Positions 1-64,000 of a stretch of DNA of 64,000 nt are shown here, in pieces. The number at the start of each line of letters is the position of its first letter. Positions within the stretch are counted from its first letter, which is position 1. The notes beneath the pieces are model-generated. The model was given only the letters and a program-made list of their open reading frames with translations, made no database searches and was not told the DNA's origin. The position numbers and the translations under genes were made by a program. This DNA comes from an uncultured Parabacteroides sp. (GTDB taxonomy: Bacteria > Bacteroidota > Bacteroidia > Bacteroidales > Tannerellaceae), in NCBI GenBank assembly GCA_934725305.1, contig CAKVBA010000001.1, forward strand, positions 62,001 to 126,000, given 5' to 3'.

Positions 1-55
1 AGGCGTTGCCCCGGGCGATAGTGTATTGTAATAACGTCCTATGTAAAATGGATCA

Positions 56-1741
56 TTAAATCTTCTTTTCGATAACAGCCTGAACGACATTTAGAACATA
101 ATCGCCCAGTTTTTCACTTTCGCTAATCATATCCATATAATAGACACCATCTTGATATTGATACTGTTTATTATTGATATCCTCGAGATTGCGGATCTTT
201 AGCTGATTACGATAGTTGTTTATTTCATTCTCAATATTATACGAACGATTAATATCGTCACGAACCAGTTCCTGCTTGTGCAACAAGAAGTTCATACGGT
301 CCAACGCCTGACCAACCAAATCAAACATGTGGTCGATATGACGGTTCTGATCTTCCGTAAACTCAGACTTGAACTCGTTGCGACGCTTGATGCTTCGAGC
401 CATATTGTTACAAGAGTCTGCTATACTTTCGATTTCAGAGACCGCACGCAACATGACACGAATCTCTTCCTTACTTTCCGAACTCAAACGACCCTCGGAC
501 ACGGCTGTCAGGTAATTGGCAATTTCAACCTCCATACGGTCACTGATATTCTCATATTTTTCAATCCGGCTATAGATCTTCAAGAATGGCTCTTCGCTCT
601 TTTCATAGAACAGCTCCTTCACCATATTAAACATGCGAGAGGTGCGTTTGGCAAAAAGACAGATCTCTTTATGAGCTTGCAGGATAGACAATTCAGCGGT
701 TGACAACATACCACCGGTAATAAAACGCAGACGATATTCCTCGTCTTCGGCCTTCATCTTGATGAATGTACATACGGTCTTTTCAATCAGGTTGACAAAC
801 CAAATCATAATAAAGGTGTTACTAATATTGAAGGCCGTGTGGAAAGCAGCTAGCTTGAAAGATACCGCCACAGCCGGATCAGCCACCTTCATCACGTTGG
901 TCACAAACCAAGAGACGCCATCGGTAAAAGGATAAAAGAGCACCAACACCCATGCCACACCGAACACGTTGAACACCAAGTGGGCCAAGGCTGCCCGTCG
1001 CGCCTGTGTATTACCCGTCAAGGCCGCCAAATTGGCTGTAATTGTCGTACCAATGTTTTCACCCAACACCAGCGCCACACCCAGATGATAGTCTATCCAT
1101 CCGTTAGCACACATAATCAAGGTAATAGCCATGGTTGCGGCAGAGGCCTGCACAATCATGGTCAGTACGGCACCAATAAACAGGAAGAGGATGATAGAGA
1201 AAAATCCCATGTCGGTATAATTCTGTACGAAAGCCAGCATATCGGGATTGGCACTCAAGTCGGGCGCATTGACCTTCAGGTTTTGAAGACCCATGAAAAG
1301 GAATGAGAAACCAAAAATAAATTCACCTAACGATTTACGAGAACTCTTGCCCGAAAAGAACAGCGGAATAGCAAAGGCAAGCAGTGGAAGGGCAAAGGCT
1401 GCAATATCAATCTTAAAGCCTAAGGCGGAGATAATCCAAGCGGTGACGGTAGTACCAATATTGGCACCCATAATGACCCCGATGGATTGAGTCAATGTTA
1501 ATAATCCTGCATTCACGAAACTCACAACCATCACGGTGGTTGCTGATGAAGACTGAATAAGTGCAGTAATGAGCACACCTGTTAATACCCCAGTCACTCG
1601 GTTCGTTGTCATTGCAGTTAAGATCTTTCGCAACCTGTCACCGGCAAACTTCTGCAGCCCCTCACTCATGATTTTCATACCATATAAAAACAGAGCCAAT
1701 GAGCCAATCAAACGGAGAAAATCAAACAAAGAATAGTCCAT
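56..1741 (-). CDS. Na/Pi cotransporter family protein (PhoU-like tail)
   Basis: Predicted inner-membrane sodium/phosphate symporter of the NptA/PNaS family, 561 aa. The N-terminal two thirds is strongly hydrophobic and carries the family's duplicated motif: QSSSATT at about residues 63-69, and a degenerate second copy, QASAATM, near residue 197. The last about 215 residues are charged and helical, like the PhoU-type helical domain often fused to bacterial members. It is transcribed divergently from the nucleoside kinase gene; the two starts are only 88 bp apart. Substrate is inferred from the family; sodium dependence and phosphate specificity cannot be read from the sequence. Confidence 0.9.
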   Translation of the reverse strand: MDYSLFDFLRLIGSLALFLYGMKIMSEGLQKFAGDRLRKILTAMTTNRVTGVLTGVLITALIQSSSATTVMVVSFVNAGLLTLTQSIGVIMGANIGTTVTAWIISALGFKIDIAAFALPLLAFAIPLFFSGKSSRKSLGEFIFGFSFLFMGLQNLKVNAPDLSANPDMLAFVQNYTDMGFFSIILFLFIGAVLTMIVQASAATMAITLIMCANGWIDYHLGVALVLGENIGTTITANLAALTGNTQARRAALAHLVFNVFGVAWVLVLFYPFTDGVSWFVTNVMKVADPAVAVSFKLAAFHTAFNISNTFIMIWFVNLIEKTVCTFIKMKAEDEEYRLRFITGGMLSTAELSILQAHKEICLFAKRTSRMFNMVKELFYEKSEEPFLKIYSRIEKYENISDRMEVEIANYLTAVSEGRLSSESKEEIRVMLRAVSEIESIADSCNNMARSIKRRNEFKSEFTEDQNRHIDHMFDLVGQALDRMNFLLHKQELVRDDINRSYNIENEINNYRNQLKIRNLEDINNKQYQYQDGVYYMDMISESEKLGDYVLNVVQAVIEKKI

Positions 1742-1766
1742 TTAAAAGAAAATAAGTTTAAGTGGA

Positions 1767-1796
1767 TTGTATATCCGATTAATATTCCTAACTTTA
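1767..1796 (+). promoter_or_regulatory. Bacteroidetes-type promoter for the nucleoside kinase
   Basis: ATTG (-33) ends at 1769 and TAACTTTA (-7) lies at 1789-1796, with a 19-bp spacer. This fits the Bacteroidales consensus TTTG-N19/20-TAnnTTTG except for the last base. It leaves a leader of about 28 nt before the ATG at 1830 and argues against the TTG at 1767 as a start codon. Confidence 0.6.
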
Positions 1797-1829
1797 GAGG
1801 ACAAAAATAAATATAATAACCGAAATAAT

Positions 1830-3497
1830 ATGTCTGAAACAATAACAATTTTTTGCAAAAATAACAACATCTATAAAACCGTTCCCATCGGTTCTTCCTT
1901 ACAGGAAATATATGAAGCCGTAGGATCGCCGTTGGCCACACGTCCTATGAATGCTCAGGTAAACAACAAAACAGAAGGGCTCACCTATCGCTGCTGGCAG
2001 CCCAAAGATGTTGAGTTTATCGACTATTCCCAGTCTTCGGGCATGCGCACCTATGTGCGTTCGCTCTGCCATATCTTCTCGAAAGCCGTGCATGATATTC
2101 TACCCACATCGACTCTAAATCTGGAGCATCCGGTCTCCAAAGGATACTATTGTGTGATTCATAACGGAAAGTCTATCAGCGAAGAAACCGTCGGCAAGAT
2201 AAAGAAGCGTATGCAGGAAATCATCGATGCCGACCTGCCTTTCCACCTGAAGATGGTGCGCACCGAAGATGCCGTGAAACTGTTCAAAGAATATGGGCTA
2301 ACCGATAAAGCCCAGCTGATTGAAACGGCCGGCATGCCCTACACTACCTATTACGAGCTGGACGGATACATCAATTATTTCTATGGCTGTCTGACTCCTT
2401 CAACGGGCTACATCCATCTGTTCGACTTACAGCTGTATGCCGATGGTGTATTGCTGCGCATCCCTCAACGAAACAACCAGCAAGAGCTCGAGCCGGTGGT
2501 TCCTCAAGACAAGATGTTCGGTGCCTACAAAGAGCACCTGACCCTGCAACGCACGGTGGGATTAGACAATGTGGGCGACCTGAACCGTGCCATCGAAAAG
2601 GGCATGTCGCGCGAGGTCATCATGGTATCCGAGGCGGTGCAAGAAAAACAGGTAGCCAAAATTGCCGAAGAAATAGCCAACCGCTACAACGAGGGCGTAC
2701 GTGTTGTATTGATTGCCGGTCCGTCTTCGTCCGGAAAGACCACTTTTCGCAAGCGACTCGAGGTGCAGCTGATTACCAACCTGCTCTATCCTTTAGGCAT
2801 CTCTTTGGACGACTATTTCCTAAACCGCGAAGACACGCCTAAAGACGAAGAGGGCGAATATGACTTTGAATCGCTCTATGCGCTGGATCTGCCCTATTTC
2901 AACAACGACCTGAAGAAGCTGTTGGTCGGCGAAGAGATTGAGCTTCCTACGTTCAACTTCGAGACAGGTTCGCGCATCTATCGTGGCGAAAAGCTGAAGA
3001 TGAAGAAAAACTCGGTGCTGGTGATCGAAGGCATACATGCCTTAAATCCGGAACTGACCCAATTCATCGACGATCTGTATAAATACCGCATCTATGTATC
3101 GGTGCTGACCTCTATTTCACTGGACAATCATAACTGGATTCCGACAACCGACAACCGTCTGCTGCGCCGCATCATCCGCGACTACCAGTTCCGTGGCTAT
3201 TCGGCCGAAGACACCATCAACCGCTGGCCCAGTGTGCGCCGGGGCGAAGATAAATGGATCTTCCCCTATCAAGAGAATGCCGATGCTATGTTCAACAGTG
3301 CTATGTTGTATGAGCTGGCAGCTTTGCGCAAGTTTGCCGAGCCTATTCTGGCAGAAGTAAAAGAGAGTAGCCGGGCCAATGCTGAAGCCTATCGCCTATT
3401 GCGTTTCTTACGATATTTCAACTACATTCCCGTAGAGGCTTTGCCGGGCACCTCTTTGTTGAGAGAGTTCTTGGGCGGAGGCAGTTTCAGGTATTAA
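1830..3497 (+). CDS. Nucleoside (uridine) kinase family protein with N-terminal TGS-like region
   Basis: 555-aa predicted cytoplasmic kinase. The first about 60 residues resemble a TGS domain, the following region resembles the second additional domain of threonyl-tRNA synthetase, and the C-terminal half is a uridine kinase/phosphoribulokinase-type P-loop domain with Walker A GPSSSGKTT near residues 297-305. This architecture is known from Bacteroidetes and Clostridia proteins annotated as nucleoside kinase. The ATG at 1830 was chosen over an upstream TTG because a good promoter overlaps the longer frame. It stands alone: the 719-bp gap downstream holds a repeat and no gene. The phosphorylated substrate is inferred from the family. 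Confidence 0.85.
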   Translation: MSETITIFCKNNNIYKTVPIGSSLQEIYEAVGSPLATRPMNAQVNNKTEGLTYRCWQPKDVEFIDYSQSSGMRTYVRSLCHIFSKAVHDILPTSTLNLEHPVSKGYYCVIHNGKSISEETVGKIKKRMQEIIDADLPFHLKMVRTEDAVKLFKEYGLTDKAQLIETAGMPYTTYYELDGYINYFYGCLTPSTGYIHLFDLQLYADGVLLRIPQRNNQQELEPVVPQDKMFGAYKEHLTLQRTVGLDNVGDLNRAIEKGMSREVIMVSEAVQEKQVAKIAEEIANRYNEGVRVVLIAGPSSSGKTTFRKRLEVQLITNLLYPLGISLDDYFLNREDTPKDEEGEYDFESLYALDLPYFNNDLKKLLVGEEIELPTFNFETGSRIYRGEKLKMKKNSVLVIEGIHALNPELTQFIDDLYKYRIYVSVLTSISLDNHNWIPTTDNRLLRRIIRDYQFRGYSAEDTINRWPSVRRGEDKWIFPYQENADAMFNSAMLYELAALRKFAEPILAEVKESSRANAEAYRLLRFLRYFNYIPVEALPGTSLLREFLGGGSFRY

Positions 3498-3523
3498 AAA
3501 AAGCTCATGTGTCATTGCTCATA

Positions 3524-3863
3524 AAATACAATAACCAGGCAAGGATTCAAGAAGGTATTAATACGGTCAAAATCGACTAATCTATTTTCAGGAATTGGAT
3601 GCCTACTCCGTTTGAATTGGGTAGGCACCCAATCCGAACGGAGTGCCTACCCATTTTCAAAAAAGTCCCTACCCTTTTTTCAAAAAGTCTATACCCTTTT
3701 TCCAAAAACTCTATAGACCCTTGAAAAATAGCCAATAACCTCTTTTTAGATGGAGTTTAGACTGAAACAAACTTGCTCGCTAATCCCGACGAAATCACCA
3801 GTCGTTTCAAGCAAACTCAGCTACCCTTTTCACCAAATAATTACTCTGATAAATTACAATAAC
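3524..3863 (+). repeat. Dispersed intergenic element, copy 1 (340-bp core)
   Basis: The core begins with AAATACAATAAC (3524) and ends with AAATTACAATAAC (to 3863). Inside are about 22-bp degenerate units, including a near-perfect hairpin in which GGGTAGGCAC pairs with GTGCCTACCC, and the signature AGTCCCTACCC. Same orientation as copies 2 and 3. I see no terminal inverted repeats here, so this copy looks like a core without the outer arms. The rest of the 3498-4216 gap contains no recognisable gene; mraZ, usual in front of rsmH, is absent. Confidence 0.8.
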
Positions 3864-4098
3864 ACTATCGCTCCAAGGCGTTACCATTAGACTATGGAGC
3901 ACCGCCGTTACTCCGAACAAACATTTGACAAGCGTGATGTTTTCGTACCGAACAGCGGTATGTTTCACAAATCAGAAGAAAAGAGAAGAGCCACTCCTGC
4001 GACCTCCTTTCGCCAAGCCTTTAGCTAAAGAGCTGAAAATCCAAAAGTAATTAACCACCTGTTGAAAACTTTTCGTACTTTTATCTTACAAATATTAG

Positions 4099-4126
4099 TT
4101 GGTATTTTCGTAATTATGTACTTTTA
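4099..4126 (+). promoter_or_regulatory. Candidate promoter of the dcw cluster
   Basis: TTG at 4099-4101 and TACTTTTA at 4119-4126, with a 17-bp spacer, lie about 90 bp upstream of rsmH. The -7 box deviates from TAnnTTTG in its last base and the spacer is short, so this is only a candidate. No repeated TGGG-type MraZ boxes were seen. Confidence 0.3.
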
Positions 4127-4216
4127 CCCCGAAATAGGCTATAAGCCACTAACAAAGCGGTAAATCGCTTCATTGGGGAAAAGGAAGTTTAACAGAAATA
4201 GAGACAAAAAAGACGA

Positions 4217-5137
4217 ATGGAAGACAAAAGCGTTTGCTATCATGTACCGGTACTTCTTGAAGAAAGCCTAATGGGCTTGGACATACACCCATCAGGGACT
4301 TACGTAGATGTAACTTTTGGAGGAGGCGGACATTCCCGTGAAATCTTAAAGCAGCTGGGTGAAGAGGGCCATCTTTATGGCTTTGACCAAGACGCAGATG
4401 CCGAACAGAATGTGCCGGAAGACACTCGTTTTACCTTTGTCAGAAGCAATTTCCGCTATTTGTATAATTTCATGCGCTACCATGGCGAGCTGGAGCAGGT
4501 GGATGGACTTTTGGCCGACCTGGGTGTTTCTTCTCACCACTTCGATGACAAAGAGCGAGGTTTTTCATTCCGCTTCGAAGGTGCGCTGGACATGCGAATG
4601 AACACACGTGCCGGCCAAACTGCGGCGGATGTGCTGAACAACTATTCAGAAGAAAAATTGGCCAATGTGCTCTATCTATATGGCGAGCTGAAAGCGGCCC
4701 GCAAAATGGCAGCAGCCATTGTTCTCACTCGTGCGACCAAACCTTTTGAGACGATTGGAGACCTGCTGGACGCGATCAAGCCCTTTGTCGGCAAAGACAA
4801 GGAGAAGAAATTCCTGGCACAAGTGTTTCAGGCACTCCGCATCGAGGTGAACAACGAGATGCTGGCACTGAAAGAGATGTTGCGACAGACACGGCTTGTG
4901 CTGAAGCCGGGAGGACGACTGGTGGTCATCACCTATCACTCGCTGGAAGATCGCTTGGTAAAGAACTTCTTGAAGACAGGCAACTTTGAAGGAAAAGCCG
5001 AACAAGACTTTTTTGGCAACATAAAATCGCCCTTCAAGCTGATCAACAACAAAGTGATTGTTCCGTCGGACGAAGAGATTGAACGCAATCCACGCTCACG
5101 TAGCGCCAAACTGAGAATTGCTGAATTAGTAAAATAA
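4217..5137 (+). CDS. rsmH: 16S rRNA (cytosine(1402)-N4)-methyltransferase
   Basis: RsmH (MraW) methylates C1402 of 16S rRNA at N4 using S-adenosylmethionine. The 306-aa length is typical. The SAM-binding loop VTFGGGGHSREIL is near residues 31-43, LLADLGVSSHHFD near residue 100, and the C-terminal signature ITYHSLEDRLVKNF near 240. It is the first gene of the division/cell-wall cluster and is followed 8 bp later by the ftsL-like gene. In most Bacteroidetes mraZ precedes it; here it does not. A repeat-bearing intergenic region lies upstream instead. Confidence 0.97.
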   Translation: MEDKSVCYHVPVLLEESLMGLDIHPSGTYVDVTFGGGGHSREILKQLGEEGHLYGFDQDADAEQNVPEDTRFTFVRSNFRYLYNFMRYHGELEQVDGLLADLGVSSHHFDDKERGFSFRFEGALDMRMNTRAGQTAADVLNNYSEEKLANVLYLYGELKAARKMAAAIVLTRATKPFETIGDLLDAIKPFVGKDKEKKFLAQVFQALRIEVNNEMLALKEMLRQTRLVLKPGGRLVVITYHSLEDRLVKNFLKTGNFEGKAEQDFFGNIKSPFKLINNKVIVPSDEEIERNPRSRSAKLRIAELVK

Positions 5138-5145
5138 GTAGTTTC

Positions 5146-5496
5146 ATGGAAGAGGAGAAGCAACAGAAAAATACAAAGAAAGAAAAGCGACTTTCTTTGT
5201 TATACATATTGGGTGGCGGTATTCTAAAAGAGGACTACATCGTCAAGCATACTCGCATGATTGTGCTGGTAGTGATCTTGCTGTTCTTCTTTATCGGAAA
5301 CCGTTATACCTGTATGCAGAAACTGCGCGAGATAGACCGCTTGCAACAGAAATTACGGGATGTGCGCTTTGAAGCCCTGTCTATCTCCTCCGAACTGACC
5401 GGCCATAGCCGCCAGTCACAAATAGAATCGCTGATCGAAGAACAAGGTATTGATCTGGAGGCAGCAAAAACGCCCCCATACGAATTGTATAAATAG
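5146..5496 (+). CDS. ftsL: FtsL-like cell division protein
   Basis: Small bitopic membrane protein of 116 aa. It has a basic cytoplasmic N-terminus of about 35 residues, one transmembrane helix at about 38-53, then a short periplasmic coiled-coil (RLQQKLRDVRFEALS). This topology and its place between rsmH and ftsI are those of FtsL, which with FtsQ and FtsB forms the divisome complex that activates FtsW/FtsI. Sequence conservation in FtsL is low, so the assignment rests mainly on topology and synteny. It is separated from ftsI by 2 bp. Confidence 0.8.
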   Translation: MEEEKQQKNTKKEKRLSLLYILGGGILKEDYIVKHTRMIVLVVILLFFFIGNRYTCMQKLREIDRLQQKLRDVRFEALSISSELTGHSRQSQIESLIEEQGIDLEAAKTPPYELYK

Positions 5497-5498
5497 AT

Positions 5499-7667
5499 AT
5501 GTCAACTGAAAACGAGCCGAAAGATAACATGCCTAAAGGTGGCCGGATTCTGACCTGCTACTCTTTCGTTGTAGCCCTATTGGGATTAGTGGCTATAGGG
5601 ATTGTTGTATGCACACTCAACACGGCCTTCGTTGAAAAAGAGAAATGGCTCAAGGTTGATAAGGAACAGAAAAAGCCCAGCCGCCTGGTTTTGGCAGGCC
5701 GCGGCAACATCTATTCGTCGGACATGAGACTGATGGCGACCAGTGTGCCCCGCTATTATATGTATATCGACTTCCGGGCAAACGGTTTCAATGTGGATAC
5801 CTTTAAGCATTCCAAAAACAACGGCATCGATTCGCTCGCTTTCAAACTGTCTAAGAAGCTAAAGAATCGTACACCGGCCGGATACAAGGCATATCTGTTG
5901 AGCGGATTACGGAGCAAAAGTCGCCAATTCCCCATCTACGAGGGACGTGTTTCCTATTCCGACCTGAAAGAGATACGCAAATATCCCTTCCTTCGACTCA
6001 ACAGCAACAAGAGCGGATTCTACACCAAAGAGATGGTGCAGCGACAGAAGCCTTTCGGCTCGCTGGCATCGCGAACCATTGGTGACATCTATGGCGAAAT
6101 AGAGAAGGACGGATCGACGAAGGGTAAAAACGGTTTGGAGCTACAATACGACTCTCTGCTAAGAGGTCAAGCCGGACTGAGTGCCGTGCGCCGCGTGGCC
6201 GGAACCTGGACAAACATCATCGAAGTGGAACCGGTGGATGGCATGGATATACGCACCACTATTGACATCAACATACAGGATATCACCGAAAAATCGTTGG
6301 TGGATATGCTGAAATCGATTGACGCCGAATCGGGTACCGCAGTCGTTATGGAAACGGCAACCGGAGAAATCAAGGCCATCACCAACATGGGGCGTATCCG
6401 CGAGGGCGAATATGCCGAGACCAAAAACCATGCCGTGGCCGACGAAATTGAACCCGGCTCCACCTTTAAGGTGGCCTCAATCATGGTGGCACTGGAAGAC
6501 GGTGTCTGTCAACCGGGCGACACGGTTGATGTGGGTAACGGTATCTTCATGTATAAGGGAGCACGCATGACCGACCACAACAAACATCGTGGCGGTTACA
6601 AAAAGATTACCGTCGCTCAAGCCATCTGGTATTCATCCAATATTGGTGTGGCTAAGACTATCCTGAAGGGATATGCCAACAACCCCACCAAGTTTGTAGA
6701 AGGTCTGTATCGCATCGGCATGAATGCCGATCTGCACTTAGAGATTCCGGGTGCAGGTAAAGCCAAGATTCGCAGACCCGACGACACACTGCGCTACTGG
6801 TCAAAAACCACATTGCCCTGGATGTCGTTTGGCTATGAGACACAGATTCCGCCAATCAATACGCTGACCTTCTTCAACGCGATTGCCAATAACGGAAAGA
6901 TGGTGAGACCGATGTTTACCAAAGAGATCCTGCAGAATGGCAAGACCGTTGAACGGTTCTCGACCGAAGTGATCAAGTCGTCAATCTGTTCAGACCATAC
7001 GCTGGAGATTGTTAAAGAGATGCTGCTGGGCGTGGTAGAACAGGGAACCGGCAAGGCAGTACATTCTGACATTGTGAGAATTGCCGGAAAGACCGGTACG
7101 GCACAGATTGCCACCGGCGGTGTTTATCGCACCAGTGGCCATCAGGTTTCTTTCTGTGGATACTTCCCGGCCGAAGCGCCACGATATAGCTGTATTGTCG
7201 TGATCAGACGCCCACGTATCGGCTACCCTTCCGGTGGTAGCATGTCGGGCGGTGTGGTAAAGGCCATTGCCGAGAAGATCTATGCCAGCCATACCAGCCA
7301 CAAACTCGACGATATGGAGCGAGACTCCACGGCCGTGATGCTGCCGAGAACCAAGGGCGGAGACGCAGAGGCTCTGACGCACGTGCTGAAAGAGTTGAAC
7401 ATCAGAGCCAACACAGACAGCATAGAGACTCAATGGGTGAAATCATCCATTGACACCATATATAATGGATTACGTATCGAAGATGTGACTATCCGAGAGG
7501 GACTGGTTCCCAAAGTAATAGGTATGGGAGCAAAAGACGCCGTCTTCCTGCTGGAACAGGTCGGCCTCAGAGTCTCCTTGTCTGGCATGGGACGCGTAAC
7601 CAGCCAAAGTATTCCGCCTGGACACCGTGTATCCAGAGGACAAACTATTTTATTAACATTGAAGTGA
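5499..7667 (+). CDS. ftsI: Division-specific penicillin-binding protein (transpeptidase) with PASTA tail
   Basis: Class B PBP that cross-links septal peptidoglycan, 722 aa. A single N-terminal membrane anchor lies at about residues 22-43, followed by a dimerisation domain and the transpeptidase domain. The active-site motifs are S321-T-F-K324 (SxxK), SSN near 379 and K531-T-G533 (KTG). The last about 55 residues form a PASTA-like domain ([17 protein letters not shown]), as in many Bacteroidetes and Gram-positive division PBPs. The stop overlaps the murE start by one base (TGATG), which suggests translational coupling. Confidence 0.95.
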
Positions 7668-9127
7668 TGAAACTGAAAGATTTAATAGGAATTTTGGATG
7701 CCTCACCCGTGCAAGAGCCGGAGGTCGAGATTACAGGTATCCAGTCTGATTCTCGCAAAATAGAAAAAGGAAACCTGTTCGTGGCTGTCAGAGGTACCGC
7801 TGTGGACGGGCATGACTATATAGAGGGCGCCATCAAGAAAGGTGCTGCAGCCATTGTCTGCGAAGAGACGCCAACACTGCCTGAAGAGCTCTTGGCTGCT
7901 TGCCATCCGCTCTTTATCCGGGTAAAAGACTCGGCAGATGCCTTGGGAAAACTGATGTCGCAATGGTTTGGAAACCCTTCAGACCAACTGGTATTGGTGG
8001 GCGTAACCGGCACCAACGGCAAGACAACCATTGCCACCCTGCTGTATGAGATGTTTCGCAAGATGGGGCACAAAGTGGGACTGATCTCAACCGTATGCAA
8101 CTATATCGACGGTGAGGCTATCCCAACGGATCACACCACGCCCGACCCAATCACTCTGCATACTCTGATGAACCAGATGGTAGAAGCCGGCTGTGAATAT
8201 GCCTTCATGGAGGTCAGCTCGCATGCTGTGGATCAGAAACGTATCAGCGGCCTCTCGTTCAATGGTGGCATCTTCACCAATTTGACCCGCGATCACCTTG
8301 ATTATCACAAGACCGTAGAGAACTACCTAAAGGCCAAGAAAAGCTTCTTTGACCAGCTGCCCGCCCAGGCATTTGCCTTGACCAATGCCGATGACAAATC
8401 GGGCTTGGTGATGCTACAGAATACAAAGGCCAAAAAGCTGACCTATTCATTACGCTCACTGGCAGACTTCAAGGGAAAGATCTTGGAATCGCACTTTGAA
8501 GGCACAGAGCTGCTTATCAACAACCGGGAGTTGTTTGTCAACTTCGTCGGACGATTCAATGCCTATAACCTGCTGGCGGTGTATGGCGCTGCCGTCTCAT
8601 TGGGCAAAGACCCCGAAGAGGTGTTGGTGGTATTAAGCTCGCTCCATCCTGTATCGGGACGCTTCCAGACCCTTCAATCACCGAAAGGCTTCACTGCCAT
8701 TATTGATTATGCCCACACACCGGATGCGCTGGTGAATGTGCTCAATACCATCCAAGAGGTGCTGAATGGCAGAGGGCAGATAATCACGGTGGTAGGATGC
8801 GGCGGCAACCGAGACAAAGGGAAACGCCCCATCATGGCCAAAGAGGCAAGCCGCTTGAGCGACAAATTGATATTGACCTCGGACAATCCTCGCATGGAAG
8901 ATCCCGAGGCCATCATTCAAGATATGGTAGCCGGACTGACCCCAGCCGATAAAGAGCATACGCTGACGATTACCGACCGCAAGATGGCCATCAAAACGGC
9001 CGTGATGCTGGCGCAAAAGGGCGACATTATCTTAGTGGCAGGCAAGGGACACGAGAACTACCAGGATATACAAGGAGTGAAACATCATTTTGATGACCGC
9101 GAAATAGTATGGGAGCTTATTAAATAA
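7667..9127 (+). CDS. murE: UDP-MurNAc-L-Ala-D-Glu:meso-diaminopimelate ligase
   Basis: Mur ligase adding the third stem-peptide residue to the peptidoglycan precursor, 486 aa. The ATP-binding loop GTNGKTT is near residues 115-121. The amino-acid-recognition motif DNPR (406-409) is the form associated with meso-DAP rather than lysine, so DAP-type peptidoglycan is inferred. The ATG at 7667, overlapping the ftsI stop, is preferred to the GTG one codon upstream. It sits in the dcw operon between ftsI and mraY. Confidence 0.96.
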
Positions 9128-9155
9128 TTGTCAATTATAAAAACGGAGTTTTTTC

Positions 9156-10415
9156 ATGTTATATTATCTATTTAACTATTTGGATCAACTGGACTTTCCG
9201 GGAGCAGGCATGTTTAAGTATGTCTCTTTCAGATCGGGTCTGGCTCTGATCTTATCTTTATTTATCTCCACTGCCATCGGACGTCGCATCATCGACCGAC
9301 TTCAGATGCTGCAAATCGGTGAGGCCATACGAAACCTTGGATTAGAAGGACAGATGAGCAAAAAAGGTACACCCACCATGGGCGGTATCATCATCATCAT
9401 TGCCATACTGATTCCGACCTTGCTCTGTGCCAAATTGACAAATGTCTATTTGATATTAATGATCATCACTACATTATGGTTGGGCGCTTTGGGCTTTGCC
9501 GACGACTATATCAAGGTGTTCAAGAAGAACAAAGAGGGCATGCACGGACGGTTCAAGATTGTGGGTCAGCTGGGACTGGGCCTGATTGTGGGTCTGGTGC
9601 TCTTTCTCAGTCCGGATGTCGTGATCCAAGAGAATATGGAGGTACGCCACGACAACGTGATTGAAGAGGTGCGATTCCACACCGAAGAGACCAAATCGAC
9701 CAAGACAACCATTCCGTTTGTAAAGAACAACAACTTCGACTACGCCAATCTTGTCAGCTGGGCAGGCGACTACAAAGACGAGGCAGCCTGGCTACTGTTT
9801 GTGCTGATGGTGGTCTTCGTTGTAACAGCCGTTTCCAACGGAGCCAACATGACTGACGGACTGGATGGATTGGCAGCAGGAAGTTCGGCTATCATCGGAG
9901 TGGCCTTAGGCATATTGGCCTATATGTCGTCCCACTTCCAGTTTGCCTCGTTCCTGAACATCATGTTCATCCCGGGAGCCGAAGAGCTGGTGGTCTTTGC
10001 GGCAGCCTTTATCGGTGCAACGGTGGGCTTCCTGTGGTATAATGCCTATCCGGCTCAAGTGTTTATGGGCGATACCGGCAGCTTGACCCTGGGCGGTATC
10101 ATCGCAGTGTTTGCCATCATCATCCGCAAGGAGCTGTTGATTCCTATCCTGTGCGGAATCTTTTTAGTTGAGAATATCTCTGTCATGCTGCAAGTGGCCT
10201 ACTTTAAATATACCAAGAAGAAATATGGCGAGGGACGACGCATCTTCAAGATGGCTCCGCTGCACCACCATTTTCAGAAACCGGGCAATGCAGGTATTCA
10301 GGCATTGATACAGAAGCCATATAATGTGGTACCCGAATCCAAAATCGTAATCCGTTTTTGGCTGATTGGCATTATATTGGCTGTTATTACAATTGTTACG
10401 CTTAAAATGAGATAA
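9156..10415 (+). CDS. mraY: Phospho-MurNAc-pentapeptide transferase
   Basis: Integral membrane enzyme that makes lipid I from UDP-MurNAc-pentapeptide and undecaprenyl phosphate; 419 aa with about ten predicted membrane helices. Conserved motifs: GTPTMGG near 70, the catalytic Asp pair in FADDYIKV near 114, [12 protein letters not shown] near 231, and the C-terminal cytoplasmic APLHHHFQ. A hydrophilic insert at about residues 155-195 makes it longer than the roughly 360-aa E. coli protein; this is common in Bacteroidetes. It follows murE by 28 bp and precedes murD by 4 bp. Confidence 0.97.
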
Positions 10416-10419
10416 GAAG

Positions 10420-11757
10420 ATGAATAAGAGAATTGTTGTTTTAGGTGCTGGCGAAAGCGGAGCAGGTGCTGCTGTATTGGCCAAGGCAAAAGGTTTTGAT
10501 GTGTTTGTTTCAGATCTGTCATCGATCAAACCCAAATACAAAGAGATGCTGAATGCGCACAACATCAGCTGGGAAGAGGGACAGCATACAGAAGAGAATA
10601 TTCTGAATGCCGATGAGATCATAAAGAGTCCAGGTATTCCCGACAAGGCTCCTATCATACAGAAACTAAAAGGACAAGGAACCTCTATCATCTCGGAAAT
10701 TGAATTTGCCGGTCGCTTCACCCACTCAAAGATGATCTGTATCACGGGTAGCAACGGCAAGACAACCACTACAATGTTGACCTATCACATCCTAAAGCAG
10801 GCCGGCTTGGATGTGGGATTGGCCGGCAATGTGGGAAATAGTTTAGCTCTGCAAGTGGCCGAAGACCCGCACGCCATCTATATCATCGAGCTCAGTAGCT
10901 TCCAACTCGATAATATGTATGACTTCAAGGCCGACATCGCTATCTTGCTTAATATAACACCGGATCACCTGGATCGTTATAATTATGAAATGCAGAATTA
11001 TATCGATGCCAAGTTCCGTATCATCCAGAATCAGACGAAAGAGGATGCCTTTATCTTCTGGAACGACGATCCTATCATCGCTCGCGAGATTGCCAAGCGT
11101 CATCCGGAAGCCACTTTGTATCCATTTGCCGAGACTCACGAAGAGGGCGTAAAAGGATATACAGAAAACCAGACATTTACAATTGAAACTTCAAAAGGAA
11201 CATTTACAATGGAACAAGACTTATTAGCACTGACAGGAACGCACAACCTGTATAATTCACTCGCTGCGGGAATTGCGTCCAAGATTGTAGACATTCATAA
11301 CGAACAGATAAGAGCCTCGTTGAGCGACTTCATGGGCGTGCCTCACCGCCTGGAAAAGGTGGCACGTGTGAGAGGAGTTGACTATATCAACGACTCAAAG
11401 GCAACGAATGTAAACTCTTGCTGGTATGCCCTGCAGAGCATGACAACCAAGGTGGTATTGATCTTGGGTGGCACAGACAAGGGTAACGACTACTCCGAAA
11501 TCAAGGAGCTGGTAGAGAACAAGGTGCGTGCACTCATCTTCCTCGGTGTGGACAATGCCAAACTGCATGCCTACTTTGATCCTATAATCGACCAGATCGA
11601 AGATGCCCGCTCTATGGAAGAGGCTGTTGCCAAAGCCTATAAACTGGCTGTTAAAGGAGACACCGTGCTACTCTCGCCTTGCTGCGCGAGCTTCGACCTC
11701 TTCAAGAGCTATGAAGACCGCGGCGACCAGTTCAAACATTGCGTCAGAGACTTATAA
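10420..11757 (+). CDS. murD: UDP-MurNAc-L-alanine:D-glutamate ligase
   Basis: Cytoplasmic Mur ligase adding D-Glu to UDP-MurNAc-L-Ala, 445 aa. It has an N-terminal Rossmann-like UDP-binding domain (VVLGAGESGAGAA), the ATP-binding loop GSNGKTTTT near residue 110, the central NITPDHLDRY motif and the C-terminal domain with LLSPCCASFDLF. The order mraY-murD-ftsW is the canonical dcw order. A 56-bp gap follows before ftsW. Confidence 0.97.
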   Translation: MNKRIVVLGAGESGAGAAVLAKAKGFDVFVSDLSSIKPKYKEMLNAHNISWEEGQHTEENILNADEIIKSPGIPDKAPIIQKLKGQGTSIISEIEFAGRFTHSKMICITGSNGKTTTTMLTYHILKQAGLDVGLAGNVGNSLALQVAEDPHAIYIIELSSFQLDNMYDFKADIAILLNITPDHLDRYNYEMQNYIDAKFRIIQNQTKEDAFIFWNDDPIIAREIAKRHPEATLYPFAETHEEGVKGYTENQTFTIETSKGTFTMEQDLLALTGTHNLYNSLAAGIASKIVDIHNEQIRASLSDFMGVPHRLEKVARVRGVDYINDSKATNVNSCWYALQSMTTKVVLILGGTDKGNDYSEIKELVENKVRALIFLGVDNAKLHAYFDPIIDQIEDARSMEEAVAKAYKLAVKGDTVLLSPCCASFDLFKSYEDRGDQFKHCVRDL

Positions 11758-11813
11758 TCATCGCTACAACCCAACGGAATAGGGAGATAGTAAACAAGAA
11801 GAGTTGATACAAA

Positions 11814-13118
11814 ATGGATTTAGTAAACAAATTATTCAAAGGTGACCGGGTTGTTTGGATCATATTCATGTTCCTATGCCTGATTTCGGTGGTGGAGGTT
11901 TTCAGTGCGACCAGCACAATTGTCTATAAGAACTCCAACCACTGGGCTCCCATTGTGCGCCATGCCAGCTTCTTATTGGGGGGCTTTGGATGTGTATTGG
12001 TGATACACAATATTCCATGTAAGTATTTTCCTCTATTGATTGCCTTACTTCCTGTATCAATGCTGCTGCTAATTCTGACACCCTTTATCGGTGTCAGTGC
12101 CAACGATGCGCACCGATGGCTCGAGGTCTTTGGTGTGCAGTTTCAGCCTTCCGAGTTTGCCAAGCTATCCAGCATCGTCTATATAGCTTTTCTACTGAGC
12201 AAACGAGGCAAGTTTACAGACAATCAGATCTATAAAGCTATCTTGATAGGAGTAGGTCTCACCTGTGTATTAATCTTGCCCGAGAACTTCTCAACAGCCT
12301 TTATGCTGTTTGGAGTGACCTTTCTGATGATGTTCATCGGACAATTACCCATAAAGAAACTGCTGCGCCTGGCCGGTGTCTTACTGGCTTTGCTGGTCTT
12401 GTTCTTAGGTGTACTGAAGTTTACCCCTAAGACATTTACCCAGAACTATCTGCCCAACCGCTTCGCCACATGGCAAGCTCGCTTGGATCGATTTGGCGAC
12501 GACTCTGCAAACTATAACGAACAGGGCGAATACCAACTGACCGATGAGAACCGTCAGGTAACACATGCCAAGATTGCCATCGCCCGAGGTGGCTTATTAG
12601 GACAGTTGCCCGGCCATGGACAACAACGAGATTTTCTACCTCAGGCTTATTCAGACTTTATCTATGCGATCATTATCGAAGAGCTGGGTATTGTGGGAGG
12701 TCTATTTGTTCTACTACTATATATTATGTTACTGGTCCGCGTGGGAATGATTGCCCGCAAATGCGACAAGCTGTTCCCCAAATTTCTGGTACTGGGATGC
12801 GGACTGCTGATTGTTGTGCAGGCATTGGCCAATATGGCCGTTGCTGTCAATCTGATACCGGTAACCGGACAACCTATGCCATTGGTCAGCCGAGGAGGAA
12901 CATCAACCCTCATCTCTTGCATCTATTTTGGTGTCATACTTAGTGTGAGCCGATTTGGTGCAGGCATAGGCAATGAAGAAGAGGAAGAGCTGCCCGAAAA
13001 TGAAAAGAAAGAGAATGAGACTTCTACATTAACAGAAAATGAAATAGCCAATTGGGTACCTGATACCCCATTGGAGACTATGGAAGTAACAGAAATACAA
13101 GAAAACAAACAGTCATGA
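11814..13118 (+). CDS. ftsW: SEDS-family septal peptidoglycan polymerase
   Basis: FtsW is the SEDS glycosyltransferase that polymerises septal glycan together with FtsI. 434 aa with about ten membrane helices. The family signature AYSDFIYAIIIEELGIVGG is near residue 280, and PLVSRGGTS near 357. After the last helix there is an acidic, Glu/Asn-rich cytoplasmic tail of about 50 residues that is longer than in enterobacterial FtsW. The reading frame overlaps the start of murG by 4 bp (ATGA). Confidence 0.95.
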   Translation: MDLVNKLFKGDRVVWIIFMFLCLISVVEVFSATSTIVYKNSNHWAPIVRHASFLLGGFGCVLVIHNIPCKYFPLLIALLPVSMLLLILTPFIGVSANDAHRWLEVFGVQFQPSEFAKLSSIVYIAFLLSKRGKFTDNQIYKAILIGVGLTCVLILPENFSTAFMLFGVTFLMMFIGQLPIKKLLRLAGVLLALLVLFLGVLKFTPKTFTQNYLPNRFATWQARLDRFGDDSANYNEQGEYQLTDENRQVTHAKIAIARGGLLGQLPGHGQQRDFLPQAYSDFIYAIIIEELGIVGGLFVLLLYIMLLVRVGMIARKCDKLFPKFLVLGCGLLIVVQALANMAVAVNLIPVTGQPMPLVSRGGTSTLISCIYFGVILSVSRFGAGIGNEEEEELPENEKKENETSTLTENEIANWVPDTPLETMEVTEIQENKQS

Positions 13119-14218
13119 AGAGCTATCGTATCATCATAAGTGGTGGCGGAACAGGTGGACACATCTTTCCGGCCATCTCAATTGCAAATACATTCAAAAG
13201 CCGATTCCCGGATGCCGAAATCCTATTCGTCGGAGCAGAAGACCGCATGGAGATGGAGAAGGTGCCGGCGGCAGGCTATCCGATTGTGGGATTACCCGTC
13301 AGTGGATTCGACCGTTCGCACCTATTGAACAACATCAAGGTGCTACGCCGATTGGTCAAGAGTCTGGGCATGGCTAAAAAGACCATCCGCGACTTCAACC
13401 CCGACATCGCAGTTGGTGTGGGTGGCTATGCCAGCGGACCTACGTTATGGATGGCGGCCTCACTTGGGATTCCAACCCTGATTCAAGAGCAGAACTCCTA
13501 TGCCGGTGTAACCAACAAATTGCTGGCTAAGAAGGCCGACTGCATTTGTGTGGCTTATGACAATATGGAGAAGTTCTTCCCGAAAGATAAAATCGTGCTG
13601 ACTGGCAATCCGGTGCGCAAAGATCTGGAAGAGGCATCAAACAAAAAAGAGGAAGCCTTGAAGTTCTTTGGTCTGTCTCCCGAGAAGAAGACTCTCTTAG
13701 TTGTAGGAGGCAGTTTGGGCGCACGCACCATCAATCATAGTATCCAAGAACATCTGGACAAGCTATTTGCCTCAGATGTGCAGGTCATCTGGCAGACCGG
13801 ACGCTATTACTATAACGAGGCATCCAAACACCTGAAAGCCTATCGGGGCATTCCGGTTTGGTGCTCCGATTTCATCACACGCATAGACTATGCTTATGCA
13901 GCTGCCGACTTGGTGATTTCACGTGCAGGAGCTAGCTCAATTTCTGAACTATGCATATTGAAAAAACCAGTAATTTTAGTACCTTCGCCTAATGTCGCTG
14001 AAGATCATCAGACGAAGAATGCACAAGCACTGGTCAATAAAGAAGCCGCCATCATGGTGAGAGACAGCGATGCTGAGAAAGAGTTGGTTGACACAGCGCT
14101 ACAAATTATTCACAATGAAAAGCAGCTACTGTCATTGAGCCAAAATATCGAACAACTGGCTCTGTGCCAAAGTGCCGACCGCATTGTAGATGAAATAATT
14201 AAAATTATAACTAGATAA
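13115..14218 (+). CDS. murG: UDP-GlcNAc:lipid I N-acetylglucosaminyltransferase
   Basis: Peripheral inner-membrane GT28 glycosyltransferase converting lipid I to lipid II, 367 aa. The glycine-rich loop SGGGTGGHIFP is at residues 9-19, and the UDP-GlcNAc-binding region SRAGASSISELC lies near residue 270. Coupled to ftsW by a 4-bp overlap. A 90-bp gap with no evident terminator separates it from murC. Confidence 0.97.
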   Translation: MKSYRIIISGGGTGGHIFPAISIANTFKSRFPDAEILFVGAEDRMEMEKVPAAGYPIVGLPVSGFDRSHLLNNIKVLRRLVKSLGMAKKTIRDFNPDIAVGVGGYASGPTLWMAASLGIPTLIQEQNSYAGVTNKLLAKKADCICVAYDNMEKFFPKDKIVLTGNPVRKDLEEASNKKEEALKFFGLSPEKKTLLVVGGSLGARTINHSIQEHLDKLFASDVQVIWQTGRYYYNEASKHLKAYRGIPVWCSDFITRIDYAYAAADLVISRAGASSISELCILKKPVILVPSPNVAEDHQTKNAQALVNKEAAIMVRDSDAEKELVDTALQIIHNEKQLLSLSQNIEQLALCQSADRIVDEIIKIITR

Positions 14219-14308
14219 TTCAACAGGTATCAGAGAGTTTCTTTTCCACAAAAGGCTCAACAAGCCCTATATGGAAGAAACGATGTGAAAAGAAGCAATA
14301 AAAAGGCG

Positions 14309-15688
14309 ATGAATATAAGTGATGTAAAATCGGTTTATTTTGTAGGTGCAGGAGGCATTGGTATGAGTGCCTTGATCCGATATTTCTTGTCTAAAGGCAA
14401 AAAAGTGGGCGGCTATGACCGGACTCCATCGGCTTTGACGCAAGCCCTGCAACAAGAGGGCTCCAGCATCCATTATGAAGACGATACAGCTCTTATTGAC
14501 GACGATTTCCGTTCGCCGGAAACAACATTGGTGGTCTATACGCCTGCTGTACCTAAAACCCATAGTGAACTGAGCTGGTTCTACAGCCAGGGTTTCCATG
14601 TGATGAAGCGAGCTCAGGTGTTGGGTATTATCACCCACAACAACCGAGGGCTATGTATTGCCGGTACACATGGCAAAACAACCACATCGTCTATGTTGGC
14701 TCATATCTTGAAACAATCACATGTCGATTGCAATGCCTTCTTAGGAGGTATTCTGAAGAACTATGATAGCAACCTGATGTTATCAGACAAAAGCGACCTG
14801 ACCGTGATTGAGGCAGATGAGTTCGACCGCTCTTTCCATTGGCTGACTCCCTATATGGCCGTCATCACGGCAGCCGACCCCGACCATTTGGATATCTATG
14901 GCACGGCTGAAGCCTACCGCGAAAGCTTTGAGAAGTTTACCTCTCTGATTCGCCCCGACGGTGTATTGCTGATGAAAGAGGGCGTTGCAATCACTCCCCA
15001 ACTACAAAAGGGAGTTAAACTCTATACCTATTCAGCAACCGATAAAGGAGATTTCCATGCCGAGAACATACAGATTGGCAATGGAGATATCTTCTTTGAC
15101 TTTGTCGGTCCGGGAGTTTCTATCCGCCATATTCAGTTAGGTGTTCCTGCCAAGATAAATATAGAGAACAGTATTGCGGCCATTGCCATTGCCTGGATGA
15201 ATGGTGTAAATGCCGAAGAAATCAAACAGGCTATTGCCAGCTTTGCCGGTCCACGCCGCCGCTTCGATTTCCATCTAAAGAAAGATCATATTGTCCTGAT
15301 TGACGACTATGCTCATCATCCCGAAGAAATCAAAGCAAGTATTCTGTCGGTCAAAGAACTGTATGCCGGACGCAAGGTGACCGGAATCTTCCAGCCACAT
15401 CTCTATACACGCACTCGCGACTTTGCAGCCGACTTCGCAGAAAGCCTTTCTCTGCTAGATGAACTGATTCTATTAGACATCTATCCGGCCCGTGAGAAGC
15501 CAATACCCGGTGTCACATCACAGATCATCTTTGACAAGGTGACCATTTCCAACAAACGTATGTGCCACAAGGATGAGTTGCTCGATATTATGGCACAAAA
15601 CCAGTATGAAGTGGTGCTGACGATTGGTGCCGGAGATATTGATCGTTTGATAGAACCTATTAAAAACATATTAGACAAAAAAGCATAA
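14309..15688 (+). CDS. murC: UDP-MurNAc:L-alanine ligase
   Basis: First Mur ligase of the stem peptide, adding L-Ala to UDP-MurNAc. The N-terminal nucleotide-binding signature FVGAGGIGMSALIRYF, ATP loop GTHGKTTTS near residue 120 and IDDYAHHPEEI near 335 are all present. The ATG at 14309 (MNISDVKSVYF) gives the usual family start; a GTG at 14285 in frame would add eight basic residues (KRSNKKA) and cannot be excluded. Next gene, ftsQ, begins 12 bp downstream. Confidence 0.95.
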   Translation: MNISDVKSVYFVGAGGIGMSALIRYFLSKGKKVGGYDRTPSALTQALQQEGSSIHYEDDTALIDDDFRSPETTLVVYTPAVPKTHSELSWFYSQGFHVMKRAQVLGIITHNNRGLCIAGTHGKTTTSSMLAHILKQSHVDCNAFLGGILKNYDSNLMLSDKSDLTVIEADEFDRSFHWLTPYMAVITAADPDHLDIYGTAEAYRESFEKFTSLIRPDGVLLMKEGVAITPQLQKGVKLYTYSATDKGDFHAENIQIGNGDIFFDFVGPGVSIRHIQLGVPAKINIENSIAAIAIAWMNGVNAEEIKQAIASFAGPRRRFDFHLKKDHIVLIDDYAHHPEEIKASILSVKELYAGRKVTGIFQPHLYTRTRDFAADFAESLSLLDELILLDIYPAREKPIPGVTSQIIFDKVTISNKRMCHKDELLDIMAQNQYEVVLTIGAGDIDRLIEPIKNILDKKA

Positions 15689-15700
15689 AAAGATAAAGAC

Positions 15701-16429
15701 GTGATTCGGATCCTTTCCATAATAATTGCGACAGTACTATCAATCTATCTGGTGGCTGTTTCCCTCTTCTTCAGCGAGATGAGACAAGACACGGTGTGCC
15801 ATGATTTGAATATTGTGCTTAAAGACAGTCTCGAAAAACATTTTGTCGATGACAGCGATCTTATCTATCTGTTGAAAAAGAGCGGACTCTATCCGGTAAA
15901 TAAACCTATGAATGAAATCAACACGGAGAAGATTGAGACTGAATTACGCAAGAACGAAATGATCTTAAATATTCAGGCATATAAGACACCTTCAGGACAT
16001 ATCAAACTTGAAGTTTACCAAAAAATGCCTATATTGCGAATTATAAGCGTAAAAGGGAACTATTATATAGACAATCTGGGAAGTGTAATGCCGATAAGCC
16101 GACGATATGTAGCACATGTTCCAATTGTAAGTGGATATGTGGAAAAAGAACTTGCAATGACCGACTTATACAAATTTGCATTATTTTTGCAGGAGAATGA
16201 TTTCTGGAACGACCAGATTGAACAGATATTTATCCATTCGGACAATGAAGTAGAACTCATTCCCCGGGTGGGAAATCATCGTATTATGCTGGGTACATTT
16301 GCTGATTTTGAAGAGAAGTTGAATAACTTACAACTCTTTTATGAACAGGCTATACCCAAAGTTGGTTGGGAAAAGTACAGCATAATCAATTTAAAATATA
16401 AGAATCAGATTGTTTGCACTAAAAAATAG
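15701..16429 (+). CDS. ftsQ: Cell division protein FtsQ
   Basis: Bitopic division protein, 242 aa, with a very short cytoplasmic N-terminus, one membrane helix at about residues 3-25, a POTRA-like periplasmic domain (about 40-115) and a beta domain. It bridges FtsL/FtsB to the divisome. The start is a GTG (15701); no ATG lies near the membrane segment, so GTG is the likely initiator. The cytoplasmic tail is much shorter than in E. coli, as is usual for Bacteroidetes. It sits between murC and ftsA, 12 bp from each. Confidence 0.88.
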   Translation: MIRILSIIIATVLSIYLVAVSLFFSEMRQDTVCHDLNIVLKDSLEKHFVDDSDLIYLLKKSGLYPVNKPMNEINTEKIETELRKNEMILNIQAYKTPSGHIKLEVYQKMPILRIISVKGNYYIDNLGSVMPISRRYVAHVPIVSGYVEKELAMTDLYKFALFLQENDFWNDQIEQIFIHSDNEVELIPRVGNHRIMLGTFADFEEKLNNLQLFYEQAIPKVGWEKYSIINLKYKNQIVCTKK

Positions 16430-16441
16430 AGAGATAGAATT

Positions 16442-17812
16442 ATGGCATACACAGACTTTATAGCAGCCATTGATTTGGGAACATCCCATATGGTGGGTAT
16501 GGTGGGTACGAAGAATGCGGCTGGTGCTCTTTCAATCATAGCCTACGAAGTTGAGAATTCTGCAACTTGTATCAGAAGAGGATGTGTATATAATGTTGAA
16601 GAGACAGCCAATAAGATAAAACGTCTTATACTGAAACTTGAGAACAAATTACACGGTTCTAAGATCGGAAAAGTATATGTAGGAATTGGGGGACAGTCTC
16701 TCCGTTCCATCGAGCATAATGTTTTAAAGGTATTAGGCTCTGACGGTGTAGTCACAGACGAAGTGATTCATTCTTTATATCAAGAATGTTGCAACTTCCA
16801 TCCGGATATGTTGGATGTGTTGGCAGCTGTTTCACCGACCTACTACTTAGACGACAAGCCGGAACCCAATCCGGTGGGTATTCCTTGCAACCGAATTGAA
16901 GCACGCTACAAGCTGATTGTTGGACGTCCGTCACTGAAACGCTACGTAATGAACAGTATCTTCGATCGTGCTCACATCGACATCGCCGGATTGATCGTAT
17001 CACCCTTGGCATTAGCAGATGTTGTTTTGAGCGATGATGAAAAGGACTTGGGTTGTGCGCTAATTGGCTTTGGAGCAGGTGTTACCACATTGACCGTCTA
17101 TAAAAACAACAAATTGGTGAATCTATCGGTTATTCCATTTGGCGGTAATGTCATCACAAAAGACATCACCTCATTGCATGTCGTTGAGTCAGAAGCTGAA
17201 CGCATAAAATTGACTTATGGAAGCGCGATAGTTGACAAAGATACAGACTTGGCCGTTCAGGTTAGCTCGGCTGATGGTTTAGGCTTGCGCGAGATTAAGC
17301 TGGCAGAACTTAACAACGTGATAGAAGCACGCTTGAAAGAGATTCTTGAGAATGTATATGCACGCCTGGAAGCAACAGGATTGGCAGGTTGCTTAGGTGC
17401 AGGTGTTGTCATAACAGGCGGTGGAGCCGCTTTGAAGAACCTGCCCGAAGTGATCAAGGAACGCTTCAAGATGGAAGTCCGCTACTCTTCCGTACGCAAA
17501 GGCATTCTTGAAGGTGGAGACATGGTTGCCAGCAATCCTCTATATGCTGTGGCAGTAGGTCTATTGAAACAGGGCACAAAGAACTGTGCGATTCCTCCTG
17601 TTCCTGAACCGGTTGTGATTGAAAAACCGGTAGCCCCTATCACTCCTCCTGTCGAAGAAAAGAAAGAGGAAGTTGTGCCTGAACCTCCTACTCCACAACC
17701 TGAACCTAAGCCCAAAAGTGGTGGATGGTTCTCAGGATGGAAGAAAAAGATCGAGAAATTAGGTCCAACTTTATTTGACGATCCCGAGGACGAGAATAAT
17801 AATAATATGTGA
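16442..17812 (+). CDS. ftsA: Cell division protein FtsA
   Basis: Actin-like ATPase that tethers FtsZ filaments to the membrane, 456 aa. The phosphate-1 loop AAIDLGTSHMVG is at about 9-20, and an adenosine motif with VVITGGGAALKNL lies near 322. A Pro/Glu-rich linker of about 45 residues (from about 380) leads to an amphipathic segment, GGWFSGWKKKIEKLG (about 424-438), the likely membrane-targeting helix. Unlike E. coli FtsA, where this helix is the extreme C-terminus, about 18 further acidic/Asn-rich residues follow. It precedes ftsZ by 15 bp. Confidence 0.96.
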   Translation: MAYTDFIAAIDLGTSHMVGMVGTKNAAGALSIIAYEVENSATCIRRGCVYNVEETANKIKRLILKLENKLHGSKIGKVYVGIGGQSLRSIEHNVLKVLGSDGVVTDEVIHSLYQECCNFHPDMLDVLAAVSPTYYLDDKPEPNPVGIPCNRIEARYKLIVGRPSLKRYVMNSIFDRAHIDIAGLIVSPLALADVVLSDDEKDLGCALIGFGAGVTTLTVYKNNKLVNLSVIPFGGNVITKDITSLHVVESEAERIKLTYGSAIVDKDTDLAVQVSSADGLGLREIKLAELNNVIEARLKEILENVYARLEATGLAGCLGAGVVITGGGAALKNLPEVIKERFKMEVRYSSVRKGILEGGDMVASNPLYAVAVGLLKQGTKNCAIPPVPEPVVIEKPVAPITPPVEEKKEEVVPEPPTPQPEPKPKSGGWFSGWKKKIEKLGPTLFDDPEDENNNNM

Positions 17813-17827
17813 TAAAACCGGAATACA

Positions 17828-19219
17828 ATGGACGACTCTATAGTAAATTTCAATTATCCGACAGACACCCCGAAGATCATCAAGGTGATTGGCGTAGGTG
17901 GTGGTGGTGGCAATGCTGTTAACCACATGTACAAGGAAGGTATTCACGATGTTACGTTTGTCTTGTGTAACACAGACAATCAAGCATTGATGCGCTCTGA
18001 TGTCCCTATAAAACTGTCATTAGGCCGGGAAATCACACAAGGATTAGGAGCAGGTAACAAGCCGGAAAGAGCCATGATGGCAGCCGAAGAGAGCAAGGAG
18101 GATATCCGCAAGATGCTTTCAGATGGTACAAAGATGGTTTTTATCACTGCCGGTATGGGCGGCGGTACCGGTACAGGTGCAGCTCCTGTCATTGCTCACA
18201 TTGCCAAAGACATGGGCATCCTGACTGTAGGTATCGTTACCATCCCCTTCTTGTTTGAAGGCGAACGCAAAATTATCCAGGCATTGAATGGTGTGGAAGA
18301 GATTGCCAAGAATGTAGATGCACTATTGGTTATCAACAACGAGCGTCTGCGCGAAATATATTCAGATCTGACCGTGATGAATGCCTTTGGTAAAGCCGAT
18401 GATACATTAACAACTGCAGCCAAGAGTATTGCTGAGATTATTACACTGCCGGGTATCATCAACCTCGACTTTGCCGATGTTAATACAACCATGAAAGATG
18501 GCGGTGTTGCATTAATGAGTAATGGTTATGGCGAAGGTGAAGGACGTGTTCGTCAAGCAGTTGAAGATGCTCTTAATTCTCCGCTGTTGAGCAACAACGA
18601 CGTGAAGAATGCTAAGAAAATCCTATTCAATGTATATTTCAGTGAAGAGGCCGAACTCCGCATGGAAGAGATGAACGATGTCCATAACTTCATGTCTGAA
18701 TTCAACCGCGACATCGAAGTAATCTGGGGTACAGCAATCGATAATTCATTAGGGAACAAGGTAAAAATGACTATCCTTGCTACAGGATTCACCATGGACG
18801 ATATTCCTCAGATTGCAGACAAACGTCGTGCAGAAGCTGCTCAGATGACAGAGGAAGAATTACGTCAGGAAGAAGAACGCCTGTTGAAAGCTCAGAAAGA
18901 GCGCGAACTTATCGGTAAGTACTATGGCATCTCTGCCGAGAAATCCGGCCGCTTTGTTACACGTGCTCAGTCAGTAGTGCTTTCTCAAGAAGAGTTGGAC
19001 GAAGATGAGATAATTGCTCTGTTGGAAGACAATCCGACCTATAACAGAGATCCAAAAATCATCGCACGTGCTCGTTCCAAAATGGCCGGAGATATTGCTT
19101 CTGCCTCAGCAGCTGCCGTAACTCGTCCTTCGGTTCAGGGCAATAGAAGTAACAATCAGGCACGACCTGGAAACAGCCGTCCTGTTATCAGCTTCAGTTC
19201 ATTCGGCAAAAAAGAGTGA
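17828..19219 (+). CDS. ftsZ: Cell division GTPase FtsZ
   Basis: Tubulin homologue forming the Z ring, 463 aa. The N-terminal glycine loop GVGGGGGNAVNHM is near residue 20, and the tubulin signature GGGTGTGAAP near 110. After the folded domain (about residue 325) there is a long charged linker, and the protein ends in a conserved-peptide-like segment (RPVISFSSFGKKE). Longer than E. coli FtsZ (383 aa) because of the linker, a common Bacteroidetes trait. Last division gene of the cluster. Confidence 0.98.
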   Translation: MDDSIVNFNYPTDTPKIIKVIGVGGGGGNAVNHMYKEGIHDVTFVLCNTDNQALMRSDVPIKLSLGREITQGLGAGNKPERAMMAAEESKEDIRKMLSDGTKMVFITAGMGGGTGTGAAPVIAHIAKDMGILTVGIVTIPFLFEGERKIIQALNGVEEIAKNVDALLVINNERLREIYSDLTVMNAFGKADDTLTTAAKSIAEIITLPGIINLDFADVNTTMKDGGVALMSNGYGEGEGRVRQAVEDALNSPLLSNNDVKNAKKILFNVYFSEEAELRMEEMNDVHNFMSEFNRDIEVIWGTAIDNSLGNKVKMTILATGFTMDDIPQIADKRRAEAAQMTEEELRQEEERLLKAQKERELIGKYYGISAEKSGRFVTRAQSVVLSQEELDEDEIIALLEDNPTYNRDPKIIARARSKMAGDIASASAAAVTRPSVQGNRSNNQARPGNSRPVISFSSFGKKE

Positions 19220-19270
19220 TAAAAAGGAAACATACATAATACGACACATACAAAGATCAATATAAAGTCT

Positions 19271-19720
19271 ATGGATTTGTTTGAAAGAGTCAGCGAAGAC
19301 ATTAAAATCGCAATGAAGGCGAAAGATAAAGTAGCCCTCGAAACATTGAGAAATATAAAGAAGTTTTTCTTGGAGGCAAAAACAGCTCCGGGAGCGAATG
19401 ACACATTAACAGATGCAGATGCCTTGAAAATCTTACAGAAACTAGCCAAGCAGGGAAAAGACTCTGCTGCTATCTTCTCAGAACAAGGAAGAGCTGATTT
19501 GGCAGAAGCAGAATTGGCACAAGTAAGGGTTATCGAAACCTACCTCCCAAAGCCCATGTCTGCAGAAGAGTTGGAAACTGCTTTAAAAGCTATCATTACC
19601 GAGGTAGGTGCTACCAGCCCGAAAGATATGGGTAAAGTAATGGGAGCTGCTTCTAAAGCATTAGCTGGCAAAGCCGAAGGACGAATCATTTCTGAAACTG
19701 TTAAGCGTTTGTTGGCTTAA
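19271..19720 (+). CDS. GatB/YqeY domain-containing protein
   Basis: 149-aa cytoplasmic protein of the YqeY family, which resembles the tail domain of GatB, the tRNA-binding part of Asp/Glu-tRNA amidotransferase. Family hallmarks seen: LRNIKKFFLEAKTA near residue 25, QGRADLAEAELAQ near 76, and KDMGKVMGAAS near 119. The exact role is unclear; a link to tRNA-dependent amidation is suggested only by the domain. It follows ftsZ by 51 bp and is closed by a terminator hairpin, so it is probably the last gene of the dcw transcript. Confidence 0.9.
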   Translation: MDLFERVSEDIKIAMKAKDKVALETLRNIKKFFLEAKTAPGANDTLTDADALKILQKLAKQGKDSAAIFSEQGRADLAEAELAQVRVIETYLPKPMSAEELETALKAIITEVGATSPKDMGKVMGAASKALAGKAEGRIISETVKRLLA

Positions 19721-19747
19721 TTGAAATAAACTAACAAATTAAATACG

Positions 19748-19785
19748 GGGCTGTGTCAAAATGGTTGTTTTGATGCAGCCCTTTT
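19748..19785. terminator. GGCTGTGTCAAAA-family hairpin terminator (copy 1)
   Basis: The stem GGGCTGTGTCAAAA pairs with TTTTGATGCAGCCC (19748-19781), followed by TTTT. The hexamer between the arms is TGGTTG, the reverse complement of the CAACCA seen in copies 2, 3 and 5. It ends the dcw/yqeY transcript. Confidence 0.8.
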
Positions 19786-19820
19786 AAGATTTGTCAGAAT
19801 TAACAAAATACCATGTAATC

Positions 19821-21242
19821 ATGATAACATTTACTTGCTGCCTCATTGCACTGATCTCCGGATATTTCATTTATGGTTCATACATAAACAAAGTGTTCGG
19901 TATTGATCCTGAACGTAAAACTCCAGCTTTCACCAAGCAAGATGGCGTTGATTTCATTCCCTTGCCTACCTGGAAAGTCTTTATGATTCAGTTCTTGAAT
20001 ATTGCCGGACTTGGCCCCATCTTCGGAGCTATCATGGGCGCTAAATTCGGTACGGCCTCTTTCCTATGGATTGTATTAGGCAGCATCTTTGCCGGAGCAA
20101 CTCACGACTATATGGCAGGTATGATTTCGCTGCGCCGTGACGGAGAGAGTCTGCCCGAAATCATTGGATGCTATCTGGGTAATGGCTGCAAACAATTCAT
20201 GCGCGGTTTCATTGTCCTGCTGATGACCCTTGTGGGAGCTGTTTTCGTTGCCGGACCAGCCGGACTTCTGGCCAGCTTGACTCCCGAACATCTCAATATA
20301 ACCTTCTGGGTGATTGTTGTCTTTGCCTATTATATATTAGCGACACTATTACCCATAGATAAAATTATCGGTAAAATATATCCGCTATTTGCCATAGCCC
20401 TTTTGTTTATGGCCTCCGGAATCCTTGTCATGCTGTTCGTTACACATCCTCCTCTGCCTGAACTGAACGAAGGAATCACTAACAGCCAACCAAACGATTT
20501 ACCCATCTTCCCCATCATGTTTGTCAGCATTGCCTGCGGCGCTATTTCCGGTTTTCATGCCACACAAAGTCCGCTGATGGCTCGCTGCCTAACCACCGAA
20601 AAGCATGCGCAACCCGTATTCTATGGCGCAATGATTGTAGAGGGTATCGTCGCTCTGATCTGGGCTGCTGCTGCCACCTATTTCTATCAGAACAATGGTA
20701 TGGATGAAAATAATGCAGCCATCATCGTTGACAGTATCACCAAAGAATGGTTAGGTCCAACAGGAGCATTCCTTGCTATCTTAGGTGTTATTGCAGCCCC
20801 AATCACTTCTGGGGACACCGCTTTTCGCTCGGCACGACTCATTGTTGCAGACTTTTTGCATATCGAACAGAAAAGCATATTCAAACGTCTGATCATCTCC
20901 ATTCCTTTATTTATTGTAGCCATCACTCTGTTGCTCTACAGCCAAAAAGACAAAGATGGATTCGATATGATTTGGAGATACTTTGCCTGGACCAACCAGA
21001 CTCTAGCGGTATTCACCTTATGGACATTGACCGTCTATCTGGTCTCTGCCAAAAAGAACTATCTGCTAACATTACTCCCGGCTCTATTTATGACCGCTGT
21101 CTGCTCAACCTACATCCTCATTGCACCAGAAGGACTACAGCTAAAACCTATATTGGCTCAATCATTAGGTATAGGTATCACTCTTTTATCACTGATAGCC
21201 TTTCTACTATGGAAACGAAGATATGTGGCTAAGCAACAGTAG
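19821..21242 (+). CDS. cstA: Carbon starvation protein CstA family transporter
   Basis: Polytopic inner-membrane protein of the CstA family (peptide/pyruvate uptake carriers), 473 aa from the ATG at 19821; a TTG ten codons upstream (19791) is less likely because it abuts the terminator. The N-terminal signature is FLNIAGLGPIFGAIMGAKFG. Further family segments are GATHDYMAGMISLRRDGES and SGFHATQSPLMARC. It is shorter than E. coli CstA (about 700 aa), as Bacteroidetes homologues are. It stands alone between a terminator and the rpoN promoter. Confidence 0.88.
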   Translation: MITFTCCLIALISGYFIYGSYINKVFGIDPERKTPAFTKQDGVDFIPLPTWKVFMIQFLNIAGLGPIFGAIMGAKFGTASFLWIVLGSIFAGATHDYMAGMISLRRDGESLPEIIGCYLGNGCKQFMRGFIVLLMTLVGAVFVAGPAGLLASLTPEHLNITFWVIVVFAYYILATLLPIDKIIGKIYPLFAIALLFMASGILVMLFVTHPPLPELNEGITNSQPNDLPIFPIMFVSIACGAISGFHATQSPLMARCLTTEKHAQPVFYGAMIVEGIVALIWAAAATYFYQNNGMDENNAAIIVDSITKEWLGPTGAFLAILGVIAAPITSGDTAFRSARLIVADFLHIEQKSIFKRLIISIPLFIVAITLLLYSQKDKDGFDMIWRYFAWTNQTLAVFTLWTLTVYLVSAKKNYLLTLLPALFMTAVCSTYILIAPEGLQLKPILAQSLGIGITLLSLIAFLLWKRRYVAKQQ

Positions 21243-21301
21243 TAAAAAAGACGCGAGATATAAAAAAAGAGTAAATAATTAGAAGGTTTACAGTAAAAAC
21301 T

Positions 21302-21309
21302 TATATTTG
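21302..21309 (+). promoter_or_regulatory. -7 element of the rpoN promoter
   Basis: TATATTTG is a perfect Bacteroidetes -7 box (TAnnTTTG), 27 bp upstream of the rpoN ATG. No good -33 TTTG was found at the expected distance, so the promoter is supported by one element only. Confidence 0.5.
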
Positions 21310-21336
21310 CATTGTCTTATACGAATTTGAATAGAT

Positions 21337-22791
21337 ATGTTGAAGCAACAGTTACAACAAAAGTTACAGCAAAAACTTTCTCCTCAGCAGATTCAATTGA
21401 TACGTCTGCTGGAACTTCCGGCCATAGAGCTTGAAGAACGGGTAAAGCACGAACTGGAAGACAATCCTGCACTTGAGGAAGGAAAAGAGCCAGTTGATGA
21501 CTTTGAGCGAACTGACAATGAAGATGATGATAATTCAATAATAACCGATAACGACACAGACCTTTCACTTGGCGATTATCTCACTGAAGATGATATTCCT
21601 GACTATAAATTGAGAGAGATAACCGAACGGACAGAAAAGAAAGAAGACATTCCTTTTTCAACCAGCCAATCGTTGAATGAGTATCTTTTGCAACAGTTGG
21701 GACTGCGCGATCTGCCCGAGAAGAAAGTGAAAATAGCTAAATATATCATTGGAAACATTGATGACGATGGATATCTTCGCCGCGACCTATCCGCTATTGC
21801 TGACGACCTAATATTTCAGGCCGGACAAGAGGTTGAAGAAAAAGACATCCAAGACATCCTAAGCATTATTCAGGATTTTGAACCAGTCGGAGTAGGAGCC
21901 CGTAATCTGCAAGAATGTTTGCTGATACAATTGGACAAAAAAGACCAAACACCATCAGTCAAATGGGCAACTCGTATTCTAAAAGAGTTCTTCACGGAAT
22001 TTACTCGCAAGCATTACGACAAGATTCTGAAAGGACTGAATATCGATGAAGAAACCTTAAAGAAGGCGATTCACGAAGTTACGACTCTAAATCCCAAACC
22101 TGGTAGTGATTGGGGCGGATCCATAGAGATTGCCATGAGTCAAATCGTGCCCGACTTCATCGTAGAGGCTAATAACGGCGAGCTTACATTAAGTATGAAC
22201 AACCGAGGTGTACCCGATCTGCGCATCAACAGAGAATATGCCGAAATGTTCCAAGACTATGTAGGCAACAAGGCAAATCAAACGACCCAAATGCGTGATA
22301 CCGTCCAGTTTGTCAAGCAAAAGCTCGACTCTGCCCAATGGTTTATTGATGCCGTAAGGCAACGTCAAGAGACATTGCAGCGAACCATGGAGACCATACT
22401 CTTGCTGCAACGTGAATTTTTCCTGACAGGAGACGAACTGACTCTTCGCCCCATGATATTGAAAGATGTGGCAGAAAGAGCCGGTTACGACATATCCACC
22501 ATCTCGAGAGTAAGCAACAGTAAATATGTTCAGACCAATTTTGGCATTTATCCGCTCAAGTATTTCTTCTCAGAATCAATGCAAACCGACAGCGGAGAAG
22601 AGATATCTACACGCGAGGTAAAAAACATAATGAAAGAGCATATTGATACTGAAGATAAGCATAAGCCGCTTACAGATGAAGAGCTAACTTCCATTTTGAA
22701 AGAGAAAGGATACATTATAGCTCGTCGAACAATTGCAAAATATCGAGAACAAATGGGGATTCCTGTTGCGCGTTTGCGAAAAGAAATATAA
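21337..22791 (+). CDS. rpoN: RNA polymerase sigma-54 factor
   Basis: 484-aa sigma-54. Region I is Gln/Leu-rich (LKQQLQQKLQQKLSPQQIQL) and contacts enhancer-binding activators. An acidic region II follows (about 45-95), then the core-binding domain and the DNA-binding domain with the RpoN box ARRTIAKYREQM near residues 463-474, the hallmark of the family. No enhancer-binding protein gene lies in the window. It is followed after 12 bp by a PAP2-like membrane protein gene. Confidence 0.97.
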   Translation: MLKQQLQQKLQQKLSPQQIQLIRLLELPAIELEERVKHELEDNPALEEGKEPVDDFERTDNEDDDNSIITDNDTDLSLGDYLTEDDIPDYKLREITERTEKKEDIPFSTSQSLNEYLLQQLGLRDLPEKKVKIAKYIIGNIDDDGYLRRDLSAIADDLIFQAGQEVEEKDIQDILSIIQDFEPVGVGARNLQECLLIQLDKKDQTPSVKWATRILKEFFTEFTRKHYDKILKGLNIDEETLKKAIHEVTTLNPKPGSDWGGSIEIAMSQIVPDFIVEANNGELTLSMNNRGVPDLRINREYAEMFQDYVGNKANQTTQMRDTVQFVKQKLDSAQWFIDAVRQRQETLQRTMETILLLQREFFLTGDELTLRPMILKDVAERAGYDISTISRVSNSKYVQTNFGIYPLKYFFSESMQTDSGEEISTREVKNIMKEHIDTEDKHKPLTDEELTSILKEKGYIIARRTIAKYREQMGIPVARLRKEI

Positions 22792-22803
22792 ATTTGTGTA
22801 GTG

Positions 22804-23424
22804 ATGAGATTATTGGCAAACATAGTATCTCTTCTGTTTCATCCATTGCTTATGGTAACCTACGGCATGATACTGGCGACAATGTTCACTTATCTATCCG
22901 TTTACCCTTCAATGATGAAGCTGATGGCTGTAGGAGGCACATTTTTTTCTACAGCATTGGTGCCAGGATTGTTTCTCCTTCTGATGATCAAGAGTAGATT
23001 GATCGCTGATGTAGAACTGTCTGACCGAAAAGAACGAACAGTGCCTTATCTAATCTTTATCACATCTATATTGTCATGTATATTTTTCCTGTATAAGCTA
23101 TTGATACCTCTTTGGTTTCTATCACTGCTTGTCGGGGCATGTATAGCACTGTTTATGGCATTGTTCATAAATCTCTTTTGGAAGATCAGTGCACATGCAA
23201 TAGGCATCGGAGGCCTGTTAGGTGGAATTATGGGAATATCCAAAATCCATCTGCTCAATCCTTACGGATGCTTCATTGTTGTTATCCTAGTCGCCGGTTT
23301 ACTGGGGACTTCGCGTATTATTTTGAAAAGACATACACCAATGCAGGTTTATGTTGGTTTTTGTCTAGGATTTATATGTACATTTGTAACCTCATTATTG
23401 AGTTATATTTATTTATTCATTTAA
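22804..23424 (+). CDS. PAP2-like membrane protein
   Basis: 206-aa polytopic membrane protein with about six hydrophobic helices. The C-terminal part carries a PAP2 (phosphatidic acid phosphatase type 2) type signature, SRIILKRHTPMQVYVGFCLG, and the central SAHAIGIGG resembles the middle motif. The N-terminal phosphatase motif (KxxxxxxRP) is only loosely matched by ELSDRKERTVPY. It may therefore be a phosphatase of lipid or undecaprenyl pyrophosphates, or a diverged non-catalytic relative. The ATG at 22804 is preferred to the GTG just before it. gcvH follows by 15 bp. Confidence 0.7.
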   Translation: MRLLANIVSLLFHPLLMVTYGMILATMFTYLSVYPSMMKLMAVGGTFFSTALVPGLFLLLMIKSRLIADVELSDRKERTVPYLIFITSILSCIFFLYKLLIPLWFLSLLVGACIALFMALFINLFWKISAHAIGIGGLLGGIMGISKIHLLNPYGCFIVVILVAGLLGTSRIILKRHTPMQVYVGFCLGFICTFVTSLLSYIYLFI

Positions 23425-23439
23425 TAAAACACTAGAATT

Positions 23440-23820
23440 ATGAATTTTCCTGCAGAGTTAAAGTACACAAAAGACCATGAATGGATCCGTGTAGAAGGTA
23501 ATGAAGCTTACGTTGGTATCACAGACTACGCACAGAGCGAATTAGGTGAAATCGTTTACGTAGATATTACTACAGAAGGTGAAACAGTTGAACAAGAAGA
23601 AGTATTCGGTACTATCGAAGCTGTTAAGACTGTATCTGACTTGTTCATGCCTGTAACAGGTGAAGTATTGGAAGTTAACCCGGAATTGGAAGACGCTCCT
23701 GAATTAGTTAACCAGGATGCTTATGGCAAAGGTTGGTTAATCAAGGTTGCTCTTGCTGATCCTGCTGCTGTAGAAGGTCTATTGTCTGCTGCTGAATACG
23801 AACAGTTAATCGCAAAATAA
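23440..23820 (+). CDS. gcvH: Glycine cleavage system H protein
   Basis: 126-aa lipoyl carrier of the glycine cleavage system, shuttling the aminomethyl group between the P and T proteins. The lipoyl-lysine is K63 in the motif [11 protein letters not shown]. Length and fold pattern are those of the family. The other gcv genes are not nearby. The stop is immediately followed by the purE start with no spacer, so the two are probably co-translated. Codon use appears strongly biased (e.g. GAA, GTT, GCT), suggesting high expression. Confidence 0.97.
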
Positions 23821-24327
23821 ATGACTCCAGTCGTTAGTATAATCATGGGCAGTACTTCGGATCTGCCCGTGATGGAAAAAGCAGCCAAGTTTTTGGATGA
23901 GATGGAAATCCCATTCGAAATGCATGCATTGTCTGCTCACCGTACTCCTGCTGAAGTAGAAGAATTTGCCAAAAATGCCAAGGGACGTGGAATCAAAGTA
24001 ATCATCGCTGCAGCAGGTATGGCTGCTCATCTTTGCGGTGTTATCGCTTCTATGACAACTGTTCCTGTCATTGGTGTACCCATCAATTCCACATTGGACG
24101 GTATGGATGCACTGTTGGCCATCGTACAGATGCCTCCGGGCATTCCTGTCGCTACAGTCGGAATCAATGGTGCGCTCAATGCCGGTATATTGGCTGTTCA
24201 AATGTTAGCTGTCAGTGACGAAGAGTTACAAAAGAAGTTATCTGCCTATAAGGAAGAGCTGAAAACGAAAATCGTCAAGGCCAATCAAGAATTAGCAAAA
24301 GTTTCTTTTAAATACAAAACAAATTAA
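23821..24327 (+). CDS. purE: N5-carboxyaminoimidazole ribonucleotide mutase
   Basis: Class I PurE of purine synthesis, converting N5-CAIR to CAIR; 168 aa. The substrate loop [11 protein letters not shown] is at residues 7-17, [10 protein letters not shown] near 38 carries the catalytic His, and [15 protein letters not shown] near 61 completes the site. Its ATG abuts the gcvH stop. After the stop comes a 108-bp stretch with an imperfect inverted repeat. Confidence 0.96.
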
Positions 24328-24345
24328 TTGACAGTTATCAATTAG

Positions 24346-24403
24346 CAATCGGCAGTTAACAGTTGACTGTTCTCACAAACGGACACCTGTCAGCTGTCGA
24401 TTG
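24346..24403. repeat. Imperfect inverted repeat between purE and ispG
   Basis: The arm at 24346-24362 (CAATCGGCAGTTAACAG) and the reverse complement of 24387-24403 match at 14 of 17 positions. The surrounding 24328-24420 is rich in CAGTT/GTCAA permutations. No U-tract follows, so a simple terminator is doubtful; it could be a processing site or a decayed repeat. Confidence 0.45.
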
Positions 24404-24435
24404 TCTATTTCTTACTGTCTATTATCCTATGCAAA

Positions 24436-26271
24436 ATGGATTATTTTAATTATACACGTCGTAAATCATCTGAAGTTCATATTGGGAATACGCCTATGGG
24501 CGGTAACAATCCGATCCGCATTCAATCCATGGCCAATGTTTCAACAATGGACACCGAAGCTGCAGTCAGCCAAGCCATCCGCATGATTGAAGCTGGGGCT
24601 GAATATGTACGTTTCACTGCACAAGGTGAACGTGAAGCCCATAACTTAGGAGAGATTCGTAAGAAGTTAAAAGCCGATAACTATAACACTCCATTGGTTG
24701 CAGATATCCATTTCAACCCCAGAGCAGCCGATGTGGCAGCAACAACTGTCGAAAAAGTCCGTATCAATCCAGGTAACTATGTTGATAAGGTAAAAACATT
24801 CAATCTGCTGGAATATACAGACGAAGAATACGCTATTGAACTACAAAAAATACGAGATCGCTTTATCCCTTTTCTTGACATTTGCAAAAAACAGGGCACT
24901 GCTATCCGCCTGGGTGTAAACCACGGATCATTATCTGATCGTATCATGAGCCGCTATGGAGACACACCGGAAGGCATGGTTGCCAGTTGCATGGAATTCT
25001 TGCGTATCTGTAAAGAAGAGAATTTCCCCAATGTTGTTATCTCTATCAAGGCTTCAAACACTGTTATCATGGTAGAGACCGTGCGCCTATTGGTACAAAC
25101 TATGGATGCAGAAGACATGCATTATCCATTGCATTTAGGTGTAACTGAGGCCGGTGAAGGCGAGGACGGACGTATCAAGAGTGCCGTTGGCATCGGAACA
25201 CTGCTGGCCGATGGCATCGGTGATACAATCCGTGTCTCATTAAGTGAAGATCCTGAAGCAGAGATGCCGGTTGCCCGTAAACTGAGAGATTATATTCTCG
25301 AACGCGAAGGTCACACTCCCATTCAAGCAACAATGGCACAGAACTTTAACCGCATAAAGATATCACACCGTGTGAGCCGCATGGTCGAAGGTATTGGTGG
25401 CACAGCTATGCCTATCGTTATCTCGGACCGCAGCAATGGCGATTTTGAATTTGACTATAGCTCTCTACCCGATTTCATCTATATTGGCAAAGAAGATCCG
25501 GACAATCTGCCCAACACTTTCCGCCTATTAGTTGATGCTCTTTTCTGGAAAGAGAGACCAAATGCTTACCCCTGTTTCATTGCCTCTGAGATTGATGAAC
25601 TGAAGAATTATTCAACAGCACTGAAGTTTATCCGTCTAACCTATGCAGACATGAGTGATCATGTATTGGAGGTATTGAAGGCCGATCCTACGGTTGTCGT
25701 GCTACTGAGCACCCATCATCGCAATGGTGTAGGCTCACAACGCGCCGCTATGCACAAGCTACTGATTGCCGGATGCGATGTACCAGTTGTGCTGCATCAC
25801 GATTATTGTGAACGTGAAGTTGAATCACTGCAGTTGAAATCTGCAGCTGACTTAGGTCCGTTGCTATTAGATGGATTTGGTGATGGCGTGATGATTCACA
25901 ACGAAGGCCTACATGCACAGATTGCCGACCGCTGTATGTTCGGTATCCTGCAAGCTGCCCGCGTACGCATCAGCAAAACAGAATACATCTCCTGCCCAAG
26001 TTGTGGACGTACACTTTATGACATCCAGTCAACGATTGCCCGCGTCAAAGAAGCGACCTCACATTTGAAAGGCTTGAAGATCGGCATCATGGGCTGTATC
26101 GTAAACGGTCCGGGCGAAATGGCTGATGCTGATTATGGATACGTAGGTGCAGGAAGAGGACAGATCAGTCTCTATAAAGGCAAAGAATGTATCTTGCGAA
26201 ACATTCCAGAAGCAGAAGCAGTTGAACGTTTGGTCCAACTGATCAAAGACAATGGCGATTGGCAAGATTAA
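24436..26271 (+). CDS. ispG: 4-hydroxy-3-methylbut-2-en-1-yl diphosphate synthase, long form
   Basis: IspG (GcpE), a [4Fe-4S] reductase of the MEP isoprenoid pathway, 611 aa. The N-terminal TIM-barrel contains NPIRIQSMANVSTMDT near residue 24. The C-terminal ferredoxin-like domain has the cluster ligands C520, C523 and C554 (CPSCGRT; GCIVNGPGE). Between them lies an extra domain of about 200 residues, the long architecture known from Bacteroidetes, Chlamydiae and plants rather than the roughly 370-aa E. coli form. Isoprenoid supply fits with the lipid II genes nearby, though no co-transcription is implied. Confidence 0.96.
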   Translation: MDYFNYTRRKSSEVHIGNTPMGGNNPIRIQSMANVSTMDTEAAVSQAIRMIEAGAEYVRFTAQGEREAHNLGEIRKKLKADNYNTPLVADIHFNPRAADVAATTVEKVRINPGNYVDKVKTFNLLEYTDEEYAIELQKIRDRFIPFLDICKKQGTAIRLGVNHGSLSDRIMSRYGDTPEGMVASCMEFLRICKEENFPNVVISIKASNTVIMVETVRLLVQTMDAEDMHYPLHLGVTEAGEGEDGRIKSAVGIGTLLADGIGDTIRVSLSEDPEAEMPVARKLRDYILEREGHTPIQATMAQNFNRIKISHRVSRMVEGIGGTAMPIVISDRSNGDFEFDYSSLPDFIYIGKEDPDNLPNTFRLLVDALFWKERPNAYPCFIASEIDELKNYSTALKFIRLTYADMSDHVLEVLKADPTVVVLLSTHHRNGVGSQRAAMHKLLIAGCDVPVVLHHDYCEREVESLQLKSAADLGPLLLDGFGDGVMIHNEGLHAQIADRCMFGILQAARVRISKTEYISCPSCGRTLYDIQSTIARVKEATSHLKGLKIGIMGCIVNGPGEMADADYGYVGAGRGQISLYKGKECILRNIPEAEAVERLVQLIKDNGDWQD

Positions 26272-26362
26272 CCGTAGCCGCTCTATAATCACAAAATACT
26301 TTTACCCGTTGGCGGTGTTTTTATTATAATTGCAAGCTATCTCGCAGAAATGGGCTTGTGGT

Positions 26363-26432
26363 CCCTTTTCCAAAAAGGTCGGCAGCTTTTTGGAAAAAGG
26401 GCGCACCCTTTTTAGAAAAAGGTCGGCAGCTG
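26363..26432. repeat. Short intergenic array of AAAAAGG units
   Basis: Units of about 20 bp of the type CCAAAAAGGTCGGCAGCTTTTTGG occur at 26363-26432, with AAAAAGGTCGGCAGCT present twice and an AAAAAGGGCGCACCCTTTTT palindrome between. The layout (A-tract, GC-rich core, T-tract) resembles the large element's units, but the core sequence differs. The gap 26272-26499 has no gene. Confidence 0.55.
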
Positions 26433-26464
26433 TAGTTTTGATTGCTTTTTTCAATGCCTTTCTC

Positions 26465-26495
26465 TTTTATATTTTCCTGATCACTCGTACATTTG
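26465..26495 (+). promoter_or_regulatory. Promoter immediately before the 75-aa gene
   Basis: TTTT at 26465-26468 and a perfect TACATTTG at 26488-26495, with a 19-bp spacer. Transcription would start around 26500-26503, at the ATG itself, implying a leaderless or near-leaderless mRNA. Confidence 0.55.
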
Positions 26496-26499
26496 TAAA

Positions 26500-26727
26500 A
26501 TGAAGCAGGAACGTAAATATTCAACAGCACATCCTCTCCATCCGAGGATTCATAAAGTAACCTTTATGCTCAACGATGAAGAGTATAATGCCGTAAAACG
26601 TTATCTTGCCAAATATAAGATTATCAATAAATCCCGCTGGTATCGCGAGACGATTCTTTCCCACATCCTCAAAACACTGGAAGAGGATTATCCTACCTTG
26701 TTCAATGAAAATGAAATGAGAAGATGA
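26500..26727 (+). CDS. Small conserved hypothetical protein
   Basis: 75-aa basic cytoplasmic protein of unknown function. The segment from residue 23 (MLNDEEYNAVKRYLAKYKI, then SRWYRETILSHILK) has a strand-helix-helix look and resembles ribbon-helix-helix type proteins, but I cannot assign it firmly. The last codons overlap tadA by 4 bp (ATGA), so the two are coupled. A perfect -7 box ends 4 bp before the ATG; if the true start were the internal Met at 26566 the protein would be 53 aa with a normal leader. Confidence 0.7.
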   Translation: MKQERKYSTAHPLHPRIHKVTFMLNDEEYNAVKRYLAKYKIINKSRWYRETILSHILKTLEEDYPTLFNENEMRR

Positions 26728-27167
26728 GAAATCCCTTTGATGACAACTATTTCATGAAACAGGCTCTAATAGAGGCTAAGGCAGCAGCGAATGAAGGTGA
26801 AGTTCCGGTTGGAGCCATTATTGTCTCAGACAATCAGATTCTTGCACGAGCTCACAACCAGGTAGAGCGACTGAAAGATGTTACTGCTCATGCCGAGATA
26901 TTGGCTATTACAGCCGCTACCCAAGCATTAGGAGGAAAGTATCTGACAAAATGTACCCTGTATGTAACCGTAGAGCCCTGCATCATGTGTGCCGGTGCAA
27001 TCGGTTGGGCACAAATCAGCACAGTTGTCTTTGGCTCATCCGACAAGAAACGAGGCTATCAAGAATTTGCTCCCAAAGCATTACACGCAAAGACAATTGT
27101 AAAAAGTGGCATCATGGAAAAAGAGTGCACAGAACTGATGCAATCCTTTTTTAAGGCCAGACGATAA
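26724..27167 (+). CDS. tadA: tRNA-specific adenosine deaminase
   Basis: Zinc-dependent deaminase converting A34 to inosine in the anticodon of tRNA-Arg(ACG), 147 aa. The zinc site and proton shuttle are H56-A-E58 and C86-I-M-C89 (PCIMCAGA). The N-terminal region (AANEGEVPVGAIIVSDN) is typical of TadA. It overlaps the preceding small gene by 4 bp and converges with the DUF4834 gene; the 15-bp gap leaves no room for separate terminators. Confidence 0.95.
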   Translation: MRNPFDDNYFMKQALIEAKAAANEGEVPVGAIIVSDNQILARAHNQVERLKDVTAHAEILAITAATQALGGKYLTKCTLYVTVEPCIMCAGAIGWAQISTVVFGSSDKKRGYQEFAPKALHAKTIVKSGIMEKECTELMQSFFKARR

Positions 27168-27182
27168 AGATGCAACAAATGC

Positions 27183-27443
27183 CTATTTGATCTCTTCATA
27201 TTCAACATATTCGCCCTCATCAGCAGCAAAGATCTTGTGCGGCGAATGATGTTTCGACCGATTCTTCGGTTCTGCTTCTCCATACGCTTGCTGTTCATTA
27301 TAGGAATGAGAAGATGTGGCATGTCTTGTGGACTGTTTATTATCACCAAACAGAAGTCTTTTGAACATACGTACCAAAGAAAGACCCATCACTAAAATAA
27401 ACAAGAAGAAAAAAACAATTATAAGAAATAAGAATTTAACCAT
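27183..27443 (-). CDS. DUF4834 family small membrane protein
   Basis: 86-aa protein with one N-terminal membrane helix (about residues 4-22), a short basic stretch (RMFKRLLFGDN) and a polar tail ending in DEGEYVEYEEIK. This pattern is that of the DUF4834 family, found in Bacteroidetes. Function unknown. It is the last of three minus-strand genes psd-pssA-DUF4834; spacing to pssA is 52 bp. Confidence 0.75.
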   Translation of the reverse strand: MVKFLFLIIVFFFLFILVMGLSLVRMFKRLLFGDNKQSTRHATSSHSYNEQQAYGEAEPKNRSKHHSPHKIFAADEGEYVEYEEIK

Positions 27444-27495
27444 ATTACTGATATAAGGTTTTCAACTAAGAGAACATAAAAAGCCTAGAGTTTGT

Positions 27496-28191
27496 TTATC
27501 CCTTACGGTTAAAAAGAGACAAAATAATATACAACAGTATTGTTCCTGATATACCCAAGAAGCCCCATACTACAACAAACAGGATGGCACATCCTACCAA
27601 TATATAACGTAATTCATTTCCCTTCCAAGTTAATGATTTCACTTTCAATGAAAACATGGGAATCTCGGAAACCAACAACAATGAGGTTGCTATCGCCAAC
27701 AAAACAGCTCCCAAAGCAAACATGCCTGCATGCAATGAGAAAATAGGCTGCAATGAATAAAGAGCTGATCCCCAAAACAGTGCATGTGCCGGCACAGGAA
27801 GTCCTATAAAAGAGGTGGTCTGACGATCATCAATATTGAACTTAGCCAAACGCAGACCGGAAAAGACCGGAATAACAAAGGCCAGATAAGGAACATACAT
27901 ATTCCATGAACCCAAAGGTAAATAAGCGGACAAATCGCTCAATACTGAAAAGAGCATCATACCCGGAGCAACACCAAAACTCACCATATCCGACAAAGAA
28001 TCCAAATCCTTGCCTATGGGAGAAAAGGCCTTCAACATACGGGCGGCAAAACCATCCATAAAATCAAATACAGATGCGATAATGATCCAGATAACCGCAT
28101 AATACAAATCACCTTGCAAAGCTAAGACGCTTGCTACACATCCCGAGAAAAGACTGCAACAAGTAATCGTATTCGGTATATACTTCTTCAT
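27496..28191 (-). CDS. pssA: CDP-diacylglycerol:serine O-phosphatidyltransferase
   Basis: Membrane enzyme making phosphatidylserine from CDP-diacylglycerol and L-serine, 231 aa, about seven helices. The CDP-alcohol phosphotransferase motif D-x2-DG-x2-AR-x8-G-x3-D-x3-D is present (DFMDGFAARMLKAFSP, then GKDLDSLSD). Directly downstream of psd (2-bp gap), which decarboxylates its product to phosphatidylethanolamine, so the pair forms a complete PE pathway branch. Confidence 0.95.
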   Translation of the reverse strand: MKKYIPNTITCCSLFSGCVASVLALQGDLYYAVIWIIIASVFDFMDGFAARMLKAFSPIGKDLDSLSDMVSFGVAPGMMLFSVLSDLSAYLPLGSWNMYVPYLAFVIPVFSGLRLAKFNIDDRQTTSFIGLPVPAHALFWGSALYSLQPIFSLHAGMFALGAVLLAIATSLLLVSEIPMFSLKVKSLTWKGNELRYILVGCAILFVVVWGFLGISGTILLYIILSLFNRKG

Positions 28192-28193
28192 AA

Positions 28194-28856
28194 CTATTTA
28201 GGTAAACGAGCTATTACTGTCTGATTTCCTGTCACCTGCTGATCCATCTCTACCAAAACCTCTGATCCTAACGGCAGATACAAATCTACACGTGAACCAA
28301 ACTTGATGAATCCCATATGTTCATTCACATCACAAGTCTCACCCGGCTTCGAATAGGTAACAATACGGCGAGCCAATGCTCCAGCAATCTGACGGACCAA
28401 GATATCATATCCCTGCTTAGTCGTAATCACAACGGCCGAACGTTCGTTCTCGGTACTGCTCTTAGGCAGATAGGCTGCCATGAATCGTCCATTCTGATGG
28501 GCTACAGATTTAACCACACCATTCACAGGGAACCAGTTGGCATGTACGTTGAATACGGACATGAAAATAGAAACCTGAAGGCATTTCTTTTTCAAGACCT
28601 CCTTCTCGTCCACCTCTTCAATGGCAACAATTGTGCCATCAGCCGGCGCTATCACCATACCTTCCGGATCGAAAGGGAAACGACGAAAAGGACTACGGAA
28701 AAAGTTTAGTATTAACAGGAACAACACAGACGAAACAGAGGCTACGGAATAGAACAGCCATCCGGTGCCAATTGTATGGTACAAAGCAACATTCACGATA
28801 AACAATATCGTAAATAACGTCAATAACAAACCCGTTCCCTCTTTATGTACTTTCAT
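28194..28856 (-). CDS. psd: Phosphatidylserine decarboxylase (short, pyruvoyl type)
   Basis: Pyruvoyl enzyme converting phosphatidylserine to phosphatidylethanolamine, 220 aa, of the short class II-like form common outside enterobacteria. Two N-terminal membrane segments (about 9-48) precede the catalytic domain. The self-cleavage site is G187-S188 in [10 protein letters not shown], where Ser becomes the pyruvoyl group. The conserved [16 protein letters not shown] lies near residue 98. First gene of psd-pssA-DUF4834, with a clear promoter upstream. Confidence 0.95.
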
Positions 28857-28888
28857 TTAATTCTGCGTTGTTCAATACTTACAATTTG

Positions 28889-28918
28889 CAAAAATATTCA
28901 TTTTTACCGAATATCAAA
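28889..28918 (-). promoter_or_regulatory. Promoter of psd-pssA
   Basis: On the minus strand, TTTG (28915-28918) and a perfect TATTTTTG (-7, 28889-28896) with an 18-bp spacer. It starts transcription about 25-30 nt upstream of the psd ATG. Confidence 0.65.
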
Positions 28919-28924
28919 AATATA

Positions 28925-31900
28925 TCACCCCTTCACTGCTTCAATTTTATCTAATTCCACGTACCAGAGGTAACCTTCTACGTGTAAATAACCCATTTTC
29001 CGAATCAAATTCAAATAATTCCTCACCTGACTGTGATGACGCTGATTCTCTTTTTCTCCAAACTTATAATCTACCACAACCACCCGATCGGCATAAATCA
29101 TCACGCGGTCGGGACGCTTTGAGTGAGTTTGACCGGATAGAATATCCACCTCATTCATCACGCGGGCTGTTCCATCATACCAAGCCAACACCTCGGACTT
29201 GCTTAGCAGCTGTTTCAATCGGCCGGATAATTCTTCGGCCTCTTGACTGTCGATAATACCGGCTTGACGATAATGCTTGATCGACGACGCAATGTCGTTC
29301 ACCGTCTGGATACGGCTCAACACCTCATGCATCAAAGTTCCATGTTTACGACGTTTGTCATCAAAGAAGAAACCCTTACCATAAAGACGCAACTGCAGAC
29401 GGTCATCAAAAGCGACAGAGCTGAGTCGTCCCATGCCAATCTCCTCGATCGAATCGTCACACTTCTTCTCTTGTGGATGCCACCAGTCGCCCAACTCAAA
29501 CAAACCTTCTTCCCTATTAAATGCCTCTGGCATCAATAATAACGAATCGCCATCTCGCGTATCAGAGACTTCGGAACACAAAGAGGCCCACAACAGCGTG
29601 GATATAGAGTTGACCTTCTCCATCTCTCCACTCTTGGCCTGTAGCTTTTTAGGACGTGGAGCCAATACCAGTAATTCCTCTTTTGAACGTGTAAAGGCTA
29701 CATATAATGTATTCAGATTATCAATAAAGGCATGCAGACGTTCTACAAAATAGTCCTTCGCAAAATAGGTGTTACTTAAGGCTGAGCTATAACGCACAGG
29801 CACCAGATGCAGACGATCAAAGGGTTTCTCTTGTGGATGACACCATAATATCACCGGCTTGAAAGGCTTATGATCGATTTCCCAATCACAGAAGGGCACA
29901 ATCACAGCCTTGAATCCCAGTCCTTTTGATTTATGCACCGTTAAGATACGAATTGCATCCTGACCATCGGGAGTTGCAATGGTCTTTTGGCAACCACTCT
30001 CGTCCCACCACTTCAGGAAACGGTTGAGATCGGAACTCTCCTTTTGGGAAAACTCGGCCACCATATCTAAAAAGGCCTGGACAAACACCTGCTCACTTTC
30101 AGGAATCATATCGGCAAAGAGACGATACAATTTCTCTGTCATCTCATATAATGACTGACAACCCAAGGCCAACAGCTCTTTCTTCTGCTTCTCAAAATTC
30201 TCGGCCGATTGTTTATTCTCAAAGCCTCCACTCAATACCGTATAGGCATAAAAAGCCATCCGCTCATCTGTCTCATTTTCCGGATTCCGCAAATAACGAA
30301 ACAGAGCTATCAATAAACGTATCACCGGCGAGCGGCTCACAAAAAGAGCTTCATCCGACAAGATATCATAGTGATAATGATCGGAAGGATGTTCTTCCTT
30401 ATAAGCCAATAGCGTATCGGCTATACGAGCGCCCTCTTGATTGGTACGTACCAAAATAGCAATATCTTTCAAGGTATAGCCATTGTCTTGCAACTGCTCC
30501 AGCATCTGAGGCAGACGTTGCATGGCCTCTTCTTTCCAATCGGTCTCTTCGGTCTCTTCGAGAAAGTCAATGCGCACATGGCCCAATTTCTGCTGGAAAG
30601 GAGGCGGCACTTGTTGATAGCTTTTATCGTAAGCCGACACCAGCTTCGTTGCATATTGAGCTCGCTCCTCCTCATTCAGCGAAGAATTTTCCAGATTCTC
30701 ATTATAGAGTTGTTGCAACACAGCCGGAGCAACCGTAAACAAGGCATTATTAAAGGCAACAATATGACGGCAACTGCGCCAATTCTCCTTCAAGGTCTCT
30801 TCCTGCAGTTCTTCTATCGAGAAGTCGCGCTGCACCTGCTCATCCAACAGTTTCCAATCCGAATTACGGAAACGATAGATGCTCTGCTTCACATCTCCCA
30901 CAATCAGATTATCATGCTGATGAGCCAGACTCTCCTCGATCAACGGACGAAAGTTCTCCCACTGCATGCCACTGGTATCCTGGAATTCATCAATCATATA
31001 ATGATCGACAAAAGTTCCCGTCTTCTCATAGATAAAAGGTGCATCACTGCCTCCGATCACCTTGTTGAGCAATTCCGTTGTATCTGCAATCAACATCACA
31101 TTCTTCTCCTCACGATAACGGGCAATCTGTTGTGATATATCGGTCAGGATACCCAACGTATAATAGAAACGAACAATCTCTTTGGCCGTGTTATAAACGG
31201 TCAGATCCGAAAAGAGTGTCACAACCGCTTTGATACAGTCGTTCAGTCCATCGTGGAAGAGACAACCGATTGTCTGACGCAGAGCTGGAGAAGTTGTCTT
31301 TACATTATAACATCCCTCTTTATTATCAACCAACCCACAGAAGGTTGCAGAAGGTGGTTTCATCTCGCCTCGTGCCAATCGGCCGAAAAAGAACATCGGA
31401 GAACGGTTTCCCCATTTAAAGTCGGAAGGTTGTAGGCCATAATCTGCCATCAGCTTCATGCCACGCTCGCCCAACTGCTTTGCCTCGCTCTCAACCGAAT
31501 GGATCACGGCAAACAGATCACTCTTATACTGTTCCAAAGCCTGCTTATCGGCAATATCGGCACACACTTGCTCGCTAAATGCCTTATAGCTCTCCTTAAA
31601 CACCTCTTTTCCCAGTGACATGATGTCTCGCCGCAAGTTCCATTCACTGCCACTCTCAATCTTATCAGCAGCAAATTTCAGTAACCATCCCAACAGTTCC
31701 TTATTCTCGGGTTTATCCAAATCGCCCAACAGACGATCGATAGCCTCGGTCAATACAAGATCTTGATCCATCTCGATACCATAGCCACCTTGTAAACCTA
31801 TTTCACGGGTAAAGGCACGCATCGTCTGCTGGAAAAAGCGGTCGATTGTACTGATATTAAAGGCCGAATAGTCATGAAGCAGAGCAATCAACAGACGAGA

Positions 31901-32158
31901 AGCCTGGTCTCGTAATTGTTTCTCGGTCAAGCCATAAGTTTCAGACAACATACCCACATAATCCGAAGGTTGTCCCGAAGCCAGATTATACAGTTCCTCC
32001 ACAATGCGTCCCTTCATCTCATCCGTCGCCTTATTGGTAAAGGTCACGGCCAAGATGCGCCGGAAAGCAGCCGGCTGTGTAAACAGCAGACGCAAATATT
32101 CACCCGTAAGCTTATGAGTCTTACCAGCTCCTGCAGATGCCCGATAAATTGTCAACAT
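28925..32158 (-). CDS. UvrD/RecB-AddA-like helicase-nuclease
   Basis: 1077-aa SF1 helicase with a C-terminal RecB-type nuclease, likely the large subunit of a double-strand-break end-resection enzyme. Walker A is A7-SAGAGK-T14 at the very N-terminus; Walker B is IDEFQDTSGMQW near residue 391. The helicase motif IRILTVHKSKGLGFKAVIVP lies in the second half. The C-terminal part has HGTLMHEVLSRI and then PDRVM...VVDYKFGE, a PD-(D/E)xK nuclease site. An AddB-like partner would be expected, but none is adjacent. The start lies 2 bp after the SUI1 gene stop, so they form an operon. Confidence 0.9.
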   Translation of the reverse strand: MLTIYRASAGAGKTHKLTGEYLRLLFTQPAAFRRILAVTFTNKATDEMKGRIVEELYNLASGQPSDYVGMLSETYGLTEKQLRDQASRLLIALLHDYSAFNISTIDRFFQQTMRAFTREIGLQGGYGIEMDQDLVLTEAIDRLLGDLDKPENKELLGWLLKFAADKIESGSEWNLRRDIMSLGKEVFKESYKAFSEQVCADIADKQALEQYKSDLFAVIHSVESEAKQLGERGMKLMADYGLQPSDFKWGNRSPMFFFGRLARGEMKPPSATFCGLVDNKEGCYNVKTTSPALRQTIGCLFHDGLNDCIKAVVTLFSDLTVYNTAKEIVRFYYTLGILTDISQQIARYREEKNVMLIADTTELLNKVIGGSDAPFIYEKTGTFVDHYMIDEFQDTSGMQWENFRPLIEESLAHQHDNLIVGDVKQSIYRFRNSDWKLLDEQVQRDFSIEELQEETLKENWRSCRHIVAFNNALFTVAPAVLQQLYNENLENSSLNEEERAQYATKLVSAYDKSYQQVPPPFQQKLGHVRIDFLEETEETDWKEEAMQRLPQMLEQLQDNGYTLKDIAILVRTNQEGARIADTLLAYKEEHPSDHYHYDILSDEALFVSRSPVIRLLIALFRYLRNPENETDERMAFYAYTVLSGGFENKQSAENFEKQKKELLALGCQSLYEMTEKLYRLFADMIPESEQVFVQAFLDMVAEFSQKESSDLNRFLKWWDESGCQKTIATPDGQDAIRILTVHKSKGLGFKAVIVPFCDWEIDHKPFKPVILWCHPQEKPFDRLHLVPVRYSSALSNTYFAKDYFVERLHAFIDNLNTLYVAFTRSKEELLVLAPRPKKLQAKSGEMEKVNSISTLLWASLCSEVSDTRDGDSLLLMPEAFNREEGLFELGDWWHPQEKKCDDSIEEIGMGRLSSVAFDDRLQLRLYGKGFFFDDKRRKHGTLMHEVLSRIQTVNDIASSIKHYRQAGIIDSQEAEELSGRLKQLLSKSEVLAWYDGTARVMNEVDILSGQTHSKRPDRVMIYADRVVVVDYKFGEKENQRHHSQVRNYLNLIRKMGYLHVEGYLWYVELDKIEAVKG

Positions 32159-32159
32159 A

Positions 32160-32504
32160 TCAAATCATGCGACTTTTAGTATATCCTTCTTTCTGTAAGA
32201 TCTCCAACACTTTGGCACGGAAGTCGCCCTGAACGATGATTTCTCCCTCTTTGGCTGATCCGCCAACACCGCATTTCACCTTCAACATCTTGCCCAAAGC
32301 GGCCAAGTCGTCAGCTGTGCCACAAAATCCTGTAATCAGCGTAACCATCTTACCTCCGCGGTTTCGCTTGTCCAAAGAGATACGCAATGGCTGTTTGGCA
32401 GCAGGCAATGTCTCCTGCTCCTCTTCTTCACCCGTATCATATTGAAAATCGGGGTTTGTTGAATACATCACACCCAATCTGTCTTTCCAGTCATTCTTTT
32501 TCAT
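32160..32504 (-). CDS. SUI1/YciH family translation factor-like protein
   Basis: 114-aa protein of the eIF1/SUI1 (YciH) family. The SUI1 domain fills the C-terminal about 75 residues, with GGKMVTLITGF, LKVKCGVGGSAKEGEIIVQGDF and the final KEGYTKSRMI. Bacterial members are thought to influence initiation fidelity; the cellular role is unsettled. It lies upstream of the helicase-nuclease gene with a 1-bp gap, an association of uncertain meaning. Confidence 0.9.
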   Translation of the reverse strand: MKKNDWKDRLGVMYSTNPDFQYDTGEEEEQETLPAAKQPLRISLDKRNRGGKMVTLITGFCGTADDLAALGKMLKVKCGVGGSAKEGEIIVQGDFRAKVLEILQKEGYTKSRMI

Positions 32505-32524
32505 ATTCCATTCTTTTATGATTC

Positions 32525-32555
32525 CAAAGTTACAGAATCCTCTGATTTACGGAAA
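32525..32555 (-). promoter_or_regulatory. Promoter of the SUI1-helicase operon
   Basis: On the minus strand, TTTC (32552-32555), 19-bp spacer, perfect TAACTTTG (32525-32532). Leader about 15-20 nt to the ATG at 32504. Confidence 0.65.
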
Positions 32556-32591
32556 TATTCCTTCCTCTTTTCCTCGTTTATGACACGACAA

Positions 32592-32631
32592 AAAGGGCCG
32601 TATCAAAACAACCATTTCGACACAGCCCTTT
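32592..32631. terminator. GGCTGTGTCAAAA-family hairpin terminator (copy 2)
   Basis: AAAGGGCCGTATCAAAA pairs with TTTCGACACAGCCCTTT around a CAACCA-containing loop, with a few mismatches. It lies beyond the pyrH stop on the minus strand, so it would terminate pyrH. A second hairpin (CGTTGGCA-ACGC-TGCCAACG, 32638-32657) lies between it and the pyrH stop. Confidence 0.75.
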
Positions 32632-32668
32632 CTTTCTCGTTGGCAACGCTGCCAACGCCATTACATGA

Positions 32669-33379
32669 TCAATTGTGCACCAATGTTCCGATATTTTCAC
32701 CGCTCATTACCTTCTTCAGGTTACCAACGGTATCCATATCGAACACGATGATCGGAAGATTATTCTCTTTACACATGGTTGTGGCAGTCAAGTCCATCAC
32801 CTTCAAGCCACGTGCATAGATTTCGTCATAAGTAATATCCGTAAATTTAGTAGCTGTCGGATCCTTTTCGGGATCGGCTGTGTAGATACCATCCACACGT
32901 GTACCTTTCAACATGACATCGGCTTCAATTTCAATACCGCGCAAAGAAGAACCGGTATCAGTTGTGAAGAAGGGATTTCCTGTTCCACCCGACATAATCA
33001 CGACATTACCCTGTTCCAGCAGTTCAATGGCACGCCATTTATTATAGAACTCGCCGATCGGTTCCATGCGGATAGCAGTCAGTACCTTAGCTTTCACACC
33101 CTGAGCAGTCAAAGCAGAACTCAAGGCCAAGCTATTGATAACAGTTGCCAACATGCCCATCTGGTCGCCCTTTACACGGTCAAAACCTTTAGAAGCACCA
33201 CTTAATCCGCGGAAAATATTTCCTCCGCCGATAACAATACCAATCTGTACTCCCATTTCTGCTATCTCTTTAATCTGAGCAGCATATTCGTTCAAACGTA
33301 CTTCGTCTATTCCATATTGTTTACCTCCCATCAGCGACTCACCGCTTAACTTCAGAAGGATTCGTTTATACTGAGCCAT
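32669..33379 (-). CDS. pyrH: UMP kinase
   Basis: Hexameric amino-acid-kinase-fold enzyme phosphorylating UMP to UDP, 236 aa. Motifs: KRILLKLSGESLMG at the N-terminus, VIGGGNIFRG near 56, MSGGTGNPFFTTDT near 125 and VMDLTATTMC near 194. The ATG at 33379 (MAQYKRIL) was chosen over an in-frame upstream start at 33421, which would lie on the upstream side of the perfect -7 box. Monocistronic: terminator downstream, repeat element upstream. Confidence 0.97.
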   Translation of the reverse strand: MAQYKRILLKLSGESLMGGKQYGIDEVRLNEYAAQIKEIAEMGVQIGIVIGGGNIFRGLSGASKGFDRVKGDQMGMLATVINSLALSSALTAQGVKAKVLTAIRMEPIGEFYNKWRAIELLEQGNVVIMSGGTGNPFFTTDTGSSLRGIEIEADVMLKGTRVDGIYTADPEKDPTATKFTDITYDEIYARGLKVMDLTATTMCKENNLPIIVFDMDTVGNLKKVMSGENIGTLVHN

Positions 33380-33408
33380 ATTTTGCTGTTTTTTTGTGTT
33401 GTTCTGTG

Positions 33409-33416
33409 CAAATGTA
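33409..33416 (-). promoter_or_regulatory. -7 element of the pyrH promoter
   Basis: Perfect TACATTTG on the minus strand, 30 bp upstream of the pyrH ATG. No convincing -33 TTTG at 19-20 bp. It lies just outside the left arm of repeat copy 2. Confidence 0.5.
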
Positions 33417-33440
33417 CACATAAAAGTTCGATTGCCTACG

Positions 33441-33982
33441 CATCAGCTCACGATATATTTATCCCAAATCCGTCATTAGATTACGATTCTTGTTAGTACT
33501 TGTTTGAAACTGATTGCAATGGCTGCGTTGAAGGCACATTCATCAACCATAAAAATACAATAAGCCAATGGGCGGGAAAGAGACTGCTAATCCGGTCAAA
33601 AAGGAGTAAGCTATTTCCGGAAATTGGGTGCCTACTCCTTTCCGACGGAGTAGTTATTCCGTCCCAACGGAGTGCCTACTCAATTTCAAAAAAGTCCCTA
33701 CCCTTTTTTCAAAAAGTCTATAGACTAATCCCGAAAAGTCTATAGACGCCTGAAATACAGTATATAACCTCCATCGAGAGGGTGTTTACACCGAGACCCA
33801 TTCTTTCGATAATTCCAGCAGAATCGCCCATCGTTTCAGACAAATTTGTCTCCTGTTTCCAGCGAACAACAACCCTAAAAAAATTACAATAACTACTCGT
33901 TATGGCCGCTGTTGGTGTACCAAAAAACGCACACAAGACTGCCTTTTTAACCCAATTTGGATTAAATGAATGAACTGTGATG
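33441..33982. mobile_element. Copy 2 of the dispersed element with outer arms (MITE-like)
   Basis: The region between pyrH and the transglutaminase gene is filled by a full-length copy. The left end reads ATTTATCCCAAATCCGTCATT (about 33457-33476) and the right end CCAATTTGGATTAAATGA (about 33952-33969), which are degenerate inverted versions of the arms of copy 4. The 60-110 bp inside the left arm aligns base by base with the corresponding part of copy 4. The core is listed separately. No transposase or long conserved frame is present, so mobilisation would need a factor in trans. Confidence 0.6.
33553..33893 (+). repeat. Dispersed intergenic element core, copy 2 (341 bp)
   Basis: Bounded by AAATACAATAAG (33553) and AAATTACAATAAC (to 33893). 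It contains GGAGTGCCTACTCAATTTC, AGTCCCTACCC and two AGTCTATAGAC palindromes, at 33715-33726 (perfect) and 33737-33748. Same orientation as copies 1 and 3. Confidence 0.85.
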
Positions 33983-34036
33983 TCCAGGAAAGCGGAAAGG
34001 AGCTTTGCTTCTGTACAGCAATCTATAACCATAAAA

Positions 34037-34073
34037 AAGGCTGCGCCAAAACAACCATTCTGACACAGCCTCT
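34037..34073. terminator. GGCTGTGTCAAAA-family hairpin terminator (copy 3)
   Basis: AAGGCTGCGCCAAAA and TTCTGACACAGCCTCTT pair around CAACCA, 24 bp beyond the stop of the transglutaminase-like gene (minus strand). Confidence 0.75.
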
Positions 34074-34096
34074 TCTTTTATTCTTAATCCAATCTA

Positions 34097-36754
34097 TTAC
34101 AACTTATGGATAACCTTCATCATCTGTTCACCCAAGCCAATGGTATAACCCTGTGAAACAAAGACTACACGGTTAAATGTATCGGCAATGATAAAGATTG
34201 GCAATGTATTCGGATTAGACAGCTTCATGGCAGAAACCATCTCTTTCTGAATAGCATTGTTAATGTCGATACCGTAAGTGATAGTAGTCGGCAATTCTCC
34301 GAACTCTTTCGCATCAAAGCTCTTATAACCCTTTTCATCGGGGAACAGCAATACGATGCTACGACCCCACTCTTCCAACTCTTTCTTAACGGCAGCGATG
34401 TCACGCATAGCATGGTTGGTCGGTTCCTGACGAGCGCCCAATACGGCCACGATATAATAACCACGACCCGTAGTAGCCAACAGACTTGTCTCTTTACCGT
34501 CATCGGCACGATTGAACTTGTTTTCAGAATTGAAGTTACCAATCACCTGAATCTCGTCCTTGCTTTCACGCATCTCCATCTTGATAGATGTAGTCTTGTC
34601 CGGCTCAACATTGAAGAAAGTCAGCTCGACCAATACACTACCGTTTGCCATACGAGAACCTGTTACCAACAGATAATTACCTTCGTCCAATGTCAACGGA
34701 TTCTTCAACAATCCGCTCCAAGTGTCACCAATACCCATATCCACATCGCCAGTCTCAAAATTCAGTGTCTGCAACTGTGCATTATCTTTCAATTTTGCAA
34801 TTGTGAAGTGGCTATAATACTTCGGATTCTGTAACACTTTAATTGGTTTGTATGAAGCAACAACTTTACCCTGCTTAGCAACTACCTGCTCTGCAGCTTC
34901 GAAATCGACATCGACCCAATTGTTACCCTTGAAATACTGAACCTTGCCGGCAATCGGTTCGATACGTGCCGGAATACCCATACTACGAGCAGTAGATACA
35001 AAGAAGATGTCACGTGAATTATTATCAGCTACACGAGATTTCCAAACACCCATCGGCATGATAGGAATACGCTGTTCGTTCAAGGCATTGTTAATTGTGA
35101 TATTGCTCTTTACCCATTCAACCCACACCTGCGGATCTTCAACAGCCTGCTTAGCTAAAGCAGCATCAATATTCTCAGCAAAGAACTGCTTATAAGGAGT
35201 TAAAAATTCATTTCTGACACGCGGATTCATTACATATTCTACAAACAGATCACTCTCAACAGCAGGAGTATAATTCAAATGATCGGCCAATACGGCTGCC
35301 GGTGTATCACGCAAGTCCTTAGCAGAAACAGCATCCAGCAGAGCCATTGCTGTCGCACGTTTATCGGCCGGAGTTTCACGCAGGAATTTCTCCAATTCAG
35401 CCCAGTTACCACGGCTGCCAATCATAAACTTCTCAGTCTGTGCAGCATCAATATTCAACTCCTGCGCCAAAGCAGCTGCCTTTTCTGCTGTATAGAAAGT
35501 AGCGACATAGGCATTACGGATCGCATCCTCTTCCAACAGACGTTTGGCATTAGCCTCTTTCTGTTCAGGAGTTACTTCTGGCATATTATTGCCCTCTACC
35601 GGAGGAATAATATCCAGACTAATTGTTTCGGTATCACCTGGTTGCTTATCCAATGTAATGGTTACATTCTCATCCTTGCCAAAAGAAACCTTGCCATAAC
35701 CGAACTTACCATCTTTCGTAGCCCATACCAACATGTCACCCTTTCCGGCAGACAAGAAGCTCTTTCCCTCTTTGTCGGTCAACTTCTGAGCAACAGAATA
35801 AAATTCAGCATAGTTATAGATCTTATACTCAACCATAGCACCTTCTACCGGTTTGCCCTCTTTGTCAACAACTGTGATGTAGGCCTTAGCGGTAGGAGCA
35901 TAGTTATCAATCACATTAATTTCAGTGTAGCCATCTGTCTCTTTCATGATCTCTTCGGGACCAACATACTTACCAAACACTTTAGTATGCATCAACATAC
36001 CACGGTAAGCCGGACCGTTGAACCAACCTAAGTTCAACACGGGTTCGGGCTCACAAGCGCCAAAGAAACACCATTTGCCATCGACCCAAGCCTCAACCCA
36101 TGCATGGTTGTCGTCGGTATGTGCCCAACGCGGCGTATATACCTGACGAGCCGGAATACCCACGGCACGCAAGGCTGCCACCGTAAAAGTTGACTCTTCG
36201 CCACAACGTCCATAGGCGGTCTTAACAGAGGCCAACGGAGAGCTGGTACGAGCATCTGAAGGAGTATAGATCACCTTTTCATGACACCAGTGGTTTACCT
36301 CCAACACGGCATCATACAAAGAGAGACCTTTCACGCGATCTTTCAATTCGTCATAGAAGATCCAACGGCTATCGTCCAGGTTTTCATTATTGATACGTAC
36401 CGGCAAAACGAAATGACGGAAAATCACCTCCGGAATCTGTTTACCCCAAGGCATTTCTTTCTGTGCCTTCATAGATGAGCGAATGTTCTTCAGATAGAAA
36501 TCACCGCTATAGTCAGTAATGTCTCCTATCGGCATGTAGGCATACAAAAACGTAAGCGCTTCCTTCTCTTCGGGAGTCATCTGGCTGTTAAACACTGCAA
36601 AGAGATCTCCATTGGGCAGAGCCTCTTTCTTTGCTTGAAAATCTTTTTCTACTTCTGCACGATAAGCATCATCAGAAATAAAATGTTGCTGCTTGCTGCA
36701 ACCGACCATCATCAGGAAGACGGTCAACAAAGTCAATAAATGTTTTTTGTTCAT
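34097..36754 (-). CDS. Transglutaminase-like domain lipoprotein
   Basis: 885-aa predicted lipoprotein; signal peptide with lipobox ending at C19 (MMVGCSK). A transglutaminase-like core spans about 150-245 with C184 (YGRCGEES) and H217 (DDNHAWVEAW). The third catalytic position falls in GACEPEP, where Glu appears instead of the usual Asp. A carboxypeptidase-regulatory-like beta segment follows (about 285-375). A second transglutaminase-like repeat near 570-625 (STARSMGIPARIEP) has lost the Cys and His. The last about 130 residues look thioredoxin-like (LPIFIIADTFNRVVFVSQG) but lack CxxC. Function unknown; peptide or glycopeptide hydrolysis at the cell surface is one possibility. Confidence 0.85.
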   Translation of the reverse strand: MNKKHLLTLLTVFLMMVGCSKQQHFISDDAYRAEVEKDFQAKKEALPNGDLFAVFNSQMTPEEKEALTFLYAYMPIGDITDYSGDFYLKNIRSSMKAQKEMPWGKQIPEVIFRHFVLPVRINNENLDDSRWIFYDELKDRVKGLSLYDAVLEVNHWCHEKVIYTPSDARTSSPLASVKTAYGRCGEESTFTVAALRAVGIPARQVYTPRWAHTDDNHAWVEAWVDGKWCFFGACEPEPVLNLGWFNGPAYRGMLMHTKVFGKYVGPEEIMKETDGYTEINVIDNYAPTAKAYITVVDKEGKPVEGAMVEYKIYNYAEFYSVAQKLTDKEGKSFLSAGKGDMLVWATKDGKFGYGKVSFGKDENVTITLDKQPGDTETISLDIIPPVEGNNMPEVTPEQKEANAKRLLEEDAIRNAYVATFYTAEKAAALAQELNIDAAQTEKFMIGSRGNWAELEKFLRETPADKRATAMALLDAVSAKDLRDTPAAVLADHLNYTPAVESDLFVEYVMNPRVRNEFLTPYKQFFAENIDAALAKQAVEDPQVWVEWVKSNITINNALNEQRIPIMPMGVWKSRVADNNSRDIFFVSTARSMGIPARIEPIAGKVQYFKGNNWVDVDFEAAEQVVAKQGKVVASYKPIKVLQNPKYYSHFTIAKLKDNAQLQTLNFETGDVDMGIGDTWSGLLKNPLTLDEGNYLLVTGSRMANGSVLVELTFFNVEPDKTTSIKMEMRESKDEIQVIGNFNSENKFNRADDGKETSLLATTGRGYYIVAVLGARQEPTNHAMRDIAAVKKELEEWGRSIVLLFPDEKGYKSFDAKEFGELPTTITYGIDINNAIQKEMVSAMKLSNPNTLPIFIIADTFNRVVFVSQGYTIGLGEQMMKVIHKL

Positions 36755-36773
36755 AAAATGGAAATATAGATGC

Positions 36774-36805
36774 CAAAATTAGTCATTAAACAAATAATAC
36801 GCAAA
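36774..36805 (-). promoter_or_regulatory. Promoter of the transglutaminase-like lipoprotein gene
   Basis: On the minus strand TTTG (36802-36805), 20-bp spacer, TAATTTTG (36774-36781): a full match to the Bacteroidetes consensus, about 20 bp before the ATG. Confidence 0.7.
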
Positions 36806-36911
36806 CATTTCACATAATAACATATTGCGACATTGAATCCTATCTTTTTTGGAAAAATTTTACGACCTTTGAAGCAAGAATAAAAATAGAAAAAGTAAAA
36901 ATTACAAACCT

Positions 36912-38411
36912 ATGTTTCACAACGCAGAAGAGATCTTACTAATCGCCTCTATTATTTTGATCTTCAGTATTTTCGCTGGGAAAGCAGGCTATCGTTTCGG
37001 CCTACCGGCCTTGTTATTGTTTCTTGGAGTAGGAATGCTATTTGGTAGCGATGGATTGGGTATCCAGTTCAGCAACCCTCACATCGCCCAATTTATCGGT
37101 ATGCTTGCCTTGAGTATTATCCTTTTCTCCGGCGGTATGGACACCAAAATAGCCGAAGTCAAACCGATTGCGCCCCAAGGCATTATACTGGCCACATTGG
37201 GCGTATTGGCAACGACCTTTATCACCGGCGGATTTATCTATTGGATATCAACCTTTGCCACTCGCTACATTACGCTGACATTTCCCGAGTCACTACTGTT
37301 GGCTGCCGTCATGTCATCAACCGACTCTGCTTCGGTATTCTCCATTCTAAGAAGTAAAGGCATCTATCTGAAGCAAAGACTTCGCCCTACGCTGGAGTTG
37401 GAAAGTGGTAGTAACGACCCGATGGCTTATATGCTTACGCTGATCTTAATCAGCTATATCGAAAACGGCGGCATGAATCTGGCCTCAGCCGGTTTGTCTC
37501 TATTGATACAGCTAACGGTGGGCGCACTGGCCGGTTACCTTTTTGGTCGAGTCATCATCTTCACCATCAACCGCATCAACATCGACAACAACTCGTTATA
37601 TCCCATCCTCATCATGGCTGCTGCCTTCCTGACCTTCTCAGGAACGACTCTCTGTAAAGGAAACGGTTACTTAGCCGTCTATATTGCCGGACTCGTTGTT
37701 GGAAATGCCAAGATTATCCATAAAAAAAGTATCGGTACATTCTTCGATGGTTTTGCCTGGCTGTGGCAGATTGTGATGTTCCTCACGCTGGGTCTGCTGG
37801 TCAATCCGCACGAACTGCTTCCGGTCTCAAGTCTGGGCTTGGCTATCGGTATCTTCATGATCGTGTTTGCACGCCCAATCAGTGTCTTCCTCTGTCTGTT
37901 GCCCTATAAGAATTTCGACTTGAAAGGTAAGCTCTATATCTCATGGGTCGGATTGCGCGGAGCCGTGCCGATCATCTTTGCAACCTATCCGATGATTGCC
38001 GGACTCACCTATGCCAATCTGTTCTTTAACGTGGTCTTCTTCATCACCATACTATCGCTACTTATCCAGGGAACAACGGTGACTTTGGCGGCCAAATGGT
38101 TACAACAAATTGATGTGCCGGAAGATACGGATGCTTTTGGCATTGAACTGCCCGAAGAGATCAAGAGCGTCATGAGTGAAATTGATATTACACCGCAAGT
38201 CTTGTCACATGGTAACAAACTGATGCAGCTGGAATTGCCCGACCACACTTTGGCGGTTATGGTCAAACGCGGTGGACGCTATTTCATTCCCCGTGGCAAT
38301 ACCGAGCTGAAAGAGAATGACAAGCTGCTAATGATCTCGGACAACGACGAGGCTTTGCTACAGTCTTATGATTCATTGGGAGTAACCAACTATACATTAA
38401 AGAAGAATTAA
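36912..38411 (+). CDS. Potassium/proton antiporter (CvrA/NhaP2 type)
   Basis: 499-aa CPA1-family antiporter. About 12 membrane helices span residues 1-400, with SSTDSASVFSIL near 140 (the conserved ion-binding region) and GLRGAVPIIFATYP near 350. A cytoplasmic tail of about 75 residues resembles a TrkA-C (RCK-C) regulatory domain: LELPDHTLAVMVKRGGRYFIPRGNTEL. This layout is that of NhaP2/CvrA K+/H+ antiporters. Ion preference is inferred. It is followed by porX after 25 bp and may be co-transcribed with it. Confidence 0.88.
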   Translation: MFHNAEEILLIASIILIFSIFAGKAGYRFGLPALLLFLGVGMLFGSDGLGIQFSNPHIAQFIGMLALSIILFSGGMDTKIAEVKPIAPQGIILATLGVLATTFITGGFIYWISTFATRYITLTFPESLLLAAVMSSTDSASVFSILRSKGIYLKQRLRPTLELESGSNDPMAYMLTLILISYIENGGMNLASAGLSLLIQLTVGALAGYLFGRVIIFTINRINIDNNSLYPILIMAAAFLTFSGTTLCKGNGYLAVYIAGLVVGNAKIIHKKSIGTFFDGFAWLWQIVMFLTLGLLVNPHELLPVSSLGLAIGIFMIVFARPISVFLCLLPYKNFDLKGKLYISWVGLRGAVPIIFATYPMIAGLTYANLFFNVVFFITILSLLIQGTTVTLAAKWLQQIDVPEDTDAFGIELPEEIKSVMSEIDITPQVLSHGNKLMQLELPDHTLAVMVKRGGRYFIPRGNTELKENDKLLMISDNDEALLQSYDSLGVTNYTLKKN

Positions 38412-38436
38412 AACAATCCATCAAAACAATGCATCT

Positions 38437-39987
38437 ATGGCCATAAAAAAAGATAAAGTCCTTTGGGCAGACGATGAAATAGATCTGCTAAAACCTCACA
38501 TCTTTTTTCTCCAAGACAAAGGATACGAAGTGGTTCCTGTGATCAGCGGACAAGATGCCATTGATTGCTGTAAAGAACAGAACTTCGATATCATCTTCTT
38601 GGATGAAAATATGCCGGGGCTTACCGGACTGGAAACGCTCTCTCTCATTAAAGAGATTGATCCGAATGTGCCAATCGTGATGGTGACCAAGAGCGAAGAG
38701 GAAAGTATCATGAACCAGGCAATCGGAAACAAAATTGCCGATTATCTGATTAAACCGGTCAATCCCAATCAGCTGTTGCTATCGATCAAAAAGAATGTAC
38801 ACAAGAATGTGATCATCTCGGAAACGACAACGGTGGGCTATCAGCAGGAGTTCGGCCGTATCGGCATGCAGATCAACGACTCGCTCACGGCAGAAGACTG
38901 GATTGATGTCTATAAGAAACTGGTCTATTGGGAACTGGAGCTTGAAAACAGCCAGGTGCAAATGGCCGATATGTTACGGATGCAAAAAGAGGAGGCAAAC
39001 AATGCGTTTGGCAAGTTCGTAAAGAAGAACTATGCCGATTGGATTCAAAATCCTTCTGATCGCCCTTTGATGAGTCCCGATCTGTTCAAGAAAAAGCTCT
39101 TCCCTGCGCTCGACAATGGGGAGAAATTCTTCTTTATCCTGATAGATAACTTCCGGCTGGATCAGTGGCGTTCGGTCAAAGAGCTGTTGGCGGACCATTA
39201 CTCCATTGATGAGAATCTCTATTACAGCATCTTGCCTACGGCTACACAATATGCACGTAATGCCATCTTCTCGGGCTTGATGCCGCGACAGATCGAACAG
39301 ATGTTTCCCGAACTGTGGGTCGATGAAGACAGTGAAGAGGGGAAAAACCTCAACGAGGCGCCCTTTATCCAGACGCAGATCGATCGCTTCCGCAAGAAAT
39401 ATAGCTTCTCCTACAACAAGGTGCACGACTCTCAGTATGGCGAAAAGCTGCTGAACAATATCGATTCGTTGACACATAACCAGCTAAATGTAGTGGTACT
39501 GAACTTTGTGGACATGTTGTCGCATGCCCGCACCGAGAGCAAGATGATTCGCGAACTGGCCCAAAGCGAAGCGGCCTACCGCAGCTTGACCAAATCGTGG
39601 TTCCAGCATTCATCTACCTTGGAACTGTTCAAACGGATTGCCTCCAAAGGCTACAAGGTGATTATCACAACCGACCACGGAACCATCCGCGTAACCGATC
39701 CGGTGAAGGTGATTGGTGACAAAAACACCAATACCAACCTGCGCTACAAAGTAGGCAAAAACTTGAGCTATAATCCGAAAGAGGTATTTGAGATTCGTGA
39801 TCCGGAGAAAGTGGGATTGCCGTCGCCCAACTTGAGCAGTAAATATATCTTTGCCATGGGTAACGACTTCTTTGCCTATCCCAACAACTACAACTATTAT
39901 GTTTCTTATTATAAAAACACCTTCCAACATGGCGGTATCTCTATGGAGGAAATGCTGATTCCGTTTATCACGATGGAACCAAAATAA
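38437..39987 (+). CDS. porX: PorX: response regulator with PglZ (alkaline phosphatase-like) output domain
   Basis: 516 aa. The N-terminal receiver domain has acidic pocket D12/D13, phospho-acceptor D56 (FLDENMPG), T84 and K106. It is followed by a helical linker and a PglZ domain of the alkaline-phosphatase superfamily with ILIDNFRLDQW, LPTATQYARNAIFSGLMP, LNFVDMLSHAR and ITTDHG, which make up the metal site. PorX is the regulator of type IX secretion described in Porphyromonas gingivalis, paired with sensor PorY and an ECF sigma factor; neither is in this window. The porPKLMN operon lies about 10 kb away. It is followed by tsaE, a linkage common in Bacteroidetes. Confidence 0.93.
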   Translation: MAIKKDKVLWADDEIDLLKPHIFFLQDKGYEVVPVISGQDAIDCCKEQNFDIIFLDENMPGLTGLETLSLIKEIDPNVPIVMVTKSEEESIMNQAIGNKIADYLIKPVNPNQLLLSIKKNVHKNVIISETTTVGYQQEFGRIGMQINDSLTAEDWIDVYKKLVYWELELENSQVQMADMLRMQKEEANNAFGKFVKKNYADWIQNPSDRPLMSPDLFKKKLFPALDNGEKFFFILIDNFRLDQWRSVKELLADHYSIDENLYYSILPTATQYARNAIFSGLMPRQIEQMFPELWVDEDSEEGKNLNEAPFIQTQIDRFRKKYSFSYNKVHDSQYGEKLLNNIDSLTHNQLNVVVLNFVDMLSHARTESKMIRELAQSEAAYRSLTKSWFQHSSTLELFKRIASKGYKVIITTDHGTIRVTDPVKVIGDKNTNTNLRYKVGKNLSYNPKEVFEIRDPEKVGLPSPNLSSKYIFAMGNDFFAYPNNYNYYVSYYKNTFQHGGISMEEMLIPFITMEPK

Positions 39988-40026
39988 TATTAACTTTGCA
40001 ACTCGAAACAACACAAAGCTAAAAAT

Positions 40027-40446
40027 ATGAATACAATCAAAATAGATAGTCTTGACACAATCCATCAGGCGGCTCATGACTTCATCGCTCAGATGGACGA
40101 CCGCACAGTGTTTGCTTTTCATGGAAACATGGGTGCCGGTAAAACAACCTTCATCAAAGCAATCTGCGAAGAGCTGGGTGTAGAAGATGTCATCAATAGT
40201 CCGACCTTTGCCATCATCAACGAATATCGTAGCGAAGAGACCGGTGAACTGATCTATCATTTCGACTTCTATCGCATCAACAAACTGAGCGAAGCGGAAG
40301 ATATAGGTACAGAAGATTATTTCTATAGCGGTGCGCTCTGCTTCATCGAATGGCCCGAAAAGATTGAAGAGTTGTTGCCGGGTGATGTAGTTAATGTCAC
40401 GATTACAGAGAATGCAGATGGCTCACGTACTGTAGAAATAGATTAA
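40027..40446 (+). CDS. tsaE: tRNA threonylcarbamoyladenosine biosynthesis ATPase TsaE
   Basis: 139-aa P-loop ATPase of the TsaBDE complex that makes t6A37 in ANN-decoding tRNAs. Walker A is G33-NMGAGK-T40; [12 protein letters not shown] near 58 and YHFDFYRI near 77 are family motifs. It follows porX by 39 bp and precedes a small Imm17-like gene by 7 bp, so the three may share a transcript. Confidence 0.95.
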
Positions 40447-40453
40447 TGCCATC

Positions 40454-40666
40454 ATGAGCCCTTCTGAATATTTTATCCTTGTCTTATTCATTGCCTTAGG
40501 ACTATTCTCTCTGATTGCAGCCCTGTTCAATTTCGACTGGTATTTCCAAACTGGCGGAGCAAAGACCTTCGTCAACCAGCTGGGACGAACCGGTGCCCGG
40601 TGGTTTTATGCACTGTTGGGAATAGGTCTGATTGCCTGTGGAATTGCTGGATTTATCTATTGGTAA
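40454..40666 (+). CDS. Imm17-family small membrane protein
   Basis: 70-aa protein with two membrane helices (about 7-26 and 50-69) and the linker NFDWYFQTGGAKTFVNQLGRTGARWFYALLGIG. The pattern matches the Immunity-17 family, named from polymorphic toxin loci. No toxin gene is nearby, so it is either an orphan immunity gene or a housekeeping membrane protein that happens to belong to that family. Position after tsaE suggests the latter. Confidence 0.65.
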   Translation: MSPSEYFILVLFIALGLFSLIAALFNFDWYFQTGGAKTFVNQLGRTGARWFYALLGIGLIACGIAGFIYW

Positions 40667-40772
40667 CAGACATACCTGTTGAGGTAAACAAGAACGGCAT
40701 CATAATTGTAAACTGCCGTATTGCTTTCGGAATCCGACCTCAACTCCTTATATTTTATTCAGACACTCCTAA

Positions 40773-40813
40773 AAGGGGCTGCACCGAAAACAATCGTTTC
40801 GGTGCAGCCCCTT
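40773..40813. terminator. Bidirectional hairpin terminator (copy 4)
   Basis: A perfect 17-bp stem, AAGGGGCTGCACCGAAA with TTTCGGTGCAGCCCCTT, and loop ACAATCG, flanked by A- and T-rich ends. It lies between convergent genes (tsaE/imm17 and rnr) and can end transcription from both sides. A 30-bp segment at 40701-40737 just before it is similar to one before copy 6. Confidence 0.85.
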
Positions 40814-40884
40814 ATAAATTCTTAGCTCTTCAGCCTATCTAATAGGCAAGTAATGAGGATGTGGATTTAGACAAAATCAGATGC

Positions 40885-43062
40885 TTACACCAACTCAAAA
40901 TCCAATTGCTTGCGCTCGAGGTTTGCCTGAGCCACACGGACCGTGATTGGATCGCCCAAGCGGTACTGCTGCTTCTTGCGGCGACCTATCAGGCAATAGT
41001 TCTTTTCATCAAACTCATAGTAATCATCATCCAAATCTCGCATCGGAACCAAACCTTCACATTTATTCTCGTTCAATTCCACATACAAGCCCCATTCCGT
41101 TACACCAGAGATAACGCCATCGAACACCATGCCGAGCTTATCACTCATGAACTCAACCTGCTTGTACTTGACAGAGGCTCGCTCTGCATTGGCTGCCACC
41201 TGCTCCATCGAAGAACAATGGTCACACAGCTCTTCATATTTGTTCTTTGTCACACTACGGCCTCCGGCCAAATAACGCTCCAACAGACGATGAACCATCA
41301 TATCGGGATAACGGCGGATTGGAGAGGTAAAATGGGTATAATAGTCAAACGCCAAACCATAATGGCCAATGTTGTCCGTTGAATAACGGGCTTTCTGCAT
41401 GGCACGGATGGCAACGGTCTCTATCAGATTCTCTTCCGGACGACCCTGCACGCTATCCAGCAAACGGTTGATGCCCTTAGAGACTTCGTTCTTGCTTCCT
41501 TCTGTCTTCAAGCGATAGCCAAAGCGACGGATAAAGGATGCAAAATTCTCCATCTTGTCGGGATCGGGCAACTCGTGGATACGATAGACAAAGGTCTTCT
41601 TGCGCTTACCCTTTTCCGGATTACCGACAAACTCTGCCACTGTGCGGTTGGCCAGCAACATAAACTCTTCAATCAGCTTATTCGCATCTTTCGACACCTT
41701 GAAATAGACGCTGACAGGTTTGCCATATTCATCAATCTCGAACTTCACCTCATATCGGTCGAAGTTGATCGCGCCATTCTTGAAACGACGTTCGCGCAGC
41801 TTCTTGGCCAATGCGTCCAAAGCCAAAATCGCCTCTTTGCATTCTCCTTCACCTGTTTCGATCACCTGCTGTGCCTCTTCGTAGGTGAAACGACGGTCAC
41901 TCTTGATAATCGTACGACAGATACGGTAGTTTTGCACGATAGCCTCGTCATTCAATTCAAAGATAACAGAGAAACAGAGCTTCTCCTCATCCGGGCGCAA
42001 CGAACAGAGTTGGTTACACAACCGTTCGGGCAACATCGGGATTGTTCTATCCACCAGATAAACCGACGTGGCACGACTCTGAGCCTCACGGTCAATCAAG
42101 CTCTCGGGTTTCACATAATGCGTTACATCGGCAATGTGGACGCCCACTTCCCAGTTTCCATTCTCCAACTGCTGGACGGACAAAGCATCATCAAAGTCCT
42201 TCGCATCTTTCGGGTCAATGGTAAAAGTCAGCACCTTACGGAAGTCTTCACGCTCGGCCAAATCCTCTTCCGTAATCACATCCGGAATCTTATCAGCGGC
42301 CTTCTCCACATTCTCGGGATATTTATAAGGCAGACCAAACTCAGCCAAGATTGCATGCATCTCTGCATTGTTCTGTCCGGCCACACCCAAGATATCCAGC
42401 ACTTCACCTTGCGGATTCTTCACGCCATCGGGCCATTCGGTAATACGAACAATCGCCTTATCGCCATTCTTGCCACCCTTCAGCTTGTCTTTCGGAATAA
42501 AGATATCGTTGGCAAGTGTCTTGTTTTCCGTAACAAGGAAGGCAAAACCCTTTGTCACCTGCAACTTGCCCACAAAAGTACGCTCCTTGCTCTCGATAAT
42601 CTCCACCACTTCGCCTTCCGGTTCGGCCCCTTTACGCTTGGCGAACAGCTGCACACGCACCTTGTCGCCATCCATCGCATGACCCGAATTACGTTCGGCC
42701 ACAAAGACAGGATTGCCACCATCTTCAGGAATAAAGGAGTTTTTGCCGTTGCTACGGCGTAAGAAGGTTCCTACGGCCGTCGTACCCAATCCGTTCATGC
42801 GATAACGGCCGCGGTCAATTTCAGTAATAATATCTTCTGTAGCCAGATCATACAAGATATCGACTACCTGTAGTTTCTGCACCTGGCTTTCGACACCAAT
42901 CAGCTTACTTATCTGCTTATAGTTGAAAGAGTCTTTCGGATAAGCCTGAAAAACATTCACAATGGATTGAATCATTGCACTCTTTTTCATGCGCACTGCC
43001 CGATTCTTTTTTGGTTTATCTTTTCCCTTTTTCTCTTTCTTTACCGATTTATTCTTTGTCAT
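40885..43062 (-). CDS. rnr: Ribonuclease R
   Basis: 725-aa processive 3'-5' exoribonuclease of the RNB family. A basic N-terminal tail (first about 25 residues, Lys-rich) precedes a winged-helix domain, cold-shock domains, the catalytic RNB domain with TIDPKDAKDFDDALSV near 280, and a C-terminal S1 domain (GVISGVTEWGLYVELNENK). The order is that of RNase R. It is convergent with tsaE/imm17 and divergent from the acetyltransferase-like gene; the 753-bp divergent gap holds repeats. Confidence 0.95.
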   Translation of the reverse strand: MTKNKSVKKEKKGKDKPKKNRAVRMKKSAMIQSIVNVFQAYPKDSFNYKQISKLIGVESQVQKLQVVDILYDLATEDIITEIDRGRYRMNGLGTTAVGTFLRRSNGKNSFIPEDGGNPVFVAERNSGHAMDGDKVRVQLFAKRKGAEPEGEVVEIIESKERTFVGKLQVTKGFAFLVTENKTLANDIFIPKDKLKGGKNGDKAIVRITEWPDGVKNPQGEVLDILGVAGQNNAEMHAILAEFGLPYKYPENVEKAADKIPDVITEEDLAEREDFRKVLTFTIDPKDAKDFDDALSVQQLENGNWEVGVHIADVTHYVKPESLIDREAQSRATSVYLVDRTIPMLPERLCNQLCSLRPDEEKLCFSVIFELNDEAIVQNYRICRTIIKSDRRFTYEEAQQVIETGEGECKEAILALDALAKKLRERRFKNGAINFDRYEVKFEIDEYGKPVSVYFKVSKDANKLIEEFMLLANRTVAEFVGNPEKGKRKKTFVYRIHELPDPDKMENFASFIRRFGYRLKTEGSKNEVSKGINRLLDSVQGRPEENLIETVAIRAMQKARYSTDNIGHYGLAFDYYTHFTSPIRRYPDMMVHRLLERYLAGGRSVTKNKYEELCDHCSSMEQVAANAERASVKYKQVEFMSDKLGMVFDGVISGVTEWGLYVELNENKCEGLVPMRDLDDDYYEFDEKNYCLIGRRKKQQYRLGDPITVRVAQANLERKQLDFELV

Positions 43063-43084
43063 ATAAATACAATCTACGTTGTTA

Positions 43085-43092
43085 CAAACGTA
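43085..43092 (-). promoter_or_regulatory. -7 element of the rnr promoter
   Basis: Perfect TACGTTTG on the minus strand, 22 bp upstream of the rnr ATG (43062). No -33 match at the normal distance. Confidence 0.45.
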
Positions 43093-43182
43093 ACAAATTT
43101 CATTGAGATTCTGTTTTCATTTTCATGAAATAACCGTTAAAATGACAAATAAACCAAACCTATCTAAGACAGCATCAAAGGC

Positions 43183-43262
43183 AGTATGCCCCAAATGGAT
43201 AACTAACCGTTTCAAACGAAGTAACTACCCTTTTTCAACGAAGAACCTATCCTTTTTTCCAA
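43183..43262. repeat. Degenerate array related to the dispersed element
   Basis: Three to four units resembling the element's units: CCAAATGGATAACTAACCG, CGAAGTAACTACCCTTTTTC and CGAAGAACCTATCCTTTTTT. They are more diverged than in copy 3, which begins 70 bp further on, and may be an older, decayed copy. Confidence 0.5.
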
Positions 43263-43330
43263 GTCGGTGTATCAAAAATAGGCTGAAAGCATAAAAGTAC
43301 TTGGTGGTTTATGTTTATTCTATCAAAAAA

Positions 43331-43669
43331 AAATACAATAAGCCAACAAGCAGGCAACAGATTGTTAATCCTATCAAAAAGGAGTAGGCTATTTCCAAAA
43401 AATGGGAGCCTACTCCTTTCCAACGGAGTGCCTACCTAATTCGAACGGAGTGCCTACCCAATTTCAAAAAAGTCCCTACCCTTTTTCCGAAAAGTCTATA
43501 GACTCTTTTCAAAAACTCTATAGACTATTGAAAAACAGCCCTTAACATCTTTTTCAAGGGCGCTTGATCCAAGGCAGGCTCATCTGTCAATGCCAACGAA
43601 GTTGTCCGTTGTTTCTAACATATTTGTTACTTTTTTTGACAAATAACAGACCTATAAAATTACAATAAC
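43331..43669 (+). repeat. Dispersed intergenic element core, copy 3 (339 bp)
   Basis: Bounded by AAATACAATAAG (43331) and AAATTACAATAAC (to 43669). It carries the best-paired hairpin of the family, GGAGTAGGCT with AGCCTACTCC (43381-43416), tandem CGGAGTGCCTACC units, AGTCCCTACCC, and a perfect AGTCTATAGACT at 43493-43504. The right flank resembles that of copy 2 up to about 43735; terminal inverted arms are not clear. The rest of the gap (43063-43815) holds the acetyltransferase-like gene's promoter and no other gene. Confidence 0.85.
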
Positions 43670-43759
43670 TGCTCCTTCCGGCCGTTATTGTCGGTATGTA
43701 TAAAAAAACAGGATGCATCCCAACAGCCGTTTTTGATACACCTTCTGCGCCCCTTATTA

Positions 43760-43791
43760 TTCGTTTATTCCAGAGATTTTCCGTAAATTTG
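43760..43791 (+). promoter_or_regulatory. Promoter of the acetyltransferase-like gene
   Basis: TTCG (43760-43763), 20-bp spacer, perfect TAAATTTG (43784-43791), 25 bp before the ATG at 43816. It sits inside the longer open frame and so argues for the downstream start. Confidence 0.65.
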
Positions 43792-43815
43792 CAATCTAAA
43801 TTAGCTATAAATCAG

Positions 43816-44943
43816 ATGAGCATAATTATAAAAGAAGTTTCCGGAAAGAAAGAACTCAAACAGTTTGTTAAGTTCAGTATTGATCTATATAAAAACAATC
43901 CCTACTATGTGCCTGGTCTGATTGACGAAGAGATGGTTACACTCGACAAGACGAAAAATCCCGCCTTCGAAGTGTGTGAAGCCGTCTATTTTCTGGCCTA
44001 TAAGGATGGAAAGATTGTCGGACGTATTGCCGGTATGATTAATCGCCCCAGCAACGAAGTGTGGAATCAGAAACGTGCCCGCTTCGGTTTCGTCGATTTT
44101 ATTGATGACAACGAAGTGGTAGATGCCCTGTTCAATGCGGTTGAAGATTGGGCCCGTAAAAAAGGCATGGAAGAGATTCATGGCCCGATGGGGTTCACCG
44201 ACATGGACCACGAAGGTATGCTGATCGAAGGCTTCGACCAGATTGGTACCATGGCAACCATCTATAACTATCCCTACTATCCGAAACAGGTTGAACGTCT
44301 CGGATATGGTAAAGATCAGGACTGGCATGAATTTAAGATCTATATTCCGGACGGTGTCCCCGAAAAACACCAGCGCATCGGCGAGATTGTCAAGAAGAAG
44401 TATGGCCTGAAGATTCGTAAGTTCAAATCGGCCAAAGAGATCATGCCCTATGCACGCCCGGTGTTCAAGACACTGAATGCAGCCTTTGCTCCGCTGTATG
44501 GCTTTGCTCCGCTGACCGACAAACAGATCGACTACTACATCAACATGTATATTCCCATGTTGCGCTACGACCTGGTGACACTGATTGTAAAGGAAGAGGA
44601 CGACTCTGTGGTAGGTTTCGGCATCTCTCTGCCCAACCTGTCAAAGGCATTGCAAAAAGCCCGTGGCCGTCTGCTGCCATTCGGATGGTTCCATCTGTTA
44701 AGAGCCTTAAAGAGTAAGCCCAAGGTGATCGACCTCTACCTGACAGGCGTATTGCCCGAGTATCAGAGCAAAGGCGTCAATGCGTTGCTATTTAACGACT
44801 TGATTCCGGTCTATAAGAGTATAGGCGCAGTCTATGCCGAGAGCAATCCGGAATTGGAGACCAACAGCGCCGTACAGGCACAGTGGGACTATTTTAAACG
44901 TGAACATCATAAATCAAGAAGAGCCTATATCAAAAAGTTATAA
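43816..44943 (+). CDS. GNAT-superfamily N-acetyltransferase-like protein
   Basis: 375-aa cytoplasmic protein conserved in Bacteroidetes and usually labelled N-acetyltransferase or hypothetical. The N-terminal half has a GNAT-like segment (FLAYKDGKIVGRIAGMINR near 62) and GPMGFTDMDHEGMLIEGF near 122. A second GNAT-like part near 305-345 contains LYLTGVLPEYQSKGVNALLFNDLI, whose QxxGxN pattern resembles the acetyl-CoA loop. The start at 43816 is set by the promoter. It is 3 bp before parE, so it probably leads the parE-coaD-ctp operon. Substrate unknown. Confidence 0.7.
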   Translation: MSIIIKEVSGKKELKQFVKFSIDLYKNNPYYVPGLIDEEMVTLDKTKNPAFEVCEAVYFLAYKDGKIVGRIAGMINRPSNEVWNQKRARFGFVDFIDDNEVVDALFNAVEDWARKKGMEEIHGPMGFTDMDHEGMLIEGFDQIGTMATIYNYPYYPKQVERLGYGKDQDWHEFKIYIPDGVPEKHQRIGEIVKKKYGLKIRKFKSAKEIMPYARPVFKTLNAAFAPLYGFAPLTDKQIDYYINMYIPMLRYDLVTLIVKEEDDSVVGFGISLPNLSKALQKARGRLLPFGWFHLLRALKSKPKVIDLYLTGVLPEYQSKGVNALLFNDLIPVYKSIGAVYAESNPELETNSAVQAQWDYFKREHHKSRRAYIKKL

Positions 44944-44946
44944 CAC

Positions 44947-46815
44947 ATGGATGAACTGAATTCAACAATACAACAACCAACTGCCTACAACGACGATGAC
45001 ATCAAGACGTTGGATTGGATGGAGCATATCCGCCGACGTCCGGGTATGTATATTGGCAAACTGGGAGACGGCAACTATGCCGATGATGGTATCTATGTAT
45101 TGCTGAAAGAGGTTTTGGACAACTCTATCGACGAGTATATGATGGGCTATGGCAAGACCATTGAGGTTACCGTCGAAGAGGGTTGTGTATCCGTGCGCGA
45201 CTATGGACGAGGTGTGCCACTTGGCAAGGTTGTCGATGTCTCCAGTAAAATGAATACGGGCGCCAAGTACGACAGCAAGGCCTTCAAGAAATCGGTGGGT
45301 CTGAATGGTGTCGGTATCAAGGCGGTGAATGCTCTCAGCAGTTACTTCCTTATCGAGAGCTTCCGTAATGGAGAATGTAAGCGGGTAGAATATAGCAAAG
45401 CCGTCATTACCAAAGAATCGGAAATACAGCCCTGCGAAGAGGCCAACGGCACATTGGTCTATTTTATCCCCGACAAGGAGATCTTCAAAGAATATCATTA
45501 TAAGGATGAGTTTATCGAGAGCCTGCTGAAGAACTATGTGTTCCTCAACTCAGGCCTGACCATTCTCTACAACGGCAAACGGTTTCATTCTCGCAATGGG
45601 CTGGTTGACCTGTTGAATGAGAATATGACCACCGAACCGCTCTATCCTATCATTCATCTGACAGGCGAGGATATCGAAGTGGTTATCACCCATAGTAACC
45701 AGTATGGCGAAGAATACTATTCCTTCGTCAACGGACAGCATACCACACAAGGCGGTACACATCTGTCTGCCTTCCGCGAGGCACTGGGACGCGTCATCAA
45801 GGAATATTATAACAAGAACTTTGAATATTCAGATATCCGAGCAGGAGTGGTTGCCGCCATCAGTGTCAAGGTGGAAGAACCGGTCTTTGAAAGTCAGACC
45901 AAGACCAAACTGGGATCGAAAGATATGGGACCCGATGGTCCTACCGTAACCAAGTTTGTCGGAGACTTCATCAAGAAGGAGCTGGACAACTATCTGCACA
46001 AAAATGCGGAGACTTCCGATATTCTGCTCCGTAAGATCTTGGATTCAGAGAAGGAGCGCAAAGCAATTGCCGGCGTCACCAAGCTGGCCCGCGAACGTGC
46101 CAAGAAGGCCAATCTACACAACAAGAAGTTGCGCGATTGTCGCATCCACCTGAATGACACCAAAGGAGACCAGACCGAAGAGACCTGTATCTTCATCACC
46201 GAGGGCGACTCAGCAAGTGGTTCCATCACCAAAAGCCGCGACCCCAATCTGCAGGCAGTCTTTAGCTTACGAGGCAAACCGCTGAACAGCTATGGACTGA
46301 CCAAAAAGATCGTTTACGAAAACGAAGAGTTCAATCTGTTACAGGCCGCCCTTAATATTGAGGACGGCTTGGACGGACTACGCTATAACAAGGTGATTAT
46401 TGCAACCGATGCCGATGTCGATGGTATGCACATCCGACTGCTGCTGATCACCTTCTTCCTGCAGTTTTTCCCCGACCTGATCAAGCGCAATCATGTCTAT
46501 ATCCTGCAAACGCCTCTGTTTCGTGTGCGCAACAAGCAGAAGACATGGTATTGCTATAGTGAAGAGGAACGACTGAATGCCATTCAGGCAGCAGGTAAAA
46601 ACCCGGAGATCACCCGATTTAAAGGTTTGGGTGAAATCTCTCCCGACGAGTTCCGCCATTTTATAGGTAAAGATATCCGACTCGACAAGGTAACCATGAA
46701 GAAAGAGGACTCGGTGAAAGAGATGCTCGAATTCTACATGGGCAAGAACACCATGGAACGACAAAGTTTTATTATTGACAACTTGGTGATCGAGGAAGAT
46801 GTAGTCAACGATTAA
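44947..46815 (+). CDS. parE: DNA topoisomerase IV subunit B
   Basis: 622-aa type IIA topoisomerase ATPase subunit. The GHKL ATP site includes [10 protein letters not shown] near 57, [10 protein letters not shown] near 85 and [15 protein letters not shown] near 119; the TOPRIM domain has EGDSASGS near 419 and [10 protein letters not shown] near 492. The length and short C-terminus fit ParE or a GyrB lacking the large insert; I favour ParE by comparison with Bacteroidetes annotation. No parC/gyrA lies in the window. coaD follows by 15 bp. Confidence 0.88.
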
Positions 46816-46830
46816 TAGAACAAGAGAAAC

Positions 46831-47340
46831 ATGGAAACAAAAAGAGACAGAGACGAGCAGACAACAGATAGCAGACAGACGAACAAGCGTATTGCTCTTT
46901 TCCCCGGCACTTTCGACCCCTTCACCATCGGACACCAGTCATTGGTTACACGAGGCCTTGCATTAGTAGATGAAATTGTTGTCGCTATCGGCATCAACGA
47001 CAAGAAACAGACCTATTTCTCGCTGGAAAAACGTCTCGAAGCCATCCGTAATCTCTATCAGGAAGAACCACGCGTAAAGGTTTGTACCTACAACTCCCTG
47101 ACAGTCGATTTCGCCGAACAGATTGGAGCCCGCTTCATCCTACGCGGTATCCGAACAGTCAATGACTTTGAATATGAAAAGAGCATTGCCGACATCAACC
47201 GCAAACTGACCGGTATCGAGACCTTTATCCTATTTACTGAGCCCGAACATACGCACATCAGCTCCAGCATCGTACGCGAACTGCTGCGCTTTGGAAAAGA
47301 TATTTCGCTCTTTGTCCCCAAAGAGACCAAATTATATTAA
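46831..47340 (+). CDS. coaD: Phosphopantetheine adenylyltransferase
   Basis: Penultimate enzyme of CoA synthesis, joining ATP and 4'-phosphopantetheine; 169 aa. Nucleotidyltransferase signature [10 protein letters not shown] at residues 26-35 (T/HxGH class). The later motif [17 protein letters not shown] is present. The first about 18 residues are polar ([10 protein letters not shown]...) and go beyond the usual family start; there is no internal ATG to replace them. It overlaps no gene, and the ctp start lies 1 bp after its stop. Confidence 0.95.
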
Positions 47341-47341
47341 T

Positions 47342-48955
47342 ATGACAAACCAAATGAACAAGACATTAAAACAAATCCTATCCATACTGTTACTGACAGT
47401 ATGCCCATATACTTCCCTGATGGCTCAAAGAGGGAACATGGATATGCGCAAAATGCAAATCGCATTATATGCCGTAAGTCAACTTTATGTAGATCCTGCG
47501 GACGAAAGTAAACTGGTTGAAGATGCTATCAGAGGCATGCTTGATAAACTGGATCCGCACTCCAATTATATGGACCCGGAAGAGACCAAAGAGATGAATG
47601 AGCCACTACAGGGAAACTTCGACGGCATCGGAATCCAATTCAACCTGCTGACAGATACGCTCTATGTGATACAAGTCATTCCGGGCGGCCCTTCCGAAAA
47701 GGTGGGTCTGATGGCAGGAGACCGCATCATTCAGGTTAACGACACCGTGATTGCCGGCGTTAAGATGAAGAACACCGACATCATGAAGCGCTTACGTGGT
47801 CCCAAAGACACCAAAGTGCGTGTAAAGGTTCTGCGAAACAACGCTCCCGACCTGATTGAGTTTACCATTACTCGTGGTAAGATTCCTATGTATAGCTTGG
47901 ATGCCTCTTACATGGCTGACAAATATACCGGCTACATCAAACTGAACCGCTTTGCCGCTTCATCAACTGATGAGTTTAAAGAGGCGTTACAGAAACTGCG
48001 TGCGCAAGGCATGAAGAACCTGATCCTTGACCTGCAAGGCAATGGTGGTGGCTATCTGAACATTGCCATCGAATTGGCCGACGAGTTTCTCGACCAGAAT
48101 AAACTGATTGTCTATACAGAGGGAAACAAACAACCGCGTCAAGAGGCCAAATCCAGCAAACAAGGTAAATTTCAGGAGGGACGACTTGTTGTAATGGTAG
48201 ATGAATCATCAGCCTCAGCCAGTGAGATTGTATCCGGTGCCATACAGGATTGGGACCGTGGTGTGATTGTGGGACGAAGAACCTTTGGTAAAGGTCTGGT
48301 ACAAAAGCCGATTCCTCTGCCTGACGGTTCCATGATTCGTCTGACCGTATCGCGCTACTACACGCCAACCGGACGCTGTATTCAAAGACCATATGAAAAT
48401 GGCAACAATGAAAACTATCGTCACGACATCATTGAACGCTACAACCGTGGCGAGCTGATGAGTGCAGACAGTATTCACTTCCCCGATTCGCTAAAATTCA
48501 ACACATTAGTCAATAAGCGCACGGTGTATGGCGGCGGTGGCATCATGCCGGACATCTTTATCCCGATTGATACAACTCGCTATAGCAACTATCACCGTGA
48601 TTTGGTAGCCAATGGTCTGGTCAACCGCTTTGCCATGAGCTATTTAGATCATAACAGGGAAATGATGAACAAGAGTTATGCGAAGTTCAGCAAATACAAA
48701 ACAGACTTCCAAGTGACAGATAAACTGATGCAGGAGCTGATAGATATGGCAACCCAAGAAAAGATCGACTTCAAAGAAGAGGAATATGAACGCTCTAAGG
48801 AGGTGATCAGACTACAGATAAAGGCATTGATTGCAAGAGACCTGTACGATATGGGTGAATATTTCCAGATTGTCAATGATGATAATCCCAGCTTCAAAGA
48901 GGCATTACGCATCATCAATGATCCGAATGCCTATAACAAGGCAATTGGGAAATAA
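47342..48955 (+). CDS. S41-family C-terminal processing peptidase
   Basis: 537-aa periplasmic tail-specific protease. Signal peptide at about 1-29 (SILLLTVCPYTSLMAQ), N-terminal helical region, PDZ domain (about 90-170, GIQFNLLTDTLYVIQVIPGG) and the S41 catalytic core. The Ser-Lys dyad is in DESSASASEIVSG (about 287-299) and GRRTFGKGLVQ (about 310-320). A helical C-terminal extension of about 100 residues follows. The ATG at 47342 was chosen because it begins directly before a signal peptide and 1 bp after the coaD stop; the longer frame would overlap coaD. Confidence 0.92.
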   Translation: MTNQMNKTLKQILSILLLTVCPYTSLMAQRGNMDMRKMQIALYAVSQLYVDPADESKLVEDAIRGMLDKLDPHSNYMDPEETKEMNEPLQGNFDGIGIQFNLLTDTLYVIQVIPGGPSEKVGLMAGDRIIQVNDTVIAGVKMKNTDIMKRLRGPKDTKVRVKVLRNNAPDLIEFTITRGKIPMYSLDASYMADKYTGYIKLNRFAASSTDEFKEALQKLRAQGMKNLILDLQGNGGGYLNIAIELADEFLDQNKLIVYTEGNKQPRQEAKSSKQGKFQEGRLVVMVDESSASASEIVSGAIQDWDRGVIVGRRTFGKGLVQKPIPLPDGSMIRLTVSRYYTPTGRCIQRPYENGNNENYRHDIIERYNRGELMSADSIHFPDSLKFNTLVNKRTVYGGGGIMPDIFIPIDTTRYSNYHRDLVANGLVNRFAMSYLDHNREMMNKSYAKFSKYKTDFQVTDKLMQELIDMATQEKIDFKEEEYERSKEVIRLQIKALIARDLYDMGEYFQIVNDDNPSFKEALRIINDPNAYNKAIGK

Positions 48956-48981
48956 GAGGACTTAATGATTTTCTATAGGTT

Positions 48982-49521
48982 ATGTATTGGACGTTATTGC
49001 TTACATTCATAAAGATTGGCTCATTCACCATTGGTGGTGGATATGCCATGTTGCCGCTGATCCAACGAGAAGTGGTTGACAAAGGATGGATGACGAAAGA
49101 GGAGTTTATCGATATCTTTGCCGTTACACAGTCTTTGCCTGGCATCTTTGCCGTTAATATCTCCATCTTCGTCGGATACAAACTGAAGAAAATACCAGGA
49201 GCACTCTGCTGTGCTTTAGGCACAATACTGCCCTCATTCCTGATTATTTTGGCTATCGCTCTTTTCTTTACCCAGGTAAAGGACAATGAGATTGTAGAAC
49301 GGATATTCAAAGGATTGCGCCCGGCCGTGGTGGCCTTGATTGCAGTGCCTTGTATTACCACAGCCCGCTCGATCAAACTGACCTATAAGCAGCTGATTAT
49401 ACCCGTAGCAGCTGCGCTATTGATTTGGCAAGTAGGCATATCTCCGGCTTGGATTATTCTGGCTGCAATCGTAGGAGGAATATATTATGGATTAGTCATC
49501 AAGAAAGGAGGTAATACATGA
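48982..49521 (+). CDS. Chromate transporter, first half-size subunit
   Basis: 179-aa membrane protein with one CHR domain (KIGSFTIGGGYAMLPLIQREVVDKGWM near the N-terminus). Short-chain ChrA proteins occur as pairs with opposite membrane topology that act together, while long ChrA carries both domains in one chain. The next gene is the second half and overlaps it by 4 bp (ATGA). Whether the substrate is chromate or another anion cannot be told. Confidence 0.9.
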   Translation: MYWTLLLTFIKIGSFTIGGGYAMLPLIQREVVDKGWMTKEEFIDIFAVTQSLPGIFAVNISIFVGYKLKKIPGALCCALGTILPSFLIILAIALFFTQVKDNEIVERIFKGLRPAVVALIAVPCITTARSIKLTYKQLIIPVAAALLIWQVGISPAWIILAAIVGGIYYGLVIKKGGNT

Positions 49522-50066
49522 TCTGGTTACAACTATTATATGTCTATCTGAAGATTGGTATCTTGGGCTTTGGAGGCGGCTATGCGATGTTGTCTCTGAT
49601 ACAAGCGGATGTTGTGGATCGCTATGGATGGATTTCTCTGCAAGAGTTTACCGATATTGTGGCAATCTCACAAATGACTCCCGGACCTATCGGCATCAAC
49701 AGTGCTACTTACATTGGATACACGGCTATCCATAATGCCGGCTATTCGCCCGAGATGAGTATATTGGGATCGTGTGTAGCGACAGCAGCCGTCTGCATTC
49801 CTTCGTTCCTATTGGTGCTGTTCATCTCCATGGCTTTCGCCAAATTCAAGAACAATAAATATGTAGCTACAGCCTTTTATGGTCTGCGCCCAGCTACTGT
49901 GGGACTGATTGCTGCGGCTGCTTTATTACTGATGAATCACGAGAACTTTATCGACTACAAGAGTTTTCTGATCTTTGGTGCAGCTCTCGTGCTTACCTGG
50001 AAGTTCAAAGTACATCCTATACTGATGATTGTATTGGCCGGATTGGCCGGATTGCTGCTCTACTGA
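49518..50066 (+). CDS. Chromate transporter, second half-size subunit
   Basis: 182-aa CHR-domain membrane protein (KIGILGFGGGYAMLSLIQADVVDRYGW; ISQMTPGPIGINSATYIGY). It overlaps the first subunit gene by 4 bp, so the two are translationally coupled and very likely form a heterodimeric carrier. The terminator 79 bp downstream separates it from the converging por operon. Confidence 0.9.
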   Translation: MIWLQLLYVYLKIGILGFGGGYAMLSLIQADVVDRYGWISLQEFTDIVAISQMTPGPIGINSATYIGYTAIHNAGYSPEMSILGSCVATAAVCIPSFLLVLFISMAFAKFKNNKYVATAFYGLRPATVGLIAAAALLLMNHENFIDYKSFLIFGAALVLTWKFKVHPILMIVLAGLAGLLLY

Positions 50067-50144
50067 TAAAAGATGGTCTTTCGGATAGGAATCCAATTCT
50101 ACCATCAACAGCAATGAAGGAATAAGAAAAGGAATATTATAATT

Positions 50145-50184
50145 CTGGCGGTGCGTCAAAACAACCATTATGACACACCGCCAG
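50145..50184. terminator. GGCTGTGTCAAAA-family hairpin terminator (copy 5)
   Basis: CTGGCGGTGCGTCAAAA pairs with TATGACACACCGCCAG with CAACCAT in the loop and flanking T-rich sequence. It lies between convergent chromate-transporter and por transcripts and probably serves both. Confidence 0.8.
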
Positions 50185-50210
50185 TCTTTTGTATAGTATT
50201 ACCGAAGCTA

Positions 50211-51302
50211 TTAACGTCTGCGACGCACACTATGAACCGCGTTAGAGTTGGAACGCTGAGCTTTCGGAGCTTTGGTCTTTACCTCTTTCTGCTGTTTGGG
50301 TTCTTTCACTGATACACCACCACGATCACGCACTGATGTCTTAGACTTCTTCACCTCCTTGACAACCTTATCATCTGTCTTTGTTGTATCAGGCTGTATC
50401 CATAAAGCCTTCTCAAAAGCCACCAACTGGTTCTCAATACGATCTTGCTCACGCTTCATGGAGTCCGGAGTAGGACAATAAGCCTGCAAAGGACGATTCA
50501 TAAGATTTTGTGTCTTGATGATTTCACCATCAAACATACGACGACGGAAATAGTCATCCATCGTAAAGGTCATGGCATTGTTTACACTTGATGTCATGAT
50601 ATAAGCCGTATTGATATAGGGACGAATATTCTCATAAGGCAACCAGAACATCGGCATCGTTGTCTCACCCATATCGCCCGTAGAGGTCATGATAGGACAA
50701 ATGGCCAAAGTCTTCACAGCAAAGACCGAGTTGTTCTGGTCGAAATACCAAGCCTCTTTGACATAATAGGACTTCACCTCTTCTGAAGGGACATCGCTTT
50801 CATTAATAACAAATGTAGGCTCTTCACCACCACGACCCGGAACCTCTTCATAAAGAATATAGAAACGGTCGAGCAGCTCCTTGAAATTTACCTCACGAGT
50901 CTCATCAAACACTTCGTAACCATCGAGATACTCATAGGCCTTAATCTTGTTTTCGCTCAACAACTGAAAGATGACAGAAAAGAGATTCATCTGTCCATTC
51001 ATCGGATGCACAGGATAATAGAGAGGAGCATTCTGTTCCTTCGTCAAATCGACCTGACGATAGATAATACGCATCCAACGAGCGTTACCAATCTCTTGCG
51101 TCAACCGCTCATTCATATCTTGTGCCCGAATAGTAAGATCGGGCAAACCTTTGACATCTTTCCCAGCGACACGCTCGCCTCTGCTAACTCGCGGAGCCTT
51201 ACGAACCTTTTGCTGCGCATTACCGCCTTCCTCCTGTGCATACAGAGGAGCTGCCAGATGTGCTGCAGCCATTATCGCTACTATATAATAAAAACGCTTC
51301 AT
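50211..51302 (-). CDS. porN: Type IX secretion ring/motor-associated protein PorN/GldN
   Basis: 363-aa periplasmic protein with an N-terminal signal peptide (about 1-22). The GldN signature LTIRAQDMNERLTQEIGNARWMR region and YPVHPMNGQMNLFSVIFQLL are present. The C-terminal about 65 residues are Lys/Arg/Pro-rich and low in complexity. With PorK it forms the outer-membrane-associated ring of the T9SS. Last gene of porPKLMN; porM ends 11 bp before its start. Confidence 0.92.
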   Translation of the reverse strand: MKRFYYIVAIMAAAHLAAPLYAQEEGGNAQQKVRKAPRVSRGERVAGKDVKGLPDLTIRAQDMNERLTQEIGNARWMRIIYRQVDLTKEQNAPLYYPVHPMNGQMNLFSVIFQLLSENKIKAYEYLDGYEVFDETREVNFKELLDRFYILYEEVPGRGGEEPTFVINESDVPSEEVKSYYVKEAWYFDQNNSVFAVKTLAICPIMTSTGDMGETTMPMFWLPYENIRPYINTAYIMTSSVNNAMTFTMDDYFRRRMFDGEIIKTQNLMNRPLQAYCPTPDSMKREQDRIENQLVAFEKALWIQPDTTKTDDKVVKEVKKSKTSVRDRGGVSVKEPKQQKEVKTKAPKAQRSNSNAVHSVRRRR

Positions 51303-51312
51303 ATTCTTTACG

Positions 51313-52881
51313 TTAATTTACTATTACTTCAATCGTTGGAATTGTACGTTCAATACCATCCGGACCTTTAGCCACTACACGAGTGATATAGAATCGTTTT
51401 CCCTTGGTCAAACGACGAATATAATCTTTTTGGCGCTGTGAGAAGTGTGTTCCTTCTGCTACTTCGGGTATAGCATTACCCATAGAATCAAAGAAGGTCA
51501 ACTCGAAACGTACCACTGAATACTTCACATCAAGCAGATCGTCATCAATGGCAGCCAAGATACCGTCAGCTTCTACCAAGCTACGCTTTGCAATCTTACC
51601 GCCCTTGAACTTACGCATATTACCATTCTGATCTTTATACTCAATAAAAGGCAGCGGATCGGGCAATGCTCTTACGCGGAAACTTGTCTTGGCCATCTCA
51701 ACATTACGGCCATCTGCCATACGTGCATGAACCGATACTACCGCTTCGGTTCCCACCTTGGTTGGACGAGCTTTCCATACGTCACCAACACGAGTCAATG
51801 TTCCGTTTGTCATGCTTGCTGTTACGTTGCCACTGGGAACGCCCGGTACTGCAATACGTATCGGATTATCAATGCCGGCATACAACACATTCATCAGCGT
51901 AGGAGCTACGGTTGCAGATGGCTCGGTAACAAAATATTCACTCTCAAATTCACGACGCATCACACTGCCATCACTATTGGGCATCTCGATATAACCCTTG
52001 ATAGGGAATGTTCCTACCGAACCGGTTGTAACCGTAAAGATGCCTTCCTCGCTATCGGGCAAAAGCTTACCATTGACAAAAATAGTAGGACGCTTGGTTG
52101 AATCGACTGCCGACAACACGATGTTCGCTTTATACTGACTTCCACGCATCACAATCTGACTCTGCGGAATCACCTGTGCTTTGATCTCGTTCACACGGTA
52201 GTCTCCCACGTCCACACTACTCAACAACATCGAAAGAGCTTCTCCTTCTGTGTAACGGATATCGCTCTGTACCTTGGTCAATAGTGTAACGGCAGCTGCC
52301 ACCGGCATATTCTCAAACATAGCCTCTTCCCATGAGCGAGTGTTGATGCCTGGCTTATGAGGCGGAGTCGTACTTAAACAAGACTCCATCAATCTCAGTT
52401 TGGCTGTGTCTTGAATCATCTCTCCAATCATGGTGCGATAAGACTCAATTGCCAAACGCAAATCCTTACCTTCTCCACGAGCAGGTGATAGCATAACCAA
52501 CGAAGGAGCTTCCAAATCGTCCTTATGCTCAATGTTATTAACATCACCATCCTCACCATCGGCAACTTTCACAATCTTCACTTTCAGCTCCTGTATAAAG
52601 TTATACAAGCTATCAGATGCCTTCTTGACCTGTTTACCCTTTTCATACCATTCACGCACCTTTTCAGGGTTGTTCTGATAGTAAGCATCCAGTTCTCCGG
52701 CCACTAGTTCATTACGATGAGACGAAGTACTGATCGAAGTTTGCAAGCTACCTTCCACCAAACCAAATCCATCAAGCACCTCAGAAGAGACATTCAATGC
52801 CATCATTGCAATGAACACCAGATACATCAGGTTGATCATCTTCTGACGTGGTGAATTTGGATTATTTGATATTCCTGCCAT
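51313..52881 (-). CDS. porM: Type IX secretion motor subunit PorM/GldM
   Basis: 522-aa inner-membrane-anchored protein with one N-terminal membrane helix (about 16-35, [18 protein letters not shown]) and a long periplasmic part of four domains. It pairs with PorL to form the proton-powered motor of the T9SS and reaches the PorKN ring. The sequence ends with ISRV-like beta strands ([26 protein letters not shown]). It is separated from porL by 30 bp. Confidence 0.95.
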
Positions 52882-52911
52882 ATCGCTTTCTTCAATTAAT
52901 CTACATTAGTT

Positions 52912-53985
52912 TCATCGGCCTGGCTGACCCGGATTGTTTGAATAGGGCGCCTGATAATTATTACCCTGCATAGGCTGCTGAGGATAAGCCTGACTAAAAG
53001 GCTGAGAAGCATAAGCCTGATTAGAGGGTTGTGCCGGTGCCTGATAACCCATATTCACCGTCATCGCCTGCAACAGACGACTATATACCTGATTCAACTC
53101 TGACAGCTGACGAGTCATCTTTTCCGTCTCGTTACGGAACACGGAACTATCAATAACAGAACCGTCATACATCTCACGGATACGGCTCAAACCGCCATTG
53201 ATATGCTCTATCGATTCAATCTGAGAACTGATGCTCTTCAACTGTATCTCATAAATTGTATTCAATCCAGATACATTGCGATTCAACAGCTCCATCTGTT
53301 GTACATAACCACGGGAATTTTGGTTTATGCCATCCGAATTGTCTGTTATGCTCTTATAAGAATTCAACAACACATCCGATACATTTGTCAATGAATTGGT
53401 TACTTGGCTGAAGCGTTCCATCTGCTGAGACATTGTTGACAACTGCTCCAAATACTTCTGTGTAGCTTCTGTCAACTCGGCCATCTTTGAAATCTGTTCA
53501 GCTGCACCGCTCAACTTCTTGATGCTTTCAGACAGATTCTTAGTATCCTCTTCTGACACATTCAATGAACCGGCTAAATTCAATCGGCCATCACCAGAGA
53601 CATGGCCTGCTGCTCCAAAGCCAGCCATCTTTGCCGCTTCGGATACCTGACTGTTTACATCTTCTTGTGTTTCGGTATTTACCGATGTATTACCCGAAAA
53701 GTCCGGACGATCCATCGGATTACGAGATTTCAACACGGGGAACACATCTTCCCAATGATATTCATTAGATGGATGCTCAAAGGCTGAGATAAAGAATACG
53801 ATAGACTCTGTAATCATAGCCACAAACAAGATCTGATTGGCATACGGCAAATGAAGCAACTTAAACAAGGCTCCCAAAATAACGATAGATGCACCCCAGC
53901 TATACAAGAAGTTCAATACACGCTTACCCCTTTCACTGGAAAGGAACATCTCGACTCTGTTTTTATATCTTCTATACTTTCCCAT
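52912..53985 (-). CDS. porL: Type IX secretion motor subunit PorL/GldL
   Basis: 357-aa inner-membrane protein with two N-terminal helices (about 22-44 and 50-70); the second carries the conserved Glu-containing AMITESIVFFISAFEHP. The cytoplasmic part is coiled-coil-like (about 140-300). The final about 45 residues form a Gln/Pro/Tyr/Asn-rich tail (QAPAQPSNQAYASQPF...), not present in the shorter P. gingivalis PorL as I remember it. PorL and PorM form the energy-transducing motor. It lies 40 bp downstream of porK. Confidence 0.93.
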   Translation of the reverse strand: MGKYRRYKNRVEMFLSSERGKRVLNFLYSWGASIVILGALFKLLHLPYANQILFVAMITESIVFFISAFEHPSNEYHWEDVFPVLKSRNPMDRPDFSGNTSVNTETQEDVNSQVSEAAKMAGFGAAGHVSGDGRLNLAGSLNVSEEDTKNLSESIKKLSGAAEQISKMAELTEATQKYLEQLSTMSQQMERFSQVTNSLTNVSDVLLNSYKSITDNSDGINQNSRGYVQQMELLNRNVSGLNTIYEIQLKSISSQIESIEHINGGLSRIREMYDGSVIDSSVFRNETEKMTRQLSELNQVYSRLLQAMTVNMGYQAPAQPSNQAYASQPFSQAYPQQPMQGNNYQAPYSNNPGQPGR

Positions 53986-54025
53986 TGTATATTATATCAA
54001 TCAATTGTATTATTACACCTCTATT

Positions 54026-55453
54026 TTATTTCTTTCCCTTTGAACGAGAAAAGCCTATCTGCGTACGCACACAGCGGAATCCAATGTAAGAACGTGTCTC
54101 GTTCTGATACTCAAAAGTACGCATGTCTGAACGGATAAACTGTGCCACATCTTTCCACGAGCCACCGCGAACCACCTTCTTCTTCATCGCATAAGGATCG
54201 TTCTTTGCTGCATTATAACGCAATTCCGGATTCATGTCGCTTGTCTGACTTGGACCTGATTCTGAATAGGAATCCACTGTCCACTCTGCCACATTACCCG
54301 CCATGTCATACAAACCGAATTCATTGGGTGCAAAAGAGCCCACTCGGGAAGTTATCAGATGACCATCTTCTGTATAGTTTCCTTTACCCGGCTTAAAGTT
54401 ACCCAAGAAACAGCCTTTACCTGTCTGCATACCATCACCATCCCACGGGAACTTGCGTTCGTTCTTACCAACACGTGCGGCATATTCCCATTCTCCTTCT
54501 GTTGGCAGACGGAAAGATTCGATAGATTGTCCGTCCGGCAGACTTAATGATTCCTTATACATATTGGTACGCCATGCACAAAAAGCATTAGCCTGCTCCC
54601 AAGAAACACCCACTACAGGATAATCGTCATATCCCGGATGATTGAAATACATTCGCATATACGGCTCATTATAAGCATTGTTGAAATCATTCACCCAGCA
54701 ACTTTCATCCGGATAAATATTCACGATATATGTATTCAAGAAATCCCATTCACTGCTCAATGGGCGTGTGATTGTTTCATTAAAGATTCGTCCCTCTTCA
54801 TCCACATAGGCTGTATCCTTTGAAATCATAACCACCTCATTGGGATCGACCGTGATATCCGTATTACGCACACGGTCAGCCGGATTCAACTGATGTTTAC
54901 GCAACGCAGCTGAGGTGTAGTCATACCATTCATACTTATAGATCATTTGTTTGGCATCCAGCTTCTTCTCTCCTGTGATAGGATTGACATAATAGACACT
55001 TTCGATGGCACGTATCTCATCCTCATTCGCACGTTTCCATGGAATCGGTCTGTTCCAATCCAAATGCGGAGTTACCGGTTCGCCATATTTATCTTCCGTA
55101 ATCTTGAAGAGGTCGTTACCGCCATAGGCCGGATCGGCCAAACGCTCACGGATAATAGAGTCACGCACCCAATAGACAAACTGACGATACTTTGCATTCG
55201 TCACCTCTGTCTGATCCATCCAAAAAGCATCAAATGAAACACCTTTTGTCTCGGGAACAATGCCCCACAATGAATCCTTATCAGACGGGCCCATCTCAAA
55301 TGCCCCTCTCTTAATCAGAACCATTCCATAAGGAGCTGGCTCATTAAATGCCACTGTACGAACCCCCGTTACTTCTCCTCCTACATTGCGCAATGACTTG
55401 CCGCAAGATGAGAGTAAGGCCAATACCACAAGTGTTAATAATACTTTCTTCAT
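54026..55453 (-). CDS. porK: Type IX secretion lipoprotein PorK/GldK
   Basis: 475-aa outer-membrane lipoprotein; lipobox Cys at residue 17 (LLSSCGKS). It has the fold of formylglycine-generating/sulfatase-modifying enzymes, with family segments FEMGPSDKDS near 52, LPTEGEWEYAARVGKN near 316, FGLYDMAGNVAEWTVDSY near 380 and VVRGGSWKD near 431, but GldK proteins are structural, not catalytic. Forms the ring with PorN. It follows porP by 3 bp. Confidence 0.94.
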   Translation of the reverse strand: MKKVLLTLVVLALLSSCGKSLRNVGGEVTGVRTVAFNEPAPYGMVLIKRGAFEMGPSDKDSLWGIVPETKGVSFDAFWMDQTEVTNAKYRQFVYWVRDSIIRERLADPAYGGNDLFKITEDKYGEPVTPHLDWNRPIPWKRANEDEIRAIESVYYVNPITGEKKLDAKQMIYKYEWYDYTSAALRKHQLNPADRVRNTDITVDPNEVVMISKDTAYVDEEGRIFNETITRPLSSEWDFLNTYIVNIYPDESCWVNDFNNAYNEPYMRMYFNHPGYDDYPVVGVSWEQANAFCAWRTNMYKESLSLPDGQSIESFRLPTEGEWEYAARVGKNERKFPWDGDGMQTGKGCFLGNFKPGKGNYTEDGHLITSRVGSFAPNEFGLYDMAGNVAEWTVDSYSESGPSQTSDMNPELRYNAAKNDPYAMKKKVVRGGSWKDVAQFIRSDMRTFEYQNETRSYIGFRCVRTQIGFSRSKGKK

Positions 55454-55456
55454 ATA

Positions 55457-56425
55457 CTATAATATACGTACACTTTTATGTCTATTACTTCCTGTTTTAG
55501 TCTTGTGCAGTTTCAAGTTATAAGACACCATCAGTTCATGACTTCCTGCACCAAACTTTCCTAACTGAGTGGTGGCAAAATCAAAGGCATATCCCAACTG
55601 AAAACGCCCTATCTTTGCTCCAAACAATAATGCGACAGATTCGCCCACACGCCAAGCCAGACCTCCATTGAACATCTTGTTATATTCCAAACGCGCTGTA
55701 ACATCGGCATGTACACCTGTTTTCATATCTGTCATAAGAAACGCAGAAGGCTGTAACTCAAATAACGGATTATTTAATTGAATATTGTATCCACCCATTA
55801 AATTATACATTCTTCCGATGTAAAAATAAGCATTTTCCTGCAAATGCATCTCCGGTTCGGTCAAATGTGTCGCTGCTATTCCCACGAAAAAGCGCTTATG
55901 AGTATAAAAAAGCCCGAAATTCATATCCAAAGCCATGCCGCTAACCTGTGTTGTTGGAATGGCTGTGTCTTCTCCCGGTTGTACGAAGTACTCCGCATTA
56001 TCCGGAATATAAGCCTTCGTTCCGTCAAACGCCTCATTGACCAGCCCCAACTGAAGACCTCCGCTCAATATGCCTCCCAGAAACTTATGCTTATAGGCAT
56101 ACTGCAAGGCCACATGAGTATTCGTAAACAATCCGGCTGCATCAACAAACAAAACGGCTCCCACACCATGCTGTGTCTTTCCAAATGTCAAAGGCATCTC
56201 GCCCGTCACGAAGAACGACATCGGTGCGCCTTTCACGCCCACCCATTCCAGGCGAGAAGAGGCAACAAGGTTTAAATTTTCGGTCGATCCGGCGTAAGCG
56301 GGGTTATAGTAGTTTCGAGCCATGTAATACTGGGCAAAGCGTGTATCATACTGGGCATGCACCTTTTGCATGCATGTCAATAACATCCCTATCGAGATTA
56401 GAATATATGTAACCAGCTTACCCAT
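55457..56425 (-). CDS. porP: Type IX secretion outer-membrane protein PorP/SprF family
   Basis: 322-aa outer-membrane beta-barrel protein with signal peptide (about 1-24, ending VHAQ). The PorP/SprF start YDTRFAQYYMARNYYNPAYAGS is characteristic, and the strands end in aromatic residues as in a barrel. First gene of the porPKLMN operon, same order as in P. gingivalis. Upstream TACATTCG at about 56439-56446 could be a weak -7 element. Confidence 0.92.
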   Translation of the reverse strand: MGKLVTYILISIGMLLTCMQKVHAQYDTRFAQYYMARNYYNPAYAGSTENLNLVASSRLEWVGVKGAPMSFFVTGEMPLTFGKTQHGVGAVLFVDAAGLFTNTHVALQYAYKHKFLGGILSGGLQLGLVNEAFDGTKAYIPDNAEYFVQPGEDTAIPTTQVSGMALDMNFGLFYTHKRFFVGIAATHLTEPEMHLQENAYFYIGRMYNLMGGYNIQLNNPLFELQPSAFLMTDMKTGVHADVTARLEYNKMFNGGLAWRVGESVALLFGAKIGRFQLGYAFDFATTQLGKFGAGSHELMVSYNLKLHKTKTGSNRHKSVRIL

Positions 56426-56570
56426 CTTATCTATAACGAATGTATCTTCAATTTATTATCGTTCTTCACACAACTATTACACGGTGAATCACATTATATT
56501 ATTAAGACAAGGTATATGTCATAATTGCAAACGGCTGCGTTGCTTTCACTAATTCTGACAAATACCTTAA

Positions 56571-56607
56571 GAGGCTGTATCAAAATAGTCATTTTGACAC
56601 AGCCTCC
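56571..56607. terminator. GGCTGTGTCAAAA-family hairpin terminator (copy 6)
   Basis: GAGGCTGTATCAAAAT pairs with ATTTTGACACAGCCTC, with a CCTCTATTTT tail on the + strand. It is downstream of the DUF2795 gene stop on the minus strand. The rest of 56426-56570 holds no gene; a block at 56520-56559 resembles one near copy 4. Confidence 0.8.
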
Positions 56608-56654
56608 TCTATTTTACATGAATGTCAACTGATAAAGTCAACTATTATGCTGTA

Positions 56655-56876
56655 TTAATATTCTTCTTCGTTGAAGAAAAAGTCCTCTTTACTTGGATAA
56701 TCAGGCCAAATATCTTCCATACATTCATATATTTCGCCTTCATCTTCCATCTCTTGCAAATTCTCAATCACCTCTAATGGCGCACCAGAACGCTGTGCAT
56801 AATCAATCAGCTCATCTTTCGTTGCTGGCCAAGGTGCGTCTTCCAATTTTGAAGCTAACTCTAATGTCCAATACAT
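56655..56876 (-). CDS. DUF2795 family small protein
   Basis: 73-aa acidic protein. WPATKDELIDYAQRSGAPLEVIENLQ is the DUF2795 core, and the tail (IWPDYPSKEDFFFNEEEY) is conserved in Bacteroidetes homologues. Function unknown. The Met three residues into the open frame (56876) is taken as start because homologues begin MYWTLELAS; the ATG at 56885 would add three residues. A strong promoter lies 50 bp upstream. Confidence 0.85.
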   Translation of the reverse strand: MYWTLELASKLEDAPWPATKDELIDYAQRSGAPLEVIENLQEMEDEGEIYECMEDIWPDYPSKEDFFFNEEEY

Positions 56877-56927
56877 AGCTGTCAAGTATTAATAACCGCC
56901 CAAGCAGTCAAGTTCTCAATTTTTGCG

Positions 56928-56958
56928 CAAAAATATAACTTTATTTTTTACACGCAAG
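56928..56958 (-). promoter_or_regulatory. Promoter of the DUF2795 gene
   Basis: On the minus strand CTTG (56955-56958), 19-bp spacer, perfect TATTTTTG (56928-56935). The -33 element lies inside the last codons of the upstream cobalamin adenosyltransferase gene. Leader about 45 nt. Confidence 0.7.
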
Positions 56959-57511
56959 TATAATCCCAGAATATTTCTTTCCCATTGTTCTGAATACACT
57001 CTTTTCGTGCCAAGACGAAGAAATAGTCAGACAATCGGTTCATAAACACCAGAACAGGTTCTTCTACCGGATAATTTTCACACAGACGATAGATCTCGCG
57101 CTCTGCTCTGCGGCACACAGTACGGCAAACATGGGCCAATGAGGCAGAACGGCAACCGCCCGGCAAGACAAAGGCTTTCAATTTGGGCAGAGCACCATCA
57201 ATCTTATCAATCTCCGTTTCTATACGGCTGATGCTCTCTGGCGTCACTTTACTTTCAATCTTCAACTCGGTTGTTTCCTGATCGGTTGCCAGATAAGAAC
57301 CGATTGTAAACAATTTATGCTGAATGAATGACAAGAACTCTTTGTCTTCTTCTCCCTCAATAGCCGAGATTAACAATCCAATAAATGAATTCAGCTCATC
57401 AATAGTGCCATAGCTTTCGATACGCTGATGGGCTTTGGAAACTCGTTGACCTCCTACTAAAGAGGTGGTTCCCTTATCTCCAGTTCCTGTATAAATGATA
57501 CTCTTCTTCAT
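56948..57511 (-). CDS. ATP:cob(I)alamin adenosyltransferase (PduO type)
   Basis: 187-aa trimeric enzyme that makes adenosylcobalamin. The N-terminal ATP-binding motif [29 protein letters not shown] near 33, [11 protein letters not shown] near 133 and [14 protein letters not shown] near 158 are all PduO-family hallmarks. The ATG at 57511 is preferred to the TTG two codons upstream. It starts 2 bp after the methyltransferase-like gene's stop and is probably co-transcribed with it. No other cobalamin gene is in the window. Confidence 0.94.
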
Positions 57512-57513
57512 AC

Positions 57514-58305
57514 TCAAAAATAAACTATATAATCTCTTTTATGCAATTTCTTATGAAATACGATAATTCCCAATGAATAGAGATCCAATGTCACAGTCAC
57601 ATCGGGATGCAGACAGACGTCGTGCCAAAACTGACGCATCGTGCGATTCTCCTTGATTCCTTCAAAGACAAACAGTGTGCCGTCGTGCACATGCTTGATA
57701 CATTCATTGAACAGCCACAAATTGTCTTCCGACTCATACAATGTGTTGAAAAAGACGAAGTCGAGCTCCTTCAAGTTGTCCAGCGCATCAGGAAGCAACT
57801 TGCGATAACTGCCCACACGCAAGTCTATTGAAGCACGGGAAGCCTTCTTATAAACCTGTTCAGCAATAGAGGCAAACTCCGGCACTGTCTCTAATGCGAT
57901 GCAATGCACATCCGGTGCATACGAAGTCAGGTATAAAGTAGATAGCCCCATGGCAGGACCTAACTGCAAGATATTCCTCGACTTGAAATAATTGGCCAGA
58001 CGAAACAACAGTGCTCCATGCTTGGGTTTGATTGCTTCGCGCTTGACTATCGATCCCACGGTGCGACGGCGCATCTTGCCCTTGTTTCGCCGATCTGGAT
58101 ATGTTATATATTCATCCCGTAAAAGCAACTGCTTACGCAACAACTCTATATCGTTAAAGCTATAATAACAACAGCGCTCTTCTATCACCTTTGTAATCAG
58201 ATTAAAGACGAAGGGTGAATGAACGCCAAAGCCTTTCCGATATCGGATGCTCCGATAAAGAAGCACACTTTTCCTTAACGTATTAGCTCTCGGTATTATA
58301 TGCAT
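57514..58305 (-). CDS. Putative class I SAM-dependent methyltransferase
   Basis: 263-aa protein. The first about 85 residues are basic and include [18 protein letters not shown], a segment often seen at the start of such Bacteroidetes proteins. The Rossmann-like part has [19 protein letters not shown] near 114 (motif I) and [17 protein letters not shown] near 135 (motif II), as in O-methyltransferases. Substrate unknown. It begins 18 bp after a good promoter and leads the cobalamin adenosyltransferase gene. Confidence 0.7.
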
Positions 58306-58322
58306 TTTATATATATTTTAGG

Positions 58323-58354
58323 CAAATATAAAATAATTACTTTGCTTTTACAAT
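58323..58354 (-). promoter_or_regulatory. Promoter of the methyltransferase-like gene
   Basis: On the minus strand ATTG (-33, at about 58351-58354), 20-bp spacer, perfect TATATTTG (58323-58330). Predicted leader only about 10 nt. Confidence 0.65.
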
Positions 58355-58447
58355 AAAGAGACTCGCTATTTATACAAGAAAGACACGGCTCTTTCATTTA
58401 ACCCAAATCGGTCATTCGGACGAAAAAAGTAAAACAGCCGAATATTT

Positions 58448-58576
58448 CTATTCCATCCAATTCTTGTCAGCACTTCTTTTGGCATCTTGCTTCCGCCAGC
58501 GGGTGATAAACAGGATGTTTTCATCGGTTATCTCAACATATTGCCTATAGCCATCGGAGAGATAGTTATTGTATTT
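58448..58576 (-). other. Possible coding remnant inside element copy 4
   Basis: A 42-codon frame with no ATG start follows a stop at 58577-58579 and reads with a protein-like mix of residues (SDGYRQYVEITDENILFITR, then WRKQDAKR and KNWME, stop). No equivalent is kept in copies 1-3. It may be the tail of a captured or decayed gene. I do not recognise the family. Confidence 0.3.
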
Positions 58577-58905
58577 TTATCCGGATTATTAGTTACTAAA
58601 AGCGGTAACGGATCCGGCAGAAACGACGGGCGACTTCGCCGGACTTGACAGACGAATCCACCTCAGCCCAAACACCCTGAAAAAAGGGGTTATGGGCTGT
58701 TTTTCAATAGTCTATAGAGTCTTTAGGAAAAGGGTATAGACTTTTTCCAAAAAGGGTAGGGACTTTTTTGAAATTGGGTAGGCACTCCGTTGAGACGGAA
58801 TAACTACTCCGTCGGAAAGGAGTAGTTACCCAATTTCCGGAAATAGCTAACTCCTTTTTGATAGGATTAGTAGTCTCTTGTCTGCCTGTTAGCTTATTGT
58901 ATTTT
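58565..58905 (-). repeat. Dispersed intergenic element core, copy 4 (341 bp, inverted)
   Basis: Read on the minus strand, it begins AAATACAATAAG (58905) and ends AAAAATACAATAAC (58565). Units include CGGAGTGCCTACCCAATTTC, AGTCCCTACCC and CTCTATAGACTATTG, in the same order as copies 1-3. Confidence 0.85.
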
Positions 58906-59118
58906 TATAGCTGATAAATACACCTTCAACGCAACCTTTGCTATCTGCTCAAAACAAGTACCAATAAGAATTGTAATCTAATGACCGAATTGGGTTAAAT
59001 GAAAGAGCGGTGACAAGAAAGAAAGCCCAATGGGACAAATAGATCACAAATGATTAGAACAGCTCTCGCTCTGGCAAAAAATTAACAATCCTTCCATGCT
59101 GCGAAGCCTAGAAACCAG

Positions 59119-59126
59119 TATCTTTG
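59119..59126 (+). promoter_or_regulatory. -7 element of the znuA-like promoter
   Basis: Perfect TATCTTTG, 17 bp before the ATG at 59144. It falls inside the longer open frame from 59096, which makes that upstream start unlikely. No clear -33 element. Confidence 0.5.
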
Positions 59127-59143
59127 TGGAAAAAAGAAAAAGG

Positions 59144-60034
59144 ATGAGACAGATAAAAGCCATCATATTTATGTTCTGCCTGCTTATGGGGATAACGGCT
59201 TGTGGCGAAAAGAGACAGACCAAGAATAAGATTGTATCGGTAACCATTGAACCGCAACGCTATTTTGCCGAACAGATTGCCGGTGATAAATTAACGATCC
59301 ACTGCGTGGTTCCTTCGGGACAAAGCCCCGAGAGTTATGACCCCACACCTCAACAGATTATCCAAATCGGAGAGAGCACGGCTTATCTGCGTATTGGATC
59401 GATCGGATTTGAGCAGGCTTGGATGGATAAGATAATAGAAAACAATCCGCATCTGCAGGTGTTCGACCTGTCTGAAGGAATGTCAATGATTCATCTGGAT
59501 GAGATGGAGCATGAATCGGATCATCATCACCACCACCATCCCAATGGAACAGATCCGCATATATGGACCTCCATCAAAGGGGCAAAGACAATCGCAATGA
59601 ATACATGGAAGGCCTTCACCGAACTGGATCCCGAAAATAGTGGCTACTATAAAGAGAACTATAACAAGCTGATGCAGACGATTGAAGCAACAGAGGATTC
59701 GATCCGCACGCTGCTGGAGCCTCTTAACAACCGATGCTTTATCATCTATCATCCGGCCTTGACCTATCTGGCCGACGAATTCGGATTGAAACAACTCAGT
59801 ATCGAAATGGATGGAAAAGAGCCTTCTCCGGCGCAATTAAAGCTACTGGTTGAGACGGCTCGCAAACAACAGGCTCTTGTGGTCTTTATCCAACAGGAAT
59901 TTGACCAGAAGAACGCGGAACTGATTGCCAAAGAGACAGGATGCCGACTCTCTGTTATCCATCCTCTCAACTATGAATGGAACACCGAAATGATTCATAT
60001 CGCTAAAGCTCTCGCTCATGGAAAAGCTCATTGA
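59144..60034 (+). CDS. Zinc/metal ABC transporter substrate-binding lipoprotein (ZnuA-like)
   Basis: 296-aa cluster A-I solute-binding protein. The lipobox Cys is residue 20 (GITACGEK), so it is a lipoprotein anchored in a membrane. A His-rich loop (HDEMEH-like followed by six His, about residues 125-131) is typical of zinc-specific members. Metal-ligand regions are YFAEQIAGDKL, NGTDPHIWTSIKGA and YHPALTYLADEFGL. It overlaps the ATPase gene by 17 bp. The start at 59144 is set by the signal peptide and the -7 box at 59119. Confidence 0.9.
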   Translation: MRQIKAIIFMFCLLMGITACGEKRQTKNKIVSVTIEPQRYFAEQIAGDKLTIHCVVPSGQSPESYDPTPQQIIQIGESTAYLRIGSIGFEQAWMDKIIENNPHLQVFDLSEGMSMIHLDEMEHESDHHHHHHPNGTDPHIWTSIKGAKTIAMNTWKAFTELDPENSGYYKENYNKLMQTIEATEDSIRTLLEPLNNRCFIIYHPALTYLADEFGLKQLSIEMDGKEPSPAQLKLLVETARKQQALVVFIQQEFDQKNAELIAKETGCRLSVIHPLNYEWNTEMIHIAKALAHGKAH

Positions 60035-60776
60035 ACTATCTCACATCACAGCAGGCTATGAGAACAAAGTGGTGCTACGCGATATCTCACTCGATGTGTG
60101 GGAAGGTGACTTCTTAGGAATTATCGGTCCCAATGGCGGAGGAAAAACTACATTGTTGAAGATTATCTTAGGACTGCTGAATCCTTTGTCCGGCGAACGC
60201 CACTTCTTTCAGGAAGGAAAAGAGGTGGATGCGCTACGCATTGGCTATCTTCCACAGATCAACCATATAGACAAGAAATTTCCCATCTCGGTACGCGAAG
60301 TGATCGCCTCGGGATTGACCGCACAAAAGAAGTTGTTCCGCCCCTTCAGTCCTAAGCAGAAAGAGCGAGTGAATGAGGTGATTCATCAGATGGGACTGGA
60401 TGGAATGGGCGACCGTCCTATTGGAGCGTTATCTGGCGGACAGCTTCAACGGGTTTTATTGGGTCGATCCATGGTTTCGCATCCGCAAATACTGATTCTC
60501 GACGAACCCAATTCTTATGTTGACAAACGATTTGAATCGCACTTCAACGAACTTCTGATCGAAGTCAACAAAGAGAGTGCCGTGATTCTTGTGTCACACG
60601 ACATAGGAACGGTATTGAGCATGGTCAAGAACATTGCTTGTGTAAATGAGACATTGCACTATCATTCCGGCACAAATATCTCGGAAGAATGGTTGGGGCA
60701 ATCTTATGCCTGTCCTATCGAACTGATTGGCCACGGCGACCTGCCGCATCGGGTATTAAAAAGACATCAATCCTAA
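60018..60776 (+). CDS. Zinc/metal ABC transporter ATP-binding protein (ZnuC-like)
   Basis: 252-aa ABC ATPase. Walker A G37-PNGGGKT-T45, ABC signature LSGGQLQRVLLGRSM near 135, Walker B ILILDEPNSYVD near 160, H-loop VSHDIG near 192. It overlaps the substrate-binding gene by 17 bp and would energise zinc import with it. The permease (ZnuB) expected next is not in this window; a 67-aa membrane protein and an epimerase follow instead. Confidence 0.9.
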   Translation: MEKLIELSHITAGYENKVVLRDISLDVWEGDFLGIIGPNGGGKTTLLKIILGLLNPLSGERHFFQEGKEVDALRIGYLPQINHIDKKFPISVREVIASGLTAQKKLFRPFSPKQKERVNEVIHQMGLDGMGDRPIGALSGGQLQRVLLGRSMVSHPQILILDEPNSYVDKRFESHFNELLIEVNKESAVILVSHDIGTVLSMVKNIACVNETLHYHSGTNISEEWLGQSYACPIELIGHGDLPHRVLKRHQS

Positions 60777-60795
60777 AATCGACCGACTCTGACCT

Positions 60796-60999
60796 ATGGC
60801 ATTGTGTCTTATCACCCTATCGGAAATCGGCTATATCATCAGTATCGCCGTCATTCTATTCGGATGCACAGCAGTCATGCAGAATCCGTTTATCAAGACC
60901 GGACAAAAGATACTTTGGATTATCACAATCCTGGCCTTGAACTGGCTGGGACTGCTTTGGTATTACTACATATATTATATACGAGAAAATAAAAGATAA
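60796..60999 (+). CDS. Small membrane protein (PLDc_N-like)
   Basis: 67-aa protein with two hydrophobic helices (about 8-28 and 40-60) and a basic end (RENKR). The pair of helices with NWLGLLWYYYIYYIR resembles the phospholipase D N-terminal membrane module found alone in many bacteria, but the match is loose. It is 19 bp after the ABC ATPase gene and 1 bp before the epimerase gene, so it is likely co-transcribed with both. Confidence 0.6.
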   Translation: MALCLITLSEIGYIISIAVILFGCTAVMQNPFIKTGQKILWIITILALNWLGLLWYYYIYYIRENKR

Positions 61000-61000
61000 C

Positions 61001-62008
61001 ATGAAGATATTGATTACCGGAGCCAGTGGCTTCATTGGAGGATTCTTAGTAGAAGAGGCTTTGCGCCGAGGCTACGAAACATGGGCCGGAGTGAGGGCAA
61101 CCAGTGACCGCTCTCACCTGCAGGATAAACGCATCCATTTTATCGACTTGAAATATCATAACCAGGAGGAACTAACCAAGCAACTGGCTGAGTTTGCTTC
61201 TCAACATGGTGCATGGGATTATGTGATTCATAATGCCGGACTGACCAAGACGCTCAACAAACAGAACTTCTTTAAGGTCAATACCGAAAACACGCAGCGC
61301 TTTATCGAAGCCTTAGCTGCTGCAAATTGCAAGCCGGCCAAATTCTTATTGATGAGCAGCCTAAGTAGCTTTGGACAAGGCGACGAGAAGAACTTCACTC
61401 CCATTAAATTGACGGATGCACAAAAGCCAAACACGGTCTATGGACAGAGCAAGCTGATGGCCGAAAACTATCTGCGCAAACAGGAGCATTTCCCCTATAT
61501 TATCCTGCGCCCCACAGGCGTGTATGGTCCGGGCGAGAAAGATTACTTCATGGAGATACAGAGTGTTCAGTCGGGCATGGACTTTGCGGCCGGATTCACT
61601 CCACAGCGTATCACCTTCATCTATGTGAAGGATCTCGCTACAGCGGCCTTCTTGGCTTTGGAGAATGAGCAGATTTTGAACCGGGAATATTTTGTGGCAG
61701 ACGGTGATGTCTATACCGACAAAGAGTTTGCCTTGATGATTCAAGAGTTGTTGGGAAAGAAGCATGTCCTGCATGCCCGCATCCCTATGTGTCTGGTGCA
61801 TATCGCTTGCCTCTGCTCAGAGTGTATCGGCAAACTTCTGAGAAAGAGCATGACGCTCAACAGCGACAAATATATCATCCTGAAACAGCGCAACTGGATC
61901 TGCGAAGTCGAACCGCTGCAAAAAGATCTTCACTTCACTCCGGCCTATCCGCTACGAAAAGGATTGGAAGAGAGCATTGCGTGGTATAAAGAGAAAGGAT
62001 GGTTATAA
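61001..62008 (+). CDS. NAD-dependent epimerase/dehydratase family protein
   Basis: 335-aa extended short-chain dehydrogenase. The NAD(P) loop TGASGFIGGFL is at residues 5-15. The catalytic motif YGQSKLMAEN (YxxxK) is near 147, with the upstream Ser in MSSLSSFG. Substrate probably a nucleotide sugar or similar, unknown. The C-terminal region has two Cys-rich positions (HIACLCSECIGK) of unclear meaning. A terminator follows 9 bp after the stop. Confidence 0.85.
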   Translation: MKILITGASGFIGGFLVEEALRRGYETWAGVRATSDRSHLQDKRIHFIDLKYHNQEELTKQLAEFASQHGAWDYVIHNAGLTKTLNKQNFFKVNTENTQRFIEALAAANCKPAKFLLMSSLSSFGQGDEKNFTPIKLTDAQKPNTVYGQSKLMAENYLRKQEHFPYIILRPTGVYGPGEKDYFMEIQSVQSGMDFAAGFTPQRITFIYVKDLATAAFLALENEQILNREYFVADGDVYTDKEFALMIQELLGKKHVLHARIPMCLVHIACLCSECIGKLLRKSMTLNSDKYIILKQRNWICEVEPLQKDLHFTPAYPLRKGLEESIAWYKEKGWL

Positions 62009-62017
62009 CACATAAAA

Positions 62018-62073
62018 GAGGCTGTATCACAATCCATCAGCAATGTAGCCGTTGGCATTGATGAGACAGCCTC
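62018..62073. terminator. GGCTGTGTCAAAA-family hairpin terminator (copy 7, long loop)
   Basis: GAGGCTGTATCA pairs with TGAGACAGCCTC, leaving about 30 nt between the arms, longer than in other copies. T-rich sequence follows. It lies between the convergent epimerase and DUF2807 genes and probably serves both. Confidence 0.7.
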
Positions 62074-62095
62074 TCTATATTATGAACGATACTTT

Positions 62096-62881
62096 TTATT
62101 TCACTTCTTCTACCGTTCCCTTACCAATCACACGTTGTTGCACGGCTGTCGGACCTTTATAACGTACACGACCCTTGCCGATAACTGTTACTTTCAGATT
62201 GTCCGTCGGATGAACTTCGGCCAAGCCGCCTCCGGTCACCTTACAGTTCAAATCAGGAACAGCCAGACCAAAGGCATGAATATCGCCACTGCTGATGATA
62301 TTGTAACTACCGACCTTTGCTTTACCACTCTTGATTGTCACAGAGCCAGAGCCATCCACATCACACTCTATCTTGTCTGTCTCCACATTGTCAATCACCA
62401 CATTGGCACTGCCCATCACATTCAGATCCAGTTTGCCCACTGTTACCGGATGTTTAAACTGCACCAAACTATTGTCGCTGGTAGAAATCTTTGTCTCATC
62501 CCCTTTCAAAGGCGAGTTCACAACAAAGTTGGCATTTCCATTGACTTTGGCTTCGCTCAGCCATTTAGAGTTGGTCTTGACAATAAACTTGGTAAAGTGA
62601 TCCACCTTTGCCCCTTTGAAGGAAACTGTCAATACACGATTCTTCACCTCGATATAGACATAGTCATGCAGATTCTGATCGGTTGTCACCTCAAGCGTTG
62701 AGGGTGAATCAGACTGCACATAATAGAAATCTATCACCTCGTCGATCTTGATCTTGTTATAATCATCTATCGAAATCTTCTTGGTTGTCAATTTACCATC
62801 ACCTTTCACACGGTCAGCAGCTTCTACCGACCATACCATCCCGCAAAGCAAGAGTAGCAATACATAAATCTTTGTCTTCAT
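62096..62881 (-). CDS. DUF2807 (head GIN) domain secreted protein
   Basis: 261-aa protein with signal peptide (about 1-22, ending SVEA) and a long stretch of short beta-strand repeats (VNGNANFVV, VMGSANVVI, VDGSGSVTI, TGGGLAEVHP), the pattern of the head-GIN DUF2807 domain found in Bacteroidetes. Probably periplasmic or exported; function unknown. The Met at 62881 is chosen because it directly begins the signal peptide; the upstream ATG (62890) adds only three residues. Confidence 0.85.
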   Translation of the reverse strand: MKTKIYVLLLLLCGMVWSVEAADRVKGDGKLTTKKISIDDYNKIKIDEVIDFYYVQSDSPSTLEVTTDQNLHDYVYIEVKNRVLTVSFKGAKVDHFTKFIVKTNSKWLSEAKVNGNANFVVNSPLKGDETKISTSDNSLVQFKHPVTVGKLDLNVMGSANVVIDNVETDKIECDVDGSGSVTIKSGKAKVGSYNIISSGDIHAFGLAVPDLNCKVTGGGLAEVHPTDNLKVTVIGKGRVRYKGPTAVQQRVIGKGTVEEVK

Positions 62882-62935
62882 AATGTACATTTTTTAAGTT
62901 CATCTATCGATATGCCGGAACAGATCGCTCATCTA

Positions 62936-62943
62936 CAAATGTA
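62936..62943 (-). promoter_or_regulatory. -7 element of the DUF2807 gene promoter
   Basis: Perfect TACATTTG on the minus strand, about 55 bp upstream of the ATG. No -33 match. Confidence 0.4.
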
Positions 62944-63011
62944 ACAGAAATAACTCTCTTACCCTATAAAAAACAAAAGAAAATTATTATTCTTCTATTT
63001 TGACGCAGTCT

Positions 63012-63105
63012 CTGAAAAATGGGTAGGCTCTTTGTCGAAATTGGGTAGGCACTCCGTTCGGATTGGGTAACTACTCCGTTGGAATTGAGTAGGCACTCCG
63101 TTTTC
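63012..63105. repeat. Partial array of the dispersed element (four units)
   Basis: Four consecutive units of 22-23 bp of the form GGGTAGGCACTCCGTTCGGAAT, varying at few positions (GGGTAACTACTCCGTTGG, GAGTAGGCACTCCGTT), opposite in orientation to copies 1-3. The flanking TACAATAA motifs and the AGTCTATAGACT part are missing. It sits between dusB and the DUF2807 gene. Confidence 0.75.
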
Positions 63106-63123
63106 ACCGGATAATCGCCCCTA

Positions 63124-64000
63124 TTATTCCAGTGAATACATCTCTGGCAATCTATCCATAATACCAAACAACTCCTCAACAGTAGCCGCCCGAAGCATCG
63201 CTACACGAGTCTGCTTGAAATCGGGAATTCCCTTAAACAGCGGAGTGGCTGCCAAGTGACGACGGATATGCAGAATGCCCCTGCGCTCATCCAATCGCTC
63301 GACACTCTGAATCACCTGTTGCTTCAAGATATCCAAATACCAGGAGAAAGGCTCATTGGGCAGTTTTTCTCCGGTCTCTAAGTAGTGCTTCACCTCACGG
63401 AAAATCCAGGGACGGCCAATACTTCCCCGGCCAATCATCACACCATCAACACCACACTCGTCAAAACGGTGTTTACAGATTTCAGCAGAAGTAACATCGC
63501 CATTGCCGATGATAGGAATATACATACGTGGATTATTCTTAACGGCAGCAATCAACGACCAATCGGCCTCGCCCGTGTACATCTGTGCACGCGTGCGACC
63601 ATGGATAGACAAGGCGGCAATGCCACAATCTTGCAGCTGCTCGGCCAAATCCACAATGATGCGGTTGTCGGCATCCCAACCCAGACGTGTCTTCACTGTG
63701 ACCGGAATGTGCACTGCCTTCACCACTTCACGAGTGATCTCAAGCATCAGCGGAATATTGCGCAACATGCCGGCACCGGCACCTTTGCCTGCCACACGCT
63801 TAACCGGACATCCAAAGTTGATATCCAACACATCGGGATGAGCCGCTTCACAAATCTGAGCTGCCTCAACCATTGATGCCACATCCTTTCCATAGATCTG
63901 AATAGCCACCGGACGCTCCTCGGCCGACACAACAAGTTTCTGCTGTGTCTTGTCCACACTGCGTATCAATGCATCACTGGAAACAAATTCAGTGTACACC
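63124..64000 (-). CDS. dusB: tRNA-dihydrouridine synthase (5' end outside window)
   Basis: FMN enzyme reducing uridine to dihydrouridine in tRNA. About 291 codons are visible; the start and roughly 40 residues lie beyond the right edge. The catalytic Cys is in LDINFGCPVKRVAGKGAGAGML, FMN contacts are in VTVKTRLGWD, SIHGRTRAQMYTGEADW and IGNGDVTS, and GVMIGRGSIGRPW is present. The DusB assignment comes from these motifs and the C-terminal helical domain. It is convergent with nothing on its 3' side, where a repeat array lies 18 bp away. Confidence 0.93.
   Translation of the reverse strand, partial: VYTEFVSSDALIRSVDKTQQKLVVSAEERPVAIQIYGKDVASMVEAAQICEAAHPDVLDINFGCPVKRVAGKGAGAGMLRNIPLMLEITREVVKAVHIPVTVKTRLGWDADNRIIVDLAEQLQDCGIAALSIHGRTRAQMYTGEADWSLIAAVKNNPRMYIPIIGNGDVTSAEICKHRFDECGVDGVMIGRGSIGRPWIFREVKHYLETGEKLPNEPFSWYLDILKQQVIQSVERLDERRGILHIRRHLAATPLFKGIPDFKQTRVAMLRAATVEELFGIMDRLPEMYSLE

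Follow-up and report, generated by a model that had tools for sequence, protein, structure and literature searches.

MITEs are elements of 50-1000 bp without coding capacity that carry terminal inverted repeats (TIRs) and a target-site duplication (TSD), occur in dispersed intergenic copies and share their TIRs with a parent IS. BrickBuilt of Porphyromonas gingivalis (PMC4596501) is an intergenic element made up of a leader, 23-nt bricks and a tail with IS5-type TIRs. Both TIRs were present in only 4 of the 19 copies, and the element was described there as restricted to P. gingivalis and P. gulae.

The 64-kb stretch of DNA analyzed here (the window) harbored four homologous copies of a core of 340-342 nt in four gaps between genes, which precede a gene or separate a divergent gene pair. 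By homology of the cores, copy 2 spanned positions 33552..33893 and copy 3 positions 43330..43669 of the plus strand, and copy 4 positions 58565..58906 of the minus strand. For copy 1 (3523..3863, plus strand) no TIR shell was recognized. Pairwise identity among the cores was 71-77%. Each pair differed by 78-100 substitutions versus only 1-3 gap events (11 gap events and 544 substitutions in all six pairs together), and the distance from TACAATAA to AAAGTCCCTACCC was exactly 127 nt in all four cores. The 12-mer AAAWTACAATAA was present at all eight core ends in one orientation relative to the core. These were its only eight occurrences in the window, compared to 0.01 expected by chance. Columns 2-13 of the core alignment were invariant, as were 12 of the final 13 columns. 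A sequence-only reading had described a dispersed intergenic element in four homologous copies, with near-constant length despite divergence and the same sequence in the same orientation at both core ends, and all of this was confirmed. Its core positions also held, except that the left 12-mer starts one base earlier in the three plus-strand copies.

In copies 1 and 3 the 12-mers marked a sharp end of the homology. Copies 2 and 3 matched for about 20 bp beyond the right core end and for 15 bp beyond the left one. Since homology between copies 2 and 4 continued about 95 bp past the left 12-mer, the core represents the conserved interior but not the full extent of the element.

About half of the core consisted of 22-bp tandem units, an array that the sequence-only reading had left out. 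The self-match at lag 22 was 0.54-0.61 versus a mean of 0.26 over core positions 46-225, where units of the TTTTTNCAAAAAGTCTATAGAC type follow each other without spacers between leader and tail. Array length was equal and array register fixed in all four cores, and leader and tail were homologous throughout. In the brick block 53 of 63 columns were invariant, versus 109 of 254 in the remaining interior. This uneven conservation suggests constraint, and the better-kept brick block could mark a candidate binding site. The central bricks probably bind a protein or stay alike by conversion. Arrays lacking leader and tail were found at positions 63012..63104 (minus strand, about 4 units of 22 bp) and, outside TIR B of copy 3 but within the same gap, at 43193..43263 (plus strand). 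A diverged 22-bp array of the AAAAAGGTCGGCAGC type at 26363..26431 (plus strand) gave a weak profile match (E 0.009).

We read the core as non-coding, as had been claimed before, because in each of the six frames the tail substitutions were spread evenly over the three codon positions (66-72 each). Only short open reading frames were present. One plus-strand frame of the tail was open in copies 2-4, and in copy 1 it was open after an early stop. No Pfam match was obtained for two peptides encoded in the sequence flanking copies 1 and 4.

Copy 4 showed the clearest ends. Its TIR A arms, 33 nt long and 94% complementary, were located past the right core end at 58384..58416 (plus strand) and past the left core end at 58980..59012 (minus strand), and their score was matched by none of 300 randomized flank pairs. 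The 10-mer TCTTTCTTGT occurred exactly twice in the window, at 58374..58383 and 59013..59022 (minus strand), directly adjoining both TIRs as a perfect 10-bp TSD. Copy 2 had decayed TIRs of the same kind: its left arm with TIR A extended over 33449..33551 (plus strand), of which 33457-33551 shared 80% identity with the corresponding arm of copy 4, and the right TIR A at 33952..33979 (minus strand) agreed in 23 of 28 positions. For each of these two alignments, 1 of 300 stretches drawn at random from the window, possibly from the element itself, reached the score. The right arms of copies 2 and 4 differed in length (58 versus 148 nt) and sequence, while their TIRs matched. Copy 3 was flanked by the different and weaker TIR B, with arms at 43266..43285 (plus strand) and at 43724..43742 (minus strand), upstream of a GNAT gene whose start was placed at 43817 by comparison with relatives. 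The score of this pair was matched by 3 of 300 randomized flank pairs. No TSD was seen by eye at copies 2 and 3, and no TIRs were found in the flanks of copy 1.

We therefore consider it likely that the element is a non-autonomous mobile element of the MITE type, present in old copies. Copy 4 measured 629 bp from TIR to TIR with short frames only, and the four copies were dispersed over four intergenic gaps. The TIRs and TSD of copy 4, the decayed TIR A on either side of copy 2, a family of the same build in a relative (see below) and the precedent of BrickBuilt all count for this reading. Against it count the presence of a TSD in only one of four copies, the missing TIRs of copy 1, the weaker TIRs of copy 3 without TSD and the unlike right arms of copies 2 and 4, as do the negative search for a transposase with the same TIRs in relatives and the A-rich duplications and modest inverted pairs of the related family (both described below). 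We also know of no role of direct 12-mers at core ends in MITE transposition.

According to the MITE reading, a transposase made elsewhere would recognize the TIRs, and whole copies would have been inserted into gaps between genes long ago. Later decay would have proceeded mostly by substitution, so that copies 1 and 3 lost their TIRs and duplications but the length of the interior was preserved. As a module, the core would by now sit in two or more kinds of flank. The RNase R-GNAT gap lacked the core in L001 and L011, the only loci with this gene pair among the 111 examined, which is consistent with lineage-specific insertion. Copies that are fragments of one known insertion sequence had been named in the sequence-only reading as counter-evidence to it. 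No parent IS was identified: around the PF01610 hits (20 loci, 10 relative genomes) and PF01609 hits (21 loci, 5 relative genomes), no transposase had TIRs like those of the element, and the ends at these transposase loci had no TIR A pair. One TIR A match lay about 1 kb from a transposase in L229, at the site of hairpin L141.

A second brick-centered family was present in G040, a Tannerellaceae relative. Its nine copies (L174, L181-L183, L185, L186 and L213-L215) had a core of 441-442 nt. Ten loci were viewed, and contig C44 (L081, the same as L184), with a brick array but no core, was excluded from the nine-copy counts. The left TIR was present in 7 of 9 copies and both TIRs (GGATCAG...CCGGTTGTTAT) in 4 of 9, counts in which the right TIR of L185 was not assessable, with only 24 nt to the right of the core. 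Duplications of 8 bp were exact at L181 and L215, both A-rich, and matched in 7 of 8 positions at L186 and in 5 of 8 at L213. Taken singly, the inverted pairs of L181, L215 and L213 exceeded random pairs only modestly (equaled by 24, 11 and 9 of 300); their weight comes from recurrence over several copies. Like the window element, the G040 element combines a core of fixed length, a central brick and variable flanks, and its brick part matched the window profile. In contrast, its core beyond the brick was not recognizably homologous, and it differs in core length, TIR and the 8-bp duplications. The brick block was better conserved than the rest in both families, strongly in the window and more weakly in G040.

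Searches in relatives did not recover the full core, with the best 5 or best 2 candidates per genome scored in some searches and all candidates in others. The copy 4 query gave a match in G040 when the best 5 candidates per genome were scored; the copy 3 query, with all candidates of 10 genomes scored, gave no G040 match at E 0.1. The brick pattern yielded 7 hits in G040 and one in each of 8 other genomes among the 123 family genomes. Since the reversed control gave 8 hits in 7 genomes, only G040 stands out. Plasmid and phage records had no match to the copy 4 core, alone or with flanks. With flanked copy 3 as query, two Phocaeicola plasmids aligned over just 47 and 41 bp, in both cases beyond the core limits. 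In GTDB contigs, a pattern that combined the two core ends with a brick had no match. Of viral contigs, 21 stretches fitted the end-to-end pattern, none of which matched the cores by BLAST at E 0.05. AAAAAGTCCCTACCCTTTTT and GGAGTGCCTACYCAATTTC had no match there, and pairs of GTCTATAGAC 22 bp apart occurred in 3 viral contigs with iteron-like repeats that were otherwise dissimilar. The sequence-only reading had also named, as counter-evidence to it, copies that occur only here and show no conserved length elsewhere. The exact element was indeed seen in the window alone, but a similar family elsewhere does keep its length.

The abrupt loss of homology past the 12-mers of copies 1 and 3, the near invariance of these 12-mers, the two different TIR settings of the core and the unlike right arms of copies 2 and 4 could also be explained by an independent cassette. 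Bounded by direct AAAWTACAATAA, it would insert site-specifically or in a recombination-like manner into this 12-bp sequence and move between MITE shells, with the TIR elements as secondary carriers. However, no solo 12-mer of the kind that an empty site would show was present in the 64 kb. Two 12-mer-like ends spaced by 300-330 nt occurred only twice in the 123 family genomes (L113 and L114), and neither hit matched the cores by BLAST. The G040 cores are sharply bounded as well, yet no direct repeats were seen at their ends by eye. We regard the cassette as unlikely. An equally doubtful extension is that the array is a conserved platform bound by a host protein, either a nucleoid-type protein or a regulator, that unrelated MITE shells brought the core, as a 12-bp-bounded cassette, to promoter gaps, and that Tannerellaceae families swap shells and outer sequence around a kept central brick.

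The sequence-only reading had taken the constant length to suggest that a folded or bound structure is under selection. The fixed length of the core requires no selection on an RNA, because in the G040 family gap events stood in the same ratio to substitutions (28/1362 in 36 pairs versus 11/544 in the 6 window pairs). One G040 core even differed from the others by 77-89 substitutions at a length of still 441-442 nt. Fold z-scores of -3.9 to -6.4, the far better conserved brick block and the location of the cores ahead of a gene or between divergently oriented ones would fit a functional RNA or cis-regulatory element that was selected for fold and length and spread by duplication. In the gap of copy 4, 5 promoter-like sites were predicted versus 1.6 (sd 1.4) in shuffles, based on a sigma-70 consensus possibly ill-suited to Bacteroidales, but no terminator-like site was found. 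The two strands folded to a similar degree (-3.6 to -6.7 for plus, -4.1 to -6.0 for minus; 40 shuffles each), and the palindromic bricks contributed the strongest folding. For the plus-strand tail, copies 1-3 gave only -0.2 to -1.7 and copy 4 gave -3.4 (40 shuffles each). Of the 64 consensus pairs, 7 showed changes on both sides in one or more of the only four sequences. Rfam gave no match in the window above any gathering threshold, and lenient searches gave one sub-threshold hit each for the gaps of copies 3 and 4. We concluded that a structured RNA is improbable.

It is very improbable that the arrays are intrinsic minisatellites of Bacteroidales gaps, with a unit of two helical turns and with leader and tail as incidental neighbors copied along: arrays lacking leader or tail do exist at the three further window sites, and arrays of 21-22 bp that differ in sequence occur in G042 and at 7 of 80 RNase R loci of relatives, but leader, tail and register are shared by all four cores, and periods of 20-23 were as common in coding DNA of the same loci (6 of 20 arrays) as between genes (15 of 51, with 7 of the 15 from the window), which makes the helical-period idea weak.

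The probably MITE-type element of the window resembles BrickBuilt (PMC4596501) in being intergenic, non-coding and multi-copy and in consisting of a leader, bricks of about two helical turns and a tail. Often incomplete TIR shells, strong predicted brick stem-loops and a limited host range are also common to both. Unlike BrickBuilt as described there, the window element has 22-nt bricks of the TTTTTNCAAAAAGTCTATAGAC type instead of the 23-nt AGAYCATARTATCCTCTCRTRTG, arrays of equal instead of variable length, 12-nt direct repeats at the core ends and a higher density (4 full copies in 64 kb versus 19 in 2.3 Mb). The window contained no match to the unit AGAYCATARTATCCTCTCRTRTG with up to 3 mismatches or to the IS5-type TIR GAGACCTTTGCA with up to 1 mismatch, so the element, as judged by sequence, is built like BrickBuilt but is no member of it. 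MITE464/PgRS of P. gingivalis, likewise a MITE with internal tandem repeats, has IS5-type TIRs and is set apart by its 41-nt repeats, as described in the same source (PMC4596501). The statement that the element belongs to no known family is thus valid for its sequence, as far as tested, but not for its kind, the minisatellite-bearing MITE (PMC4596501). A diverged repeat of fixed length is weak evidence for an RNA, while better-kept bricks in two otherwise dissimilar families hint at a function of the bricks, not of the whole element. Two more brick-centered families in Tannerellaceae, with other TIRs and sequences, now stand beside BrickBuilt, and MITEs with a minisatellite core may therefore recur as a design across Bacteroidales. 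The window element combines a known build with a new sequence and an unusually well-kept central repeat block.

The four gaps that the sequence-only reading had proposed to hold a homologous core (window positions 3523-3863, 33552-33893 and 43330-43669 on the plus strand and 58565-58906 on the minus strand; copies 1-4) did hold one, with 71-77% identity between copies. Pairs of the four copies differed by 78-100 substitutions versus 1-3 gap events, and the spacing from the left TACAATAA to AAAGTCCCTACCC was constant at 127 nt. The core ends were identical direct 12-mers, and the motif reported there, AAAWTACAATAA, was found 8 times in the 64 kb, every time at a core end, with 0.01 occurrences expected. 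Short open frames were present in the cores; one plus-strand frame of the tail was open in copies 2-4 and, past an early stop, in copy 1. Substitutions in the tail nevertheless showed no preference for a codon position in any of the six frames (66-72 per position). There was therefore no sign of coding, in agreement with the earlier description of the cores as non-coding.

Between leader and tail, from about core position 46 to 225, the cores consisted of a tandem array of 22-bp bricks (lag-22 self-match 0.54-0.61 versus a mean of 0.26), the brick being an imperfect palindrome containing A and T tracts. Period 22 appeared in 9 of the 32 Tandem Repeats Finder rows of the window, all 9 intergenic. 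These rows included brick arrays without leader or tail at 63020-63102 and, in the gap of copy 3, at 43200-43257; another array of this kind at 26372-26431 was only weakly like the bricks of the cores (E 0.009). Within the core of the window, conservation is higher in the brick block than in leader and tail. With the core ends excluded from the interior, 53 of 63 columns were invariant in columns 113-175 versus 109 of 254 in the remaining interior (Fisher p 2.5e-9), and the best 63-column block was matched in 0 of 5000 column shuffles. A decamer of the bricks, GTCTATAGAC, is repeated several times per contig in IMG/VR contigs otherwise without similarity to the window, some repeats 22 bp apart (L187:8362-8438, L188:1294-1325, L189:2099-2130). 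These repeats sit inside apparent genes, and our own reading is that they are iteron-like.

The flanks of copy 4 carried terminal inverted repeats (TIR A) of 33 nt at 58384-58416 and 58980-59012 (94% complementary), enclosed by a target duplication, TCTTTCTTGT, at 58374-58383 and 59013-59022; this 10-mer was absent from the rest of the window. Copy 2 shared about 95 bp of the left arm with copy 4, and its flanks aligned with TIR A on both sides. Its two arms have decayed, and their direct comparison therefore gave a background score (257 of 300 randomised pairs reached it); no target duplication was visible. The right arms of copies sharing the TIR were unlike each other (58 versus 148 nt). 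Copy 3 had an inverted pair of 19-20 nt with a sequence unlike TIR A (3 of 300 randomised pairs) and no target duplication. The flanks of copy 1 had no inverted pair above background; on the minus strand its right flank (3864-3900) looks by eye like part of the 5' half of a tRNA, and ARAGORN found no tRNA. At E 0.01, 5 of 123 family genomes contained the inner part of TIR A, with seven occurrences in G052. Among 13 loci with this part, the outer part continued only in L139, and 5 of the 13 looked by eye like short hairpins, as if the inner part were also a REP-like unit. Such short hairpins are scattered in relatives (L140, L141, L146, L148, L151).

The window proteins were closest to Tannerellaceae and Parabacteroides. 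The transglutaminase-domain protein had matches in 117 of 123 family genomes, with identities of at most 81% along the entire protein and 83% along a single piece of 259 residues. At 38437-39987 the window encodes a response-regulator receiver domain fused to a PglZ domain (Pfam), adjoined by a Na/H exchanger gene. Searches of 11 relatives, of the 123 family genomes (best 5 candidates per genome scored) and of 393 genomes of the order (best 2 candidates per genome scored) did not find the full core. The family search yielded a 78-bp brick match in G040 as its sole exception, and the order search yielded two matches of 33-34 bp. Copy 3 lies between the RNase R and GNAT genes, a pair seen in L001 and L011 among 111 loci examined; RNase R identity reached 86% in the best L011 segment. 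Neither of these gaps held a core: in L011 another gene occupied the gap, and in L001 (3731-3819) it contained four 22-bp palindromic units, TTTGTTGATAATTGTCAACAAA, unlike the array of the window. Comparison with both loci moved the start of the GNAT frame, overlong at 43696-43816, to 43817. In another relative, G042, arrays with units of about 21 bp (AAAAATAAAGGTTATATTTTT type) are dispersed, with no leader or tail recognised (L208-L212).

A separate dispersed element, centred on the brick TTTTTGGAAAAAGACTCTATTC, was present in G040. In a sample of nine copies from nine contigs, core length was 441-442 nt in all nine, and 36 pairs showed 28 gap events versus 1362 substitutions (L174 versus the other copies: 77-89 substitutions, 1-2 gap events). 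Here too the brick lay within the most conserved block of 63 columns, with 58 of the 63 invariant, a level that 24 of 5000 shuffles reached. By nhmmer, the window-core profile aligned to G040 at about positions 159-207 of the profile (best E 6.9e-6, the search space being very small) and not convincingly elsewhere; outside the brick, the G040 core had no recognisable homology to that of the window. Seven of the 9 copies carried the left TIR, and 4 of the 9 carried both. Exact A-rich duplications of 8 bp surrounded L181 and L215; partial ones matched at 7 of 8 positions at L186 and 5 of 8 at L213. Single inverted pairs were modest (L181, L215 and L213: 24, 11 and 9 of 300 randomised pairs), and a further pair enclosed L182 (0 of 300).

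Selection on a folded or bound structure, suggested earlier from constant length with diverged sequence, is not needed to explain that pattern. The same pattern arises in the G040 element, which has recurring TIRs and duplications, and fixed length alone therefore does not indicate a folded RNA. The cores showed significant RNA folding, but it was similar for either strand, and the bricks gave the strongest signal. The simplest account is that the window element is of MITE type. It would have been spread by a transposase acting in trans; the copies would be old, with mostly decayed ends, and a rarity of indels would explain the constant length of the interior.

Among the titles listed by searches of the open-licence literature, none concerned the window element or 22-bp repeats between genes in Tannerellaceae; elements without a name are difficult to find in this way. 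Identity with BrickBuilt was rejected, since neither the BrickBuilt brick nor its TIR is present in the window. To that extent the element matches no known family by sequence, as first proposed; its plan is nonetheless familiar. BrickBuilt of P. gingivalis is intergenic, has a leader, 23-nt bricks, a tail and IS5-type TIRs, lacks one or both TIRs in most copies, and is thus alike in plan to the window element (PMC4596501).
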